Source: Agrococcus baldri | GTDB lineage: Bacteria; Actinomycetota; Actinomycetes; Actinomycetales; Microbacteriaceae | Assembly: GCA_007988785.1 (NCBI GenBank) | Contig: BJUU01000005.1 | Span: 1-64,000, forward strand | Length of the DNA stretch: 64,000 nt | Reading direction: 5' to 3' | In this document: piece by piece, positions 1 to 64,000 of the stretch | Layout: each line of letters starts with the position of its first letter | Numbering within the stretch: position 1 is the stretch's first letter | Translations under genes and position numbers: made by a program | The notes under the pieces: model-generated | The model's database searches: none | Told to the model about the DNA's origin: nothing | The model's input: only the letters and a program-made list of their open reading frames with translations

Positions 1-160
1 CCCGCGCCTGAGTGGCGCCTTCCGCGCCTGAGTGGCGCCTCCCGCAGGTGAGTGGCGCCTTCCGCAGGTGAGTGGCGCCTTCCGCAGGTGAGTGGCGCCT
101 TCCGCAGGTGAGTGGCGCCTCCCGCAGGTGAGTGGCGCCTCCCGCAGGTGAGTGGCGCCT
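1..160. repeat. Eight-copy 20-bp tandem repeat
   Basis: Eight head-to-tail 20-base units fill positions 1-160, beginning at the window edge, so the array may continue outside. The consensus is YCCGCAGGTGAGTGGCGCCT; the first two units carry GCC in place of AGG near the middle, and the first base alternates C/T. There are no spacers between units. Every unit contains the palindrome GGCGCC. The array stops 5 bases before the stop codon of the hydrolase gene on the minus strand, so it lies just downstream of that gene. Its function is unknown; it could be a minisatellite, a transcription-end structure or a protein-binding array. Confidence 0.95.
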
Positions 161-165
161 CCGGT

Positions 166-795
166 TCAGACCCGCTCGAGGAACGCGACCACGTCGGCGA
201 GCTCGTCGGCGACGATCGCGTGCGCCCGGTGGTAGGTGCGGCGGTCGACGTCGAAGTGCGCGTCGAGCCACGGGGCGGAGCGCTCGACCTTGTCGCGGTG
301 GATGACCTCGTCGAGGTCGCCGATCGTCGTCAGCACCGGGATGCGCGGCTGCTGCGCCGCGAGCGCCGCGTCGCCCGGCAGCGAGCCCGCGTGCACGAAG
401 GACGCGAGGTGCGTGATCGAGGCGAAGCGCTCCGGGGCGAGGCGCGCGAGCTGCACCGCCATGGCGCCGCCCTGCGAGAAGCCCAGCAGGTGCACGCGCG
501 CGAAGCGCCGCTCGAGGCCGTCGAGCCAGGCGAGCACCGCCTGCGCGGCCTCGTCGATGACCGCGTGGTCGTCGCTGTCGATGGGCGAGAACTCGAACCA
601 GGCGAAGCCGCCGCCGTAGGGGATCGGCGCGCGCAGCGAGGCGATCGTGAGCCGCTCCGGCAGGTGGGGTGCGAGGCCGAACAGATCGCCCTCGTGCGAG
701 CCGATGCCGTGCATGACGACCAGCAGCTCGGCATCGTCTTCGCCCGAGCCCGTGCCCTCGCGCCAGCGGACCGCGTCCGCGTCGATCTGCAGCAT
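166..795 (-). CDS. Alpha/beta hydrolase (phospholipase/carboxylesterase type)
   Basis: A 209-residue cytosolic serine hydrolase of the small carboxylesterase/phospholipase (AB_hydrolase_2) type. The nucleophile elbow GFSQGG places the catalytic Ser at residue 107; an acidic residue in GDLDE (Asp160 or Asp162) and His192 in the final helix complete a plausible triad. The oxyanion region HGIGSHEGD near residue 29 is typical. The ATG at 795 is preceded by a GAGAGGGGG Shine-Dalgarno, which decides this start over much longer in-frame extensions. No signal peptide. It is transcribed divergently from the membrane-protein gene at 860. The substrate cannot be told from sequence. Confidence 0.88.
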   Translation of the reverse strand: MLQIDADAVRWREGTGSGEDDAELLVVMHGIGSHEGDLFGLAPHLPERLTIASLRAPIPYGGGFAWFEFSPIDSDDHAVIDEAAQAVLAWLDGLERRFARVHLLGFSQGGAMAVQLARLAPERFASITHLASFVHAGSLPGDAALAAQQPRIPVLTTIGDLDEVIHRDKVERSAPWLDAHFDVDRRTYHRAHAIVADELADVVAFLERV

Positions 796-847
796 CCGTG
801 CCCCCTCTCGCGGCGCCGCCGGGCGGCGCGCGCCATCAGGAACACCG

Positions 848-853
848 TAGCCT
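848..853 (+). promoter_or_regulatory. -10 hexamer TAGCCT, leaderless-type promoter
   Basis: TAGCCT fits the actinobacterial TANNNT -10 consensus and ends six bases before the ATG at 860. There is no Shine-Dalgarno in that gap, so the transcript would start at or next to the ATG. No convincing -35 is visible. Confidence 0.45.
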
Positions 854-859
854 CGAAGC

Positions 860-2110
860 ATGACGAACACGTCGGCGACCACCCGGGTGCTGGGCACCGT
901 CGGCGGTCGCTCGCGCGGTGCCGGCCGGGGCCGCGGCGGCAGCCATCGGGCGTCCCGAGGCGGCCGCCGCATCGGCCGCGTCGTCTCGCTCGACGCCGCC
1001 CGCGGGCTGCTGGTGCTCGCGACCGTGTTCTGGCTCGCCGCGCCGCGCCGACCGTTCCCGGCCTCCGAGCCGTGGGGCGCGATCGGCCTCGACGCGATCG
1101 CGCTGCCGGCCTTCGCCGTCATCCTGGGCTGCTCGTTCGCGATGGCGCAGCACCGGCACTGGACGAGCGGCGGCCGCGTCGTGCGCCGCACCCTCGTGCT
1201 GCTGCTGCTCGGGCTGCTGCTCGCGGCTGCTGCCGCCCTCGTCGCGGGCGCCGCTGCGGGCATCCCCTTCGACGCCGAGGCCGGCGCGCTCGGCGGCCTC
1301 GAGCGCATCCGCGTCGCCGGTCCGCTCGTGCAGCTGGCCGTCGCGGTCGCCGCGCTCGGCTTCCTCGGCACGCTCGCCCGCAGCTGGTCGGGCTGGGCCT
1401 TCGCCGTCGCGATCGCGACCGCGATCGGCGCGGGCGCCCTCTGGCTCGCGACCGGGCTGTGCGGCGAGCTGAGCGACCGGTGCAGCCCGGCCACCCTCGT
1501 CGTCACCGGGGTGGCGGATGCGGCGGGCGCCACCGCAGACCCGCTCATCACCGCGGCGGTCACGACCGTCGTCGCCGGGCTCGGCCTCGCGCTGCCGGCG
1601 GCGTCCGGCGCCGCGCTCGTGCACGCGCTGCTGCGCGCCCGCAGCGTCACCGGCCATCAGCGGGGCCGCGTGATCGGCTACGGCCTGCTGGCCTCGCTGC
1701 TGTTCGGCGTCCTGGGCGTGCTCGCCTACTTCACGCCGACCGTGTGGGGGCAGCAGCCGCTGCAGCCGGCGACGGCGCTCTGGACGCCGCCGCTCACCCT
1801 CGCCGTCGCGGCGCTCGCCTGCCTGCTCGCGACCGCGATGCATCCGTCGATCGACACCGATCTGCGCGGCGGCACCACCGCGCTGGGCGTCTTCGCGCAG
1901 CCCTTCGCCGCCCTCGGGCGCATCAGCCTGCTGGCCGTCGGGACCACCCTCGCGGCTCGCACGCTGCTGGAGGCCGTGTCGCCGAGCCCGGTCGCGGCCT
2001 TCGCCCGGCTGGGCGACATCCCCTCGATCGTGCTCGGATGCGTCGTCGCTGCGCTGTGGCTCGCGCTCGCGCTGTGGGCCGACCGCAGCGGCCGCCGCCT
2101 GCGGCCGTAG
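860..2110 (+). CDS. Polytopic membrane protein, DUF1624/HGSNAT-like
   Basis: A 416-residue integral membrane protein. The first 40 residues are Arg/Gly-rich and cytosolic. They are followed by VSLDAARGLLVLATVFW (about 42-58), which resembles the first helix of DUF1624/heparan-alpha-glucosaminide N-acetyltransferase-like and OpgC-like membrane acyltransferases, where an Asp and an Arg-Gly pair are conserved. About ten further hydrophobic segments follow, with short charged loops. No second diagnostic motif was recognised, so acyl transfer is only inferred. The start has no Shine-Dalgarno but sits six bases after a TAGCCT hexamer. Two strong hairpins follow the stop codon. Confidence 0.65.
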   Translation: MTNTSATTRVLGTVGGRSRGAGRGRGGSHRASRGGRRIGRVVSLDAARGLLVLATVFWLAAPRRPFPASEPWGAIGLDAIALPAFAVILGCSFAMAQHRHWTSGGRVVRRTLVLLLLGLLLAAAAALVAGAAAGIPFDAEAGALGGLERIRVAGPLVQLAVAVAALGFLGTLARSWSGWAFAVAIATAIGAGALWLATGLCGELSDRCSPATLVVTGVADAAGATADPLITAAVTTVVAGLGLALPAASGAALVHALLRARSVTGHQRGRVIGYGLLASLLFGVLGVLAYFTPTVWGQQPLQPATALWTPPLTLAVAALACLLATAMHPSIDTDLRGGTTALGVFAQPFAALGRISLLAVGTTLAARTLLEAVSPSPVAAFARLGDIPSIVLGCVVAALWLALALWADRSGRRLRP

Positions 2111-2131
2111 GCCCCCGCCGGGCAGCTCCGA

Positions 2132-2192
2132 CCGGGCCCCGGGACGGGGCCCGGCGCTGGCGTCGCGGCGACGGCCCGAAACGGCCGTCGCC
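2132..2192 (+). terminator. Two consecutive GC hairpins ending the 860 gene
   Basis: The first hairpin pairs CCGGGCCCC (2132-2140) with GGGGCCCGG (2146-2154) around a 5-base loop. The second pairs GGCGACGGCC (2167-2176) with GGCCGTCGCC (2183-2192) around CGAAAC. Neither has a long T tract, as is common in high-GC actinobacteria. Confidence 0.7.
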
Positions 2193-2211
2193 TTCAGCTC
2201 CAGCGCGCAGG

Positions 2212-2217
2212 CACAAT
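2212..2217 (+). promoter_or_regulatory. -10-like hexamer CACAAT six bases before the start
   Basis: CACAAT ends exactly six bases before the ATG at 2224, the same spacing seen at other leaderless-type starts here. It departs from TANNNT at its first base. Confidence 0.35.
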
Positions 2218-2223
2218 GGGGCC

Positions 2224-2763
2224 ATGGCTGTGCGCACCCCCGACCCGAACCCAGGCTGGCTGAGCGACGACGAGCTGCAGCAGGCGCGCGAGCGGCTGCC
2301 GATCCTCTACGTCGAGGCGATCCCGGTGCGGCTCGACGGCCTCGGCCAGGTGACCGAGGTGGGGCTGCTGCTGCGCATGAACGCGCAGAGCGAGATGACG
2401 CGCACGGTGGTCTCCGGCCGGGTGATGCGCGGCGAGCGCGTGCGCGACGCCCTCTACCGGCACCTCGAGAAGGATCTCGGGGCGATGGCCTTCCCGCAGC
2501 TGCCCGCCGACCCGACGCCCTTCCACATCGCCGAGTACTTCCCGCTGCCGGGCGACGGCATCTACTCCGACGACCGCCAGCACGCGGTCTCGCTCTGCTA
2601 CATCGTGCCGGTCACGGGCTCGTGCGAGCCGCGCCAGGATGCGCTCGAGCTCACCTGGCTCAGCCCCGAGGCGGCGGCATCCGAGCTGGTCACGAGCGAG
2701 ATGGAGGGCGGCCGCGGCGCGCTCGTGCGCGCCGCCCTCGCCCGGCTCGGGGCACTGCGGTGA
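2224..2763 (+). CDS. Nudix-like protein (DUF4916 type)
   Basis: A 179-residue cytosolic protein resembling the actinobacterial DUF4916 branch of the Nudix fold. A Nudix box can be traced: Gly65, five residues, Glu71, seven residues, then Arg79-His-Leu-Glu82-Lys-Asp84. Two of the usual metal-binding Glu positions are replaced by His and Lys or Asp, so hydrolase activity is uncertain. The C-terminal part (ELTWLSPEAAASELV) looks like the usual closing Nudix helix. The gene overlaps the next one by four bases (GTGA), and that one overlaps the aldo-keto reductase by four (ATGA), so the three are translationally coupled. Confidence 0.75.
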   Translation: MAVRTPDPNPGWLSDDELQQARERLPILYVEAIPVRLDGLGQVTEVGLLLRMNAQSEMTRTVVSGRVMRGERVRDALYRHLEKDLGAMAFPQLPADPTPFHIAEYFPLPGDGIYSDDRQHAVSLCYIVPVTGSCEPRQDALELTWLSPEAAASELVTSEMEGGRGALVRAALARLGALR

Positions 2764-3218
2764 GCGCCAGCCACCAGGTCACGCTCGAGTGGGGCGCGGC
2801 CGGCATGCGCGCTGCCGACGCCGACGTGATCGTGCTCGCCGACGCCGACCGCGGCGCCGAGACGGCCGAGCTGCTCGGCCTCGCACCCCGAACGCGGCTC
2901 GTGCTCGAGGCGACGCTCGCGAGCGCCGCCGCCGTGGCCCGCACCGCGCTCGACGAGCAGGCGCGGCGCGGCGAGCGCGTCTCGATCGCGATCGTCGCCG
3001 CGGGGGAGCGCTGGCCCGACGGCTCGCTGCGCCCGACCGCCACCGACCTGCTGGTCGCCGGCCGCGTGGTCGACGAGCTGGCCGAGCTGGGCATCGACTT
3101 CCACAGCCCGGCGTGCGCGGCCGCCTGCGCCGCGGCGGTCGCCCTGCGCGGCGCGACGAGCACGCTGATCGCGGCCGAGGCCGCGGCATCCACCCCCGCG
3201 ACGGAGGCAGCACGATGA
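2760..3218 (+). CDS. Short ComB-like protein (2-phosphosulfolactate phosphatase family)
   Basis: A 152-residue protein whose C-terminal half (AIVAAGERWPDGSLRPTATDLL, about 80-101, followed by an AGR turn) strongly recalls the end of actinobacterial 2-phosphosulfolactate phosphatase (ComB) homologues. Known ComB proteins are about 230-240 residues. This one lacks the central Asn-Gly-Thr-Arg region and much of the N-terminal metal site, so phosphatase activity is doubtful. The GTG start at 2760 overlaps the preceding stop; longer in-frame starts would run deep into the upstream gene. Its neighbours suggest a small-metabolite role, but coenzyme M-type chemistry is not expected here. Confidence 0.65.
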   Translation: MSASHQVTLEWGAAGMRAADADVIVLADADRGAETAELLGLAPRTRLVLEATLASAAAVARTALDEQARRGERVSIAIVAAGERWPDGSLRPTATDLLVAGRVVDELAELGIDFHSPACAAACAAAVALRGATSTLIAAEAAASTPATEAAR

Positions 3219-4258
3219 CCTGGCACGCCGACCCCACCCGTTACGACAGCATGCAGTACCGCCGCGCGGGCCGCTCCGGGCTCAAGCTGCCCGCCCTCAC
3301 GCTGGGCCTGTGGCACAACTTCGGCGACGACGTGCCGCTCGAGCGCCAGCGCGGCATCCTCACCACCGCCTTCGACCGCGGCATCACGCACTTCGACCTC
3401 GCCAACAACTACGGCCCGCCCTACGGCGCGGCGGAGTCGAGCTTCGGCCGCGTGATGGCCTCCGACCTCGCCGCCCACCGCGACGAGATCCTCGTCACCA
3501 CGAAGGCCGGCTGGGACATGTGGCCGGGCCCCTACGGCTTCGGCGGCAGCCGCAAGTACCTGGTCTCGAGCCTCGACCGCTCGCTGGCCCGCGTGGGCCT
3601 CGACCACGTCGACATCTTCTACCACCACCGGCCAGACCCCGAGACGCCGCTCGAGGAGACGATGGGCGCCCTCGACCACATCGTGCGCTCGGGCCGCGCG
3701 CTCTACGTCGGCGTCTCGAGCTACTCGGCCGACGAGACGCGGCAGGCGCACGAGATCCTGGCATCGCTCGGCACGCCGCTCACCATCCACCAGCCCTCCT
3801 ACTCGATGCTCAACCGGTGGATCGAGACGGATGGCCTGCTCGAGACCGCGGGCGAGCTCGGCATCGGGGTGATCGGGTTCACGGCGCTGGCGCAGGGCCT
3901 GCTGACCGGCAAGTATCTCGACGGCGTGCCCGCCGATTCGAGGGCGGCGCGGATGGGCGAGGCCGGGCCGCTCGACACGCACGTGAGCGAGACGGCGCTG
4001 ACGCGCATCCGCGGCCTGGCCGCGATCGCCGAGCAGCGCGGGCAGTCGCTCGCGCAGCTCGCGCTCGCCTGGGCGCTGCGCGATGAGCGCATGACCTCGC
4101 TCACGATCGGCGCCTCGCGCATCGAGCAGCTCGAGCAGAACCTCGGCGCCCTGCATGGACCGGCGCTCACCGACGACGAGCTCGCCGCGATCGACGAGCT
4201 CGCGCGCGACGAGCCCGGCGTCGACCTGTGGGCGGGCGCCCGCGACTCGCGCGGCTGA
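3215..4258 (+). CDS. Aldo/keto reductase (YghZ / L-glyceraldehyde 3-phosphate reductase-like)
   Basis: A 347-residue NAD(P)H-dependent oxidoreductase with a TIM-barrel fold. The catalytic tetrad is visible: Asp61 and Tyr66 in FDLANNYGPPYG, Lys97 in TTKAGWDMWPG, and His137/138 in FYHHRPDP. The GPYGFGGSRKYL segment is characteristic of the YghZ (Gpr) subgroup, which reduces L-glyceraldehyde 3-phosphate and methylglyoxal. The length is normal for the family. The ATG overlaps the upstream stop (ATGA). It ends the three-gene operon; the following 200 bases separate it from a secreted protein gene. Confidence 0.9.
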   Translation: MTWHADPTRYDSMQYRRAGRSGLKLPALTLGLWHNFGDDVPLERQRGILTTAFDRGITHFDLANNYGPPYGAAESSFGRVMASDLAAHRDEILVTTKAGWDMWPGPYGFGGSRKYLVSSLDRSLARVGLDHVDIFYHHRPDPETPLEETMGALDHIVRSGRALYVGVSSYSADETRQAHEILASLGTPLTIHQPSYSMLNRWIETDGLLETAGELGIGVIGFTALAQGLLTGKYLDGVPADSRAARMGEAGPLDTHVSETALTRIRGLAAIAEQRGQSLAQLALAWALRDERMTSLTIGASRIEQLEQNLGALHGPALTDDELAAIDELARDEPGVDLWAGARDSRG

Positions 4259-4343
4259 GCCTCGCCGTGCGCCTCCGGCGCCGCGGCGTCACGGCCACGG
4301 TGCGGCCCGTGCGCCGATGATGGCGCGATGCGCCCTGCTGGGG

Positions 4344-4349
4344 TACGAT
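4344..4349 (+). promoter_or_regulatory. Possible -10 (TACGAT) for the SGNH protein gene
   Basis: TACGAT preceded by GGG lies 110 bases before the ATG at 4459, within an otherwise featureless 200-base gap (4259-4458). The same hexamer serves the proposed tuf promoter. No good -35 is seen at 16-18 bases, so this is tentative. Confidence 0.3.
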
Positions 4350-4458
4350 CTGCACGTCCCGCATCCTTGCCGCATCGGCGAGCTGCCCCGCGGGCACCGC
4401 CGGTTCCCCAGATCGGATGGGTACCGCCGCGGTTCGAGCTCGATGGAAGGCGGATGCG

Positions 4459-6222
4459 ATGCGCACTCGCGACCTGCGCCGACGCGCCCTCGCGATGCTG
4501 CTCTCGCTCGGTGTGGCGATCAGCACCCTCGCCCCCGAGGCGGCCGCCTCCGCGACCGCGTCGTCACCGGAGCCCGCTCCGACGTCGACCTCGGCACCGA
4601 CGGCGACGCCGGAACCCGACCCGACGCCTGCGCCGAGCCCGAGTGTGACGCCGGCGCCGAGCCGGACCGCGTCGCCCGAGCCGACCCCGAGCCCCGTTCC
4701 GACCCGGACGCCCCAGCCGACGCCGACGCCGACGCCCACGCCGACGCCGACGCCCACGCCGACGCCGACCCCCGAGCCGAAGGTCTCGCCGTCGCTGTGG
4801 ATGACGGTCGACGGCGACGGCGTGCGCTTCGGCCGCTCCCTCACCGTCTCCGGCCGGCTGCTGGACGAGCGCGGCGCCGCCGTCGCCGCCGCGCCCGTGC
4901 GCATCGTCGGGCTGTCGGCGAAGACGGGCCGGTGGGAGCTGCTGGCGACCGTCGCCACGCGTGCCGACGGCCGCTTCACGCACGTGTTCACCCCGCTGAC
5001 GGGCTACCGCATCAAGGCGGAGGTGTTCGACGGCCCCCGGCTGCATGCCGCCCAGAGCAACTCGCGCTCGATCGTCGTGCAGCCGGGCATCTACGGCGTG
5101 CGGCCGAACGGCACGAGCAGCATCTCCGTCGGCGCCGAGCACGTGACCACCGGCACGGTGTATGCCCAGCTCGTGGGTCGCCGCATCAAGCTCGAGGGCC
5201 TGACCGAGCGCGGCTGGACGACGCTCGTGCACACCTACGTGGCGCGCAGCGGCGCCTTCACCCTCCGCTGGACGATCGAGGATCGCGCCGTCACGCGCCT
5301 GCGGGTCGTCATGCCCTCGGGCGGCGGCATGGTCGTGGCTGCGGGACCGCAGGTGCAGCTGCGCAACTGGGGCACGGGCGTGCGGCTCTCGAGCGCAGAT
5401 CCCCGATGCTTCGGCGTCACGCAGCTGCTCGATGAGACCTGCGCGTGGAGCGAGGGCGTGGGCGTGATCGCGCCGACCGTCGACCCGGGCAGGCTCCGCG
5501 TGGACACGGGCGGCGCATACGTCTCCTCCTGCTGGCAGTACGACAAGACGGCACTGGTGCCGGTCTGCCACGCGGGCAGCACGCGCGGCGACGCGCTGCG
5601 GGTGGCGTTCGTCGGCGACTCGCACGCCGCGGGCTACTTCGCGGCGATGCGCGACGAGTTCTCCTACTGGAACTGGAGCGTCGACGGCTACCTCGGCGTC
5701 AGCTGCCGCTGGGAGCACGTGCCGCGGGGCCACGGCTGCGAGCCGCGCTATCGGCAGATCGCGAGCGCGGTGGCCTCGGGCCGCTACGACGTGGTCGTCT
5801 ACACCGGGCTCCGCTTCCCGCACAGCGATCGCGACGCCGAGGCCGCCGCGATCCGGGATCGCTACGTGCGCGCCTGGCAGCCGGTGGTCGACGCCGGCAC
5901 GCAGCTCGTCGTCATCGGCGACTTCCCGCACATCGGCTACAGCGCACTCGACTGCGTCACGGAGTCGGCGGGCGCCGTGCCCTTCGGCTGCTCGGTGTCC
6001 CAGGCCTACGGCACGCGCGGGCGCGATCCGATCCTCGAGGCGGCGGCGCTCGTGCCCGGGGTCCGCGTCGTCGACCCGACGCGCTACTTCTGCGGCGACG
6101 GTGCCTGCCCGCTCGTCGTGGGCGGCGCGGTCGTCTACCGAGATGCCCACCACCTCACCGGCACGTACCTGGCCTCCCTGTCGTCGAAGATCATGTGGGA
6201 GCTGCGCCGCGCGGTCCGCTGA
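4459..6222 (+). CDS. Secreted SGNH-hydrolase-domain protein with Pro-Thr linker
   Basis: A 587-residue exported protein. Residues 1-31 form a signal peptide (RRR, hydrophobic core, AAAS). Residues 32-108 are a Pro/Thr/Ser linker ending in a run of PT dipeptides, probably wall-spanning. Residues 113-300 look like two beta-sandwich modules. Residues 375-587 match the SGNH domain found at the C terminus of OafA-type acyltransferases: block [10 protein letters not shown] gives Ser388, and [10 protein letters not shown] supplies Asp562 and His564/565. It therefore probably de-esterifies or transfers acyl groups on an envelope glycan. Several Cys pairs fit an extracellular location. AAGGCGG before the ATG supports this start. 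Confidence 0.82.
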
Positions 6223-6256
6223 GCCCTGCGGGGTGTCCCGCGTGGGCGGTGGCGGT

Positions 6257-6262
6257 TACCGT
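6257..6262 (+). promoter_or_regulatory. -10 hexamer TACCGT, leaderless-type promoter
   Basis: TACCGT ends six bases before the ATG at 6269, matching the spacing at other leaderless-type genes in the window. This favours 6269 over the in-frame ATG at 6263. Confidence 0.45.
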
Positions 6263-6268
6263 ATGCGC

Positions 6269-7702
6269 ATGGCCTCGACAGCCCGCTCGCAGGGCGAGCG
6301 CACGTTCCTGCACGTGCTCGCCAACACCGCGCTCGCGAACGTCACGACCGCGTACGTGTGGTTCGCGCTCACCTTCTGGGTCTACCTCGAGACGCGCAGC
6401 GTGCTCGCCACCGGCGTCATCGGCGGCGCCTACATGCTGTTCGTGGCCTTCGGCAGCATCCTGTTCGGCTCGATCGTCGACCACCACCGCAAGCTGCGGG
6501 TGATGCTGCTCTCCGGCTCGGTCACGCTTATCGCCTTCGCGATCGCGGGAGCCATGTACCTGCTGCTGCCCGAGCCGGTGCTGCTCGAGCTCGGCTCCCC
6601 GTGGCTGTGGCTGTTCATGGCGATCATCCTCGCCGGCTCGGTCGTCGAGCACATGCGCAACATCGCGCTGTCGACCACCGTCACGATCCTGGTGCCCGAC
6701 GAGCGGCACGCGAACGCCAACGGGCTGGTGGGCACCGTGCAGGGCCTCGCCATGATCGTCACGAGCGTGTTCTCGGGGCTCTCGATCGGCTTCCTCGGCA
6801 TGGGCTGGACCATCGCGATCGGCATCGGGCTGCTCGCGCTCAGCCTCGCCCACCTGCTGACGCTGCGCATCCCGGAGGACGTGGTGGCGACCGATCCGGA
6901 CGACACCGCGACCGGCATCGACCTGCGCGGCTCGATCGCCGCGGTGCTCGCCATCAGCGGCCTGTTCGCGCTCATCGTCTTCTCGACCTTCAACAACTTC
7001 ATCGGCGGCGTCTACATGGCGCTCATGGACCCGTACGGCCTCGAACTCTTCAGCGTGCAGATGTGGGGCGTCGTGTTCGGCATCGCATCCACCGGCTTCG
7101 TCGTCGGCGGCCTCGTGATCGCGAAGCTCGGGCTCGGCAAGCGCCCGATCCGCACGCTGCTGCTGGTCGTGATCGCCATGGGCGTGCTGGGCGCCGTGTT
7201 CACGATCCGCGAGTGGTGGTGGCTCTACCTCGTCGGCATCTGGGCCTACATGGCGCTCATCCCCGCCGCCGAGGCCGCCGAGCAGACCATCATCCAGCGG
7301 GTCGTGCCGCTGCGGCGGCAGGGCCGGGTGTTCGGCTTCGCGATGGCGTTCGAGTCGGCGGCCGCCCCGATCACCGCGTTCCTCATCGCGCCGATCGCCG
7401 AGCTCTGGATCCTCCCGTGGGCGCGCTCGGCCGAGGGCGGCGCCGCGCTCGAGCCGCTGCTGGGCACCGGCACCGCCCGCGGCATCGCACTCGTGTTCCT
7501 GGTCGCCGGGCTCATCATGGTGGTCGCGGGCGCCCTCGCGTTCCTGACGAAGTCGTACCGGCTCATCAGCGACTCCTACGCCAGCACCGCGCCGCAGCCG
7601 GCGGCCGGTGAGGCGGATGCCGGCGGCTCGGATGCGCGGGCCGTGCTGGGCGGCGGCGTCGCGGCCGATCCCGACGGGGACGACGCGCCCCGGCCCGGGT
7701 AG
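6269..7702 (+). CDS. MFS transporter
   Basis: A 477-residue major facilitator protein with about twelve hydrophobic segments. The loop after the second helix, GSIVDHHRKLRVM (67-79), is a variant of MFS motif A. A charged cytosolic loop near residues 205-225 (EDVVATDPDD) separates the two halves, and the C-terminal 35 residues are acidic and disordered. The architecture resembles the MFS_3/drug-exporter-like group, but the substrate cannot be predicted. The start was chosen from a TACCGT hexamer six bases upstream; an in-frame ATG two codons earlier is possible. It converges with the SprT-like gene, with only six bases between the stops. Confidence 0.85.
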   Translation: MASTARSQGERTFLHVLANTALANVTTAYVWFALTFWVYLETRSVLATGVIGGAYMLFVAFGSILFGSIVDHHRKLRVMLLSGSVTLIAFAIAGAMYLLLPEPVLLELGSPWLWLFMAIILAGSVVEHMRNIALSTTVTILVPDERHANANGLVGTVQGLAMIVTSVFSGLSIGFLGMGWTIAIGIGLLALSLAHLLTLRIPEDVVATDPDDTATGIDLRGSIAAVLAISGLFALIVFSTFNNFIGGVYMALMDPYGLELFSVQMWGVVFGIASTGFVVGGLVIAKLGLGKRPIRTLLLVVIAMGVLGAVFTIREWWWLYLVGIWAYMALIPAAEAAEQTIIQRVVPLRRQGRVFGFAMAFESAAAPITAFLIAPIAELWILPWARSAEGGAALEPLLGTGTARGIALVFLVAGLIMVVAGALAFLTKSYRLISDSYASTAPQPAAGEADAGGSDARAVLGGGVAADPDGDDAPRPG

Positions 7703-7708
7703 CTCGCG

Positions 7709-8167
7709 TCAGGCGGCCTGCTCCCGCCGCTGCCAGCGCACCTCGACCATCCTGCGCGCCGAGCGCGTGCACGGCTTGCACGCGTAGCGGCCGCGCGGCG
7801 CGCGGAACCGCACGTGCTCGTGGCCGCCGGGGCAGACGCCCACCCAGCCGGCGCGCTCCGCAGCGATCTCGCCCTGGTGCGTGCGCCCGCCGACGTAGCC
7901 GATCTCGCGCGCGGTGCGGCGCCAGAGCGGGCCGTGCCCCGCGCGCGGGCCGACCATGGCGTGCGCCACCTCGTGCAGCAGCGTCTGGTGCACCTCGTCG
8001 TCGTCCCAGCGCGCGGCGAGATGCTTCGAGACGGTGATGCGCCGGCTGGTGTAGTTCGTCAGCCCCGCCCGCTTCGCCGCGCGGTCGAAGCCGAAGCTCC
8101 AGGAGTCGTCGAGGTGCATCCTGATGAGCGCCTCCGCCCACACCCGCACCCGCTCGAGATCAGCCAT
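7709..8167 (-). CDS. SprT-like zinc metallopeptidase-domain protein
   Basis: A 152-residue protein of the SprT-like family. The zinc-metalloprotease signature HEVAH (His65, Glu66, His69) is followed by GHGPLW with His78, the third-ligand arrangement typical of SprT/Spartan domains. A C-terminal zinc ribbon is visible as Cys112, then a Gly-His, then Cys130-x-x-Cys133. Eukaryotic relatives cut DNA-protein crosslinks; the bacterial role is not established. GGGAGGGTGG precedes the ATG at 8167 and decides the start; an in-frame ATG at 8182 is less well placed. Upstream lies a dispersed palindromic repeat. Confidence 0.85.
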   Translation of the reverse strand: MADLERVRVWAEALIRMHLDDSWSFGFDRAAKRAGLTNYTSRRITVSKHLAARWDDDEVHQTLLHEVAHAMVGPRAGHGPLWRRTAREIGYVGGRTHQGEIAAERAGWVGVCPGGHEHVRFRAPRGRYACKPCTRSARRMVEVRWQRREQAA

Positions 8168-8182
8168 CGTCCACCCTCCCAT

Positions 8183-8230
8183 GGTCCCTGAGCCGCTCCG
8201 AGCGCGCAGCGCGCTGAGCGTGTCGAAGGG
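8183..8230. repeat. Dispersed palindromic repeat (GGTCCCTGAGC...GTGTCGAAGGG type)
   Basis: The 48-base element begins GGTCCCTGAGC and ends GAGCGTGTCGAAGGG, with a GC-rich inner palindrome around GCGCAGCGCGC. Its ends match a REP-like sequence (CCTTCGACA...CTCAGGGACC) that recurs in many bacterial genomes, as I recall. Only one copy is in this window. It sits between the SprT-like gene and the helical-repeat gene. Confidence 0.6.
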
Positions 8231-8306
8231 CGGCTGCGAGCATGCCAGCAGTGGTCGTGGCGGCGCGAACCGCGCGCATCCGCCTGTGGAATGTCGCGCT
8301 GCGGGC

Positions 8307-8879
8307 TCAGCGCCCGCCCCAGATCGGGTGGCTCGCGCGCGGCACGTCCTGCTCGGCACGCAGCGCCTCGGTCTGGGCGCGGTCGGTGGCGACCATGAGC
8401 GCGAGCTCGGCCGCCTCCAGCTGCGCGGGCTCGAGCTCGGCCTCGCGGCACAGCTCGACCGCCACGGTGAAGTCGACGCACGCCTCGTGCCACCGACCGA
8501 GCGCGAAGTGCACCGTGCCGCGCTGCTGCAGCGCGTGCGCCCACAGCTCGACCCAGTCGTTCGAGCGCGACTCGGCGATGATGCCCGTGCACTCGCGCAG
8601 CGCCGTGCGCAGATCGCCGCGGGTCTGGATGACGGATGCGCGCAGCAGCCGCGCCTCCGCCACCCGGTCGCGCGATCCCGAGGCCCGGGCGAGCGTCACC
8701 GCCTCGCTCGCAGCCGTCAGCGCGTCGTCGAGCCGGCCGATCGACTCGAGCAGCCAGGCGCGCTCCGAGACGGCGGCGAGCGAGCGCTCCCTGCCGAGCT
8801 GCCGCAGCCGGCGGGCGACGGCGCCCACGTCGACCGCGTTGCGCAGCGCGGTCTGGTCGTAGCCGATGGACTCGCTCAT
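8307..8879 (-). CDS. TPR-like helical repeat protein
   Basis: A 190-residue, Ala/Leu/Glu-rich protein with repeated helix pairs of tetratricopeptide character: about 37-65 (AVSERAWLLESIGRLDDALTAA), 73-110 and 115-150 (LQQRGTVHFALGRWHEACVDF). No enzyme motif, signal peptide or membrane segment. Such proteins are usually scaffolds. The ATG at 8879 lacks a Shine-Dalgarno but follows GACGAT by seven bases on the minus strand, suggesting a leaderless transcript. It is read in the same direction as the SprT-like gene but is separated from it by the dispersed repeat. Confidence 0.7.
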   Translation of the reverse strand: MSESIGYDQTALRNAVDVGAVARRLRQLGRERSLAAVSERAWLLESIGRLDDALTAASEAVTLARASGSRDRVAEARLLRASVIQTRGDLRTALRECTGIIAESRSNDWVELWAHALQQRGTVHFALGRWHEACVDFTVAVELCREAELEPAQLEAAELALMVATDRAQTEALRAEQDVPRASHPIWGGR

Positions 8880-8952
8880 GGCCGCAATCGTCGCGCACTC
8901 GGCGCGATTCGGCGGGAGCACGCGCCGCAATCCCGCGCGCCGGCGCCCGGCA

Positions 8953-9783
8953 TCAGCCGAAGATGCCCCTGCTCGGCGCCGGGCTGGGCGTGGCGTCGGC
9001 GTCGCGCGACGGCTGCGCGCCGCCGAGGAAGCGGCGCAGCTCGGCGCCCGCGACCACCTTGCCGGGCAGCGGGTCGCGACGCAGCGCCCGGCCGATCGCG
9101 TCGATGTCGGGCAGCGCGGCGCCCGCGACCGCGACGACGTTGCCGAAGCGGCGGCCCTTGAGCATGCCGGGATCGGCGAGCGCCGCGACCTCGCCGTGCA
9201 CCTCGTGCAGCGCCGCGAGCTGCCGCTTCGCGAACGACAGCGTGCGGTCATCCGCGATGTTCACGACCACCACGCCCGCGGGGGCGAGCAGCTCGCGCAC
9301 GAGCGCGTGGAACTCCACCGTCGTCACGTGCGCCGGCGTCTGGGAGCCCGAGAACACATCCACCACCACCAGGTCGACCGCGCCCCGCAGCCCGGCGGGC
9401 AGCCGGCCCAGCTGCTCGCGGGCATCGCCGTAGCGCACCCGCATGCTCGCGCCGCGCGGGAGCGGCGCCACCTCGCGCACGAGCTCGACGAGCAGCGGCT
9501 CGAGCTCGATCACCTGCTGGCGCGAGCCGCGCCGGGTCGCGTCGATGTAGCGGGGGAGCGTGAGCGCGCCCGCGCCCAGGTGCACCGCCGTGATCGGGCC
9601 GGGCGGCAGCGCATCGATCACGTGGCCCATCTGCTGCACGTACTCGTAGACCAGCAGCTCGGGCCGCTCGGGGTCGACGTGCGACTGCGGCGTGCCGTCG
9701 ACGACGAGCTGCCAGCCGCCCGATCCCGAGAAGCGCATCTCGGCGTGCAGGCCGCTCGAGAGGCGACGGGTGGGGGTGCTCAC
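8953..9783 (-). CDS. Spermidine synthase-like (PMT fold) protein
   Basis: A 276-residue protein with the Rossmann fold of the polyamine aminopropyltransferase family. The nucleotide-binding loop VHLGAGALTLPRYI (about 66-79), the acidic strand end IELEP (about 94) and DVFSGSQTP (about 145) correspond to the cosubstrate-binding motifs of SpeE. It lacks the N-terminal membrane region of some actinobacterial fusions. Many such actinobacterial proteins are annotated spermidine synthase without proof, so activity is uncertain. The GTG start at 9783 follows a GAGAAT hexamer by six bases; an ATG seven bases upstream is out of frame and closes at once. Confidence 0.75.
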   Translation of the reverse strand: MSTPTRRLSSGLHAEMRFSGSGGWQLVVDGTPQSHVDPERPELLVYEYVQQMGHVIDALPPGPITAVHLGAGALTLPRYIDATRRGSRQQVIELEPLLVELVREVAPLPRGASMRVRYGDAREQLGRLPAGLRGAVDLVVVDVFSGSQTPAHVTTVEFHALVRELLAPAGVVVVNIADDRTLSFAKRQLAALHEVHGEVAALADPGMLKGRRFGNVVAVAGAALPDIDAIGRALRRDPLPGKVVAGAELRRFLGGAQPSRDADATPSPAPSRGIFG

Positions 9784-9789
9784 GGCACC

Positions 9790-9795
9790 ATTCTC
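9790..9795 (-). promoter_or_regulatory. -10 hexamer GAGAAT, leaderless-type promoter
   Basis: Read on the minus strand, GAGAAT ends six bases before the GTG start at 9783, with no Shine-Dalgarno between. It points away from the rpoB promoter, so 9784-9859 holds two divergent promoters. Confidence 0.4.
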
Positions 9796-9859
9796 GCGGG
9801 TCTGCGCGCGCCGTTAGCATCGCGGCCCGCGGCGCCGCCAGCCGACACGCCGCCGCGGC

Positions 9860-9888
9860 TGGACATCAGCCGATCTGCGGCGTAGTGT
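9860..9888 (+). promoter_or_regulatory. rpoB-rpoC promoter (TGGACA-17-TAGTGT)
   Basis: TGGACA (9860-9865) and TAGTGT (9883-9888) are separated by 17 bases, a good primary-sigma promoter. Transcription from about 9895 would give a leader of about 140 bases before the rpoB TTG. Confidence 0.65.
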
Positions 9889-9939
9889 GGCTAGTTGCGC
9901 TCACAGACATCCCCTCTGCCTTCATATTGCGGTCGGCCT

Positions 9940-10020
9940 GCACCCGTTCAGGGTGCTTCAGGGTGTTGACGAGTCTCTCACCGACGACACGATCCCGGGA
10001 AGACCCGCAACCCTTCCCGG
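9940..10020 (+). promoter_or_regulatory. rpoB leader with two hairpins
   Basis: Two stems lie in the rpoB leader. GCACCC/GGGTGC (9940-9945 with 9951-9956) is small. CCGGGAAG/CTTCCCGG (9995-10002 with 10013-10020) ends three bases before the Shine-Dalgarno GGAGGT (10024-10029). The second could influence ribosome access, but no competing structure was worked out. The absence of an upstream rplJ-rplL fits the usual actinobacterial separation of rpoBC from those genes. Confidence 0.45.
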
Positions 10021-10036
10021 CCCGGAGGTATCTGCC

Positions 10037-13507
<3,471 letters not shown>

Positions 13508-13543
13508 TCCGGCAGCCAGAGAATTCGACAAGAGGGAATTGCA

Positions 13544-17428
<3,885 letters not shown>

Positions 17429-17434
17429 TCCGGA

Positions 17435-17454
17435 GCGCTCACGACCGTGAGCGC
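17435..17454 (+). other. Small hairpin after rpoC
   Basis: GCGCTCAC (17435-17442) pairs perfectly with GTGAGCGC (17447-17454) around GACC, six bases after the rpoC stop. It may protect or process the 3' end upstream of the true terminator. Confidence 0.5.
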
Positions 17455-17516
17455 GAAGGACTAAAGATCGAGGAGCGCGCCGGCGCAGCCGGCACGCGTC
17501 ACGAGATCTCGTTCCA

Positions 17517-17554
17517 CGAAGGGGCCGCATCCAGCAACGGATGCGGCCCCTTCG
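17517..17554 (+). terminator. rpoBC terminator, 16-bp perfect stem
   Basis: CGAAGGGGCCGCATCC (17517-17532) pairs fully with GGATGCGGCCCCTTCG (17539-17554) around AGCAAC. It lies 90 bases after rpoC and closes the operon. Confidence 0.9.
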
Positions 17555-17613
17555 TCGTGCGCACGATTGCGCTCGTCGCGGTGCGCCGCAGGCCGCACGC
17601 ACCCCCGCATGCC

Positions 17614-17619
17614 TAGAAT
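17614..17619 (+). promoter_or_regulatory. -10 hexamer TAGAAT for the 17662 gene
   Basis: TAGAAT is a near-consensus -10, 42 bases before the ATG at 17662. No recognisable -35 lies 16-18 bases upstream. Confidence 0.45.
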
Positions 17620-17661
17620 CGCCCCACGACGCGGCACCGTGCCGCCGCAGGAGGTTTGACG

Positions 17662-19197
17662 ATGAGCGACGAGCAGCCCACCTCGTGGCGCGATCGGTTC
17701 TTCGGCAGCACGCCGGCTGAGAGCCCGGCCGCCGACAGCGACGCCGCGGCGGCCGATGCCGCGACCGCCGACGAGACCGAGGTCACGTACGACTCCGCCG
17801 AGATCGCTCCCGACGAGGCCGAGGTCGCAGCGGTGTCGGTGCAGGACCACGACGAGCACCAGCAGCTCGTCGAGCACGATGCCGAGTCGACGCGCGAGAT
17901 GGCGGCCGACGACACCGACACCGCCGTGCTCGACACGCGGGACGCGCCGGAGCCGCGCGCCGGCGACGAGCAGCGCACCGGCGACGCGGGCGTCGAGCCC
18001 ACCGTGATCGCGCCCTCGACGCTGCGCGGCCCCTCGCACTCCGCCGCGCACCCCGACGAGGCGCGCGGCACGGCTGACGCCGCGCACGGCGAGGCAGCAG
18101 AGAGCTCGCTCGAGCAGCGCCCGGAGGATGCCCCGCCCGCCGACGGCGCCGACGACGCTGCACCGCCCGCGCTCGTCGAGCCCCGCCGGCCCTCGTTCGG
18201 CCTGCGGCGCCGCTCCGACGGCGACCCGGCCGACGCCGACGGCGACGCCGACGGCGACGCCGACGGCGCAGAGGGCGACGCGAGCGGTGCGGGTGCAGGC
18301 GGCGCGGCAGCGCTCGCTGGCGCCGGCGCCGCCTCCTCCCCGCGCCACGGCGCGGACCCGGCCGCCCCGGAGTTCTCGGAGCCGGCGCCCACCCAGGCCA
18401 TGGACGCGCAGCCCACGGATGCGGGCGCGGACGACGGCGCCACGCAGGCGATGCCCGCGCAGGAGACCGACGGCGCCGCCTCGACGCGCGTGCTCGAGAC
18501 GCAGCCGGGCGCCGAGCAGCGCACCGAGCGCTTCGGCATCATCCGCGACGAGGTGCCCGCCTCCTCGATCCCTGTCGACGACGAGACGGCGCGTGCCGCC
18601 GCGAGCGGCGGCACGCCGATCGTGCTGGTCGAGGAGCCGCTGCCGCCGCGGCGAAAGGGCGCGCGCGGCGTGGGCTTCGCCGTCGCCCTGCTCGCGACGC
18701 TCATCTTCGCGCTCGTCTTCGCCGCCGCCTACTTCGCGGTCGGCTTCCTCTTCGACCGCGCGTTCGACGCGACCGAGACGCTGCAGTCGGTGTGGCTGCG
18801 GCCCTCGTACCTGCTGCCCGTCGTGGTGTTCTTCCTCGCCTACTGGATCGTGACGCTGATCGTGAACCGCGCCGGCTGGTGGGCGCACGTGCTCGGCGCG
18901 TTCATCGTCGCGCTGCTCGTCTACGCGGCGCACATCGGCGGCGCGTTCATGGAGGAGCAGGGCGGCTGGGCGGGCTACACCGCGCTGCCGGGCATCGACC
19001 CGCAGTCGCTCGGCCAGCTGCTGCTGGCGCCGCTGTCGGTGCTCGCGTTCGTCATCGCGCGCGAGGTGCCCGTCTGGGTGGGCGGCATCGTCTCCCGCCG
19101 CGGACGCAAGGCCCGGGAGGCGAACCGGCAGGCGCTCGAGGAGTTCAACGCCGAGAATGCCGAGCGGCTCGCAGCCTACGAGCGCGCGCGGGGGTAG
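17662..19197 (+). CDS. Acidic disordered membrane protein, unknown function
   Basis: A 511-residue protein I do not recognise. Residues 1-320 are low-complexity, rich in Ala, Asp, Glu and Thr, without hydrophobic segments, and surely disordered; a short DADGD repeat lies near 195-210. Four membrane helices follow, at about 336-363, 384-402, 407-426 and 452-468, then a charged Arg/Glu helix at the C terminus. Several Thr in acidic surroundings (for example TAVLDT) could be kinase targets, given the kinase cluster immediately downstream, but that is conjecture. AGGAGG seven bases before the ATG fixes the start. Confidence 0.75.
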   Translation: MSDEQPTSWRDRFFGSTPAESPAADSDAAAADAATADETEVTYDSAEIAPDEAEVAAVSVQDHDEHQQLVEHDAESTREMAADDTDTAVLDTRDAPEPRAGDEQRTGDAGVEPTVIAPSTLRGPSHSAAHPDEARGTADAAHGEAAESSLEQRPEDAPPADGADDAAPPALVEPRRPSFGLRRRSDGDPADADGDADGDADGAEGDASGAGAGGAAALAGAGAASSPRHGADPAAPEFSEPAPTQAMDAQPTDAGADDGATQAMPAQETDGAASTRVLETQPGAEQRTERFGIIRDEVPASSIPVDDETARAAASGGTPIVLVEEPLPPRRKGARGVGFAVALLATLIFALVFAAAYFAVGFLFDRAFDATETLQSVWLRPSYLLPVVVFFLAYWIVTLIVNRAGWWAHVLGAFIVALLVYAAHIGGAFMEEQGGWAGYTALPGIDPQSLGQLLLAPLSVLAFVIAREVPVWVGGIVSRRGRKAREANRQALEEFNAENAERLAAYERARG

Positions 19198-19311
19198 CGC
19201 CACACCTTTCGCCCAGGTAACCGTTTCCTGAGTTCTGGCACAATATCCGGGGCTACCCCTGCGGCCGCAGGCTTCCCTGCTCCCGGGCTGGCCCGGAAAG
19301 GGGATGCCGGT
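19198..19311 (+). promoter_or_regulatory. Upstream region of the 16.6-kb surface/kinase cluster
   Basis: This 114-base gap holds overlapping -10 candidates CACAAT (19239-19244) and CAATAT (19241-19246), without a clear -35. It also holds a 14-base perfect palindrome CCTGCGGCCGCAGG (19258-19271). The Shine-Dalgarno GGAAAGGGG (19295-19303) serves the TTG at 19312. The whole downstream cluster probably depends on a promoter here. Confidence 0.4.
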
Positions 19312-22300
19312 TTGCTTCGGTGGATCAGGCGCCATCGCAGGTCGACGGTGGCGGGTGCGCTCGTCACCGCCGTCTCCGTCGCGCTCGGCATCCTCGCCTT
19401 CACGTACGACGGCTTCACCACGACCGACGTCGAGCTGAACGACGGCGGCGTCTGGGTGACGAAGCAGGAGAGCCAGCAGCTCGGCCGCATCAACATCCAG
19501 GCAGAGGAGCTCGACGCCGGGCTCACCTCGCCGACCGCGAGCTTCGACGTGCTGCAGGACGGCGACGACGTCCTGCTCCACAACCAGGAGGCATCCGCCG
19601 CCATCCTCGTCGACCCCGTGCAGGTGTCGCTCGGCTCGAGCGTGCAGCTGCCGCCGCAGGGCAGGATCGCCATGGGCGGCGGAGTCGTCGCGATCCTCGA
19701 CCCGGCCGACGGCATGCTGTGGGCGATGGGCTTCGGCGACTTCAGCGGCTTCTCGCCCGAGACCGAGGCGATCGCCGAGCTCGGTGAGGGCGCAGCCGTC
19801 GAGGTGGGCCGCGACGGCACCGTGCACGCCGTCTCGCCGCGCGACGGACAGCAGATCACCATCCCGCTGCTCGACGAGGGCGGCTTCGCCGAGCCCGTGG
19901 TGCGCGAGCGCGGCGAGCTGCGCGAGATGCAGGAGCCGCTCGTCACCGCCGTCGGCAGCGAGGCGGTCGTGCTCGACCGCGCGACGTCGACGCTGCTGCT
20001 GCCCGGCGGCGCCGTCGAGGTGCCGGGCGACGCCGCCGTGCAGCTGGTCGGCGACGCATCCGACCGGGTGGTGCTGACGACGCCGAACCAGCTCATCCAC
20101 CAGCCCATGGGCGGCGGGGCGGCCGAGGTCGAGCAGCGGCAGGGCGGCGGCGATGCCGTGCGCCCGGTGCAGCTGGGCGGCTGCGTCTACGCCGTCTGGA
20201 CGGGCAGCGCGCAGTTCGTGCGCGACTGCGAGGGGCAGGAGCGCAGCGAGCAGCAGGTGCCCGAGATGGACGGCAGCCCCGCGACCTTCCGCATCAACCG
20301 CGACGCGGTGGTGCTGAACCAGTACGCCGAGGGCTCGTCGTGGCTGCTCTCCGACACCCTCGTGCTGGTCGACAACTGGGACGACCTGCTGCCGGAGGAG
20401 TCGGAGGAGACGAGCGAGGAGGACGACTCCGAGTCGACCGAGGATCTGCTGACCAACCAGCCGCCGCCGCTGACCGACGAGAACACCGACCCGGATGCGA
20501 ACGACGACCGCTTCGGCGCGCGACCGGGCCGCTCGACCGTGCTCCCGGTGCTGTGGAACGACAGCGACGCCGACGGCGACGTGCTCACCGCCAGGGTCGT
20601 CGGCGACCTGCCGGAGGGGGTCGCCGTCTCGCCGGTCTCGAACGACTCCGAGCTGCAGCTGCAGCTGCCGGAGGGCTTCTCCGGCGGTTTCACCTTCAAC
20701 TACGAGATCGCCGACGGGCGCGGCGGCACCGACTCCGCGGGCGTGCGGGTGCAGGCGAGCAGCGACGGCGAGAACGGCGTGCCCGAGCAGCTGCGGGCGC
20801 AGGCCTTCGCGGTCGAGCAGGGCGGCGAGTACGAGTACCAGGTGCTCGCCGACTGGGTCGACCCCGACGGCGACGACATGTACCTCACGGGCGCGACGAC
20901 CGACTCCGGCGACACGATCCAGACCGACCCCTCCGGCCGGCTCATCTACACGGCGACCGGCGACGTGGGCGTGCAGACCCTCACCGTCACCGTCTCGGAC
21001 GGCCGCAGCGAGACGACCGGCGAGGTCGAGGTCGACGTGCGCGAGCGCGGCGACGCGCCGCCGCTCGCCAATGCCGACTTCGTCAGCACCATCGAGGGCC
21101 GCGAGGCGACCATCCGGCCGATGCTCAACGACTACTCGCCCTCCGGCCGGCCGCTGCGGCTCGCCTCGGTCGAGCCCGCGGAGGGCGTCGAGATGGTGTG
21201 GGACTCTGCGACCGGCACGGTGACCGTGCAGTCGGGCCCGGTCGGCACCCACTACCTGACCTACATGATCGCCGACGGCCCGCTGCCGAGCGTCGGCCGC
21301 ATCCGCATCGACATCCGCACGCCCGACGAGGAGGCCCGCCCGGTGGCGGTGCGCGACACGGCCCTGCTGCCGCAGCAGGGCTCGGCCCTGGTCGACCTGC
21401 TCGCCAACGACGTCGACCCCGCGGGCGGCGTGCTGGTCGTGCAGCAGTTCTCGATCGAGAGCGCCGCGCCCATCACGGTCGAGCTGCGCGACCGCCGCAT
21501 CGTCAGCATCCGCGACAACGGCCTCGACGCGCCCTTCCAGTTCACCTACACCGTCTCGAACGGCCGCTACTCCGAGACCGGCACCATCGAGGTCATCCCG
21601 GTCGCGCCGCCCGCGCAGCCGCGCGCGCCCAAGGCCGTCGACGACGTCGCGACGGTGCGCGCCGGCGACTACGCGACGATCGACGTGCTCGCCAACGACT
21701 TCTCGCCCGACGGCACGCCGTTCGAGATCGTCGACGAGGTGGTCGACACGAGCTTCGCCGACGCCTCGGAGGGCATCGCCTTCGTCGCCGAGGGCCAGCT
21801 GCGCGTGCACGCGCTCGTCGACGCCCCGACGCGCGCGACCGTCGCGTACGAGATCACCGATGAGCTCGGCAACCGCGACTCGGCGACCGTCGCCGTGACG
21901 ATCGTGCCGCGCGACGCCGAGCAGAACACCCCGCCGGCGCCCGAGACGGTCACCTCGCGCGTGCTCGCCGGCTCGACCGTGCGCATCCCCATCCCGCTCG
22001 ACGGCATCGACCCCGACGGCGACGGCGTCGAGCTCGTCGGCTACGACACGGGGCCCGAGGGCGGCCGCATCCTGCCGGAGGTCGGCCCCGACTACTTCGA
22101 CTTCCAGGCCTTCCCCGACAGCGCCGGCACCGTCGAGTTCACGTACCGCGTGCGCGACCGCTGGGGCGCCGAGGGCACCGCGACCGCGATCATCGGCATC
22201 GCGCAGGCCGCCGACGTCAACCAGACGCCGTTCGCCGAGGTCGACCTCGTCACCGTGCGGCCCGATCGCTCGGTGGCGATCGCGGTGCTCGAGAACGACT

Positions 22301-25300
22301 CCGATCCCGATCAGGACGCCCTGACGCTCAGGGCCGACGGGCTCGAGCTGCCCGCCGAGCTCGCCGACGCCGAGGTCAACGGCGAGCGCGGCACGGTCGA
22401 CCTGCGCTCGCCCGCCGAGCCCGGCGACTACCAGTTCACCTACACGGTGGCGGATGCGCGGGGCGCGTCGACGACGGGCTCGGTCGTCGTCACCGTGGCC
22501 GAGGATGCGCCGCTGCTGCCGCCGCTCGCTCGCGACGACCCCCTGCCCCGCGACGGCGTCGAGCTGGGCGTGCCGCTCGACGTGCCGGTGCTCGAGAACG
22601 ACCTCGACCCGGACGGCGACCCGAGCGAGCTCGAGCTCTCGATCGTGACCGGCCCCGGCACGGTCGCCGGCGACACGGTGCAGGTGGTGCCGAGCGAGGA
22701 GTTCCAGGTCGTCACCTACCGCGTGAGCGACATCGACGGGCTCACCTCCGAGGCCTTCGTCGCCGTGCCGCCGGTGCGCGACCGAGCGCCCTTCCTCTCG
22801 CGCACCGAGCCGGTCCAGATCCCCTCCGGCATCCTGCGCGAGCTGCCGCTGCGCGACTGGGTGACGACCTCCAACGGCAACCCGCCGCGCATCACCTCCG
22901 GCGACACCGTCACGGCCGTGAACGACGACGACACCGGCCTCATCGCCGACACCGAGACGCTGCAGTTCCGCTCGCCCCAGGGCTACGTCGGCCCGGCATC
23001 GATCACGTTCGAGGTCACCGACGGCAGCGGCCCCGAGGACGGCACGACCGCGATGCTGACGATCCCGATCGACGTCACGCCGTCGAGCGTCGTCGCCCCG
23101 GTGTTCGCCGGCGCGGTGCTGCGCCCGGTCGCGGGCGAGGGCGCGACGCAGTTCGACCTGCGCGACGCGACCACCGACCCCGACCCCGGCGACCTCGAGA
23201 GCATGAGCTATGAGCTCACGGGCGGATCCATGAGCGGCGTCGACGTGACGCTCGCCGACTCGATCGTCACTGCCACCGCCGAGGTGAACACGCCGCCGGG
23301 CGCGACGGGCTCCTTCCAGATCGTCGCGGTCGACAGGCACGGCAACCGCGCGCCCGGCACCGTGGTGGTCGAGGTGGTGCCCACGAACCGGCCGATGCCG
23401 ATCGCGCGCGACAACACCGGCGAGGCGATCCAGGGCGAGCCGTTCACGCTCGACGTGGTGGCCGACGACTTCAACCCCTTCGCGCGGGACGGCCTGCCCC
23501 TGCGCATGATCTCGGCTGAGGTGGTCTCCGGCCAGGGCGACATCGGCTTCACCGAGAGCGAGGTGACGGTCACCCCCGGCGCCGACTTCTCGGGCGTGCT
23601 CACGGTGCGCTACACGGTGCAGGACGCGACCGAGCTCGCGCAGCGGCAGGTCTCGGGCACCCTGACGCTCAACGTCAAGGGTGCGCCCGAGGCGCCGCCG
23701 CGCCCGAACGTCGACGCCGTCGGCGACTCGCAGGTGACGCTCACCTGGGCGCCCCCTGCCTCGAACGGCGCCCCGATCACCGGCTACGTCGTGCAGTCGG
23801 CCGACGGCTCGGTGTCGCAGGAGTGCGGCTCGACCACCTGCGTGATCGACGGGCTCACGAACAACGTCACCTACACGTTCCAGGTGGTGGCGCAGAACGA
23901 GGTCGGCGACTCCGACCCCTCTGCCGCCTCCCGCGAGGCCCGGCCCGACGTGCGGCCCGAGCAGCCCGCGCCGCCGCAGCGCCAGCGCGGCGACACGCAG
24001 GTGGCGCTGTCGTGGGAGGCGCCGGTCAACAACGGCTCGCCCATCCAGCACTACATCGTCGAGATCTCGCCGCCGGCACCGAACGGCGCCGTCTCGCAGG
24101 AGGTGCAGGGCCTCAATCACACCTGGACCGGCCTGACGAACGGCAAGTCGTACCAGTTCCGCGTGCAGGCGGTGAACCTGGCCGTCGAGCCGAGCGACTT
24201 CTCGGCCTACTCGCAGCCGGTCACGCCCGCCGGGCCGCCCATGCAGGTGGAGGGCGTGCGGGCGACGCCCGACCGCTCGATCCCCGGCGAGGTGCAGGTG
24301 CAGGTGGGCTGGACGGCGCCGAACGCGAACGGCGCGCCCATCGAGCAGTACACCGTCACGCCCTCGAACGGGGCGGAGCCCGCGGTGGTCACCGGCACGA
24401 GCGCCAACTTCCGCTTCCCCGCCGAGGGCGAGAACGTCACCTTCACCGTCACCGCCACGAACGACGCGGGCACGAGCACGCCGTCCGCGGCCTCGAGCCC
24501 GATCCGCACCTTCACCGCACCGGACGCGCCCCGCGGCGTCAGCGCATCCGACGGGAACACCGACTCGGTCGTCACCTGGACGCCGGGCAGCACCAACGGC
24601 CTGCGCGCGAACGAGGTGCGGTACGAGGTGCAGGGCGGCGGCGCCGGCACGCAGTCCTTCGGCCCCGGCGGCACCTACACCGGCATGGGCAACAACGGCG
24701 GGCCGTACACGATGCAGGTGCGCGCGGTCGCCGTCATCGACGGCACGACCTACGCGAGCGGCTGGACCAACGCCGGCAACCAGGCGAGGCCCTACGGCGC
24801 GATCGGCAGCCCGAGCGCGAGCGGCAGCGGCCAGGTCGAGCAGGTGACGTTCAACTGGTCGGCGCCGGGCCGCAACGGCCGCGACATCTCGACCAGGATC
24901 CGGATCGGCAACGGCAGCTGGCAGAACGTCGGCAACAGCGGCTCCCAGACGGCGAACGCGCGCGGCGGCGAGACCGTCCGCATCACGGTCGAGACCACGA
25001 CCGGCGCGAGCGAATCCGGGCACGGGGCGCAGACCACGACCGCGACGGCCGACGCGACGGCCGAGGAACGGCTGAACCCGAGCATCACGCTCAGCGGCGG
25101 CGGAGCGGCCTACCCGGGCGACTGCCAGGGCAACAACGGCGAGACCTGCCAGTGGTACCAGCTCAACTGGACCGACTTCGAGACCGGCGTCTACAGCTTC
25201 ACCTGCCACAACACGGGCTCCAGCAACGGCGCGGGCAACCCGTTCGAGAGCGGCAGGGTGAACATCACCAGCCGCAACGGCAGCACGATCGCCGAGTACC

Positions 25301-25413
25301 AGGGCGAGGCGGGCGACAACAACACCTGCTACTCCGGCTTCGCCGGACAGGCGTGGATGCACGTGACCGGCAACGGCATCGACCTCACCACGCCGAGAGT
25401 GAACTGGCCATGA
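19312..25413 (+). CDS. Giant surface protein with Ig/cadherin-like and FN3 repeats
   Basis: A 2,033-residue membrane-anchored extracellular protein. A single N-terminal anchor (about 13-31) follows a basic RRHRR. Residues 32-360 show repeating beta structure like a propeller (DGGVWVTKQE motifs), then an acidic linker (about 362-390). From there to about 1460 run some eleven Ig/cadherin-like modules of about 90 residues, many with a VLENDSDPDGD-type calcium loop. About five FN3-like modules follow (LTWAPPASNGAPITGYVV type). The last 110 residues contain four Cys and may form a disulfide-linked cap. The start is TTG eight bases after GGAAAGGGG. It leads a run of overlapping genes; the bifidobacterial counterpart is the FN3 protein of the PFNA locus. 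Confidence 0.85.
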   Translation: MLRWIRRHRRSTVAGALVTAVSVALGILAFTYDGFTTTDVELNDGGVWVTKQESQQLGRINIQAEELDAGLTSPTASFDVLQDGDDVLLHNQEASAAILVDPVQVSLGSSVQLPPQGRIAMGGGVVAILDPADGMLWAMGFGDFSGFSPETEAIAELGEGAAVEVGRDGTVHAVSPRDGQQITIPLLDEGGFAEPVVRERGELREMQEPLVTAVGSEAVVLDRATSTLLLPGGAVEVPGDAAVQLVGDASDRVVLTTPNQLIHQPMGGGAAEVEQRQGGGDAVRPVQLGGCVYAVWTGSAQFVRDCEGQERSEQQVPEMDGSPATFRINRDAVVLNQYAEGSSWLLSDTLVLVDNWDDLLPEESEETSEEDDSESTEDLLTNQPPPLTDENTDPDANDDRFGARPGRSTVLPVLWNDSDADGDVLTARVVGDLPEGVAVSPVSNDSELQLQLPEGFSGGFTFNYEIADGRGGTDSAGVRVQASSDGENGVPEQLRAQAFAVEQGGEYEYQVLADWVDPDGDDMYLTGATTDSGDTIQTDPSGRLIYTATGDVGVQTLTVTVSDGRSETTGEVEVDVRERGDAPPLANADFVSTIEGREATIRPMLNDYSPSGRPLRLASVEPAEGVEMVWDSATGTVTVQSGPVGTHYLTYMIADGPLPSVGRIRIDIRTPDEEARPVAVRDTALLPQQGSALVDLLANDVDPAGGVLVVQQFSIESAAPITVELRDRRIVSIRDNGLDAPFQFTYTVSNGRYSETGTIEVIPVAPPAQPRAPKAVDDVATVRAGDYATIDVLANDFSPDGTPFEIVDEVVDTSFADASEGIAFVAEGQLRVHALVDAPTRATVAYEITDELGNRDSATVAVTIVPRDAEQNTPPAPETVTSRVLAGSTVRIPIPLDGIDPDGDGVELVGYDTGPEGGRILPEVGPDYFDFQAFPDSAGTVEFTYRVRDRWGAEGTATAIIGIAQAADVNQTPFAEVDLVTVRPDRSVAIAVLENDSDPDQDALTLRADGLELPAELADAEVNGERGTVDLRSPAEPGDYQFTYTVADARGASTTGSVVVTVAEDAPLLPPLARDDPLPRDGVELGVPLDVPVLENDLDPDGDPSELELSIVTGPGTVAGDTVQVVPSEEFQVVTYRVSDIDGLTSEAFVAVPPVRDRAPFLSRTEPVQIPSGILRELPLRDWVTTSNGNPPRITSGDTVTAVNDDDTGLIADTETLQFRSPQGYVGPASITFEVTDGSGPEDGTTAMLTIPIDVTPSSVVAPVFAGAVLRPVAGEGATQFDLRDATTDPDPGDLESMSYELTGGSMSGVDVTLADSIVTATAEVNTPPGATGSFQIVAVDRHGNRAPGTVVVEVVPTNRPMPIARDNTGEAIQGEPFTLDVVADDFNPFARDGLPLRMISAEVVSGQGDIGFTESEVTVTPGADFSGVLTVRYTVQDATELAQRQVSGTLTLNVKGAPEAPPRPNVDAVGDSQVTLTWAPPASNGAPITGYVVQSADGSVSQECGSTTCVIDGLTNNVTYTFQVVAQNEVGDSDPSAASREARPDVRPEQPAPPQRQRGDTQVALSWEAPVNNGSPIQHYIVEISPPAPNGAVSQEVQGLNHTWTGLTNGKSYQFRVQAVNLAVEPSDFSAYSQPVTPAGPPMQVEGVRATPDRSIPGEVQVQVGWTAPNANGAPIEQYTVTPSNGAEPAVVTGTSANFRFPAEGENVTFTVTATNDAGTSTPSAASSPIRTFTAPDAPRGVSASDGNTDSVVTWTPGSTNGLRANEVRYEVQGGGAGTQSFGPGGTYTGMGNNGGPYTMQVRAVAVIDGTTYASGWTNAGNQARPYGAIGSPSASGSGQVEQVTFNWSAPGRNGRDISTRIRIGNGSWQNVGNSGSQTANARGGETVRITVETTTGASESGHGAQTTTATADATAEERLNPSITLSGGGAAYPGDCQGNNGETCQWYQLNWTDFETGVYSFTCHNTGSSNGAGNPFESGRVNITSRNGSTIAEYQGEAGDNNTCYSGFAGQAWMHVTGNGIDLTTPRVNWP

Positions 25414-26411
25414 CGACGATAGGGAACACCATGAACGCATCGATGACCCGTGAGCAGGCGACCTGGTTCGCCGAGACGTTCACCCGACTCGTCGACAACG
25501 TCGGCACCGTCGTGCTCGGCAAGGAGGATGTCATCCGGCTCGCGTTCACCGCGATGCTCGCCGAGGGCCACCTGCTGCTCGAGGACGCACCCGGCACCGG
25601 CAAGACGCAGCTCGCGAAGTCGATGGCCGCCACGGTGCAGGGCACGAACCACCGCATCCAGTTCACGCCCGACCTGCTGCCCTCCGACGTCACCGGCGTC
25701 ACGGTCTACGACCAGAAGACCGGCGAGTTCGAGTTCCACAAGGGCCCGATCTTCGCCTCCATCGTGCTCGCCGACGAGATCAACCGCGCGAGCCCCAAGA
25801 CGCAGTCGGCGCTGCTCGAGGTGATGGAGGAGGGCCGCGTGACCGTCGACGGCACGCCCTACGAGGTCGGCCGCCCCTTCATGGTGATCGCGACCCAGAA
25901 CCCCATCGAGCAGGCCGGCACGTACCGCCTGCCGGAGGCACAGCTCGACCGCTTCCTGATGAAGACCTCGATCGGCTACCCGGGCCGCGAGCAGACCGTG
26001 CGCATCCTGGCGGGCGCCTCGGTGCGCAACGCCTCCGCGGGCGTGCAGCCGGTGATCACCACGAGCGCGATCGCCGAGATGATCGACCTCGCCGCCACCG
26101 TGCACGTCGACGATGCGGTGCTCGACTACGTCGCGCAGCTCTCGGAGCACACCCGCGAGTCGAAGGACACCCGCCTGGGCGTCTCGGTGCGCGGCGCGAT
26201 GTCGCTCATGCGCGCCGTCAAAGTGTGGGCCGCCGCGAAGGGCCGCGCCTTCGTGCTGCCCGACGACATCAAGCAGCTCGCCCAGTCGGTCTGGGCGCAC
26301 CGCATCGTCATCGACCCCGAGGCCGAGTTCTCGGGCGTCACGGGCGACCGCATCATCGACCGCGCCATCGCCGATGTCGCCGCCCCGCAAGACCGGCAGA
26401 ACGCTGCATGA
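25410..26411 (+). CDS. MoxR-family AAA+ ATPase
   Basis: A 333-residue AAA+ ATPase of the MoxR group, which act as chaperones that assemble or activate partner proteins, typically with a DUF58 protein. Walker A is DAPGTGKTQ (Lys65) and Walker B is LADEINRASPKTQ (Asp122-Glu123). Sensor 1 is ATQNPIEQAGTYRLPEAQLDRF, and the C-terminal lid is normal. The ATG overlaps the stop of the giant surface gene (ATGA); an in-frame ATG at 25431 has a better Shine-Dalgarno (AGGGA) and would remove seven residues. It overlaps the DUF58 gene by four bases. A cytosolic partner for the neighbouring membrane proteins is the natural reading. Confidence 0.95.
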   Translation: MTTIGNTMNASMTREQATWFAETFTRLVDNVGTVVLGKEDVIRLAFTAMLAEGHLLLEDAPGTGKTQLAKSMAATVQGTNHRIQFTPDLLPSDVTGVTVYDQKTGEFEFHKGPIFASIVLADEINRASPKTQSALLEVMEEGRVTVDGTPYEVGRPFMVIATQNPIEQAGTYRLPEAQLDRFLMKTSIGYPGREQTVRILAGASVRNASAGVQPVITTSAIAEMIDLAATVHVDDAVLDYVAQLSEHTRESKDTRLGVSVRGAMSLMRAVKVWAAAKGRAFVLPDDIKQLAQSVWAHRIVIDPEAEFSGVTGDRIIDRAIADVAAPQDRQNAA

Positions 26412-27802
26412 CGAGGCCCGAACGGGCGACGCCGACCTCCACCGTCCAGGCGGCCCCTGACCCCGACACCGGCTCGGGCGACACGACGTCGTCGACCGCC
26501 ACCGCATCCGACACCACGAGGCTGCGGCGCAGGGTGCAGCGCGAGCGCACCACCCTGCAGCGCGCCGCCGACCGCGTCGTCGGCGACGAGTCGGTCGTGC
26601 AGACGTGGGCCGCGGCGGCCGTCGACTGGGTGCGGCGCAGGGTGTGGCCGCTGCTCGAGCCCATCACCGGCTTCGGCTGGGCGGTGCTGATCGGCACGCT
26701 CGTCGCGCTCGTCCTCGGCCTCGTGCTCGGGTGGAAGGAGCTCATCGTCATCGGCATCGTCGGCGCGCTGCTGCTCGCCGCCGCGATCGCGTTCATCATC
26801 GGCCGCAACCGCTATCGCATCGAGCTCGACCTCGCCTACACGCGCGTCGTCGTGGGCGAGCGGGCGCTCGGCCGCATCGAGATCCACTCGGCGGCGCAGA
26901 AGCCGCTGCTGCCGGCCACCATCGAGGTGCCGGTCGGCAAGGCGCTCGCCTCCTTCCACCTGCCGCGCATGAAGCCCGGCGACGTGCACGAGGATGTCTT
27001 CGCCATCCCCACGAGCCGCCGCACGATCCTGCAGGTCGGGCCGGTGCGCTCGGTGCGCGGCGACCCCGTCGGGCTGCTGCGCCGGCAGGTGAAGTGGACC
27101 GACCCGGTCGAGCTCTACGTGCACCCGAAGACGGTGCAGCTCGACGAGACGGCGCCGGGCCTCATCCGCGACCTCGAGGGCATCACCACCCGCGACCTCA
27201 CCAACAGCGACATCGCCTTCCACGCGCTGCGCGACTACGTCGCCGGCGACGACCGCCGCTACATCCACTGGAAGTCCTCGGCCCGCACCGGCACGCTCAT
27301 GGTGCGCCAGTTCGAGCAGACCCGACGCAGCGTGCTGGCGCTCGGTCTGTCGACCTCGCCCGACGACTACGCCGACCCGGCCGAGTTCGAGACCGCGATC
27401 TCGATCCTGGGATCGCTCGGCCTGCAGGCGGTGCGGGACGAGATGGATGTCGTGGTGCAGACCTCGCGGCAGACCCTGCCCGCCACCACCGGCAAGCGCC
27501 TGCTCGACGCCCTCTCCGGCGTGGAGTGGTCGCCGCGGCACGACCGCTTCCTCGACCTCTCGGCGACCATCGCGCAGCAGCACGCCGGCGCATCCGTCAT
27601 CATGCTGCACGCCGGCGCCGCCGTCGAGCCGGCGCTCGTGCGCCGCGCGCGCACGCTGCTGCCCGCGCAGGCGCGCGTGATCGCCTTCACGGTCGTGAAG
27701 GACGCCAAGCCCCGGCTGCAGCCCATCGGCGACGTCTCGCTCGCGACGATCGGCAGCGTCAGCGACCTGCCGCGCGTGATGCGGGGGGTGGCGCTGCAAT
27801 GA
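26408..27802 (+). CDS. DUF58-domain membrane protein
   Basis: A 464-residue protein with a Thr/Arg-rich cytosolic N terminus (1-90), two membrane helices (about 94-135) and a large C-terminal DUF58/von Willebrand-like domain. The family hallmark is RDYVAGDDRRYIHWKSSART near residue 280. DUF58 proteins are almost always encoded beside a MoxR ATPase and are thought to be its client or adaptor in envelope functions. The gene overlaps its neighbours by four bases on both sides, so expression is coupled. No metal-dependent adhesion site motif (DxSxS) was seen, as is usual for DUF58. Confidence 0.92.
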   Translation: MTRPERATPTSTVQAAPDPDTGSGDTTSSTATASDTTRLRRRVQRERTTLQRAADRVVGDESVVQTWAAAAVDWVRRRVWPLLEPITGFGWAVLIGTLVALVLGLVLGWKELIVIGIVGALLLAAAIAFIIGRNRYRIELDLAYTRVVVGERALGRIEIHSAAQKPLLPATIEVPVGKALASFHLPRMKPGDVHEDVFAIPTSRRTILQVGPVRSVRGDPVGLLRRQVKWTDPVELYVHPKTVQLDETAPGLIRDLEGITTRDLTNSDIAFHALRDYVAGDDRRYIHWKSSARTGTLMVRQFEQTRRSVLALGLSTSPDDYADPAEFETAISILGSLGLQAVRDEMDVVVQTSRQTLPATTGKRLLDALSGVEWSPRHDRFLDLSATIAQQHAGASVIMLHAGAAVEPALVRRARTLLPAQARVIAFTVVKDAKPRLQPIGDVSLATIGSVSDLPRVMRGVALQ

Positions 27803-30102
27803 GCGAGACGCCCATGCTGCCGCGCACGCCCCGCCAGGCCGCCATCGACTGCGCGGCCGTCCTCCTCGTGGGGCTGGCCGCGACGCTCTCGTTCGGCCCC
27901 GTCTTCGGCGGAGTGGCCTACCTGATCGCGGGCCTCGGCGGCACGCTGCTCGGCATCGCCATCGGCGTGCTCACCTCGCTGCGCCCGCTGCGCGGCTGGC
28001 TCATGACGGCCGCGGGCGTCGTGCTCGCGCTCGTGCTGTTCGGGCCGGCGCTCGCGGTGCCGCGCAAGACCATCGGCGGCGTGCTGCCGACCCTCGACGC
28101 GTGGCAGGAGCTGCTGCTCGGCGTCGTCTTCTCGTGGAAGGGCCTGCTGACGGCAGAGCCGCCCGCCGAGGGCTTCCCGAGCCTGCTCGTCGTGCCGTTC
28201 CTGACGCTGCTGGTCACCTCGACGATCGCGACCGTGCTGGCGATGCGACTGCGCCGCGGCGCCCCCTTCGCGATGCTCCCCGGCATCGTGGCGCTCGTCG
28301 TCGGCATCACCTTCGGCACCAAGATCGCCTTCCTGCCCGCCGTGCTCGGCATCGCCGTCGCCGGCGTCGTGATCGCCTGGTGGGCGTGGCGCAGGGCGCA
28401 GTGGCGCACGGGCCTGAACGAAGAGGTCGAGGTCACGAACGACACGCGCTTCCGCGGCAGGGCGCGGCGGCAGCGCACCCGCGGGGCGGTCGCGATGATC
28501 GCCGGCGCGCTCGTCGTCGCCGGGCTCGTCAGCATCCCCGTGCAGCCGGCCGGCCGCGCGGTGCTGCGCGACACCGTCGAGCCGCCCATCGAGCTCGCCG
28601 AGTACCCCAGCCCGCTCGCGGGCTTCCGCGACTGGCACAAGAACTTCGAGGACGCCACGCTGATGACCGTCAGCGGCATGCCGGAGGGATCCCGGCTGCG
28701 GCTCGCGACCTTCGACTACTACGACGGCACCGTCTACGCCGTCGCGGGCGCGCAGCAGTCCGGCTCCGGCTCCTTCGCCCGCATCGGCGACGAGGTGCTC
28801 GTGCAGCAGTCGGGCGAGCCCGCGAACGTGCGGGTCGACGTGCAGGACTACGCGGGCATCTGGGTGCCGGAGGTCGGCTACATCCAGTCGCTCGACTTCG
28901 GCGGGGAGCGCGAGGACGCGCTGCAGAGCTCGCTGCACTACAACGGCCAGACCGGCACCGCCATCGCGCTCGAGGGCCTCGGCGCCGGCGACTCGTACGA
29001 GATCGAGGCGATCGTGCCCTCGCAGCCCGAGCACGAGGAGCTCGAGGGCGCGACCGTCACCGACGTGCCGGTGCCCGACCCGGCGATCGTGCCCGACCTG
29101 CTGCAGGCCTGGGTGGCCACCTGGGGCAACGAGGGCCAGAACCAGCTCGAGAACATCCAGAACATGCAGCGGCTGATGCAGAACGGCAGCTTCAGCCACG
29201 GCCTCGAGGACGACACCATCCCCTCGCTCGCCGGGCACGGCGCCTCGCGCATCCAGTCGATGTTCGAGCGCGACGTGCTGGTCGGCGACGACGAGCAGTA
29301 CGCCACCGCCTTCGCGCTGGCGCTGAACCGCATCAACGTGCCGGCGCGGGTCGTCATGGGGCTCTACCCCGACGACGGCTTCCCGGGCGGCGACGAGCCG
29401 GTCGAGCTCACGGGCGGCGAGATGCACGCCTGGGTCGAGGTGCCCTTCGAGGGCCACGGCTGGGTGCGGTTCGACCCGACCCCGCCGGAGGACAACGACG
29501 ACATCCAGCCCGAGCCGGAGCCCGAGCCCGACCCCAAGCCGCAGGTGCTGCAGCCCCCGCAGCCGCCGGAGGAGCCCGCCGACATGTCGCCGGACACCGT
29601 CGCCGACGAGGGTCAGGAGGAGGACGAGGAGATCGAGGATCGCTCCTGGGTCATCTGGCTGTGGATCGGCGGCGGCTCGCTGCTGCTCATCCTGCTGCTC
29701 GCCTCGCCGTTCATCGTGGTCGGCGCGATCAAGGCGGCCAGGTGGCGCAGGCGCTACCGCGCGCAGCGCGAGAGCGACCGCCTCTCCGGCGGCTGGCACG
29801 AGGTGGTCGACCACGCCGTCGACCTCGGCCTGGCCGTGCCGGCCGGCGTCACCCGCCGCGAAGTCGCCTCCACCGTCGAGGATCGATACCCTCGATCGAG
29901 AGCGACCGAGATCGGCGAGTTCGTCGATGAGGGCGTCTTCGGCCCGGGCGAGCCCGCCAAGGAGGATGTCGACGCGTTCTGGCTCAATGTCGAGCAGAGC
30001 GTGAAGGGCATGCGAACGGAGGCGAGGCCGATGCGGCGACTGCTGGGCGTGCTGTCGCTGCGGTCGTTCCGACGACGCAGGAGAGAGCGGAGGCGCCGAT
30101 GA
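27799..30102 (+). CDS. TgpA-type membrane transglutaminase homologue lacking the catalytic Cys
   Basis: A 767-residue membrane protein. About six N-terminal helices (about 12-235) precede an extracytoplasmic transglutaminase-like domain (about 420-565) and a further helix (about 616-643) with a charged cytosolic tail. In active relatives the nucleophile sits in a G-D-C-E-Q-Y-A motif; here the codon at 29290-29292 gives Asp498 (GDDEQYATAF). His543 (EMHAWVEV) and Asp559 (RFDPTPPE) of the triad remain. It is therefore probably a binding module rather than a crosslinking enzyme. An acidic Pro-rich stretch links the domain to the last helix. It overlaps the DUF58 and RDD genes by four bases. Confidence 0.9.
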   Translation: MSETPMLPRTPRQAAIDCAAVLLVGLAATLSFGPVFGGVAYLIAGLGGTLLGIAIGVLTSLRPLRGWLMTAAGVVLALVLFGPALAVPRKTIGGVLPTLDAWQELLLGVVFSWKGLLTAEPPAEGFPSLLVVPFLTLLVTSTIATVLAMRLRRGAPFAMLPGIVALVVGITFGTKIAFLPAVLGIAVAGVVIAWWAWRRAQWRTGLNEEVEVTNDTRFRGRARRQRTRGAVAMIAGALVVAGLVSIPVQPAGRAVLRDTVEPPIELAEYPSPLAGFRDWHKNFEDATLMTVSGMPEGSRLRLATFDYYDGTVYAVAGAQQSGSGSFARIGDEVLVQQSGEPANVRVDVQDYAGIWVPEVGYIQSLDFGGEREDALQSSLHYNGQTGTAIALEGLGAGDSYEIEAIVPSQPEHEELEGATVTDVPVPDPAIVPDLLQAWVATWGNEGQNQLENIQNMQRLMQNGSFSHGLEDDTIPSLAGHGASRIQSMFERDVLVGDDEQYATAFALALNRINVPARVVMGLYPDDGFPGGDEPVELTGGEMHAWVEVPFEGHGWVRFDPTPPEDNDDIQPEPEPEPDPKPQVLQPPQPPEEPADMSPDTVADEGQEEDEEIEDRSWVIWLWIGGGSLLLILLLASPFIVVGAIKAARWRRRYRAQRESDRLSGGWHEVVDHAVDLGLAVPAGVTRREVASTVEDRYPRSRATEIGEFVDEGVFGPGEPAKEDVDAFWLNVEQSVKGMRTEARPMRRLLGVLSLRSFRRRRRERRRR

Positions 30103-31430
30103 GCTGGGAGCTCCCCGGGCAGCACGGCGCCGCCCCCGTGCGCGACGAGACGGGCAGGCCCGACGCCGCGTACGCCGCGGCGCTCGGCCTGCTGCCCGCG
30201 CCGCTCGGGCGCCGCGCCCTCGCATCCGCCATCGAGCTCGCGGCCTTCGCCGTGCTGCAGCTGCCGTACTGGATCCCGGCCGCGCCCGTGCTGCAGGCGG
30301 GCCTCGCCGGCGGCCCGCAGGCGATGGCGGCCGACCCGGGCTTCGGGTGGATGCTGGCCGGAGCCGGCCTCGCCGGCGCCCTCAGCCTCGCGTTCGCGAT
30401 CGTGCAGATCGTGCTGCACGGCCGCCAGGGCGTCACGCTCGGCAAGGCCGTCACGGGCATCCGCTCGGTCAACGTCGCGACCCTCGGCCGGCCCGGCATC
30501 GGCAGGGCGCTCGCCCGCGCCGTCGTGCTGTGGCTCAGCTTCCTGGTGCCCGTCGTGGGCCCGATCCTCGTGCTGGTCTCGCCCGTGTTCGACAGCCGTC
30601 GCCGCGGCCGCGGCTGGCTCGACCAGGTCGGCGCGACCTGGTTCGTCGACGTCGCGAACGGCCTCGACCCGTACCACGAGAAGCGGATGCTGAGCGCGCG
30701 GAAGGCGGTCGACGCGGCCTCCGCGCCGGCCGGCTCGGCAGCGCCGCGGCACGACGAGCCGCTCGGGCGCCCCGCGCAGCGCTACCGCCCCGGTGAGCTC
30801 AGCGGCCAGGCGCGCCCTGCAGCGCCGCAGACCGCGTGGGCGAAGGCCGCGGAGCGGCCGGGCCTGGCGATCAGCGGCGGCATCGTCGACAGCGTGCCGG
30901 GCCGCGCGCATCCGCCCTCGCCACGCTCCTCGCCGGCGCCGCGGCCGGCGAGCGCGCCGAGCGAGATCAGCGACGAGACCGTCGTCGAGCCCGACGTCGA
31001 CGGCGAGATCGACGAGAGCACCGTGCGCCGCATCGAGGTGCACGTCGCCGACGAGCCGGAGCTCGACGTGACCCGCGCCAGGCCGCGCGGGAAGCCGGTG
31101 CTCGCGACGCTCGGCTTCGACACCGGCGACCGCTTCGACATCACGGGCGCGGCCCTCATCGGCCGCAACCCCTCGCCGAGCCAGGGGGAGGTGGTCGAGC
31201 ACCTGCTGCCGATCGCCGACGACACCCGCTCGATCTCGAAGACGCACCTGCTCATCACGGCGGCTCCGCTCGCCGCCGTCGACCGCGCCTCGACGAACGG
31301 CTCGAGCGTCGTGCGCGCCGGCACCGAGCATCCGCTCGCGCCCGGCGAGCCCTTCGCGCTCGTGCCCGGCGACGTCGTGCGCTTCGGCGACCGCTCGGTG
31401 ACGGTCGAGTCGGCAGGGGGTCGATCGTGA
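30099..31430 (+). CDS. RDD-family membrane protein with C-terminal FHA domain
   Basis: A 443-residue protein. Residues 36-185 form an RDD domain of about three membrane helices (GRQGVTLGKAVTGIR is typical). A long disordered linker (190-330) follows, then an FHA domain (about 333-440) with IGRN (354-357), SISKTHLLI and STNGS (398-402), the features needed to bind phosphothreonine. The linker holds SGGIVDSVPG (259-268), nearly repeated in the FHA protein two genes on, and two acidic Thr sites, SDETVV (291-296) and DESTVRRI (305-312), that look like kinase targets or FHA docking sites. It probably tethers a phospho-reader to the membrane beside the kinase. Confidence 0.88.
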   Translation: MSWELPGQHGAAPVRDETGRPDAAYAAALGLLPAPLGRRALASAIELAAFAVLQLPYWIPAAPVLQAGLAGGPQAMAADPGFGWMLAGAGLAGALSLAFAIVQIVLHGRQGVTLGKAVTGIRSVNVATLGRPGIGRALARAVVLWLSFLVPVVGPILVLVSPVFDSRRRGRGWLDQVGATWFVDVANGLDPYHEKRMLSARKAVDAASAPAGSAAPRHDEPLGRPAQRYRPGELSGQARPAAPQTAWAKAAERPGLAISGGIVDSVPGRAHPPSPRSSPAPRPASAPSEISDETVVEPDVDGEIDESTVRRIEVHVADEPELDVTRARPRGKPVLATLGFDTGDRFDITGAALIGRNPSPSQGEVVEHLLPIADDTRSISKTHLLITAAPLAAVDRASTNGSSVVRAGTEHPLAPGEPFALVPGDVVRFGDRSVTVESAGGRS

Positions 31431-32254
31431 GCACCGTCGGCGAGTTCCGCTTCAGCCACCCCTCGATCTCGCTGCGCTGGGCGGGCGCGACGCACCCCGG
31501 CATGCGCCGCAGCGTCAACGAGGATTCCGTCTTCGCCTCCTTCCCGGTCTTCGTGGTCGCCGACGGCATGGGCGGGCACGCCTCGGGCGACGTCGCGAGC
31601 GCGCTCGCGATCGAGGCCTTCCGCAGCCTCAAGGGCCGCACCCTCGCCGACGTCGAGTGCGTCGAGCACGCCGTCGAGCGGGCCTTCGACTCGGTGCACG
31701 AGCGCTCGCTCGGCGAGCCGATCGGCGGCACGACGCTCTCCGGCACCGTGCTGGTCGACGTCGACGGCGTCGCCCACTGGCTCATCCTCAACATCGGCGA
31801 CTCCCGCACCTACCTGCTCGAGCACGGCCGCCTGCAGCAGGTGACCGTCGACCACTCGGTCGTGCAGGAGCTCGTCGAGACCGGCGCGCTCCAGCGGGCC
31901 GAGGCGCGCCGCCACCCGCACCGCAACGTCATCACCCGCGCCTTGGGCGCCGGCGAGCGGCAGCCGGCCGACGTGTGGCTGCGCCCGGCCGAGCGCGGCC
32001 AGCGGCTGCTCGTGTGCTCCGACGGGCTGACGGGCGAGCTCGAGGACGACGAGATCGGCCAGGTGCTGCGCGAGGTCGAATCGCCCGCGGCGGCGGCCGC
32101 GCTGCTCATGCGCCGCGCGCTCGACGCCGGGGCGCGCGACAACGTCTCGATCGTCGTGGTCGACGTCGACGCCGTGGCGCTCGCCGACGACGACCTGTTC
32201 GACACCCACGCGCAGTCGCTCGACGACACCGTCCCGAGGGGGGAGCTGCCATGA
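31427..32254 (+). CDS. PP2C-family Ser/Thr protein phosphatase
   Basis: A 275-residue soluble phosphatase of the PPM/PP2C family, the likely antagonist of the kinase encoded 1.5 kb downstream. Metal-binding motifs are intact: NED (Asp33), VVADGMGGHASGD (Asp46), NIGDSR, SDGLT (Asp199) and DN (Asp238). There is no membrane segment, unlike PstP of mycobacteria, so it must reach membrane substrates from the cytosol. The GTG start at 31427 overlaps the RDD-FHA stop (GTGA) and follows GGCAGGGGG. A tail of some 20 acidic residues includes LDDTVPRGEL, possibly a phosphosite. Confidence 0.95.
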   Translation: MSTVGEFRFSHPSISLRWAGATHPGMRRSVNEDSVFASFPVFVVADGMGGHASGDVASALAIEAFRSLKGRTLADVECVEHAVERAFDSVHERSLGEPIGGTTLSGTVLVDVDGVAHWLILNIGDSRTYLLEHGRLQQVTVDHSVVQELVETGALQRAEARRHPHRNVITRALGAGERQPADVWLRPAERGQRLLVCSDGLTGELEDDEIGQVLREVESPAAAAALLMRRALDAGARDNVSIVVVDVDAVALADDDLFDTHAQSLDDTVPRGELP

Positions 32255-33732
32255 ACGCACGCATCGAGTACGTCCCCGGCGAGGCCTGGTGCGTCGCCGC
32301 CGGCCGCGTCGTGCTGGTGTGCGAGCGCGACCTGTCGGCCCCGCGCGCCGCCGCGCTGCACGCCGAGGCCGCGGCCGTCGACTCGCTCGAGACGCTGCGC
32401 GCGCTCGCCGAGTCGGAGCCCACGGCGCTGCTCGCCCTCGTCGACCTCGACGGGCGGCGCGCGCTGCTGCGCCGCCACGGGGTGCCCGCCGCGGCGCAGG
32501 AGTCGGCCCTGCCCGACCGCTACGGCGAGGCCTGGTCGCTCGACGAGCTCGACGCCGCCCAGCCGATCGCGGCCGGCGGGCTCGGCGCGCTCGACGGCCC
32601 CGCGCTGCCGCTCGAGGCCGGCGTCGTGCGCGTGGCGGCGGTCCGCATCGCACCGCGGCGGGCGGATGCGACGGCGCACGACGCCGTCGACGCCCCAGGC
32701 GCCGAGGCGGTCGCCACGGAGCCGCGCGCCGGCGCGTTCGGCCAGACGGTGCCGCCGCGCGAGGCGGCCGAGGCACGTGCCGCCGCCGGTCCCGCGCCGG
32801 CCCCCGGGCCGACCCCCGGGCCGGCTGCGGAGCCGGCCGCCGACGCGCCGCTCGTCGATGAGCCAGCGGCTCCGGCTCCGGCAGCGGCTCCGGCGACGGC
32901 CGAGCCGGAGGCCGCGCCCGCGAGCCCGCGCGACGAGTCGCCGGTGCCGAGCGACACCGGCAACCCGATCGGCGGCCTGATCGACTCGGTGCCCGGCTTC
33001 ATCGAGCCGGCCTTCGACGTGCGCACGGCGCCGCCCGCCGCCCCGGCGCCGTCCGCGACGCCCGCATCGGCGCCGCCCGCGTCGGCCCCGCCCGCGCCGG
33101 CCCCGCCCGCATCCGGCTCGGCCGCATCCGCCCCGCCCGCATCCGCCGAGCTCGGCGACCACGACGGCATGACCGTCACCGCCGACCAGGCGCGCGAGCT
33201 GCTCGCGGCATCCGGGCACGCCGGCGCGCAGCCCGCCGGCACCGCTGCCGCCGAGGGGCCGCCGGCCACCGGGCCGCTCGTGCTCTCGACCATCTGCCCC
33301 GCGGGGCACGTGAACGCGCCCGGCAGCCAGCGCTGCACGCACTGCGGTGCGGTCGTCGACGAGAGCAGCGCCGCGCAGCGCCGCCGGCCGGAGGTCGCGG
33401 TCGTCGTGCTCCCCACCGGCGAGCGCGTGCCGCTCGGCCGCGGCGTCGTGATCGGCCGCCGGCCGCGCTCGCGGCGGGTCGAGGACGGCCGCGTGCCGCG
33501 CCTCGTGACCGTCGAGAGCCCGAGCGAGGACATCTCGCGCAGCCACCTCGAGCTGCGCGTCGAGGACTGGAACCTCGTGGCGATCGACCTGAGCTCGACC
33601 AACGGCACGCTGCTGCTGCAGGAGGGCGCCGTCCCGCAGCGGCTGCGGCCTGAGGCCTCGACCATCCTGCAGCTCGGCGACCGGCTCGACCTGGGCGACG
33701 GGGTCGTCGTCGCGATCGAGCCCGCGCCGTGA
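32251..33732 (+). CDS. Zinc-ribbon and FHA-domain protein
   Basis: A 493-residue cytosolic protein. The first 130 residues form a folded domain I cannot name. Residues 135-345 are a Pro/Ala-rich linker containing IGGLIDSVPG (240-249), nearly identical to a motif in the RDD-FHA protein. A short zinc ribbon (CPAGH at 349-353, CTHC at 362-365) precedes an FHA domain (385-493) with IGRRPRS, SEDISRSHLE and SSTNGT (448-453), all canonical for phosphothreonine binding. It overlaps the phosphatase and kinase genes by four bases. Probable role: a phosphorylation-dependent adaptor within the cluster. Confidence 0.85.
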   Translation: MNARIEYVPGEAWCVAAGRVVLVCERDLSAPRAAALHAEAAAVDSLETLRALAESEPTALLALVDLDGRRALLRRHGVPAAAQESALPDRYGEAWSLDELDAAQPIAAGGLGALDGPALPLEAGVVRVAAVRIAPRRADATAHDAVDAPGAEAVATEPRAGAFGQTVPPREAAEARAAAGPAPAPGPTPGPAAEPAADAPLVDEPAAPAPAAAPATAEPEAAPASPRDESPVPSDTGNPIGGLIDSVPGFIEPAFDVRTAPPAAPAPSATPASAPPASAPPAPAPPASGSAASAPPASAELGDHDGMTVTADQARELLAASGHAGAQPAGTAAAEGPPATGPLVLSTICPAGHVNAPGSQRCTHCGAVVDESSAAQRRRPEVAVVVLPTGERVPLGRGVVIGRRPRSRRVEDGRVPRLVTVESPSEDISRSHLELRVEDWNLVAIDLSSTNGTLLLQEGAVPQRLRPEASTILQLGDRLDLGDGVVVAIEPAP

Positions 33733-35177
33733 GTCCGAAGCGGGCGCCCTCGGCGCCGCCGGAGCTGCCCGGCTACGACTACGTGTCGCTGCTGGGATCC
33801 GGCGGCTTCGCCGACGTGTTCCTCTACCGGCAGCTGCTGCCCTCCCGCACGGTGGCCGTGAAGGTGCTGCTGCCCGATGCCGTGAACCGGCAGCTGATCG
33901 AGAACTTCCGCCACGAGGCCAACGTGATGGCCCAGCTCTCGAGCCATCCGGCGATCGTGACGATCTACGGCGCCGCCATCGCGCCGGACGGCCGGCCCTT
34001 CCTGGCCATGGAGTACTGCCCGCGGCCCAACCTCGGCGTGCGCTACCGCCGCGACCGCTTCTCGGTGCCCGAGGTGCTCACGCTCGGCGTGCAGATCGCC
34101 GGCGCCGTCGAGACCGCGCACCGCGCCGGCATCCTGCACCGCGACATCAAGCCCGCCAACATCCTCGTCACCGCCTACAACCGGCCCGCGCTCACCGACT
34201 TCGGCATCGCGACGAGCTCCGGCGTCGGCGACGACGCGAGCGGCATGTCCATCCCCTGGTCGCCGCCCGAGGCCTTCCTCGAGCCGCCCAGGTCGACCCC
34301 CGCATCCGACGTCTTCTCGCTCGCGGCGACGCTGTCGACCCTGCTGGCCGGCCGCTCGCCGTTCGAGCTGCCGGGCGGCAGCAACACGAGCGTCGACCTG
34401 ATCGACCGCATCCAGCGGGGCGAGATCTCGCCCATGGCGCGCCACGACGTGCCGCCGCGGCTCGAGGCGGTGCTGCAGTCGGCGATGGATCCGGATCCCT
34501 CGCGCCGGCAGTCGACGGCACTGGCCTTCGGGCGTGCGCTGCAGCAGGTCGAGGCCGAGATGGCGCTGCCGGTGACGCCGCTCGACGTGCTCGACGACTC
34601 GCTCGCGGCCGAGGCGATCGACGAGGAGGACGGCGGTGCCACGCGCATCCGCGGGGTCGTCTCGATCGACCCGCACGCGCCGCAGGCGCCCGCCGCGGGC
34701 GACGACTCGACCATCCGCAGGGCGCCGGCGGCCATGGGCGCTGCACGCGAGCCCGCCGCGCCGCGCTCGCGCCGCGGCACCGTCTTCGCCGTCGTCGGCG
34801 CCGCGTGCGTCGCCGCTCTCGGCATCGGCATCGTCGCGCTCGCGCTGACGACCAACGACGAGCCGCCCCCGCAGGCCGCCCCGAGCCGGTCGATCGCCCC
34901 GCCGCCCGCCGCGCAGCAGCCCTCCGCCCCGATCAACGTCGACGGCGTCGTCGACGGCGACACGGTGCGCTTCACCTGGACGAACGCGCAGCCCCAGGAG
35001 GGCGACGCCTTCCAGTACCGCTACGAGCCCAGCGACGGCGATCCGGTGACCGCGCAGACCGCCGCGCCCGAGCTGGTGGTCGAGCGCGACAGCGACGGCG
35101 AGACGTGCATCCTGGTGCGACTGGTGCGATCGGACGGGCGATCGTCGAACGACACGGAGGGATGCGTCGATGGCTGA
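33729..35177 (+). CDS. Transmembrane Ser/Thr protein kinase (PknB-like)
   Basis: A 482-residue Hanks-type kinase. The glycine loop LGSGGFADVF (22-31), Lys45 in VAVKV, Glu63, the catalytic loop HRDIKPANI (Asp139) and DFG (157-159) are all present, so it should be active. A juxtamembrane region (285-345) contains DGGATRIRG and DDSTIRRA, candidate autophosphorylation sites. One membrane helix (351-374) leads to an extracellular Pro-rich stalk and a C-terminal FN3-like domain with two Cys, not PASTA repeats as in PknB. The external domain may sense the surface protein. The GTG start overlaps the upstream gene (GTGA); bifidobacterial pkb2 is the closest named analogue. Confidence 0.93.
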   Translation: MSPKRAPSAPPELPGYDYVSLLGSGGFADVFLYRQLLPSRTVAVKVLLPDAVNRQLIENFRHEANVMAQLSSHPAIVTIYGAAIAPDGRPFLAMEYCPRPNLGVRYRRDRFSVPEVLTLGVQIAGAVETAHRAGILHRDIKPANILVTAYNRPALTDFGIATSSGVGDDASGMSIPWSPPEAFLEPPRSTPASDVFSLAATLSTLLAGRSPFELPGGSNTSVDLIDRIQRGEISPMARHDVPPRLEAVLQSAMDPDPSRRQSTALAFGRALQQVEAEMALPVTPLDVLDDSLAAEAIDEEDGGATRIRGVVSIDPHAPQAPAAGDDSTIRRAPAAMGAAREPAAPRSRRGTVFAVVGAACVAALGIGIVALALTTNDEPPPQAAPSRSIAPPPAAQQPSAPINVDGVVDGDTVRFTWTNAQPQEGDAFQYRYEPSDGDPVTAQTAAPELVVERDSDGETCILVRLVRSDGRSSNDTEGCVDG

Positions 35178-35901
35178 GCAGGTGCCGGAGCTGAAGGTGG
35201 AGTTCGCGGGGGAGTGGATCACGCTCGACCCGAGCAGGCCGTACATCATCGGTCGCGAGGGCGACCTGACGGTCGACGACAACCAGTACCTGCACCGGCA
35301 GTTCCTGGAGATCCGCAACCAGGACGGGCTGTGGTGGCTCTCGAACCTCGGCACCCGGCTCTCGGCGACCATCTCCTCCGGCGGCGGGGCGGTGCAGTCG
35401 TGGCTCTCGCCGGGCGCGCGCCTGCCGATCGTCTTCTCCGAGTGCTCGATCGTGTTCACGGCCGGGCCGACGACCTACGAGATCGGCCTGCACTCCGACG
35501 ACGCCTCCTTCACGATGTCGACCGAGCACCGGCGCCGCTCCTCCGGCGAGACGACGGTGATGCCGGTCGGCCTGACCGAGCTGCAGAAGCTGCTGATCGT
35601 GGCGCTGGCGGAGCCGATGCTGCGCCGCGACGGCGTGGGGGTGAGCGAGCTGCCCTCGAGCGCCGCCGCCGCCGAGCGGCTCGGCTGGACGATGAGCCGC
35701 TTCAACCGCAAGCTCGACAACGTCTGCGACAAGCTCGATCGGATGGGCGTGCAGGGGCTGCGCGGCGGGGTCGGCAAGCTCGCGAGCAACCGGCGCGCGC
35801 GCCTGGTCGAGTACGCCGTCTCCTCGCAGCTCGTGACGCGCTCGGATCTGGGGCTGCTCGACGACGACCGCCTGCGCGCCGCCGACGACTCCCAGGACTG
35901 A
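35170..35901 (+). CDS. Degenerate FHA-domain protein with winged-helix-like C terminus
   Basis: A 243-residue cytosolic protein. Residues 15-105 resemble an FHA domain: [11 protein letters not shown] (25-35) and LHRQFLEI (41-48) align with the IGR and SRxHxxI motifs, but the conserved Asn of the STNGT loop is missing (NLGTRLSAT), so phosphate reading is uncertain. Residues 133-225 ([17 protein letters not shown], then [19 protein letters not shown]) look like a winged helix-turn-helix. A Thr site GETTV (126-130) lies between. It overlaps the kinase gene by eight bases and is the last cluster gene. It may carry the kinase signal to transcription, or use the helical domain for protein contacts. 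Confidence 0.75.
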
Positions 35902-35912
35902 TCCCGCGCCGC

Positions 35913-35941
35913 TTGACCAGGTTTCGCCGCACCGGTAACAT
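35913..35941 (+). promoter_or_regulatory. str operon promoter (TTGACC-17-TAACAT)
   Basis: TTGACC (35913-35918) and TAACAT (35936-35941) are 17 bases apart, a near-consensus primary-sigma promoter. It begins 12 bases after the cluster's last gene and leaves a leader of about 200 bases before rpsL. Apart from this promoter, no clear structure was found in 35902-36149. Confidence 0.75.
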
Positions 35942-36149
35942 CGAGCGGGTGTGCGCACGAGCGCGCCTTGCGTCATGCGCAGGGGGCGGACGAGCTCACT
36001 CGGGCCGCGGATCCGCATCCGCGACCCCCACGGCATATCCACCAGTTCGATCAGGGCACGCGAGAGCGTGCGCGGTGGATCCCCGATGGAGCCGGCAGAG
36101 CCGGCACACCACATCGATGCGCTGTCACCGTGCAGCAGGAAGAAGCAAC

Positions 36150-36524
36150 GTGCCCACCATCCAGCAGCTGGTCCGCAAGGGCCGGTCGCCGAAGGTCACC
36201 AAGACCAAGGCGCCGGCGCTCAAGGCGAACCCCCAGCAGCGCGGCGTCTGCACCCGCGTCTACACCACCACCCCGAAGAAGCCGAACTCGGCGCTCCGCA
36301 AGGTCGCCCGCGTGAAGCTCTCGAACGGCACCGAGGTCACCGCCTACATCCCCGGTGAGGGCCACAACCTCCAGGAGCACTCGATGGTGCTCGTCCGCGG
36401 CGGTCGTGTGAAGGACCTCCCCGGCGTGCGCTACAAGATCGTGCGCGGCGCGCTCGACACCCAGGCCGTGAAGAACCGCAAGCAGGCTCGCAGCCGCTAC
36501 GGCGCGAAGATGGAGAAGAAGTAA
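36150..36524 (+). CDS. rpsL: Ribosomal protein S12
   Basis: A 124-residue protein of the 30S decoding centre. The start is GTG ([13 protein letters not shown]); the preceding AGGAAGAAG supplies a Shine-Dalgarno. The streptomycin-relevant stretches [12 protein letters not shown] and [13 protein letters not shown] carry the wild-type Lys residues, so no resistance change is visible. The stop overlaps the rpsG start by one base (TAATG). Confidence 0.98.
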
Positions 36525-36994
36525 TGCCTCGCAAGGGACCCGCACCCAAGCGCCCGGTCGTTGCTGACCCCGTCTACGGCGCACCGATCGTCTCGCAGCT
36601 CGTCAACAAGATCCTCCTCGACGGCAAGAAGGGCCTCGCCGAGCGCATCGTCTACGGCGCGCTCTCGGGCGTCGGCGCCAAGTCGGGCGAGGACGCCGTG
36701 GCCGTGCTCAAGAAGGGCCTGGACAACATCCGTCCGACCCTCGAGGTGAAGTCGCGCCGCGTCGGCGGCTCGACCTACCAGGTGCCCGTCGAGGTCAAGC
36801 CGCACCGCGCGAACACGCTCGCGCTGCGCTGGCTCGTCTCCTACGCCAAGGCGCGTCGCGAGAAGACCATGACCGAGCGCCTCATGAACGAGATCCTCGA
36901 CGCGTCCAACGGCCTCGGCGCCGCTGTGAAGCGCCGCGAGGACACGCACAAGATGGCCGAGTCGAACAAGGCCTTCGCGCACTACCGCTGGTGA
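36524..36994 (+). CDS. rpsG: Ribosomal protein S7
   Basis: A 156-residue protein that nucleates assembly of the 30S head. It begins [18 protein letters not shown] and ends KAFAHYRW, as in other actinobacteria. It is translationally coupled to rpsL through a TAATG overlap and is followed by a very strong hairpin before fusA. Confidence 0.98.
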
Positions 36995-36998
36995 ATCA

Positions 36999-37030
36999 CC
37001 GGTGCGGGCCGCCACCCGGTGGCCCGCACC
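36999..37030 (+). terminator. Strong hairpin between rpsG and fusA
   Basis: The stem spans 36999-37012 and 37017-37030 with a 4-base loop and a single G-T wobble, about 14 pairs. It starts four bases after the rpsG stop and has no T tract. It may attenuate read-through into fusA or protect the rpsL-rpsG message. Confidence 0.6.
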
Positions 37031-37073
37031 GCACCGAACTTCAACGCATCCATCCACTCATCGGAGGAACCCT

Positions 37074-39188
37074 GTGGCACAGGACGTGCTCACGGACCTG
37101 CACAAGGTCCGCAACATCGGCATCATGGCGCACATCGATGCTGGCAAGACCACGACGACCGAGCGCATCCTGTTCTACACGGGCGTCAACCACAAGATGG
37201 GCGAGACGCACGACGGCGGCGCGACCACCGACTGGATGGAGCAGGAGCAGGAGCGCGGCATCACGATCACGTCTGCCGCCGTGACCTGCTTCTGGGACAA
37301 CAACCAGATCAACATCATCGACACCCCCGGCCACGTCGACTTCACGGTCGAGGTCGAGCGCTCGCTCCGCGTGCTCGACGGCGCGGTCGCGGTCTTCGAC
37401 GGCAAGGAGGGCGTCGAGCCCCAGTCCGAGACCGTGTGGCGCCAGGCCGACAAGTACGACGTGCCGCGCATCTGCTTCGTCAACAAGATGGACAAGCTGG
37501 GCGCCGACTTCTACTTCACGGTCGACACCATCGTCAACCGCCTGGGTGCCCGCCCGCTGGTCATCCAGCTGCCGATCGGCGCCGAGAGCAACTTCGAGGG
37601 CATCGTCGACCTGGTCGAGATGAACGCGAAGACCTGGCGCGGCGACGCCAAGGGTGACGTGAAGATGGGCGCCGAGTACGCGATCGAGGAGATCCCGGCC
37701 GACCTCAAGGAGAAGGCCGAGGAGTACCGCGCGGCCCTCATCGAGACGGTCGCCGAGGCCGACGACGCGCTCATGGAGAAGTTCTTCGAGGGCGAGGAGA
37801 TCTCGGTCCCCGAGATCAAGGCAGCCATCCGCAAGATGACCGTCAACTCGGAGATCTACCCCGTGCTGTGCGGCTCGGCGTTCAAGAACCGCGGCGTGCA
37901 GCCCATGCTCGATGCGGTCGTGGACTACCTGCCGACGCCGCTCGACGTGCCGGCCATCCCCGGCCACGACGTGCGCGACGAGGAGATCGTCATCGAGCGC
38001 CACGCCGACCGCGACGAGCCCTTCGCGGCGCTCGCCTTCAAGGTCGCCGTGCACCCCTTCTTCGGTCGCCTCACCTACGTGCGCGTCTACTCGGGCCACG
38101 TCGACTCCGGCGCCCAGGTCGTCAACTCGACCAAGGGCAAGAAGGAGCGCATCGGCAAGATCTTCCAGATGCACGCCAACAAGGAGAACCCGGTCGAGTC
38201 GATGACCGCCGGGCACATCTACGCGGTCATCGGCCTCAAGGACACCACCACCGGTGACACCCTGAGCGACCCGGCGAACCAGGTCGTGCTCGAGTCGATG
38301 ACGTTCCCGGCCCCGGTCATCGAGGTGGCCATCGAGCCGAAGACGAAGGCCGACCAGGAGAAGCTCTCCACCGCCATCCAGAAGCTCGCGGAGGAGGACC
38401 CGACCTTCCGCACCGAGAACAACCCGGAGACCGGTCAGACGGTCATCAAGGGCATGGGCGAGCTCCACCTCGACATCCTCGTCGACCGCATGAAGCGCGA
38501 GTTCAAGGTCGAGGCGAACGTCGGCAAGCCCCAGGTCGCGTACCGCGAGACCATCAAGGGCACCATCGAGAAGTACGACTACACCCACAAGAAGCAGACC
38601 GGTGGATCCGGTCAGTTCGCCAAGGTGCAGATCAAGCTCGAGCCGATGGAGGTCACCGCCGAGACGACCTACGAGTTCGTGAACGCCGTCACCGGCGGTC
38701 GCGTGCCTCGTGAGTACATCCCCTCGGTCGACGCCGGCATGCAGGACGCGATGCAGGTCGGCGTGCTCGCCGGCTTCCCGACGGTCGGCGTCAAGGCGAC
38801 GCTGCTCGACGGCGCCGCGCACGACGTCGACTCCTCGGAGATGGCGTTCAAGATCGCAGGCAGCATGGCCTACAAGGAGGCTGCCCGGAAGGCGCAGCCC
38901 GTGCTGCTCGAGCCGCTCATGGCGGTCGAGGTGCGCACGCCCGAGGAGTACATGGGCGACGTCATCGGCGACCTGAACTCGCGCCGCGGGCAGATCCAGT
39001 CGATGGAGGACGCGCAGGGCGTGAAGGTCGTCAAGGCGCTCGTGCCGCTGTCGGAGATGTTCGGCTACGTCGGCGACCTGCGGTCGAAGACCTCGGGCCG
39101 TGCCGTCTACTCGATGGAGTTCTCGAGCTACGCCGAGGTGCCCAGGGCCGTCTCCGACGAGATCGTCCAGAAGAGCAAGGGCGAGTGA
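37074..39188 (+). CDS. fusA: Elongation factor G
   Basis: A 704-residue translocase GTPase of normal length. The G1 motif [15 protein letters not shown], the switch region [18 protein letters not shown] and [10 protein letters not shown] are all intact, followed by domains II to V ending in [13 protein letters not shown]. The start is GTG ([13 protein letters not shown]) with GGAGGA six bases upstream; 24 more in-frame codons upstream would lie in the hairpin region. No unusual residue was noticed in the fusidic-acid pocket. Confidence 0.98.
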
Positions 39189-39193
39189 GCCCC

Positions 39194-39221
39194 GCCGGGG
39201 CGGCCCGCACGGCGCCCCGGC
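39194..39221 (+). terminator. Terminator after fusA
   Basis: GCCGGGGCG (39194-39202) pairs perfectly with CGCCCCGGC (39213-39221) around a 10-base loop. It lies before the tuf promoter, separating the str genes from tuf. Confidence 0.7.
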
Positions 39222-39242
39222 ACCCACTCCCGCGGCCTCGGT

Positions 39243-39271
39243 TTTTCCAGAATCCGTCGCCGAAGTACGAT
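39243..39271 (+). promoter_or_regulatory. tuf promoter (TTTTCC-17-TACGAT)
   Basis: TTTTCC (39243-39248) and TACGAT (39266-39271) are 17 bases apart. Transcription from about 39278 gives a leader of about 65 bases ending in CTAGGAGGAC before the tuf GTG. A separate tuf promoter is common in actinobacteria. Confidence 0.6.
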
Positions 39272-39343
39272 AGATCAACACCACCCCGAAGGATCGCCGC
39301 AGACGCGGCGGTGCACTCATGAGAACAGTCCTAGGAGGACACA

Positions 39344-40537
<1,194 letters not shown>

Positions 40538-40550
40538 GACCGCTTGATCA

Positions 40551-40586
40551 GCAGGAGGGGCCCCGCTTCGGCGGGGCCCCTCCTGC
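40551..40586 (+). terminator. tuf terminator, 16-bp stem with TTCG loop
   Basis: GCAGGAGGGGCCCCGC (40551-40566) pairs perfectly with GCGGGGCCCCTCCTGC (40571-40586) around TTCG, a very stable tetraloop. Confidence 0.95.
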
Positions 40587-40660
40587 GTGCGCCCGCGAGC
40601 GCTGGCCCGGCCCCGAGCATCCGTCTGGACTCGGATGCGCCTGCCGGGGAGGATAGGGGC

Positions 40661-41089
40661 ATGGCAGAGCCGAAGACCAAGCCCACCGACGCATCCGTCG
40701 ACGCCTTCCTCGACGCCGCGCAGCCCGCGCGCCGGGTCGAGGAGGGGCGCAGGCTCGCGCAGCTCATGCGCGAGGAGACCGGTGAGGAGCCGGTGCTGTG
40801 GGGCCCATCGATCGTGGGCTTCGGCAGCTTCCACTACGTCTCGCCCTCGGCGACCTCGCGCACCGAGGGCGACTGGCCGAAGGTGGGCTTCTCGCCCCGC
40901 AAGGGCGCGCTGACGCTCTACGGCCTGAAGGACCTGCCGGAGGGCGCGGCGCTGCTGCCCGAGCTGGGCGGCTACACCGAGGGCGCCGGCTGCGTCTACG
41001 TCAAGCGGCTCGACGCGGTCGACGAGGCGGTGCTGCGGCAGCTCGTGCGCATCGCCGCCCGCCGCGAGGACGACCCGCCCCGCGCCTGA
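40661..41089 (+). CDS. DUF1801-domain protein
   Basis: A 142-residue cytosolic protein of the DUF1801 (YdhG-like) family. It shows the family pattern of an N-terminal Arg-rich helix ([15 protein letters not shown]), then a buried strand with [10 protein letters not shown] (about 52-61), [15 protein letters not shown] (about 74-88) and a C-terminal helix. Its biochemical function is unknown. GGGGAGGA upstream of the ATG sets the start. It is separated from tuf by the strong terminator and reads in the same direction. Confidence 0.85.
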
Positions 41090-41107
41090 GGCGATCGCGG
41101 CCTGCCG

Positions 41108-41113
41108 TAGCCT
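41108..41113 (+). promoter_or_regulatory. -10 hexamer TAGCCT before the epimerase-like gene
   Basis: TAGCCT ends seven bases before the GTG at 41121. It is the same hexamer found before the genes at 860 and 49083. The intervening GGGGGG could act as a weak Shine-Dalgarno. Confidence 0.4.
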
Positions 41114-41120
41114 GGGGGGC

Positions 41121-41690
41121 GTGGTGGAGATCATCGACTTCGAGTCCCAGCCGACCTCGATCGACGGGCTCGTGCTCATCCGCATGAAGCAGGTGCACGA
41201 GGATCGCGGCACCGTGCGCGAGTTCTACCGCGCCTCCGCGTTCGAGGCCGCCGGGCACCCGCTCCCCGCCTTCCGGCAGGTGAACGTCACCGAGACCAGG
41301 CCCGGCGCCATCCGCGGCATGCATGGCGAGGCGATGACCAAGCTCATCGCGATCGCGCACGGCACCGCGTGGGGTGCGTGGGTGGATGCGCGGCCCGGCT
41401 CGCCGACGCGCGGCGCGGTCTTCCAGGCCGCGCTCGAGCCCGGCGTGCAGATCCTCGTGCCGGAGGGTGTGTGCAACGGCTTCCAGTCGACCGGGGACAG
41501 CCCCACCCAGTACGTCTACTGCTTCACGCAGGAGTGGGCGCCGGCGATGTCGGGCGTGGCGATCACGCCGCTCGACCCCGCGCTCGGCATCGCCTGGCCG
41601 CTGCCGGTCGATGCCGAGGACCGCGCCCTCATCAGCGAGAAGGACCTCGCGGCGCCGACGCTCGCGCAGGCGCTCGGCGAGCATGCCTGA
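41121..41690 (+). CDS. RmlC/RfbC-like dTDP-sugar epimerase
   Basis: A 189-residue cupin of the dTDP-4-dehydrorhamnose 3,5-epimerase family. The active-site His is seen in IRGMHGE (His68), usually RGMHxQ; the following Gln is replaced by Glu. [11 protein letters not shown] near 115 and [10 protein letters not shown] follow. It is not encoded with other rml genes, so it may serve a different sugar or pathway. The start may be GTG at 41121 or the next codon, also GTG. Its stop overlaps the next gene by eight bases, suggesting coupling. Confidence 0.8.
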
Positions 41691-41910
41691 CGCGGTCGGC
41701 GTCGTCGGCGCCATCCTGCTGCTCGTCGGCGCGGCGTTCAGCCTGCTCGTCTGGCCCGCGTTCCTGCGCAGGGTGGCGAACGACGAGCGGTCGAGGGATG
41801 CGCACGGCCGGCCGACACGGTTCCTGACGGTGCACGTGACGCTCGTCGCCATCGCGCTCGTGATCGCCGTCGCGCAGGCGGCCGTCGGCGTCTGGTGGCT
41901 GATCGACTGA
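41683..41910 (+). CDS. Small two-helix membrane protein (SCO4848-like)
   Basis: A 75-residue protein with two membrane helices, about 5-27 (VGVVGAILLLVGAAFSLLVWP) and about 50-73, separated by a charged loop RRVANDERSRDAHGRP. This pattern recalls the actinobacterial SCO4848 family of small membrane proteins, whose function is unknown. It overlaps the epimerase-like gene by eight bases. Confidence 0.7.
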   Translation: MPDAVGVVGAILLLVGAAFSLLVWPAFLRRVANDERSRDAHGRPTRFLTVHVTLVAIALVIAVAQAAVGVWWLID

Positions 41911-42009
41911 GCCCTCGCCGCCTCGATCGGGTCTGGTGCATCCGAACCCGATCGGCTTGGGTGGCAGGTGGGCGGGCGAGCGTCGTCCGCCGACGACAGG
42001 AGGTGCGAG

Positions 42010-42378
42010 ATGGCTGGATCCGATGACATCGCCGACGCGGGCCTGCAGGCCTTCGACGACGAGCACCGGCAGGTGCCCTCGCCGGGCGAGCGGCCCGACT
42101 GGGAGGCCGCCGAGGAGGCGGAGGCCGGCGCGACCGAGGCATCCGGCATCGCCGACGACAGCGTCGCGCCCGGCACGCAGTCGCCCACGAACGAGCCGCT
42201 CGGCTCCGACCTCGGCGGGCCCGACGCGTTCGGCGTCGGCGCCGCCGACACCGACCGCAGCGGCGGCAACTGGGCGGATGCCGAGGACGCGGGCGCGAGC
42301 GACACCGGCATCGACCCGGGGCCGGAGAGCGGCCGTGACGACCCCTTCGACGGTGGCCGGCAGGGAGGCGCACGATGA
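42010..42378 (+). CDS. Small acidic protein, unknown
   Basis: A 122-residue, strongly acidic, Gly/Asp-rich protein without hydrophobic segments, probably disordered. I do not recognise a family. AGGAGGTGCGAG precedes the ATG at a proper distance, and codon use matches neighbours. It overlaps the following Pro-rich gene by four bases (ATGA), implying the two are made together. The same 14-base Shine-Dalgarno-to-start sequence precedes the acidic protein gene at 43384. Confidence 0.6.
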   Translation: MAGSDDIADAGLQAFDDEHRQVPSPGERPDWEAAEEAEAGATEASGIADDSVAPGTQSPTNEPLGSDLGGPDAFGVGAADTDRSGGNWADAEDAGASDTGIDPGPESGRDDPFDGGRQGGAR

Positions 42379-42656
42379 GCCGCGTCGAGGGCCTGGGCGA
42401 GCAGCCGGAGCGGCCCGCGGTGCCGGAGCAGCCTGAGCAGCCGGAGCAGCCGGAGCAGCCCGAGGTGCCCGTCGATCCCACGGCTCCCGGTGCGCCGACC
42501 GCGCCGCAGGTGCCGACCGATCCGACGGCACCCGGCGACCCGACGGTCCCGACCGACCCGACTGCGCCGACCGACCCGACCATCCCGACCGACCCCGGCG
42601 TGCCGGGCCCGTCCGTGCCGGGTGGGCCGCAGGTGCCGGGCGACACCCCTCGATGA
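42375..42656 (+). CDS. Proline-rich repeat protein, unknown
   Basis: A 93-residue low-complexity protein: a PEQ tripeptide repeat (about 17-29) followed by PTDPTAPTDPT-type repeats. It has no signal peptide or membrane helix. The start overlaps the preceding stop (ATGA), and a 12-bp hairpin terminator follows. The short repeats make a coding artefact possible, but the coupling and terminator support a real gene. Confidence 0.5.
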   Translation: MSRVEGLGEQPERPAVPEQPEQPEQPEQPEVPVDPTAPGAPTAPQVPTDPTAPGDPTVPTDPTAPTDPTIPTDPGVPGPSVPGGPQVPGDTPR

Positions 42657-42684
42657 CGCCGTGTGACGCGGCGTGACGGGGCAT

Positions 42685-42714
42685 GACGCGGCGGGCTTCC
42701 GGGCCCGCCGCGTC
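42685..42714 (+). terminator. Terminator, 12-bp perfect stem
   Basis: GACGCGGCGGGC (42685-42696) pairs with GCCCGCCGCGTC (42703-42714) around TTCCGG, ending the pair of small genes. Confidence 0.8.
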
Positions 42715-42753
42715 GCTTCGTAGCGTGTGGACTCCCGACCGAAGGAGACCCGC

Positions 42754-43293
42754 ATGACCATCACCACCGCATCCGCCATCGACGTCACCGCGACCGAGCG
42801 CGCCGAGCGCCTCGAGCGCGCCGAGCAGGCGTGGGGCGAGCGCCTCGCGGCCGACACCGGCAGCGCGAGGCTCGTCTTCGCCGCGGCCGGCACGGCCGAG
42901 GGCGCGGTCGCGACGCGCATCCGCGCCGGCCGCCACGAGTGGCTCATCGACGAGCCGGCCGCGCTCGGCGGCGACGACGCGGGCACGAGCCCGGTCGAGG
43001 CGGCGCTCGGCGCGCTGCTCGCGTGCCAGACGGTCGTCTACCGCCTGTACGCCCAGCGGCTCGGCGTCACGATCGACAGGCTCGAGCTGCGCGCCGAGGG
43101 CGAGCTCGACGTGCGCGGCCTGTTCGGCGCCGACGACGTGCGCGCCGGCTTCGCGGGCGTCGAGATCGTGGTCGAGATCGACGGGCCGCACGAGCGCGAG
43201 CGGTTCGACGAGCTGCGCCGCACGGTCGATGCCCACTGCCCCGTGCACGACCTGTTCTCGAACCCGACGCCCGTGCGGTCGCGCCTGGCCTGA
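42754..43293 (+). CDS. OsmC-family protein
   Basis: A 179-residue OsmC/Ohr-like protein. The two redox Cys expected in thiol peroxidases of this family are present: Cys91 in LLACQTVVYRL and Cys162 in DAHCPVHDLF. The domain core GTSPVEAALGALLAC (77-91) is typical. The N-terminal 60 residues include a charged helix. It probably reduces organic peroxides or acts on thiol electrophiles in the cytosol. GAAGGAGA before the ATG sets the start. It stands between a terminator and a small acidic gene. Confidence 0.88.
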   Translation: MTITTASAIDVTATERAERLERAEQAWGERLAADTGSARLVFAAAGTAEGAVATRIRAGRHEWLIDEPAALGGDDAGTSPVEAALGALLACQTVVYRLYAQRLGVTIDRLELRAEGELDVRGLFGADDVRAGFAGVEIVVEIDGPHERERFDELRRTVDAHCPVHDLFSNPTPVRSRLA

Positions 43294-43383
43294 GCCGCGG
43301 CTCGGTCATTGCCTGGCGGCGCGCCGCGTGGTGTGCTGTCAGCAGGCGGCGCACCGCCGCCGGCGAGGCACGGGAGGTGCGAG

Positions 43384-43647
43384 ATGACGGACGAGGATCC
43401 GCGGGGTCGTCGCGATGACGACGAGGCGCTCGATGTCGAGCTGCCGGGCGACGACGTCGACGGGAGCGAGGACTTCATCGACGACACGACCGGCAGGGCC
43501 TACGAGGAGCAGGCCGAGCGCGCGCAGGCCGTGATCGACCGGGCGCACGCGATGGAGAAGCCGGAGCTCGAGCCCGACGACGCCTCCGCGGCCGCGCAGG
43601 CGCAGTCGCAGCGCCCGGGGCCGGACGCCGACGAGCGGCCGGTCTGA
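43384..43647 (+). CDS. Small acidic protein, unknown
   Basis: An 87-residue, highly acidic protein, without membrane segments. The N-terminal half is Asp/Glu-rich and the C-terminal half has a helix (EEQAERAQAVIDRAHAM). No family is recognised. GGAGGTGCGAGATG at its start is identical to that of the acidic gene at 42010. It converges with the IclR regulator gene. Confidence 0.55.
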   Translation: MTDEDPRGRRDDDEALDVELPGDDVDGSEDFIDDTTGRAYEEQAERAQAVIDRAHAMEKPELEPDDASAAAQAQSQRPGPDADERPV

Positions 43648-43680
43648 CGCTCGAGCACCCCGGCGCGCCGAGCCCGCGCG

Positions 43681-44442
43681 TCAGCCGCCGCCGAGCCTCC
43701 GCGTGAGCTCGGCGGCGGCCGCCGCGCACCGCGCGCCGAGCGCATCCCAGGCCTCCGGCCCGAGCGCCGCCTGCCGGAAGGTCAGCCCGACGGCGGCCGC
43801 CGGGTAGCCCGCCGCGTCGCGCGCCGCCGCCGCGACCGAGCCGTAGGCGGCGTCCACCTCGCCGTCCTCGCGCGCCCATCCGCGCCCGCGCACCCCGGCG
43901 AGCAGCGTCGTGAGCGCCGCGCGGGTCGCCGGCCGCTCGCCCGCGAGATCGCGATCGTGGGGGATGAGCGCGCGCACCTGGTCGACGCCGAGCGCCGCGA
44001 GCATCGCCCGCCCGGTCGCCGTGCGCACGGCCGGCAGCCGCACGCCGACGCGCGAGACGGTCGCGGGGGAGCGCGGGCCCTCGCCGCGGCCGGCGTAGGC
44101 GACATCGCTGCCGGCGAGCACCGCGAGGTGGCTCGTGGCCGGCACGGGCGCCGCGCGCACGAGCGCATCGAGGATCGGCTGCGCGAGCCGCTCGAGCCGG
44201 GTGGCCGCGGCCACGCGGGAGCCGATCTGCTGCACGCGCGCGCTCGGGCCCCAGGCGCCGAGCTCCGGGTAGTGCACGAGGAAGCCCTCGTCGCGCATCA
44301 CCTGCAGCAGCTGGTAGGCGCTCGAGCGCGGCAGGTCGAGCTCGCGCGCGATCGTCGACGCGCGCACCGGCCCGGGCTGCTCGGCGAGCAGCGCCAGCAC
44401 CCGCAGCGCGCTCCGCGCCGCCGGCATCCTCGGCACGCCCAT
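43681..44442 (-). CDS. IclR-family regulator, probable hut repressor
   Basis: A 253-residue transcription factor. An N-terminal winged helix-turn-helix (about 8-65; LPRSSAYQLLQVMRDEGF is the recognition region) is followed by the IclR effector-binding domain (about 80-250; GRAMLAALGVDQVRALIP). It is divergent from hutH, with an 81-base gap that holds a perfect palindrome, so it most likely controls histidine utilisation and itself. IclR proteins may repress or activate; the effector would probably be histidine or urocanate. The start at 44442 is the ATG of MGVPRMPAARSALR. Confidence 0.88.
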   Translation of the reverse strand: MGVPRMPAARSALRVLALLAEQPGPVRASTIARELDLPRSSAYQLLQVMRDEGFLVHYPELGAWGPSARVQQIGSRVAAATRLERLAQPILDALVRAAPVPATSHLAVLAGSDVAYAGRGEGPRSPATVSRVGVRLPAVRTATGRAMLAALGVDQVRALIPHDRDLAGERPATRAALTTLLAGVRGRGWAREDGEVDAAYGSVAAAARDAAGYPAAAVGLTFRQAALGPEAWDALGARCAAAAAELTRRLGGG

Positions 44443-44453
44443 CGCCCCTCCGA

Positions 44454-44469
44454 GTCTGAGATCTCAGAC
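44454..44469. promoter_or_regulatory. Probable IclR operator, 16-bp perfect palindrome
   Basis: GTCTGAGATCTCAGAC is perfectly self-complementary. It lies 11 bases upstream of the regulator ATG and 54 bases upstream of the hutH ATG, so binding could control both directions. The assignment to this regulator rests on position. Confidence 0.7.
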
Positions 44470-44523
44470 ACCAGTATGTCCCAGGCGGATGCGCCGCGGC
44501 GGCCAGGCGGGTGGAATGGGGCC

Positions 44524-46143
44524 ATGCCAGTGGTCATCGGAGACAGCCCCCTCAGCCGCCGCGACGTGGTGCAGGTCGCACGCTTCGAGGCGCGCGTCGA
44601 GCTCAGCGCCGGCGCGCTCGAGCGCATCGACGCCGCCCGCGCCGTGATCGACGGGCTCGCCGCCGACGAGCGCCCGCACTACGGCATCTCGACCGGCTTC
44701 GGCGCGCTCGCCAACACCGCCATCGCGGCCGGCGACCGCACGCGGCTGCAGCAGTCGCTCATCCGCTCGCACGCCGCCTCGAGCGGCGAGGAGGTCGAGC
44801 GCGAGGTCGTGCGCGGCCTCATGCTGCTGCGGCTGCAGACGCTCGCGACGGGCCGCACGGGCATCCGCCGCGCGACGGCCGAGCTCTACGCCGCCATGCT
44901 CAACGCCGGCATCACGCCGGTCATCGGCGAGTACGGCTCGCTCGGCTGCTCGGGCGACCTCGCGCCGCTGTCGCACGTGGCGCTCGCCGCGATGGGCGAG
45001 GGCACCGTGCGCGTGGAGCGCCCCGGCGCCGAGCCCGGCACCGTCGAGTCGGTCACGATGGATGCCGCGACGGCGCTCGCCGAGGCCGGCCTCGAGCCCG
45101 TCGTGCTGGCCGAGAAGGAGGGGCTCGCGCTCGTCAACGGCACCGACGGCATGCTGGCGATGCTGTGCCTCGCGCTCGCCGACCTCGACAAGCTGCTCGA
45201 CACCGCAGACCTCGCCGCCGCCATGAGCGTCGAGGGGCTGCTCGGCACCGACGCGCCCTTCGCGCCGGAGCTCATGGCGCTGCGCCCGCACCCCGGGCAG
45301 GTCGCGAGCGCCGCGAACATCGCCGCGCTGCTCGCCGACAGCCCCATCGTCGCCAGCCACAAGGGGCCGGAGGACACCCGCGTGCAGGACGCCTACTCGC
45401 TGCGCTGCGCCCCGCAGGTGCACGGCACCGCGCGGGACACCGCCGCGCACGCGGCTCGCGTCGCCGAGATCGAGCTCATGAGCGCGATCGACAACCCCGT
45501 CGTGCTGCCCGACGGCCGCGTGGTCTCGAACGGCAACTTCCACGGCGCACCCATCGCCGCGGTGCTCGACTTCCTCGCGATCGCGATCGCCGACGTCGCC
45601 TCCATGAGCGAGCGCCGCAGCGACCGCTTCCTCGACCCGGCCCGCTCCTACGGCCTGCCGCCGTTCCTGGCCGGCGATCCCGGCGTCGACTCGGGCCTCA
45701 TGATCGCCCAGTACACGCAGGCCGGCATCGTCTCCGAGCTCAAGCGCCTGGCGACCCCCGCATCCGTCGACTCGATCCCCTCGAGCGCCATGCAGGAGGA
45801 TCACGTCTCGATGGGCTGGGGCGCAGCGCGCAAGCTGCGCCGCTCCGTCGACGGGCTGGAGCGGGTGCTCTCGATCGAGCTGATGACCGCCGCGCGCGGC
45901 ATCGAGCTGCGCGACGACGCTCCCGGCCCGGGCACCGGCGCGGTCATCGCTTCGCTCCGGCAGCTCGTGCCCGGCATCGGCCCCGACCGCTTCCTCGCCC
46001 GCGACATCGAGCTCACGCGGCTGCACGTCTGGAACGGCTCCGTGCTGCAGGCCGCGGGCCTGACCGACACGATCGCGTCGTGGGCCGCAGACGCCGGCCT
46101 CGAACGCATCCGCAGGTTTGACGACACCGAAGGAGACCGCTGA
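44524..46143 (+). CDS. hutH: Histidine ammonia-lyase
   Basis: A 539-residue enzyme that converts L-histidine to urocanate and ammonia, step one of histidine degradation. The self-processing tripeptide that forms the MIO cofactor is Cys142-Ser143-Gly144 ([14 protein letters not shown]) instead of the common Ala-Ser-Gly; such variants exist in the family. The substrate-binding tract [14 protein letters not shown] and the helix [10 protein letters not shown] are normal. The ATG at 44524 was chosen over one at 44516 that is out of frame. It overlaps hutU by one base (TGATG). The IclR-type regulator is divergent. Confidence 0.96.
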
Positions 46144-47798
46144 TGGAAGGCGCCCGCACCGTCCGCGCACCGCGCGGCACCGAGCTGACCGCGAAGGGCT
46201 GGCAGCAGGAGGCCGCCCTGCGCATGCTCATGAACAACCTCGACCCCGAAGTGGCAGAGCACCCCGACGAGCTCGTCGTCTACGGCGGCACCGGCAGGGC
46301 CGCCCGCGACTGGGCGAGCTACGACGCCATCGTGCGCGAGCTCACCCGGCTCGAGGACGACGAGACGCTGCTCGTGCAGTCGGGCCGTCCCGTGGGCGTC
46401 ATGCGCACGAGCCCGTGGGCGCCGCGCGTGCTGATCGCCAACTCCAACCTCGTGGGCGACTGGGCGACGTGGCCCGAGTTCCGCCGCCTCGAGGCGGCGG
46501 GGCTCACGATGTACGGCCAGATGACGGCCGGCAGCTGGATCTACATCGGCACCCAGGGCATCCTGCAGGGCACCTTCGAGACCTTCGCCGCCGTGGCGCG
46601 GAAGCTCGGCCGCGAGAGCCTCGCGGGCACCATCACGCTCACGGCGGGCCTCGGCGGCATGGGCGGCGCGCAGCCGCTCGCCGTCACCATGAACGACGGC
46701 GTCGCCATCTGCATCGAGGTCGACCGCTCGCGCATCCTGCGGCGCATCGAGCACCGCTACCTCGACGTCGAGGCGAAGGACGTGGCGGATGCGCTCGCGC
46801 GCGCGACCGAGGCGCGCGACGCGGGCACGGGGCTGAGCATCGGCCTGCACGCGAACGCCGCCGAGGTGGTGCCGCAGCTGCTCGCCATGGGCGCGCCGAT
46901 CGACATCGTCACCGACCAGACGAGCGCGCACGACCCGCTCGCCTACCTGCCTGCCGGCGTCGCCTTCGACGACTGGCACACCGAGCGCGAGCGCGACCCG
47001 GAGGGCTTCACGGCGCAGGCCCGCGAGTCGATGGCGCAGCACGTCGAGGCGATGGTCGGCTTCCAGGCTGCCGGCGCCGAGGTGTTCGACTACGGCAACT
47101 CGATCCGCGCCGAGGCGAAGCTCGGCGGCTTCGGCGACGCCTTCGCGTTCCCGGGCTTCGTGCCCGCCTACATCCGCCAGCTGTTCTGCGAGGGCAAGGG
47201 CCCGTTCCGCTGGGCGGCGCTCTCGGGCGACCCCGAGGACATCCGCCGCACCGACGAGGCGATCCTCGAGCTCTTCCCCGACGACGCCCACCTGCACCGC
47301 TGGATCCGCATGGCGCAGGAGCGCGTCGCCTTCCAGGGCCTGCCCGCCCGCATCTGCTGGCTGGGCGCCGGCGAGCGGCACCGCGCCGGCCTGCGCTTCA
47401 ACGAGATGGTCGCCGACGGCACCCTCTCGGCGCCGATCGTCATCGGCCGCGACCACCTCGACAGCGGATCCGTCGCGAGCCCCTACCGCGAGACCGAGGC
47501 CATGAAGGACGGCTCCGACGCCATCGCCGACTGGCCGCTGCTCAACGCGCTCGTCAACACCGCCTCGGGCGCCAGCTGGGTCTCGCTGCACCACGGCGGC
47601 GGCGTCGGCATCGGCCGCTCGATCCACGCCGGGCAGGTGACCGTCGCCGACGGCACCGCGCTGGCCGCCGAGAAGCTCGAGCGGGTGCTGACGAACGATC
47701 CCGAGATGGGCGTCATCCGCCACGTCGACGCCGGCTACGACGAGGCGGCCGCCTTCGCCGAGGCCCACGGCGTGGCCGTGCCGATGCGACGGGGCTGA
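46143..47798 (+). CDS. hutU: Urocanate hydratase
   Basis: A 551-residue NAD-dependent enzyme that turns urocanate into imidazolonepropionate. [11 protein letters not shown]-like and [14 protein letters not shown] (about 164-178) form the dinucleotide-binding region, and [15 protein letters not shown] (about 346) contains the conserved Cys. The length is normal. It starts inside the hutH stop and is followed by hutI after one base, forming a tight hutHUI operon. Confidence 0.97.
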
Positions 47799-47799
47799 C

Positions 47800-49026
47800 A
47801 TGGCCGCGACCCTCATCACCGGCATCGGCGAGCTCACCACCAACGACGACGGGCTCGGGCGGATGCGCGATGCCGCGCTGGTCATGGAAGCCGGCGTGAT
47901 CGCGTGGGTGGGGGAGGCATCCGCCGCCCCCGCCGCGGACGAGCGGGTGGATGCGGCCGGCCGCGCCGTGCTGCCCGGCTGGGTCGACAGCCACACCCAC
48001 CTGGTCTTCGCGGGCGACCGCACGGCCGAGTTCGAGGCCCGCATGGCGGGCGAGGCCTACGCCGCCGGCGGCATCGGCGTCACGGTCGCCGCGACCCGGG
48101 CCGCGACCGACGAGGCGCTCGCGGAAGGCCTCGATCGGCTCGCCGACGAGCTGCTGCGCAGCGGCACCACCGCCTTCGAGACCAAGACCGGCTACGGGCT
48201 GACGGTCGCCGACGAGCTGCGCAGCGCCCGCATCGCGGCGGCCCGCGCCGACGCGGTCACGTTCCTGGGCGCGCACCTCGTGCCCGAGGGCTGGGACGCC
48301 GACGCCTACGTCGAGCTCGTGGTGGGCGAGATGCTCGCGGCGCTCGCCCCGCACGTCGACGCGATCGACGTCTTCTGCGAACGCGGCGCCTTCGACGAGG
48401 CGCAGTCGCGCCGGGTGCTCGAGGCCGGCCGTGCCGCCGGGCTCGCGCTGCGCGTGCACGGCAACCAGCTCGGCCCCGGCCCTGGCGTGCGCCTGGCCGT
48501 GGAGCTGGGCGCGGCGAGCGTCGACCACGTCGCCTTCCTCGACGACGACGAGGTGCGGATGCTCGCGGGCACCTGGCAGGGCGGCCGCGGCACGGTCGCG
48601 ACGGTGCTGCCCGCGTGCGACCTCTCGACCCGCATGCCGCTCGCGCCCGCGCGGCGGCTGCTCGACGCCGGCGCGGTCGTGGCGATCGCGACGAACTGCA
48701 ACCCCGGCACGAGCTACACCACCTCGATGGCGTTCTGCGTCGCGACCGCGGTCCTGCAGATGGGACTCACGGTCGAGGAGGCCGTGCGCGCGGCGACGCT
48801 CGGCGGGGCGATCGCGCTCGGGCGCGACGAACCGGTGCCGGCGGGCTCGCGGCCGCCGATCGGGGGTCAGCCCGCCGCATCCGCGCTGCCGGACCTCGGG
48901 CGCATCCGCCCCGGTGCCCGCGCCGACCTGCAGGTGCTCGACGCGCCGTCGATCACGCATCTCGCCTACCGGCCGGGGGTGCCGCTCGTGCACGCGGTGT
49001 GGCGCCGCGGAGCGCGCGCGGTCTGA
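47800..49026 (+). CDS. hutI: Imidazolonepropionase
   Basis: A 408-residue metal-dependent amidohydrolase that opens imidazolonepropionate to formiminoglutamate. The metal-binding [12 protein letters not shown] (about 64-75) is canonical; [26 protein letters not shown] and [13 protein letters not shown] complete the active site. It is one base after hutU. A full pathway still needs a formiminoglutamate hydrolase, probably the ureohydrolase encoded at 52109-53050 on the other strand. Confidence 0.96.
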
Positions 49027-49070
49027 GGCCGTCGCCATCGCGGCCCTGGTGGACGCTCAGCGCCCCTCGG

Positions 49071-49076
49071 TAGCCT
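49071..49076 (+). promoter_or_regulatory. -10 hexamer TAGCCT, leaderless-type promoter of the PKS operon
   Basis: TAGCCT ends exactly six bases before the ATG at 49083, with no Shine-Dalgarno between. TGGACG at 49050-49055 is a possible -35, but at a short 15-base spacing. Confidence 0.45.
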
Positions 49077-49082
49077 CGCGCC

Positions 49083-50228
49083 ATGACGGTGACGATGCGG
49101 GGCCTGGCCACGGCGGTGCCCCCGACCCAGCTGGTGCAGGCCGATGTCGCGGAGGTCTTCGCCGCGCAGCCCGAGCTGAGCCGGCTCGCGCAGCGCATCG
49201 TGAGCACCTCCTTCGGCGGCTCCGGCATCGAGCACCGCTACACCGTGATCGACGAGCTCACCAGGGACGGCCCGGCGCCGGATGCCCCGGAGTTCTACGA
49301 CCGTGCCGCGGGGGAGCTGCTCAACCCCGGCACGCGGCTGCGCAACGACCGCTACGAGACGCACGCGAGCCGGCTCTACCTCGAAGCCGGTCGCGCGGCG
49401 CTCGCCGCGGTCGAGGGGATCGACGCCGCCGACATCACGCACGTGATCACCGTCTCCTGCACCGGCTTCTACGCACCCGGCCCCGACTTCGTGCTCGCGC
49501 GCGACATGGGGCTGCGGCCCGGCGTGCAGCGCTACCACCTGGGCTTCATGGGCTGCTACGCCTCGGTGCCGGCGCTGCGGCTCGCCCGGCAGCTGTGCCT
49601 CGCCGACCCCGAGGCGGTCGTGCTGGTCGTGAGCGTCGAGCTCTGCACGCTGCACCTGCGCACCTCCAACGATCCCGACACGATCGTCGCGACATCGCTG
49701 TTCGGCGACGGCGCCGGGGCCGCGCTCGTCACCGCGCGGCCACCCGCCGAGGGCGAGCGCGCGCTGCAGCTCGACGGCTTCGCGACCCGCACGACGCCCG
49801 AGGGCGAGGGCGACATGGCGTGGCGCATCGGCGACCACGGCTTCGAGATGGTGCTCTCGAACGCGGTGCCCTCGCTCATCGGCGAGCACGTCACCGGGGC
49901 GATCGCGCCGCTGCTCGAGCCCGAGCCGGCGCTGGCAGCGGCGCTCGCGGACGGCAGCTCGGGCGCGGCGATCGAGCACTGGGCGATCCACCCGGGCGGG
50001 CGCAGCATCCTCGACAAGGTCGAGTCGACGCTCGCGCTCACCGAGGCGCAGCTCGCGCCGGCGCGCGAGACGCTGCGCGACTACGGCAACATGTCGAGCG
50101 CGACGGTGCTGTTCGTGCTCGACCGCATCCTGCGCGACCCGGCGGCGACCGAGGGCGACCGGGTTGCGGCCATGGCCTTCGGGCCGGGACTGACGGTGGA
50201 GTCGGCGCTGCTGACCGTCCGGGGCTGA
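49083..50228 (+). CDS. Type III polyketide synthase
   Basis: A 381-residue chalcone-synthase-like enzyme. The catalytic triad is readable: Cys158 in LGFMGCYASVPA, His303 in WAIHPGG and Asn336 in YGNMSSATVL. FGDGAGAAL and the C-terminal GFGPG-like AFGPGLTVESA are typical. It condenses an acyl starter with malonyl-CoA units; the neighbouring methyltransferase and flavoprotein suggest an alkylresorcinol or alkylquinone product, as for the srsABC operon of Streptomyces griseus. The starter and chain length are unknown. The methyltransferase gene begins six bases later. Confidence 0.93.
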   Translation: MTVTMRGLATAVPPTQLVQADVAEVFAAQPELSRLAQRIVSTSFGGSGIEHRYTVIDELTRDGPAPDAPEFYDRAAGELLNPGTRLRNDRYETHASRLYLEAGRAALAAVEGIDAADITHVITVSCTGFYAPGPDFVLARDMGLRPGVQRYHLGFMGCYASVPALRLARQLCLADPEAVVLVVSVELCTLHLRTSNDPDTIVATSLFGDGAGAALVTARPPAEGERALQLDGFATRTTPEGEGDMAWRIGDHGFEMVLSNAVPSLIGEHVTGAIAPLLEPEPALAAALADGSSGAAIEHWAIHPGGRSILDKVESTLALTEAQLAPARETLRDYGNMSSATVLFVLDRILRDPAATEGDRVAAMAFGPGLTVESALLTVRG

Positions 50229-50234
50229 GCGCTC

Positions 50235-50951
50235 GTGGCTCTGCGCGGGCTGCGCCATCGGCATGCGGATGCGCGTGAGGTGATGGACGATCCCGCGTGC
50301 GATCCCGAGATGCTCGCGCGCACCTACGCCCGCTTCGACCTGGTGAACGCCGTCGTCTCCGGTCGGCGCGCGCTCTACCGCCGGTGGATCCGCCCGCGGC
50401 TGCGCGCCGGCCGCCGCGTGCGACTGCTCGACGTCGGCACCGGCGGCGCCGACCTGCCGCGGCGCCTGCTGCGCTGGGCCGCGAGCGAGCGCGGCAGCCT
50501 CGAGGTCGTCGCGATCGATCCCGACCCGCGGGCGATCGCCTACGCGAGCGGGCTGCCGCCGGTGCCGGGGCTCGAGCTGCGGCAGGTGACGACGGGGCAG
50601 CTCGCCGACAGCGGCGAGCGCTTCGACGTCGTCGTCTCGGGCCACGTGCTGCATCACCTCGCGGCGCGCGAGCTGGGCGCGTTGCTCGCCGACTCCGAGC
50701 AGCTGCTCGCCGCGGGCGGCGTCGCGGTGCACGGCGACATCGCCCGCTCGACGCTCGCCCTCCTCGGCTTCGCCGCCGGCACGCTGCCGTTCCAGGGCAC
50801 GCTGCTGCGCGGCTCCTTCATCCGCGCCGACGGGCTCGCCTCCATCCGGCGCAGCCACACGCCGGCGGAGCTGGCCTCGGCCGCGCCGCCCGGCTGGCGC
50901 GTGCTGCGGGGCCTCCCCTCGCGGCTCGAGCTCGTCTGGGCCGCGCCGTGA
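50235..50951 (+). CDS. Class I SAM-dependent methyltransferase
   Basis: A 238-residue methyltransferase of UbiE/Coq5-like type. Motif I is LLDVGTGGADLP (64-75), the acidic strand end AIDPDPRAI (about 96-104) and VVVSGHVLHHL (about 133-143) follow. A YARFDLVNAVVSGRRALYRRW segment (31-51) recalls UbiE N termini. It probably methylates the phenolic or quinone product of the adjacent PKS. The GTG start lies six bases after the PKS stop, and the gene overlaps the flavoprotein by four bases (GTGA). Confidence 0.85.
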   Translation: MALRGLRHRHADAREVMDDPACDPEMLARTYARFDLVNAVVSGRRALYRRWIRPRLRAGRRVRLLDVGTGGADLPRRLLRWAASERGSLEVVAIDPDPRAIAYASGLPPVPGLELRQVTTGQLADSGERFDVVVSGHVLHHLAARELGALLADSEQLLAAGGVAVHGDIARSTLALLGFAAGTLPFQGTLLRGSFIRADGLASIRRSHTPAELASAAPPGWRVLRGLPSRLELVWAAP

Positions 50952-52099
50952 CCGCCACCCGCGACGTCGCGATCGTCGGCGGCGGGGCCGTGGGACTGCT
51001 GCTCGCCTGCCTGCTCGCGCAGCGGGGCATCGACGTCGTGGTGCTCGAGCGGCGCACCGAGCCCGGTCGGGCGTCGCGCGCCTTCGGCATCCACCCGCCC
51101 GGGCTCGCCGCGCTCGACGCCGCCGGCGTGGGTGCGGCCGTGCGGGCCGAGGCGCTGCCGATCCGCGCGGGCAGCGTGCTCAGCGGCGGGCGCCGTATCG
51201 CGAGCCTCGACTTCGCCCGGCCCGTCCACGCGCTCCCGCAGCTCCGCACCGAGACCATCCTGCGCGAGCGGCTCGCGGCGCTCGCGCCCGCGGCGCTGCG
51301 CGTCGGCGCCGAGGTCGTCGCCCTGCGGCAGCACGCCGAGGGCGTCGAGCTGCGGCTCGCGGCGGGCGGATGCGTCGGCGCGCGCTGGGCGGTCGGCGCC
51401 GACGGGGTGCACGGTCGCGTGCGCAGGCTGCTGGGCATCGCGGTGCAGCGGCGCCGCGGCGCCGCGGGCTATGCGATGGCCGACGTCGACGACCGCACCG
51501 GGCTGGGCGCTGCGGCGCTGCTGCACCTCGAAGCGGGCGGCATCGTGGAGTCGTTCCCGCTGCCGGACGGGCGGCGGCGCTGGGTGGCGCGGCTCGCCGA
51601 GCCGGCGCAGGCGGTCTCTGCCGAGCGCCTGCAACGCATCCTGCACGAGCGGCTCGGCGGCACGAGCGCGCTGCCCGCACCGCTGCCCGGCGGCACCGAG
51701 CCGAGCGCGTTCCTCGCCCGGCAGCGGCTCGCCGCGCGCTTCGCGAGCGGCCGGGTCGCGCTCGCCGGCGACGCGGCGCACGAGGTCAGCCCGATCGGCG
51801 GGCAGGGGATGAGCCTGGGCTGGCTCGACGCGCTGGCCCTCGAGCGCGCGCTCGCCGCCGCCGCGACGAACGGTGCCGCGACGAACGGCGTCGCACGCGC
51901 TGCCGCGCCCTTCGCCGCCTACGAGCTCGAGCGCCGCCCCGCGGCGGTGCGCGCGATGCGCCGAGCCGCGTGGAACATGGCGATGGGCGCGCCGGCGAGC
52001 CCTCCGGCCCTCGCGGCACGGCTCGCGCTCGCGCGCGTGCTCGCGCTGCCCCCGGCGCGCTCGGCGATGGTGGCCGCGTTCACCATGCGCGGCCTCTGA
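50948..52099 (+). CDS. FAD-dependent monooxygenase/oxidoreductase
   Basis: A 383-residue flavoprotein of the p-hydroxybenzoate-hydroxylase/UbiH fold. The FAD-binding VAIVGGGAVGLLLA (7-20), the middle segment ending AVGADGVHGRVRRLLG (about 149-164) and GDAAHEVSPIGGQGMSLG (about 276-293) are all present. It could hydroxylate a resorcinol ring to a hydroquinone, matching SrsC-like chemistry. A short TNGAATNG duplication near 308-315 is unusual. The GTG overlaps the methyltransferase stop. It converges with the ureohydrolase gene, nine bases away. Confidence 0.88.
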   Translation: MTATRDVAIVGGGAVGLLLACLLAQRGIDVVVLERRTEPGRASRAFGIHPPGLAALDAAGVGAAVRAEALPIRAGSVLSGGRRIASLDFARPVHALPQLRTETILRERLAALAPAALRVGAEVVALRQHAEGVELRLAAGGCVGARWAVGADGVHGRVRRLLGIAVQRRRGAAGYAMADVDDRTGLGAAALLHLEAGGIVESFPLPDGRRRWVARLAEPAQAVSAERLQRILHERLGGTSALPAPLPGGTEPSAFLARQRLAARFASGRVALAGDAAHEVSPIGGQGMSLGWLDALALERALAAAATNGAATNGVARAAAPFAAYELERRPAAVRAMRRAAWNMAMGAPASPPALAARLALARVLALPPARSAMVAAFTMRGL

Positions 52100-52108
52100 G
52101 CGCCGCGA

Positions 52109-53050
52109 TCAGACCGCGCGCAGCGCGGGGAACCGCTGCTCGTCGCGATCGGCGAGGGCCGCGATCGCCTCGAGCACGCCGAGCGCGACGAGCCGCACGG
52201 TGCGCCCGTCCGCGGCGTCGGCGGCCGCGTCGACCTCGGTGAAGTCGATCGAGCGCACCTGCGGCGACACCACGATCGCCCGCACGAGCGCGCGCAGCTG
52301 CCAGGCGCTGATGCCGCCGGGCACCGAGGCCGGGCAGCCGGGCGCTACCGAGCGGTCGCACGCGTCGACGTCGACGTCGAGGTGGATCGGCCCGCCCGCG
52401 GCGCCCGCCACCTGCAGCGCCTCGTTCGCGGCCGCGTGCACGCCGCGCAGCTCGAGGTCGTCGCGCGAGATCACGTGGATGCCCGCGTCGTTCGCCCGCT
52501 CGGCGTAGGCGTGCGAGTTGGCGAAGTCCTGGATGCCGATCTGCACCACCCGCGAGCCGTCCAGGCCCGCGTCGAGCAGTCGCTGCACCGGCGAGCCGTT
52601 CGAGCGCCCGTCGCGCAGGTCGTGATGGGCGTCGATCGTGATCAGGCCTGCCGTGGCGAGCTCGTCTCCCCAGCTGCCCATGGCCGCCGGCACGGTGGCC
52701 GCGTTGTCGCCGCCGAGCACGATCACGAGCCGAGCGCGCTCGGCCGCGCGAGCCACGAGCGCGGTCGCGCCACGCTCGTCGCCGTCGGGATCGGATGCGT
52801 CGCCGGCGTCGGCGATGCGCAGGTCGCTGATGGGCGTGGCCGGGTCGTAGGCGTGCGGCGAGTAGCGCTGCAGCGCCTCCCGCACGGCGGGCGGGGTGGT
52901 GTGCGCGCTCGTCGGGCTGAGCGAGGTGGCATGGGTGCCGAGGCCGACGAGCACGGCGTCGAGCTGCCCGGCGGTCTGCGCCAGCGCGGGCCAGCCGCCG
53001 GCGCGCGGCCAGCTCGGGTCGTGGGGGAGCGCGGGCGGCGTGGGAGGCAT
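52109..53050 (-). CDS. hutG: Ureohydrolase, probable formimidoylglutamase
   Basis: A 313-residue arginase/agmatinase-fold enzyme. The manganese-binding motifs are GGDN (113-116), DAHHDLR (140-146) and DVDACDRSVAPG (227-238). Asn116 stands where arginases have a metal-ligand His (GGDH); I recall similar substitutions in formiminoglutamases, which supports this call over arginase. It would hydrolyse formiminoglutamate to glutamate and formamide, completing the pathway begun by hutHUI, although it lies 3 kb away on the other strand beyond the PKS operon. GGGAGG before the ATG region is weak. Agmatinase is an alternative. Confidence 0.75.
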   Translation of the reverse strand: MPPTPPALPHDPSWPRAGGWPALAQTAGQLDAVLVGLGTHATSLSPTSAHTTPPAVREALQRYSPHAYDPATPISDLRIADAGDASDPDGDERGATALVARAAERARLVIVLGGDNAATVPAAMGSWGDELATAGLITIDAHHDLRDGRSNGSPVQRLLDAGLDGSRVVQIGIQDFANSHAYAERANDAGIHVISRDDLELRGVHAAANEALQVAGAAGGPIHLDVDVDACDRSVAPGCPASVPGGISAWQLRALVRAIVVSPQVRSIDFTEVDAAADAADGRTVRLVALGVLEAIAALADRDEQRFPALRAV

Positions 53051-53141
53051 GCGGCGACGGTAGCAAGCGGCGGTGGCGCTTCCCAGCAGGGTGTGCTTCC
53101 GTGTGCGCAGAAGCCGCGATCAGCGCGGCGCCGAAGGAGGA

Positions 53142-53363
53142 GTGTGCATAGGCTTCGAAGATCTCGTGAACAAGGGCAAGGACGCGCTCAACAGCGAGCA
53201 GGGCGAGCAGATGAGCGACCAGGCCATCCAGGGAGCCGGCGACGGCTTCGACACGCTGACCGGCGGCAGGTTCGCCGAGCACACCGACGGCGTGCAGGAG
53301 CGCGCTGACGGCTTCCTCGGCCAGCAGGAGCAGCAGGACCAGCAGGACCAGCAGCAGCAGTAG
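53142..53363 (+). CDS. Rv0909/MT0933-type small protein (putative antitoxin family)
   Basis: A protein of about 71-73 residues like the actinobacterial MT0933 antitoxin-like family: GFEDLVNKGKDALNSEQGE, then a DGFDTLTGGRFAEHTDGV core, and a Gln/Asp tail. No toxin gene adjoins it. The start is awkward: GTG at 53142 lies only one base after GGAGG, whereas the family usually begins Met-Gly-Phe/Leu-x-Asp, which here would need an ATA codon at 53148, seven bases after the same Shine-Dalgarno. The feature uses the GTG. A terminator hairpin follows. Confidence 0.7.
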   Translation: MCIGFEDLVNKGKDALNSEQGEQMSDQAIQGAGDGFDTLTGGRFAEHTDGVQERADGFLGQQEQQDQQDQQQQ

Positions 53364-53374
53364 CCGCTGCGGAG

Positions 53375-53404
53375 CGGGGGACGGGGCTCGCGCCTCGTCC
53401 CCCG
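53375..53404 (+). terminator. Terminator after the small Rv0909-like gene
   Basis: CGGGGGACG (53375-53383) pairs with CGTCCCCCG (53396-53404); further pairs extend inward with one mismatch. It separates the small gene from the ribosomal operon. Confidence 0.75.
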
Positions 53405-53696
53405 TTCGCGTGCCGGGACGCGACACGCCCGGGTTGCACGAACATCCGCATCCGTGCGAGAATCGTCAGGTTGCAAACGCGGCGTCACGCCGCTCACTGC
53501 TCTGGCTGTGCACAGGTCGATCTTGAACCTGGGCCGCGGGCAGCCCCGACAAGAACTTCGCCGAATTCGAGCGCGGCATGTCCGTGCTCGGCATCGGTGC
53601 GCGCCCCTCGTGGGCATTGACAGAAGAACAGCGGTGCACTCGAGCAGTGCGTTGCGAGCAGCCTGAACGGCTGCGTCGACAGGAAGAGAGTCAGCC
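53405..53696 (+). promoter_or_regulatory. S10 operon promoter and leader
   Basis: A promoter is seen as TTGCAC (53434-53439), 18 bases, then GAGAAT (53458-53463). It leaves a leader of about 225 bases before rpsJ with no open gene. The leader holds GGCGTCACGCC and a GTGCACTCGAGCAGTGC-type stem (about 53633-53649); in other bacteria this leader binds L4, but no E. coli-like L4 target was recognised. GACAGGAAGAGAG precedes the rpsJ start. Confidence 0.55.
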
Positions 53697-54005
53697 ATGG
53701 CGGGACAGAAGATCCGCATCCGACTGAAGTCGTACGACCACGAGGTCATCGACTCGTCGGCGCGCAAGATCGTCGACACCGTGACCCGTGCGGGCGCGAC
53801 GGTAGTGGGCCCGGTGCCGCTGCCGACCGAGAAGAACGTGGTCGTCGTGATCCGTTCGCCTCACAAGTACAAGGACAGCCGCGAGCACTTCGAGAAGCGC
53901 ACGCACAAGCGACTCATCGACATCATCGACCCGACGCCCAAGGCCGTCGACTCGCTCATGCGCCTCGACCTGCCCGCTGACGTCAACATCGAGATCAAGC
54001 TCTAA
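53697..54005 (+). CDS. rpsJ: Ribosomal protein S10
   Basis: A 102-residue 30S protein ([18 protein letters not shown]) and also, as NusE, a component of antitermination complexes. The sequence [10 protein letters not shown] and the basic [11 protein letters not shown] segment are conserved. It is the first gene of the merged S10-spc operon; rplC follows after eight bases. Confidence 0.98.
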
Positions 54006-54013
54006 GGAACGCC

Positions 54014-54664
54014 ATGTCGAAGATCATGACGACTCGCGGCCTGCTCGGCAAGAAGCTCGGGATGACCCAGGTCTGGGATGAGCACAACAAGCTCGTCCCG
54101 GTCACGGTGCTCGAGATCACGCCGAACGTGGTCACGCAGATCCGCACGCCCGAGAAGGACGGCTACTCGGCCATCCAGATCGCCGCCGGCCAGATCGACC
54201 CGCGCAAGGTCAACAAGCCCTCCGCCGGTCACTTCGACGCCGCGGGCGTCACGCCGCGCCGCCACCTCGCCGAGGTCCGCACCGACAACGCCGCAGAGTA
54301 CGAGCTCGGCCAGGAGCTGCCGGTCGACCTGTTCGCCGCCGGCCAGAAGGTCGACGTCGTCGGCACCTCGAAGGGCAAGGGCTTCGCCGGTGTGATGAAG
54401 CGCCACAACTTCGCCGGCGTCTCCGCTTCGCACGGTGCGCACCGCAACCACCGCAAGCCCGGCTCCATCGGTGCCTCGGCCACGCCCAGCCGCGTCTTCC
54501 GCGGCATGCGCATGGCCGGCCGCATGGGCAGCGACCGCGTGTCGGTGCTGAACCTCACGGTCCACTCGGTCGACGCCGAGCAGGGCCTCATGCTCGTCAA
54601 GGGCGCCGTCCCCGGTGCCCGCGGCCGTCTCGTGTACGTCCGCAATGCTGTGAAGGGAGCCTGA
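54014..54664 (+). CDS. rplC: Ribosomal protein L3
   Basis: A 216-residue protein that lines the peptidyl-transferase region of 23S rRNA. It has the expected [13 protein letters not shown] start, the long loop [19 protein letters not shown] and [13 protein letters not shown]. Standard length. AAGGAACGCC precedes the ATG; rplD follows after two bases. Confidence 0.98.
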
Positions 54665-54666
54665 GC

Positions 54667-55617
54667 ATGACTGCACAGGTCGCCATCGTCGACGTCGAGG
54701 GCAAGCAGGCAGGCTCGGTCGAGCTGCCCGCGAGCATCTTCGACGTGCAGACGAACGTTCCGCTCATCCACCAGGTCGTCACCGCCCAGCTCGCTGCTGC
54801 CCGCCAGGGCACGCACGCCGTCAAGGGCCGCGGCGAGGTCTCCGGCTCCGGCGCCAAGCCCTTCAAGCAGAAGGGCACCGGCCGCGCCCGTCAGGGCTCG
54901 GTCCGCATGCCGCAGCACCGCGGCGGTGGCATCGTCCACGGGCCCGTGCCGCGCGACTACGCGCAGCGCACCCCCAAGAAGATGATCGCCGCAGCCCTGC
55001 TCGGCGCCCTCTCGGACCGCGCTCGCGGCGGCCGCCTGCACGTCGTCGAGGCGTTCGCGGGCGAGACGCCCAAGACGCGCGTCGCCGTCGACATGCTGAG
55101 CGCGCTCGGCGTCGCGAAGAACGTGCTGGTCGTGCTCGACCGCTCGGAGGAGACCGCGTTCCTCACGGTGCGCAACCTCCCCGAGGTGCACGTGCTGACC
55201 TGGGACCAGCTCAACGCCTACGACGTGCTCGTGAGCGACGACATCGTCTTCTCGCAGCCGGCCTACGAGGCGTTCGTCGCCGCGAAGTCGGGCGCGAAGG
55301 TCGAGGTCGCCGCCGAGGCGCCCGCCGCGAAGCCCGCCAAGCCCGCGAAGCCCGCGAAGGCCGTCGAGACCGAGGCCGCTGAGGAGGCGCCGGCAGCAGC
55401 CGCCGCCGACTTCGGCCCCGACTCGCACGCCCCGCTCGCCGACGGCTCGGCGCCCGAGGGCTTCGAGATCAAGGGCAACGCCAACTCGATGAAGTTCCAC
55501 CGCCCCGACGGCCGCTGGTACGAGCAGACCGAGGCTGAGGTCTGGTTCCGCACCGCGGAGGCCGCCGTGGCCGCCGGCTTCACCGAGGCCGGCAAGAAGG
55601 CAGAGAAGGACAACTGA
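54667..55617 (+). CDS. rplD: Ribosomal protein L4 with C-terminal sunset-like domain
   Basis: A 316-residue L4, about 100 residues longer than the usual 205-215. Residues 1-210 are ordinary L4, including the exit-tunnel loop [19 protein letters not shown] (70-88). Residues 211-252 are an Ala/Pro/Lys/Glu-rich linker ([11 protein letters not shown]). Residues 253-316 resemble the sunset domain, with [20 protein letters not shown] then [11 protein letters not shown] and AAGF (about 264-305). L4 reaches the surface of the ribosome near this end, so the tail could be exposed. The stop overlaps rplW (TGATG). Confidence 0.93.
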
Positions 55618-55916
55618 TGAGCGGCTACAACAAGGACCCTCGCGACGTCATCATCCGGCCGATCGTGTCGGAGAAGAGCTACGCGCTCATCGACATGGGC
55701 AGCTACACCTTCGAGGTCGACCCCCGCGCCTCGAAGACCGAGATCAAGCTCGCGATCGAGAAGATCTTCAGCGTCAAGGTGGAGCGCGTCAACACCCTCA
55801 ACCGCGTCGGCAAGTCGCGCCGCACCCGCTTCGGCACCGGCAAGCGCAAGGACACCAAGCGCGCCATCGTCAAGCTGAAGTCCGGCTCGATCGACATCTT
55901 CACGGCTGTCGGCTGA
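55617..55916 (+). CDS. rplW: Ribosomal protein L23
   Basis: A 99-residue protein at the nascent-chain exit, where trigger factor and SRP dock. [18 protein letters not shown] and the [17 protein letters not shown] loop are conserved. It is coupled to rplD by TGATG. Confidence 0.98.
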
Positions 55917-55934
55917 GACTGAAGGAACGAGAAC

Positions 55935-56774
<840 letters not shown>

Positions 56775-56786
56775 TAGGAGAGTCCG

Positions 56787-57068
56787 ATGCCCCGCAGCCT
56801 CAAGAAGGGTCCGTTCGTCGACGACCACCTCCTCACCAAGGTGGTTCGCCAGAACGAGGCCAGCAGCAAGAACGTCATCAAGACCTGGTCGCGCCGCTCG
56901 ATGATCGTGCCGGCCATGCTCGGCCACACGATCGCCGTGCACGACGGTCGCAAGCACATCCCGGTCTTCGTCACCGAGACGATGGTCGGCCACAAGCTGG
57001 GCGAGTTCGCGCCCACCCGCACCTTCCGCGGTCACGTGAAGGACGACAAGAAGGGCCGTCGCCGCTAA
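56787..57068 (+). CDS. rpsS: Ribosomal protein S19
   Basis: A 93-residue protein of the 30S head ([31 protein letters not shown]). Standard. TAGGAGAGTCCG precedes the ATG, 12 bases after the rplB stop. Confidence 0.98.
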
Positions 57069-57094
57069 CGCGGTGACGGAAGAAGGAGAAGGCA

Positions 57095-57463
57095 ATGGTT
57101 GAGTCGATCGCTCGCGTTCGTCACATCCGCGTGACCCCTCAGAAGGCCCGCCGTGTCGTCGACATGATCCGCGGCAAGCAGGCCGAGGAGGCCCTCGCGA
57201 TCCTGAAGTTCGCCCCGCAGGGCGCCTCGGAGCCGGTGTACAAGCTCGTCGCCTCGGCGATGGCGAACGCCCGGGTCAAGGCCGAGGCGACGAACGAGTT
57301 CCTCGACGAGCAGGACCTCTACGTGTCCCGCGCATTCGTCGATGAGGGCACCACGCTCAAGCGGTTCCAGCCGCGTGCACAGGGTCGCGCGTTCCGCATC
57401 AACAAGCGGACGAGCCACATCACCGTCGTGCTCGCGACGCCGACCACGGAGGACGAGAAGTAA
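57095..57463 (+). CDS. rplV: Ribosomal protein L22
   Basis: A 122-residue 50S protein whose beta hairpin lines the exit tunnel near the macrolide site; the hairpin region [18 protein letters not shown] is wild-type in appearance. GAAGGAGAAGGCA precedes the ATG. The stop overlaps rpsC by one base (TAATG). Confidence 0.98.
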
Positions 57464-58200
57464 TGGGACAGAAGGTCAACCCGTACGGCTTCCGCCTCGG
57501 CATCACCACCGACCACGTGTCGCGCTGGTTCGCCGAGTCGACGAAGCCGGGGCAGCGATACGCCGACTACGTGGCTGAGGACGTCCGCATCCGCAAGATG
57601 CTGATCACCAGCCTCGACCGCGCCGGCGTCGCCCGCATCGAGATCGAGCGCACCAAGGACCGCGTCCGCGTCGACATCCACACCGCCCGCCCGGGCATCG
57701 TGATCGGTCGCCGCGGCGCCGAGGCCGAGCGCATCCGCGCCGACCTCGAGAAGCTCACCGGCAAGCAGATCCAGCTGAACATCCTCGAGGTCAAGAACCC
57801 TGAGGGCTCGGCGCAGCTCGTCGCGCAGGGCATCGCCGAGCAGCTCAGCGCTCGCGTGGCGTTCCGCCGCGCGATGCGCAAGGGCCTGCAGTCGGCGCAG
57901 CGCGCCGGCGCCAAGGGCGTGAAGATCAAGGTCTCGGGCCGTCTCGGCGGCGCCGAGATGAGCCGCAGCGAGCAGTACCGCGAGGGCCGCGTGCCCCTGC
58001 ACACGCTCCGGTCGAACATCGACTACGGCTTCTACGAGGCACGCACCACCTTCGGCCGCATCGGCGTGAAGGTCTGGATCTACAACGGTGAGCTCACCAA
58101 CCGCGAGCTGGCTCGCGAGCAGGCGAACCAGAAGCCGCAGCAGCGCGAGCGTCGGGGACCCCGTCGCGATGCAGCTCCGGCAGGAGCAGAGGCGAAGTAA
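57463..58200 (+). CDS. rpsC: Ribosomal protein S3
   Basis: A 245-residue protein at the mRNA entry of the 30S. The KH domain ([15 protein letters not shown], about 75-90) and the C-terminal domain are intact, followed by a basic disordered tail of about 25 residues rich in Gln/Arg/Pro. It is coupled to rplV and rplP by TAATG overlaps. Confidence 0.98.
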
Positions 58201-58619
58201 TGCTTATCCCCCGTCGAGTCAAGCACCGCAAGCAGCACCACCCGAACCGTCGTGGCCAGGCCACCGGCGGCACGGCCGTGTCCTTCGGTGACTACGGCAT
58301 CCAGGCCCTCACGCCTGCGTATGTCACGAACCGCCAGATCGAGGCCGCACGTATCGCCATGACGCGTCACATCAAGCGCGGTGGCAAGGTGTGGATCAAC
58401 ATCTACCCCGACCGTCCGCTCACGAAGAAGCCCGCCGAGACCCGCATGGGCTCGGGCAAGGGCTCGCCGGAGTGGTGGGTCGCCAACGTCAAGCCGGGCC
58501 GCGTGCTGTTCGAGGTCGCCGGTGTCGAAGAGGAGCTCGCGCGCGAGGCGATGACGCGAGCAATCCACAAGCTGCCGCTCAAGGCACGCATCATCAAGCG
58601 CGAGGAGGCTGACGCATAA
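58200..58619 (+). CDS. rplP: Ribosomal protein L16
   Basis: A 139-residue protein at the A-site side of the 50S ([16 protein letters not shown]). The conserved Arg region at the peptidyl-transferase centre, [11 protein letters not shown], is present. It is coupled to rpsC and rpmC by single-base overlaps. Confidence 0.98.
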
Positions 58620-58936
58620 TGGCGATCGGTTCCAAGGAGCTCATGCCCGCCGAGCTCGCCACCCTCGACGACGAGCGACTCGTCGTCGAGCTCAAGCGGG
58701 CCAAGGAAGAGCTGTTCAACCTGCGCTTCCAGTCGGCCACCGGTCAGCTGGAGTCGCACGGCCGCCTCCGCGCCGTCAAGCGCGACATCGCGCGGCTCTA
58801 CACCGTGATCCGCGAGCGCGAGCTCGGCATCAGCGCCTCGCCGGCGCCGGTCGAGAAGGCTGCGGACAAGAAGAAGTCGAAGAAGGCCGACGAGGCCAAG
58901 GCTTCTGAGGAAGACCAGAAGGCTGAGGACAACTGA
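58619..58936 (+). CDS. rpmC: Ribosomal protein L29 with extended acidic/basic tail
   Basis: A 105-residue L29. Residues 1-72 are the canonical two-helix protein ([18 protein letters not shown]). The remaining 33 residues form a low-complexity tail, KKKSKK then Glu/Asp/Lys-rich, not needed in most bacteria, where L29 is 60-75 residues. Such tails occur in related actinobacteria. It overlaps rpsQ by one base (TGATG). Confidence 0.96.
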
Positions 58937-59220
58937 TGGCTACTGAGCAGCCCACGGACGAGAGCGTCCAGCGCGGCTACCGCAAGTCGCGCATCGGCTT
59001 CGTCACCTCCGACAAGATGGACAAGACCGTCGTCGTCGAGGTCGAGGACCGCGTGAAGCACCCCCTGTACGGCAAGGTGCTGCGCAAGTCCTCGAAGGTG
59101 AAGGCCCACGACGAGCAGAACGCCGCCGGCATCGGCGACCGCGTGCTGATCGCCGAGACCCGTCCGACGAGCGCCACCAAGCGGTGGCGCGTCGTCGAGA
59201 TCCTCGAGAAGGCCAAGTAG
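58936..59220 (+). CDS. rpsQ: Ribosomal protein S17
   Basis: A 94-residue OB-fold 30S protein ([23 protein letters not shown]). Normal for the group. It is the last S10-type gene; the first spc-type gene, rplN, follows after only 26 bases, so the two operons are joined. Confidence 0.98.
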
Positions 59221-59246
59221 GCCTCGGCCTCGAAGGAGATCCAGAC

Positions 59247-59615
59247 ATGATCCAGCAGGAATCCCGCATCAAGGTCGCCGACAACACCGGCGCCAAGGAG
59301 CTCCTGACCATCCGCGTGCTCGGCGGCTCCGGCCGCCGCTACGCCGGCCTCGGTGACACCATCGTGGCCACGGTCAAGGACGCCATCCCCGGCGGCAACG
59401 TCAAGAAGGGCGACGTGGTCAAGGCCGTCGTCGTCCGCACCGTGAAGTCGACGCGCCGCGCCGACGGCTCGTACATCAAGTTCGACGAGAACGCGGCGGT
59501 CATCCTGAAGACGGACGGCGACCCCCGAGGCACTCGCATCTTCGGTCCCGTCGGTCGCGAGCTCCGCGACAAGCGCTTCATGAAGATCGTCTCGCTCGCA
59601 CCGGAGGTGATCTGA
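59247..59615 (+). CDS. rplN: Ribosomal protein L14
   Basis: A 122-residue 50S protein ([18 protein letters not shown]). The ATG was chosen for the family N terminus and for AAGGAGAT upstream. rplX follows after three bases. Confidence 0.98.
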
Positions 59616-59618
59616 CCC

Positions 59619-59990
59619 ATGGCCAGCATCAAGAAGGGCGACCTGGTCCAGGTGATCGCCGGAGCGCGCGAGTCGCGCGGCGGCGACCGCGGCAAGACCG
59701 GGCGCGTCATCGAGGTCCTCACCGAGCAGGACCGCGTGATCGTCGAGGGCATCAACCTCGTCACCAAGCACATCAAGGTCGGCCAGACCAACCGCGGCAC
59801 CCGCACGGGCGGCATCGAGACCCACGAGGCCCCGATCCACGTGTCGAACGTCGCGCTCGTCGACCCCGAGTCGAAGAAGCCCACGCGCGTTCGCAGCGAG
59901 GTCAAGACCGTCGAGGTCAACGGCGCGTCGATCCCGCAGAAGGTCCGCGTCGCGACCAAGTCGGGCAAGGAGATCAAGAGCAATGACTGA
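59619..59990 (+). CDS. rplX: Ribosomal protein L24
   Basis: A 123-residue assembly-initiating 50S protein with the KOW motif ([15 protein letters not shown], then GKTGRVIEV). The end overlaps rplE by eight bases. Confidence 0.98.
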
Positions 59991-60549
59991 CACCGCTGTG
60001 CGCCTGCCCAGGCTCAAGCAGCAGTACCGCGAGACGATCGTGAAGCAGCTCCAGGAGGAGTTCGGCTTCACGAACGTCATGCAGGTGCCTGGCCTGACCA
60101 AGATCGTCGTCAACACGGGCGTCGGCGAGGCCGCGCGCGACTCGAAGGTGATCGAGGGCGCGATCCGCGACCTCACCCTGATCACCGGGCAGAAGCCGAA
60201 GGTCACCGCTGCCCGCAAGTCGATCGCCCAGTTCAAGCTGCGCGACGGCATGCCGATCGGCGCGCACGTCACGCTGCGCGGCGACCGCATGTGGGAGTTC
60301 CTCGACCGTCTGCTGACGCTCGCCCTCCCGCGCATCCGCGACTTCCGCGGCCTGAGCCCGAAGCAGTTCGACGGCACGGGCAACTACACGTTCGGCCTCA
60401 CGGAGCAGTCGGTGTTCCACGAGATCGACCAGGACAAGATCGACCGCGTCCGCGGCTTCGACATCACCGTCGTCACGACGGCGAACTCGGACGACGAGGG
60501 TCGCGCGCTGCTCAAGGCGCTCGGCTTCCCCTTCAAGACCGAGTCCTGA
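59983..60549 (+). CDS. rplE: Ribosomal protein L5
   Basis: A 188-residue protein that contacts 5S rRNA and the P-site tRNA ([36 protein letters not shown]). Normal. In many bacteria rpsN follows, but here the next 83 bases are non-coding and rpsH is next. Confidence 0.98.
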
Positions 60550-60632
60550 ACCCCATCGGCGCCGCCGGCGCCGTGCACCACTTCAAGGTCGTTGTCCGCG
60601 GAACGGGCAGCGAAACCAGAACGGAGAACATC
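60550..60632 (+). other. rplE-rpsH gap without rpsN
   Basis: These 83 bases hold no open frame of S14 size or any S14 zinc motif (CxxC). Only a short GC-rich GGCGCCGCCGGCGCC inverted repeat (about 60557-60571) and AACGGAGAAC before rpsH are seen. S14 must be encoded elsewhere; Micrococcus luteus also lacks rpsN in its spc operon. Confidence 0.75.
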
Positions 60633-61031
60633 ATGACGATGACCGACCCGGTCGCCGACATGCTGACGCGTCTGCGCAACGCCAACACGGCGATGCACGA
60701 CGAGGTCACGCTGCCGTCGTCGAACCTCAAGGCGAACATCGCCGAGATCCTCGAGCGCGAGGGCTTCATCTCGGGCTGGAAGGTCGAGGACGCACGCGTC
60801 GGCAAGACGCTGACCCTCAGCCTCAAGTACGGCACCAACCGCGAGCGTGCGCTCGCCGGCCTCAAGCGGGTCTCGAAGCCCGGTCTGCGCGTCTACGCGC
60901 GATCGACCGAGATCCCCCAGGTGCACGGCGGCCTCGGCGTCGCCATCCTGTCCACGAGCTCGGGCCTCCTCACGGACCGTGAGGCCGAGCAGAAGGGCGT
61001 CGGCGGGGAAGTCCTCGCCTACGTGTGGTGA
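60633..61031 (+). CDS. rpsH: Ribosomal protein S8
   Basis: A 132-residue 30S protein ([18 protein letters not shown]-terminal GGEVLAYVW). The start ATG follows ACGGAGAAC. In E. coli S8 represses this operon; no S8-like target was identified here. Confidence 0.98.
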
Positions 61032-61037
61032 GCTGAC

Positions 61038-61574
61038 ATGTCACGAATCGGACGTCTCCCCATCGACATCCCCTCGGGTGTCGAGATCTCGGTGAACGGC
61101 ACCACCGTCACCGTCAAGGGCCCCAAGGGCGAGCTCACGACCCGGATCGCGCAGCCGATCGAGGTCGAGGTCGCCGACGGCCAGGTGCAGGTCACCCGGC
61201 CCGACGACGAGCGCGAGTCGCGCTCGCTGCACGGCCTCACCCGCACCCTGATCGCCAACGACATCGTGGGCGTCACGCAGGGCTACTCGAAGTCGCTCGA
61301 GGTCGTCGGCACCGGCTACCGCGTGCAGGCGAAGGGCACGGGCCTCGAGTTCGCGCTCGGCTACTCCCACCCGATCAACGTCGAGCCGCCCGCCGGCATC
61401 ACGTTCGCGGTCGAGGGCAACAACAAGGTCACCGTCAGCGGCATCTCGAAGCAGGCCGTCGGCGAGGTGGCCGCGAATCTCCGCAAGCTGCGCAAGCCCG
61501 AGCCCTACAAGGGCAAGGGCGTGCGCTACGCAGGCGAGCAGATCCGCCGCAAGGCTGGAAAGGCTGGTAAGTGA
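61038..61574 (+). CDS. rplF: Ribosomal protein L6
   Basis: A 178-residue 50S protein ([31 protein letters not shown]). Standard. It begins six bases after rpsH and overlaps rplR. Confidence 0.98.
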
Positions 61575-61945
61575 TGGGCATCGGTACCCGAGGCAAGAGC
61601 AAGTCGGCTGCCCGCGGCCGTCGTCACGCACGCCTCCGCAAGAAGATCGTCGGCACCGCTCTGGTGCCGCGCATGGTCGTCACCCGCTCGGCACGGCACG
61701 TCTTCGTGCAGATCGTCGACGACTCGCAGGGCATCACCGTCGCATCGGCGTCGACCATGGAGGCAGACCTCCGCGGGCTCGACGGCGACAAGACGGCCAA
61801 GGCCAAGCGCGTCGGCGAGCTGCTCGCTGAGCGCGCGAAGGCCGCAGGCGTCGAGTCGGTCGTCTTCGACCGCGGCGGCAACCGCTACGCCGGTCGCGTC
61901 GCCGCGATCGCCGACGGCGCACGAGAGGCAGGGCTGGGACTGTGA
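61574..61945 (+). CDS. rplR: Ribosomal protein L18
   Basis: A 123-residue 5S-rRNA-binding protein ([23 protein letters not shown]). The ATG in TGATG was preferred; a GTG one codon earlier is possible. The stop overlaps rpsE by four bases (GTGA). Confidence 0.97.
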
Positions 61946-62667
61946 GCGAAGAGAACAAGGACACGCAGGTGACGGACACCACGCAGCAGGCTGCGACCGG
62001 CGCTCCCGCCGCGGAGGCCGCGACGTCGGCCGACCACCGCGACGAGCCCCGCGAGCAGCGGCGCGGCAGCCGCGACCGCGGCACGCGCAACGAGCGCGGC
62101 CGTCGCGACGACCGCACGGAGAACCAGTTCCTCGAGCGCGTCGTGACGATCAACCGCGTCTCGAAGGTCGTCAAGGGCGGCCGCCGCTTCAGCTTCACGG
62201 CGCTCGTCGTCGTGGGTGACGGCGACGGCATGGTCGGCGTCGGCTACGGCAAGGCGCGCGAGGTCCCGACGGCCATCTCCAAGGGCGTCGAGGAGGCGAA
62301 GAAGAACTTCTTCCGCGTCCCCCGCATCGCCAAGACGATCCCGCACCCGGTGCAGGGCGAGGCCGCTGCCGGCGTCGTGCTGCTGCGCCCCGCTGCCGCC
62401 GGTACCGGTGTCATCGCGGGCGGCCCCGTGCGCGCCGTCCTGGAGTGCGCCGGCATCCACGACGTGCTGAGCAAGTCGCTCGGCTCGTCGAACTCCATCA
62501 ACATCGTCCACGCGACGGTCGCCGCGCTGCGCATGCTCGAGGAGCCCCGCGCAGTGGCAGCCCGTCGTGGTCTCGACGTGGACCGCGTCGTGCCGGAGCG
62601 CCTGCTCCGTGCCGAGGCGGAGCACACCAAGCACGAGGCCGAGATCGCGAAGGCGGCATCCAAGTGA
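61942..62667 (+). CDS. rpsE: Ribosomal protein S5 with disordered N-terminal extension
   Basis: A 241-residue S5, about 70 residues longer than in E. coli. The first 65 residues are low-complexity: acidic and Ala/Thr-rich, then Arg-rich ([17 protein letters not shown]). The ordinary S5 core follows ([28 protein letters not shown]). Such extensions are typical of Microbacteriaceae relatives. The GTG start overlaps the rplR stop. Confidence 0.97.
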
Positions 62668-62852
62668 GCAAGCTGAAGATCACGCAGACGAAGTCCGTGA
62701 TCAGCGAGAAGCAGTACCAGCGCGACACGCTGCGCTCGCTCGGGCTCAAGCGCATCGGCCAGACGGTCGAGCGCGACGACAACCAGCAGAACCGCGGGTA
62801 CGTCAACACGGTTCGCCACCTCGTCAAGGTCGAGGAGATCGAGAATGACTGA
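62664..62852 (+). CDS. rpmD: Ribosomal protein L30
   Basis: A 62-residue 50S protein ([21 protein letters not shown]). The GTG start overlaps the rpsE stop (GTGA), and the end overlaps rplO by eight bases. Confidence 0.97.
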
Positions 62853-63309
62853 CAAGAACGAGTCGGCCGAGCTGCCGTCGCTCAAGGTGCACCACCTCCG
62901 GCCCGCGCCGGGCGCGAAGACCGCCCGCACGCGCGTCGGCCGCGGTGAGGCGTCGAAGGGCAAGACGGCCGGTCGAGGCACGAAGGGCACGAAGGCCCGC
63001 TACCAGGTGCGCCCCGGGTTCGAGGGCGGCCAGCTGAACAGCGTCATGCGCGCTCCGAAGCTGCGCGGCTTCAAGAACCCGTTCCGCACCGAGTACCAGG
63101 TCGTCAACGTGGGCCAGCTGCAGTCGCTGTTCCCGGGTGGCGGCGAGGTCACGGTCGAGGCGCTGGTCGCCAAGGGCGCCGTCCGCAAGAACGAGCTCGT
63201 CAAGGTGCTCGCCGGCGGCGAGCTCTCGGTGGCGCTCACGATCACGGTCGACAAGGTGTCGGCTGCGGCAGAGCAGAAGATCGTCGCCGCTGGCGGTTCG
63301 GTCAAGTAA
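62845..63309 (+). CDS. rplO: Ribosomal protein L15
   Basis: A 154-residue 50S assembly protein ([29 protein letters not shown]-like [11 protein letters not shown]). Normal. It is followed by a stable hairpin, then secY. Confidence 0.98.
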
Positions 63310-63318
63310 GTAGGCTGA

Positions 63319-63344
63319 GGGGCGGTCCGTTCGCGGGCCGCCCC
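63319..63344 (+). terminator. Hairpin between rplO and secY
   Basis: GGGGCGGTCCG (63319-63329) pairs with CGGGCCGCCCC (63334-63344) around TTCG, with one G-T wobble. It may terminate part of the ribosomal transcript, lowering secY relative to ribosomal proteins. Confidence 0.7.
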
Positions 63345-63370
63345 GATCGCCGTTCTCTGGAAGGCTGTAC

Positions 63371-64000
<630 letters not shown>

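What the first reader, a model, noticed from the sequence alone, without database searches (positions are those of the whole stretch)
19312..35901. Coupled nine-gene surface-repeat / MoxR-DUF58-transglutaminase / FHA-PP2C-kinase system
Seen: nine genes over 16.6 kb, each overlapping the next by four to eight bases, encode a giant surface protein, MoxR ATPase, DUF58, a TgpA-like protein, RDD-FHA, PP2C, zinc-ribbon FHA, a transmembrane kinase with an FN3-like outer domain, and FHA plus winged helix. Known: MoxR, DUF58 and transglutaminase genes often cluster, and a kinase/FN3/AAA/DUF58/Tgm/PrpC set (PFNA locus) was described in Bifidobacterium. Inference: a phosphorylation-controlled machine in which the kinase senses the surface, MoxR with DUF58 remodels the membrane complex, and three FHA proteins read the marks. 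The three FHA readers go beyond the bifidobacterial set as I remember it.
Basis: partly seen in the sequence, partly recalled or inferred. Interest (0 to 1): 0.8.

Follow-up and report, generated by a model that had tools for sequence, protein, structure and literature searches.

The report
Orphaned front half of secretion operon
Nine tightly packed genes appear to build a phosphorylation-controlled cell-surface machine; in close relatives the same operon runs on into the motor and small cargo-like genes of a type VII protein secretion system, which are missing at this place here, and it is the relative of an operon published as unique to gut bifidobacteria.

Summary
The nine genes are real (19312-35901). 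The genus is Agrococcus by contig match. Three results change the reading. (1) The operon is orthologous to Bifidobacterium PFNA, published as unique to bifidobacteria: MoxR, DUF58 and TgpA-like proteins of both form one clade (SH-aLRT 100) apart from three generic clusters. Eight core genes share one strand in 26 of 40 hand-picked genomes of 8 families. (2) In relatives the operon runs into a type VII secretion ATPase (FHA + FtsK/SpoIIIE) and WXG100 genes: next to the ninth gene in 21 of 22 Agrococcus relatives, within the fetched stretch in 23 of 40 genomes. The window lacks it: its ninth gene abuts rpsL, and the 248-bp gap matches the sequence before rpsL in 6 of 6 ATPase-carrying relatives. 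Eight genes stay about as constrained as in relatives; RDD-FHA looks looser. (3) The 'transglutaminase' is a conserved pseudoenzyme: no catalytic Cys in 73 of 73 operon copies, while 11 of 11 generic relatives keep Cys and His. Likely function: kinase/phosphatase/FHA-controlled assembly of an envelope-spanning fibre complex, coupled to type VII secretion in relatives. No biochemistry was done.

The parts
19312..25413 (+). G1: giant surface protein, 2033 aa, TTG start; N-terminal anchor helix, beta-propeller, Ig/cadherin-like repeats, FN3 domains; relative of bifidobacterial FN3
   Evidence: N-terminal homology to Bifidobacterium copies
19336..19404 (+). N-terminal membrane-anchor helix of G1
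   Evidence: helix 10-32 of the model; hydrophobic segment 10-35
19450..20370 (+). membrane-proximal beta-propeller of G1
   Evidence: AlphaFold2 pLDDT 88.9; Foldseek YVTN propeller 1l0q E 5.5e-10, BamB chains
25431..26411 (+). G2: MoxR AAA+ ATPase (in-frame alternative start 25410)
   Evidence: Pfam AAA_3 E 1.9e-62; start choice from relatives; Walker A/B present
26408..27802 (+). G3: DUF58 protein with an N-terminal hydrophobic stretch
27799..30102 (+). G4: TgpA-like polytopic protein with a transglutaminase-like domain that lacks the catalytic Cys
   Evidence: Pfam TgpA_N, Transglut_core; missing Cys; hydrophobic segments
29290..29292 (+). codon 498 of G4 (Asp) where active transglutaminases have the catalytic Cys
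30099..31430 (+). G5: RDD membrane domain + FHA with canonical pThr-site residues
   Evidence: RDD; FHA motif
31020..31022 (+). Thr308 of G5 in a DESTVRR motif, candidate phosphosite (inference)
31427..32254 (+). G6: PP2C phosphatase, catalytic motifs present
32251..33732 (+). G7: zinc-ribbon + FHA protein, canonical pThr-site residues
33729..35177 (+). G8: Ser/Thr kinase with K, HRD, DFG present, one TM segment, FN3-like outer domain
34914..35174 (+). FN3-like outer domain of the kinase
   Evidence: profile hits fibronectin/myomesin/titin chains, best E 3.1e-5
35170..35901 (+). G9: FHA (divergent site) + helical, winged-helix-like domain; the diagnostic protein of the 9-gene form
35554..35556 (+). 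Thr129 of G9, invariant in 33 of 33 rows, in the low-confidence linker; candidate kinase site (inference)
35902..36149 (+). gap between G9 and rpsL; in relatives a block of about 9-13 kb with the T7SS ATPase lies here
   Evidence: promoter-like site 35913-35941 (1 found, mean 0.2 in shuffles)
36150..36524 (+). rpsL, first gene of the ribosomal str operon that follows

Best explanation
The locus is the conserved front of an actinobacterial envelope operon, orthologous to the Bifidobacterium PFNA operon, that in many Micrococcales-type genomes also holds a type VII secretion ATPase and WXG100 genes. Working model: G1 is anchored in the membrane by its N-terminus, stacks a beta-propeller on the membrane and sends an Ig/FN3 fibre through the wall, as proposed for TsdI and EsaA of other type VII systems. 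The TgpA-like pseudoenzyme and RDD-FHA are its membrane scaffold; MoxR with DUF58 assembles or remodels it. The transmembrane kinase senses the envelope through its FN3-like outer domain and phosphorylates threonines (candidates: G9 Thr129, RDD-FHA Thr308, kinase Thr328); FHA domains of RDD-FHA, the zinc-ribbon protein and, in relatives, the secretion ATPase read them, PP2C erases them, and G9 links the state to a helical, possibly DNA-binding output. In this Agrococcus the secretion block is missing at the locus and the nine genes persist, so the module does something without it or serves another ATPase in trans. Shown by sequence: gene content, orthology, linkage to the ATPase, missing block, missing catalytic Cys, predicted folds. 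Inferred: every interaction, phosphorylation and secretion step.
For: Eight core genes on one strand in 26 of 40 genomes, two rotated gene orders, overlapping junctions in relatives. Bifidobacterium copies in the published order with kinase, G1, MoxR, DUF58, Tgp and often PP2C and FHA; one clade, SH-aLRT 100. ATPase next to G9 in 21 of 22 Agrococcus relatives, within the stretch in 23 of 40 genomes; ATPase = FHA + FtsK_SpoIIIE and WXG100 neighbours by Pfam. Canonical pThr-site residues in RDD-FHA, zinc-FHA and in all 14 aligned ATPases. Pseudo-transglutaminase 73 of 73. Missing block. dN/dS close to that of relatives for 8 of 9 genes. Propeller. Published for B. longum: Pkb2 phosphorylates MoxR and the operon is co-transcribed (PMC8430577, passages).
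Against: The ATPase was not found in the stretch of 17 of 40 genomes (in two, G104 and G061, only about 2.4 kb downstream was fetched), and only 7 of 62 Bifidobacterium genomes have an EssC-profile hit above 290 bits, so secretion is not a universal part. In B. colobi a separate T7SSd-like cluster lies about 25 kb from PFNA. Fourteen of 40 genomes with G9 lack part of the set in the stretch. Linkage is not proof of a joint complex. The helical domain of G9 has no fold match of its own. RDD-FHA has higher dN/dS in window pairs (mean 0.52 against 0.36), and kinase (0.26 against 0.22) and G9 (0.14 against 0.11) are slightly higher. No expression or protein data for Agrococcus.
Confidence: 0.55

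Rival explanations
1. A stand-alone envelope assembly/adhesion machine (fibre G1 built by MoxR/DUF58/pseudo-TgpA under kinase control); the type VII ATPase next door is a co-regulated neighbour that shares the FHA signalling, not a partner.
For: Nine genes intact and constrained without the ATPase in the window and kept in G019, which also lacks it next to G9; 7 of 62 Bifidobacterium genomes have an EssC-profile hit above 290 bits; rotated operons in families f14 and genus g18 without it in the stretch.
Against: Adjacency in 21 of 22 Agrococcus relatives and in several other families, in both gene orders; conserved pThr-site residues in the ATPase FHA; in G118 kinase and RDD-FHA directly precede the ATPase (the contig starts there, so genes further upstream are unknown).
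Confidence: 0.33
2. A host-recognition operon that binds cytokines, as published for Bifidobacterium PFNA.
For: Published TNF-alpha binding of FN3 fragments and TNF-induced expression in B. longum (PMC8430577, PMC10688814, PMC12607495: passages seen).
Against: Orthologous operons occur in Microbacterium, Agreia, Herbiconiux, Paenarthrobacter, Cellulomonas, Georgenia and others, most of them known to me as environmental genera (recalled); an ancestral role in cytokine binding is implausible, though later co-option in the gut is possible.
Confidence: 0.05
3. An ordinary MoxR-DUF58-TgpA cluster with an active transglutaminase that cross-links the surface protein.
For: Domain hits TgpA_N and Transglut_core; a generic relative with Cys occurs in the same genome (L252).
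Against: Cys missing in 73 of 73 operon copies and His kept in only 17 of them; Cys and His kept in 11 of 11 generic relatives found by profile; separate clade.
Confidence: 0.03

Closest known systems
PFNA operon of Bifidobacterium (pkb2, fn3, aaa-atp, duf58, tgm, +/- prpC, hypothetical, fha)
   Same: Orthologous MoxR, DUF58, pseudo-Tgp, homologous G1 N-terminus, kinase, PP2C and an FHA gene.
   Different: Window order is rotated; it adds RDD-FHA, zinc-ribbon FHA and G9; relatives add a T7SS ATPase and WXG100 genes; not restricted to bifidobacteria. A review already notes that the mycobacterial moxR operon resembles PFNA (PMC12067865, passages).
T7SSd (Garrett et al. 2024, PMC11217815): TsdA, TsdC, TsdD, TsdH, TsdI
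   Same: Membrane kinase, giant Ig-rich envelope protein, and in relatives an FHA-bearing FtsK/SpoIIIE ATPase and WXG100 protein.
   Different: G1 has an N-terminal anchor and propeller and no hydrophobic segment at the C-terminus; no TsdH-like gene among the nine; adds MoxR, DUF58, pseudo-TgpA, PP2C, extra FHA proteins. The main text has 0 occurrences of MoxR, DUF58 or transglutaminase. B. colobi carries a T7SSd-like cluster besides PFNA.
MRP-type MoxR-DUF58-transglutaminase clusters
   Same: Same three-gene core and order.
   Different: Generic ones keep Cys and His. One of them, L133, has no kinase, FHA or G1 match in its 20-kb stretch; L134 has MoxR and DUF58 and one RDD/FHA-profile hit.
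pknA/pknB-fhaA/fhaB-pstP operon of actinobacteria (recalled, no call)
   Same: Kinase, phosphatase and FHA genes in one operon.
   Different: Cell-division/cell-wall genes there; MoxR/DUF58/TgpA-like/G1 here.

Membership tests
PFNA operon | pkb2, fn3, aaa-atp, duf58, tgm together, one direction | tested here: met
   all five present on one strand, order rotated
PFNA operon | proteins orthologous to the Bifidobacterium ones | tested here: met
   MoxR+DUF58+Tgp tree of 56 rows: Bifidobacterium and other copies in one clade, SH-aLRT 100, apart from 3 generic clusters; G1 N-terminus 23-25% identical with a shared L[NDH][DN]G[GTSA][VI]W[VL] motif
PFNA operon | restricted to Bifidobacterium (as published) | tested here: not met
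   28 of 80 named loci kept are outside Bifidobacteriaceae, 26 of them with two or more operon genes by profile; this is a published claim about range, not a structural feature
PFNA operon | co-transcription; kinase phosphorylates MoxR | not testable with these tools
   published for B. longum only (passages)
Type VII secretion system (any) | EccC/EssC-type ATPase in the locus | tested here: not met
   absent from the window (phmmer E 1e-8); present in relatives
Type VII secretion system (any) | WXG100 protein in the locus | tested here: not met
   own genome has one WXG100 match, on contig C4; of 5 relatives searched, 4 (G002, G004, G011, G012) have one within 1 kb of the ATPase next to G9, and G019 has them beside a different ATPase
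T7SSd | membrane Ser/Thr kinase TsdD | tested here: inconclusive
   membrane kinase present with active-site residues; orthology to TsdD not tested
T7SSd | TsdI with Sec signal and C-terminal TM helix | tested here: not met
   G1 has one hydrophobic segment, 10-35, none at the C-terminus (simple hydropathy)
T7SSd | TsdH single-TM small protein | tested here: not met
   no such gene among the nine
active transglutaminase (TgpA) | catalytic Cys and His | tested here: not met
   Cys absent in 73 of 73 operon copies; window keeps His543 but not Cys

The most novel reading that the evidence does not exclude
An undescribed, MoxR/DUF58/pseudo-transglutaminase-bearing type of actinobacterial type VII secretion system, controlled by threonine phosphorylation, of which the Bifidobacterium PFNA operon and this Agrococcus locus are forms without a linked motor; the giant propeller-Ig-FN3 protein is its envelope conduit or receptor.
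Probability: 0.42. Interest if true: 0.82.

Novelty: new variant of a known kind. Interest (0 to 1): 0.64.

Why it matters
It ties two separate literatures: bifidobacterial PFNA, studied as a host-immunity operon, and type VII secretion, whose recent catalogue of variants (PMC11217815) has no occurrence of MoxR, DUF58 or transglutaminase in its main text. If right, the PFNA 'transglutaminase' should be tested as a scaffold instead of an enzyme, its function sought in envelope assembly or secretion, and a natural set of genomes with and without the linked motor is available to test what the module does alone.

Tried and rejected
Host recognition as the ancestral role: rejected on taxonomic range. 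Active transglutaminase: rejected. Membership in T7SSd: rejected on G1 topology and missing TsdH. Ubiquitin-like N-terminus of the ATPase: a profile search gave only E 0.079 to a redesigned ubiquitin; left as a lead. Direct profile comparison of the kinase outer domain with the G1 FN3 repeats was weak. Solved structures for G9 by sequence: two hits at E 0.41 and 0.99, taken as chance. A short FtsK-like ORF common in Bifidobacterium (about 650 aa) was read in two genomes and its neighbours did not look like type VII genes to me; not pursued. A Pfam line to a toxin mid-region for 1 of 18 kinase outer domains (E 0.039) was taken as chance. The first dN/dS script mixed non-coding extensions into the pairs of relatives; replaced. 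The regex was mis-set and found nothing; repeated. That pattern asks for Cys or for the operon motif, so I checked afterwards with a profile: it finds a relative in 11 of 14 control stretches (not in L134, L253, L256), and those 11 are the ones with Cys.
Full report
OBSERVATION. Nine consecutive + strand genes at 19312-35901 were confirmed by ORF listing, translation and family searches. Of eight junctions, six overlap by 4 bp and the last by 8 bp. The MoxR start is probably 25431, because 5 of 8 same-genus relatives keep a pair of starts 12 bp apart shortly after G1, so the G1/MoxR junction is more likely a 17-bp gap. Active-site motifs of kinase, PP2C and MoxR are present; RDD-FHA and the zinc-ribbon FHA protein have the usual phosphothreonine-site residues, while G9 keeps the GR and His but lacks the Ser and has N-x-G for N-G (the canonical motifs are recalled). 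No terminator-like site lies within the operon and a promoter-like site lies before rpsL.

WHERE IT COMES FROM. The window is contig C5 of a 3.16-Mb genome. A same-genus genome, G013, has a contig of 272,467 bases carrying this operon, and a named record of the same length with the operon is Agrococcus casei (L197), so the genus is Agrococcus. Equal contig lengths also identify G044 as Bifidobacterium scaligerum, G505 as B. olomucense and G616 as B. colobi.

DISTRIBUTION. G9, the most diagnostic protein, was found by profile in 173 of 396 genomes of the order at E up to 0.001 (at least 11 of these are weak, in families f4, f16 and one genome of f18) and in 31 of 196 of the class, 16 of them strong (E below 1e-60, the window's own genome included), 5 of those outside the order. 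I chose 40 genomes by hand for diversity, out of 66 others with a strong or contig-edge G9 match, and fetched 20 to 36 kb around G9. In 26 of 40, G1, MoxR, DUF58, TgpA-like, PP2C, zinc-FHA, kinase and G9 lie on one strand, in 8 families and 16 genera by code. Of the 14 others, two (G035, G097) lack only G1, and there the stretch ended before the place where it is expected; G013 lacks only a PP2C match and G110 only the zinc-FHA match; the remaining ten lack four or more of the set. Two main gene orders occur, the window's and a rotated one (PP2C, zinc-FHA, kinase, G9, G1, MoxR, DUF58, TgpA-like). Four-base overlaps recur.

RELATION TO PFNA. By record title 51 are Bifidobacterium and one more is of its family; the other 28 include Microbacterium (8), Herbiconiux, Cellulomonas, Agrococcus, Agreia, Agromyces, Paenarthrobacter, Tersicoccus, Cellulosimicrobium, Flavimobilis, Actinotalea, Georgenia, Occultella and Propionibacteriaceae genomes. 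Gene profiles on these loci show kinase, G1, MoxR, DUF58, TgpA-like and often PP2C and an FHA gene in the Bifidobacterium loci, as published for PFNA; in many the FHA gene is on the other strand (papers: passages). A quick maximum-likelihood tree of MoxR+DUF58+TgpA-like (56 rows) puts Bifidobacterium, the other operons and a second copy in the window's own genome in one clade of 53 with SH-aLRT 100 on a long branch, apart from three generic clusters; the Bifidobacteriaceae copies form their own clade inside it. Long branches are flagged for the second copy and one generic row, so the place of the second copy is unsure. The statements that the cluster is 'unique to bifidobacteria' (PMC8430577, passage) and that FN3 'is found only in Bifidobacterium' (PMC10688814, passage) do not hold for the orthologous operon. 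A review had noted that the mycobacterial moxR operon resembles PFNA (PMC12067865, passages).

PSEUDO-TRANSGLUTAMINASE. Where active transglutaminases have Cys in G-x-C (recalled), the operon protein has G-[DN]-[SDEAG]-E-Q-[YF]-A. The pattern used contains this motif, so I counted only copies found by other means: the 30 of 40 G9-selected genomes that have the gene in the stretch, 7 DUF58-selected copies, 38 of the 47 Bifidobacterium genomes with a strong profile match (3 of them the same as DUF58-selected ones; 9 not read), and the window: Cys absent in 73 of 73. The active-site His is kept in 17 of 73. Among 14 control stretches a profile finds a generic relative in 11, and all 11 have G-Y-C and H-A-W: 7 Bifidobacterium paralogues, one in the window's own genome, and G025, G033 and G303; L134, L253 and L256 gave none. 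The PFNA papers call the protein a transglutaminase or presumed cysteine protease; word searches for 'triad' and 'cysteine' in two of them (main text) showed no remark on missing residues.

TYPE VII LINK. In two family members (G090, G118) the gene after RDD-FHA encodes a 1505-1558 aa protein with FHA and FtsK_SpoIIIE domains, followed by WXG100 genes. The same protein lies next to G9 in 21 of 22 same-genus relatives that have G9, with 11-45 bases between the matches (exception G019; G010, 65% complete, has no G9). Outside the genus, 7 of the 16 sampled genomes have G9; the ATPase is adjacent in G029, G032 and G035, after the TgpA-like gene in G031, and not linked in G024, G026 and G037. In the 40 fetched genomes it lies in the stretch in 23; in two of the other 17 (G104, G061) only about 2.4 kb downstream was fetched. 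Among the 80 named loci 8 show it, limited by locus ends; none of the Bifidobacterium loci does. Its FHA domain keeps the GR, S-x-x-H and N-G residues in all 14 rows. In relatives G004, G012 and G002 the order is G9, ATPase, WXG100 and other small genes, then rpsG-fusA-tuf with rpsL before them. In 62 Bifidobacterium genomes only 7 have an EssC-profile hit above 290 bits.

THE WINDOW LACKS THE MOTOR. Here G9 is followed 248 bp later by rpsL. That gap aligns with the sequence just upstream of rpsL in 6 of 6 ATPase-carrying relatives, over 200-240 bp. Since G9-ATPase adjacency is shared with other families, loss in this lineage is the simpler reading. No close ATPase copy was found elsewhere in the genome (best E 7e-68 against 0 in most relatives); a more distant one on contig C28 and a short one beside the second copy on C16 exist. 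G019, distant within the genus, lacks the neighbour too. Mean dN/dS, window pairs against pairs of relatives that keep the ATPase (G004, G011, G006, G002): G1 0.34/0.34, MoxR 0.09/0.07, DUF58 0.20/0.21, TgpA-like 0.22/0.20, RDD-FHA 0.52/0.36, PP2C 0.20/0.18, zinc-FHA 0.32/0.31, kinase 0.26/0.22, G9 0.14/0.11 (four and six pairs that are not independent, no test of significance).

STRUCTURES. G9: FHA plus a helical domain, pLDDT 88; the linker between them is variable except for an invariant Thr129 (33 of 33 rows) at low pLDDT, a candidate phosphosite by inference. G1 residues about 47-353: beta-propeller behind an N-terminal helix, pLDDT 88.9; among the best Foldseek matches are a YVTN propeller of an archaeal surface protein (first) and BamB.

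KNOWN SYSTEMS. Garrett, Higginson and Palmer 2024 (PMC11217815; abstract, sections 7 and 9 and passages seen) describe T7SSd with a kinase, a giant Ig-rich protein, an FHA-bearing ATPase, WXG100 and TsdH. The parallel is close, but G1 topology and gene set differ, and B. colobi carries what looks like a T7SSd cluster (kinase-like ORF, small TM protein, 1786-aa protein, 1567-aa ATPase with a profile hit) about 25 kb from its PFNA TgpA-like gene (the kinase by eye). Ten paper searches of the open library listed no paper that I could see joining PFNA or MoxR-DUF58 to type VII secretion; these are listings, some capped (20 of 14,489; 10 of 24; 12 of 34), and subscription papers are not held.

VERDICT. 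What it does remains untested.

Noticed in passing
G000 contig C16, locus L132 (about 34.8-50.8 kb): The same genome has a second, divergent copy on one strand: PP2C, kinase, G1-like, MoxR, DUF58, TgpA-like (also without Cys), then a short FtsK/SpoIIIE ATPase ORF of about 916 aa; ATPase ORFs of similar match and size occur in other Agrococcus genomes.
   Followed up: partly
L066 and L065 (genomes G090, G118): RDD-FHA (and in G118 the kinase) directly precedes the type VII ATPase and WXG100 genes, with no MoxR/DUF58/TgpA-like match in the stretch; in G118 the contig starts there. The signalling genes may be portable.
   Followed up: partly
L306 in Bifidobacterium colobi (G616): A T7SSd-like cluster about 25 kb from the PFNA operon: two architecturally parallel kinase-plus-giant-protein systems in one genome.
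   Followed up: no
L280, G000 contig C28: A further, distant type VII-like ATPase ORF (about 1,460 codons, 405 bits to the profile) with an FHA-profile hit nearby in the same genome.
   Followed up: no
genome G019, L295: This Agrococcus relative lacks the ATPase next to G9 but has a different one (33% identical) with WXG100 genes, about 10 kb upstream of the operon.
   Followed up: partly
class-level hits (families f34, f35 and others): Weak G9-like proteins (E 2e-20 to 2e-4) occur in large-genome actinobacteria; neighbourhoods not read.
   Followed up: no
window 17656-19197: ORF just upstream of the operon with a long acidic, Thr-rich N-terminal part and what look like C-terminal membrane segments, no Pfam hit.
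   Followed up: no
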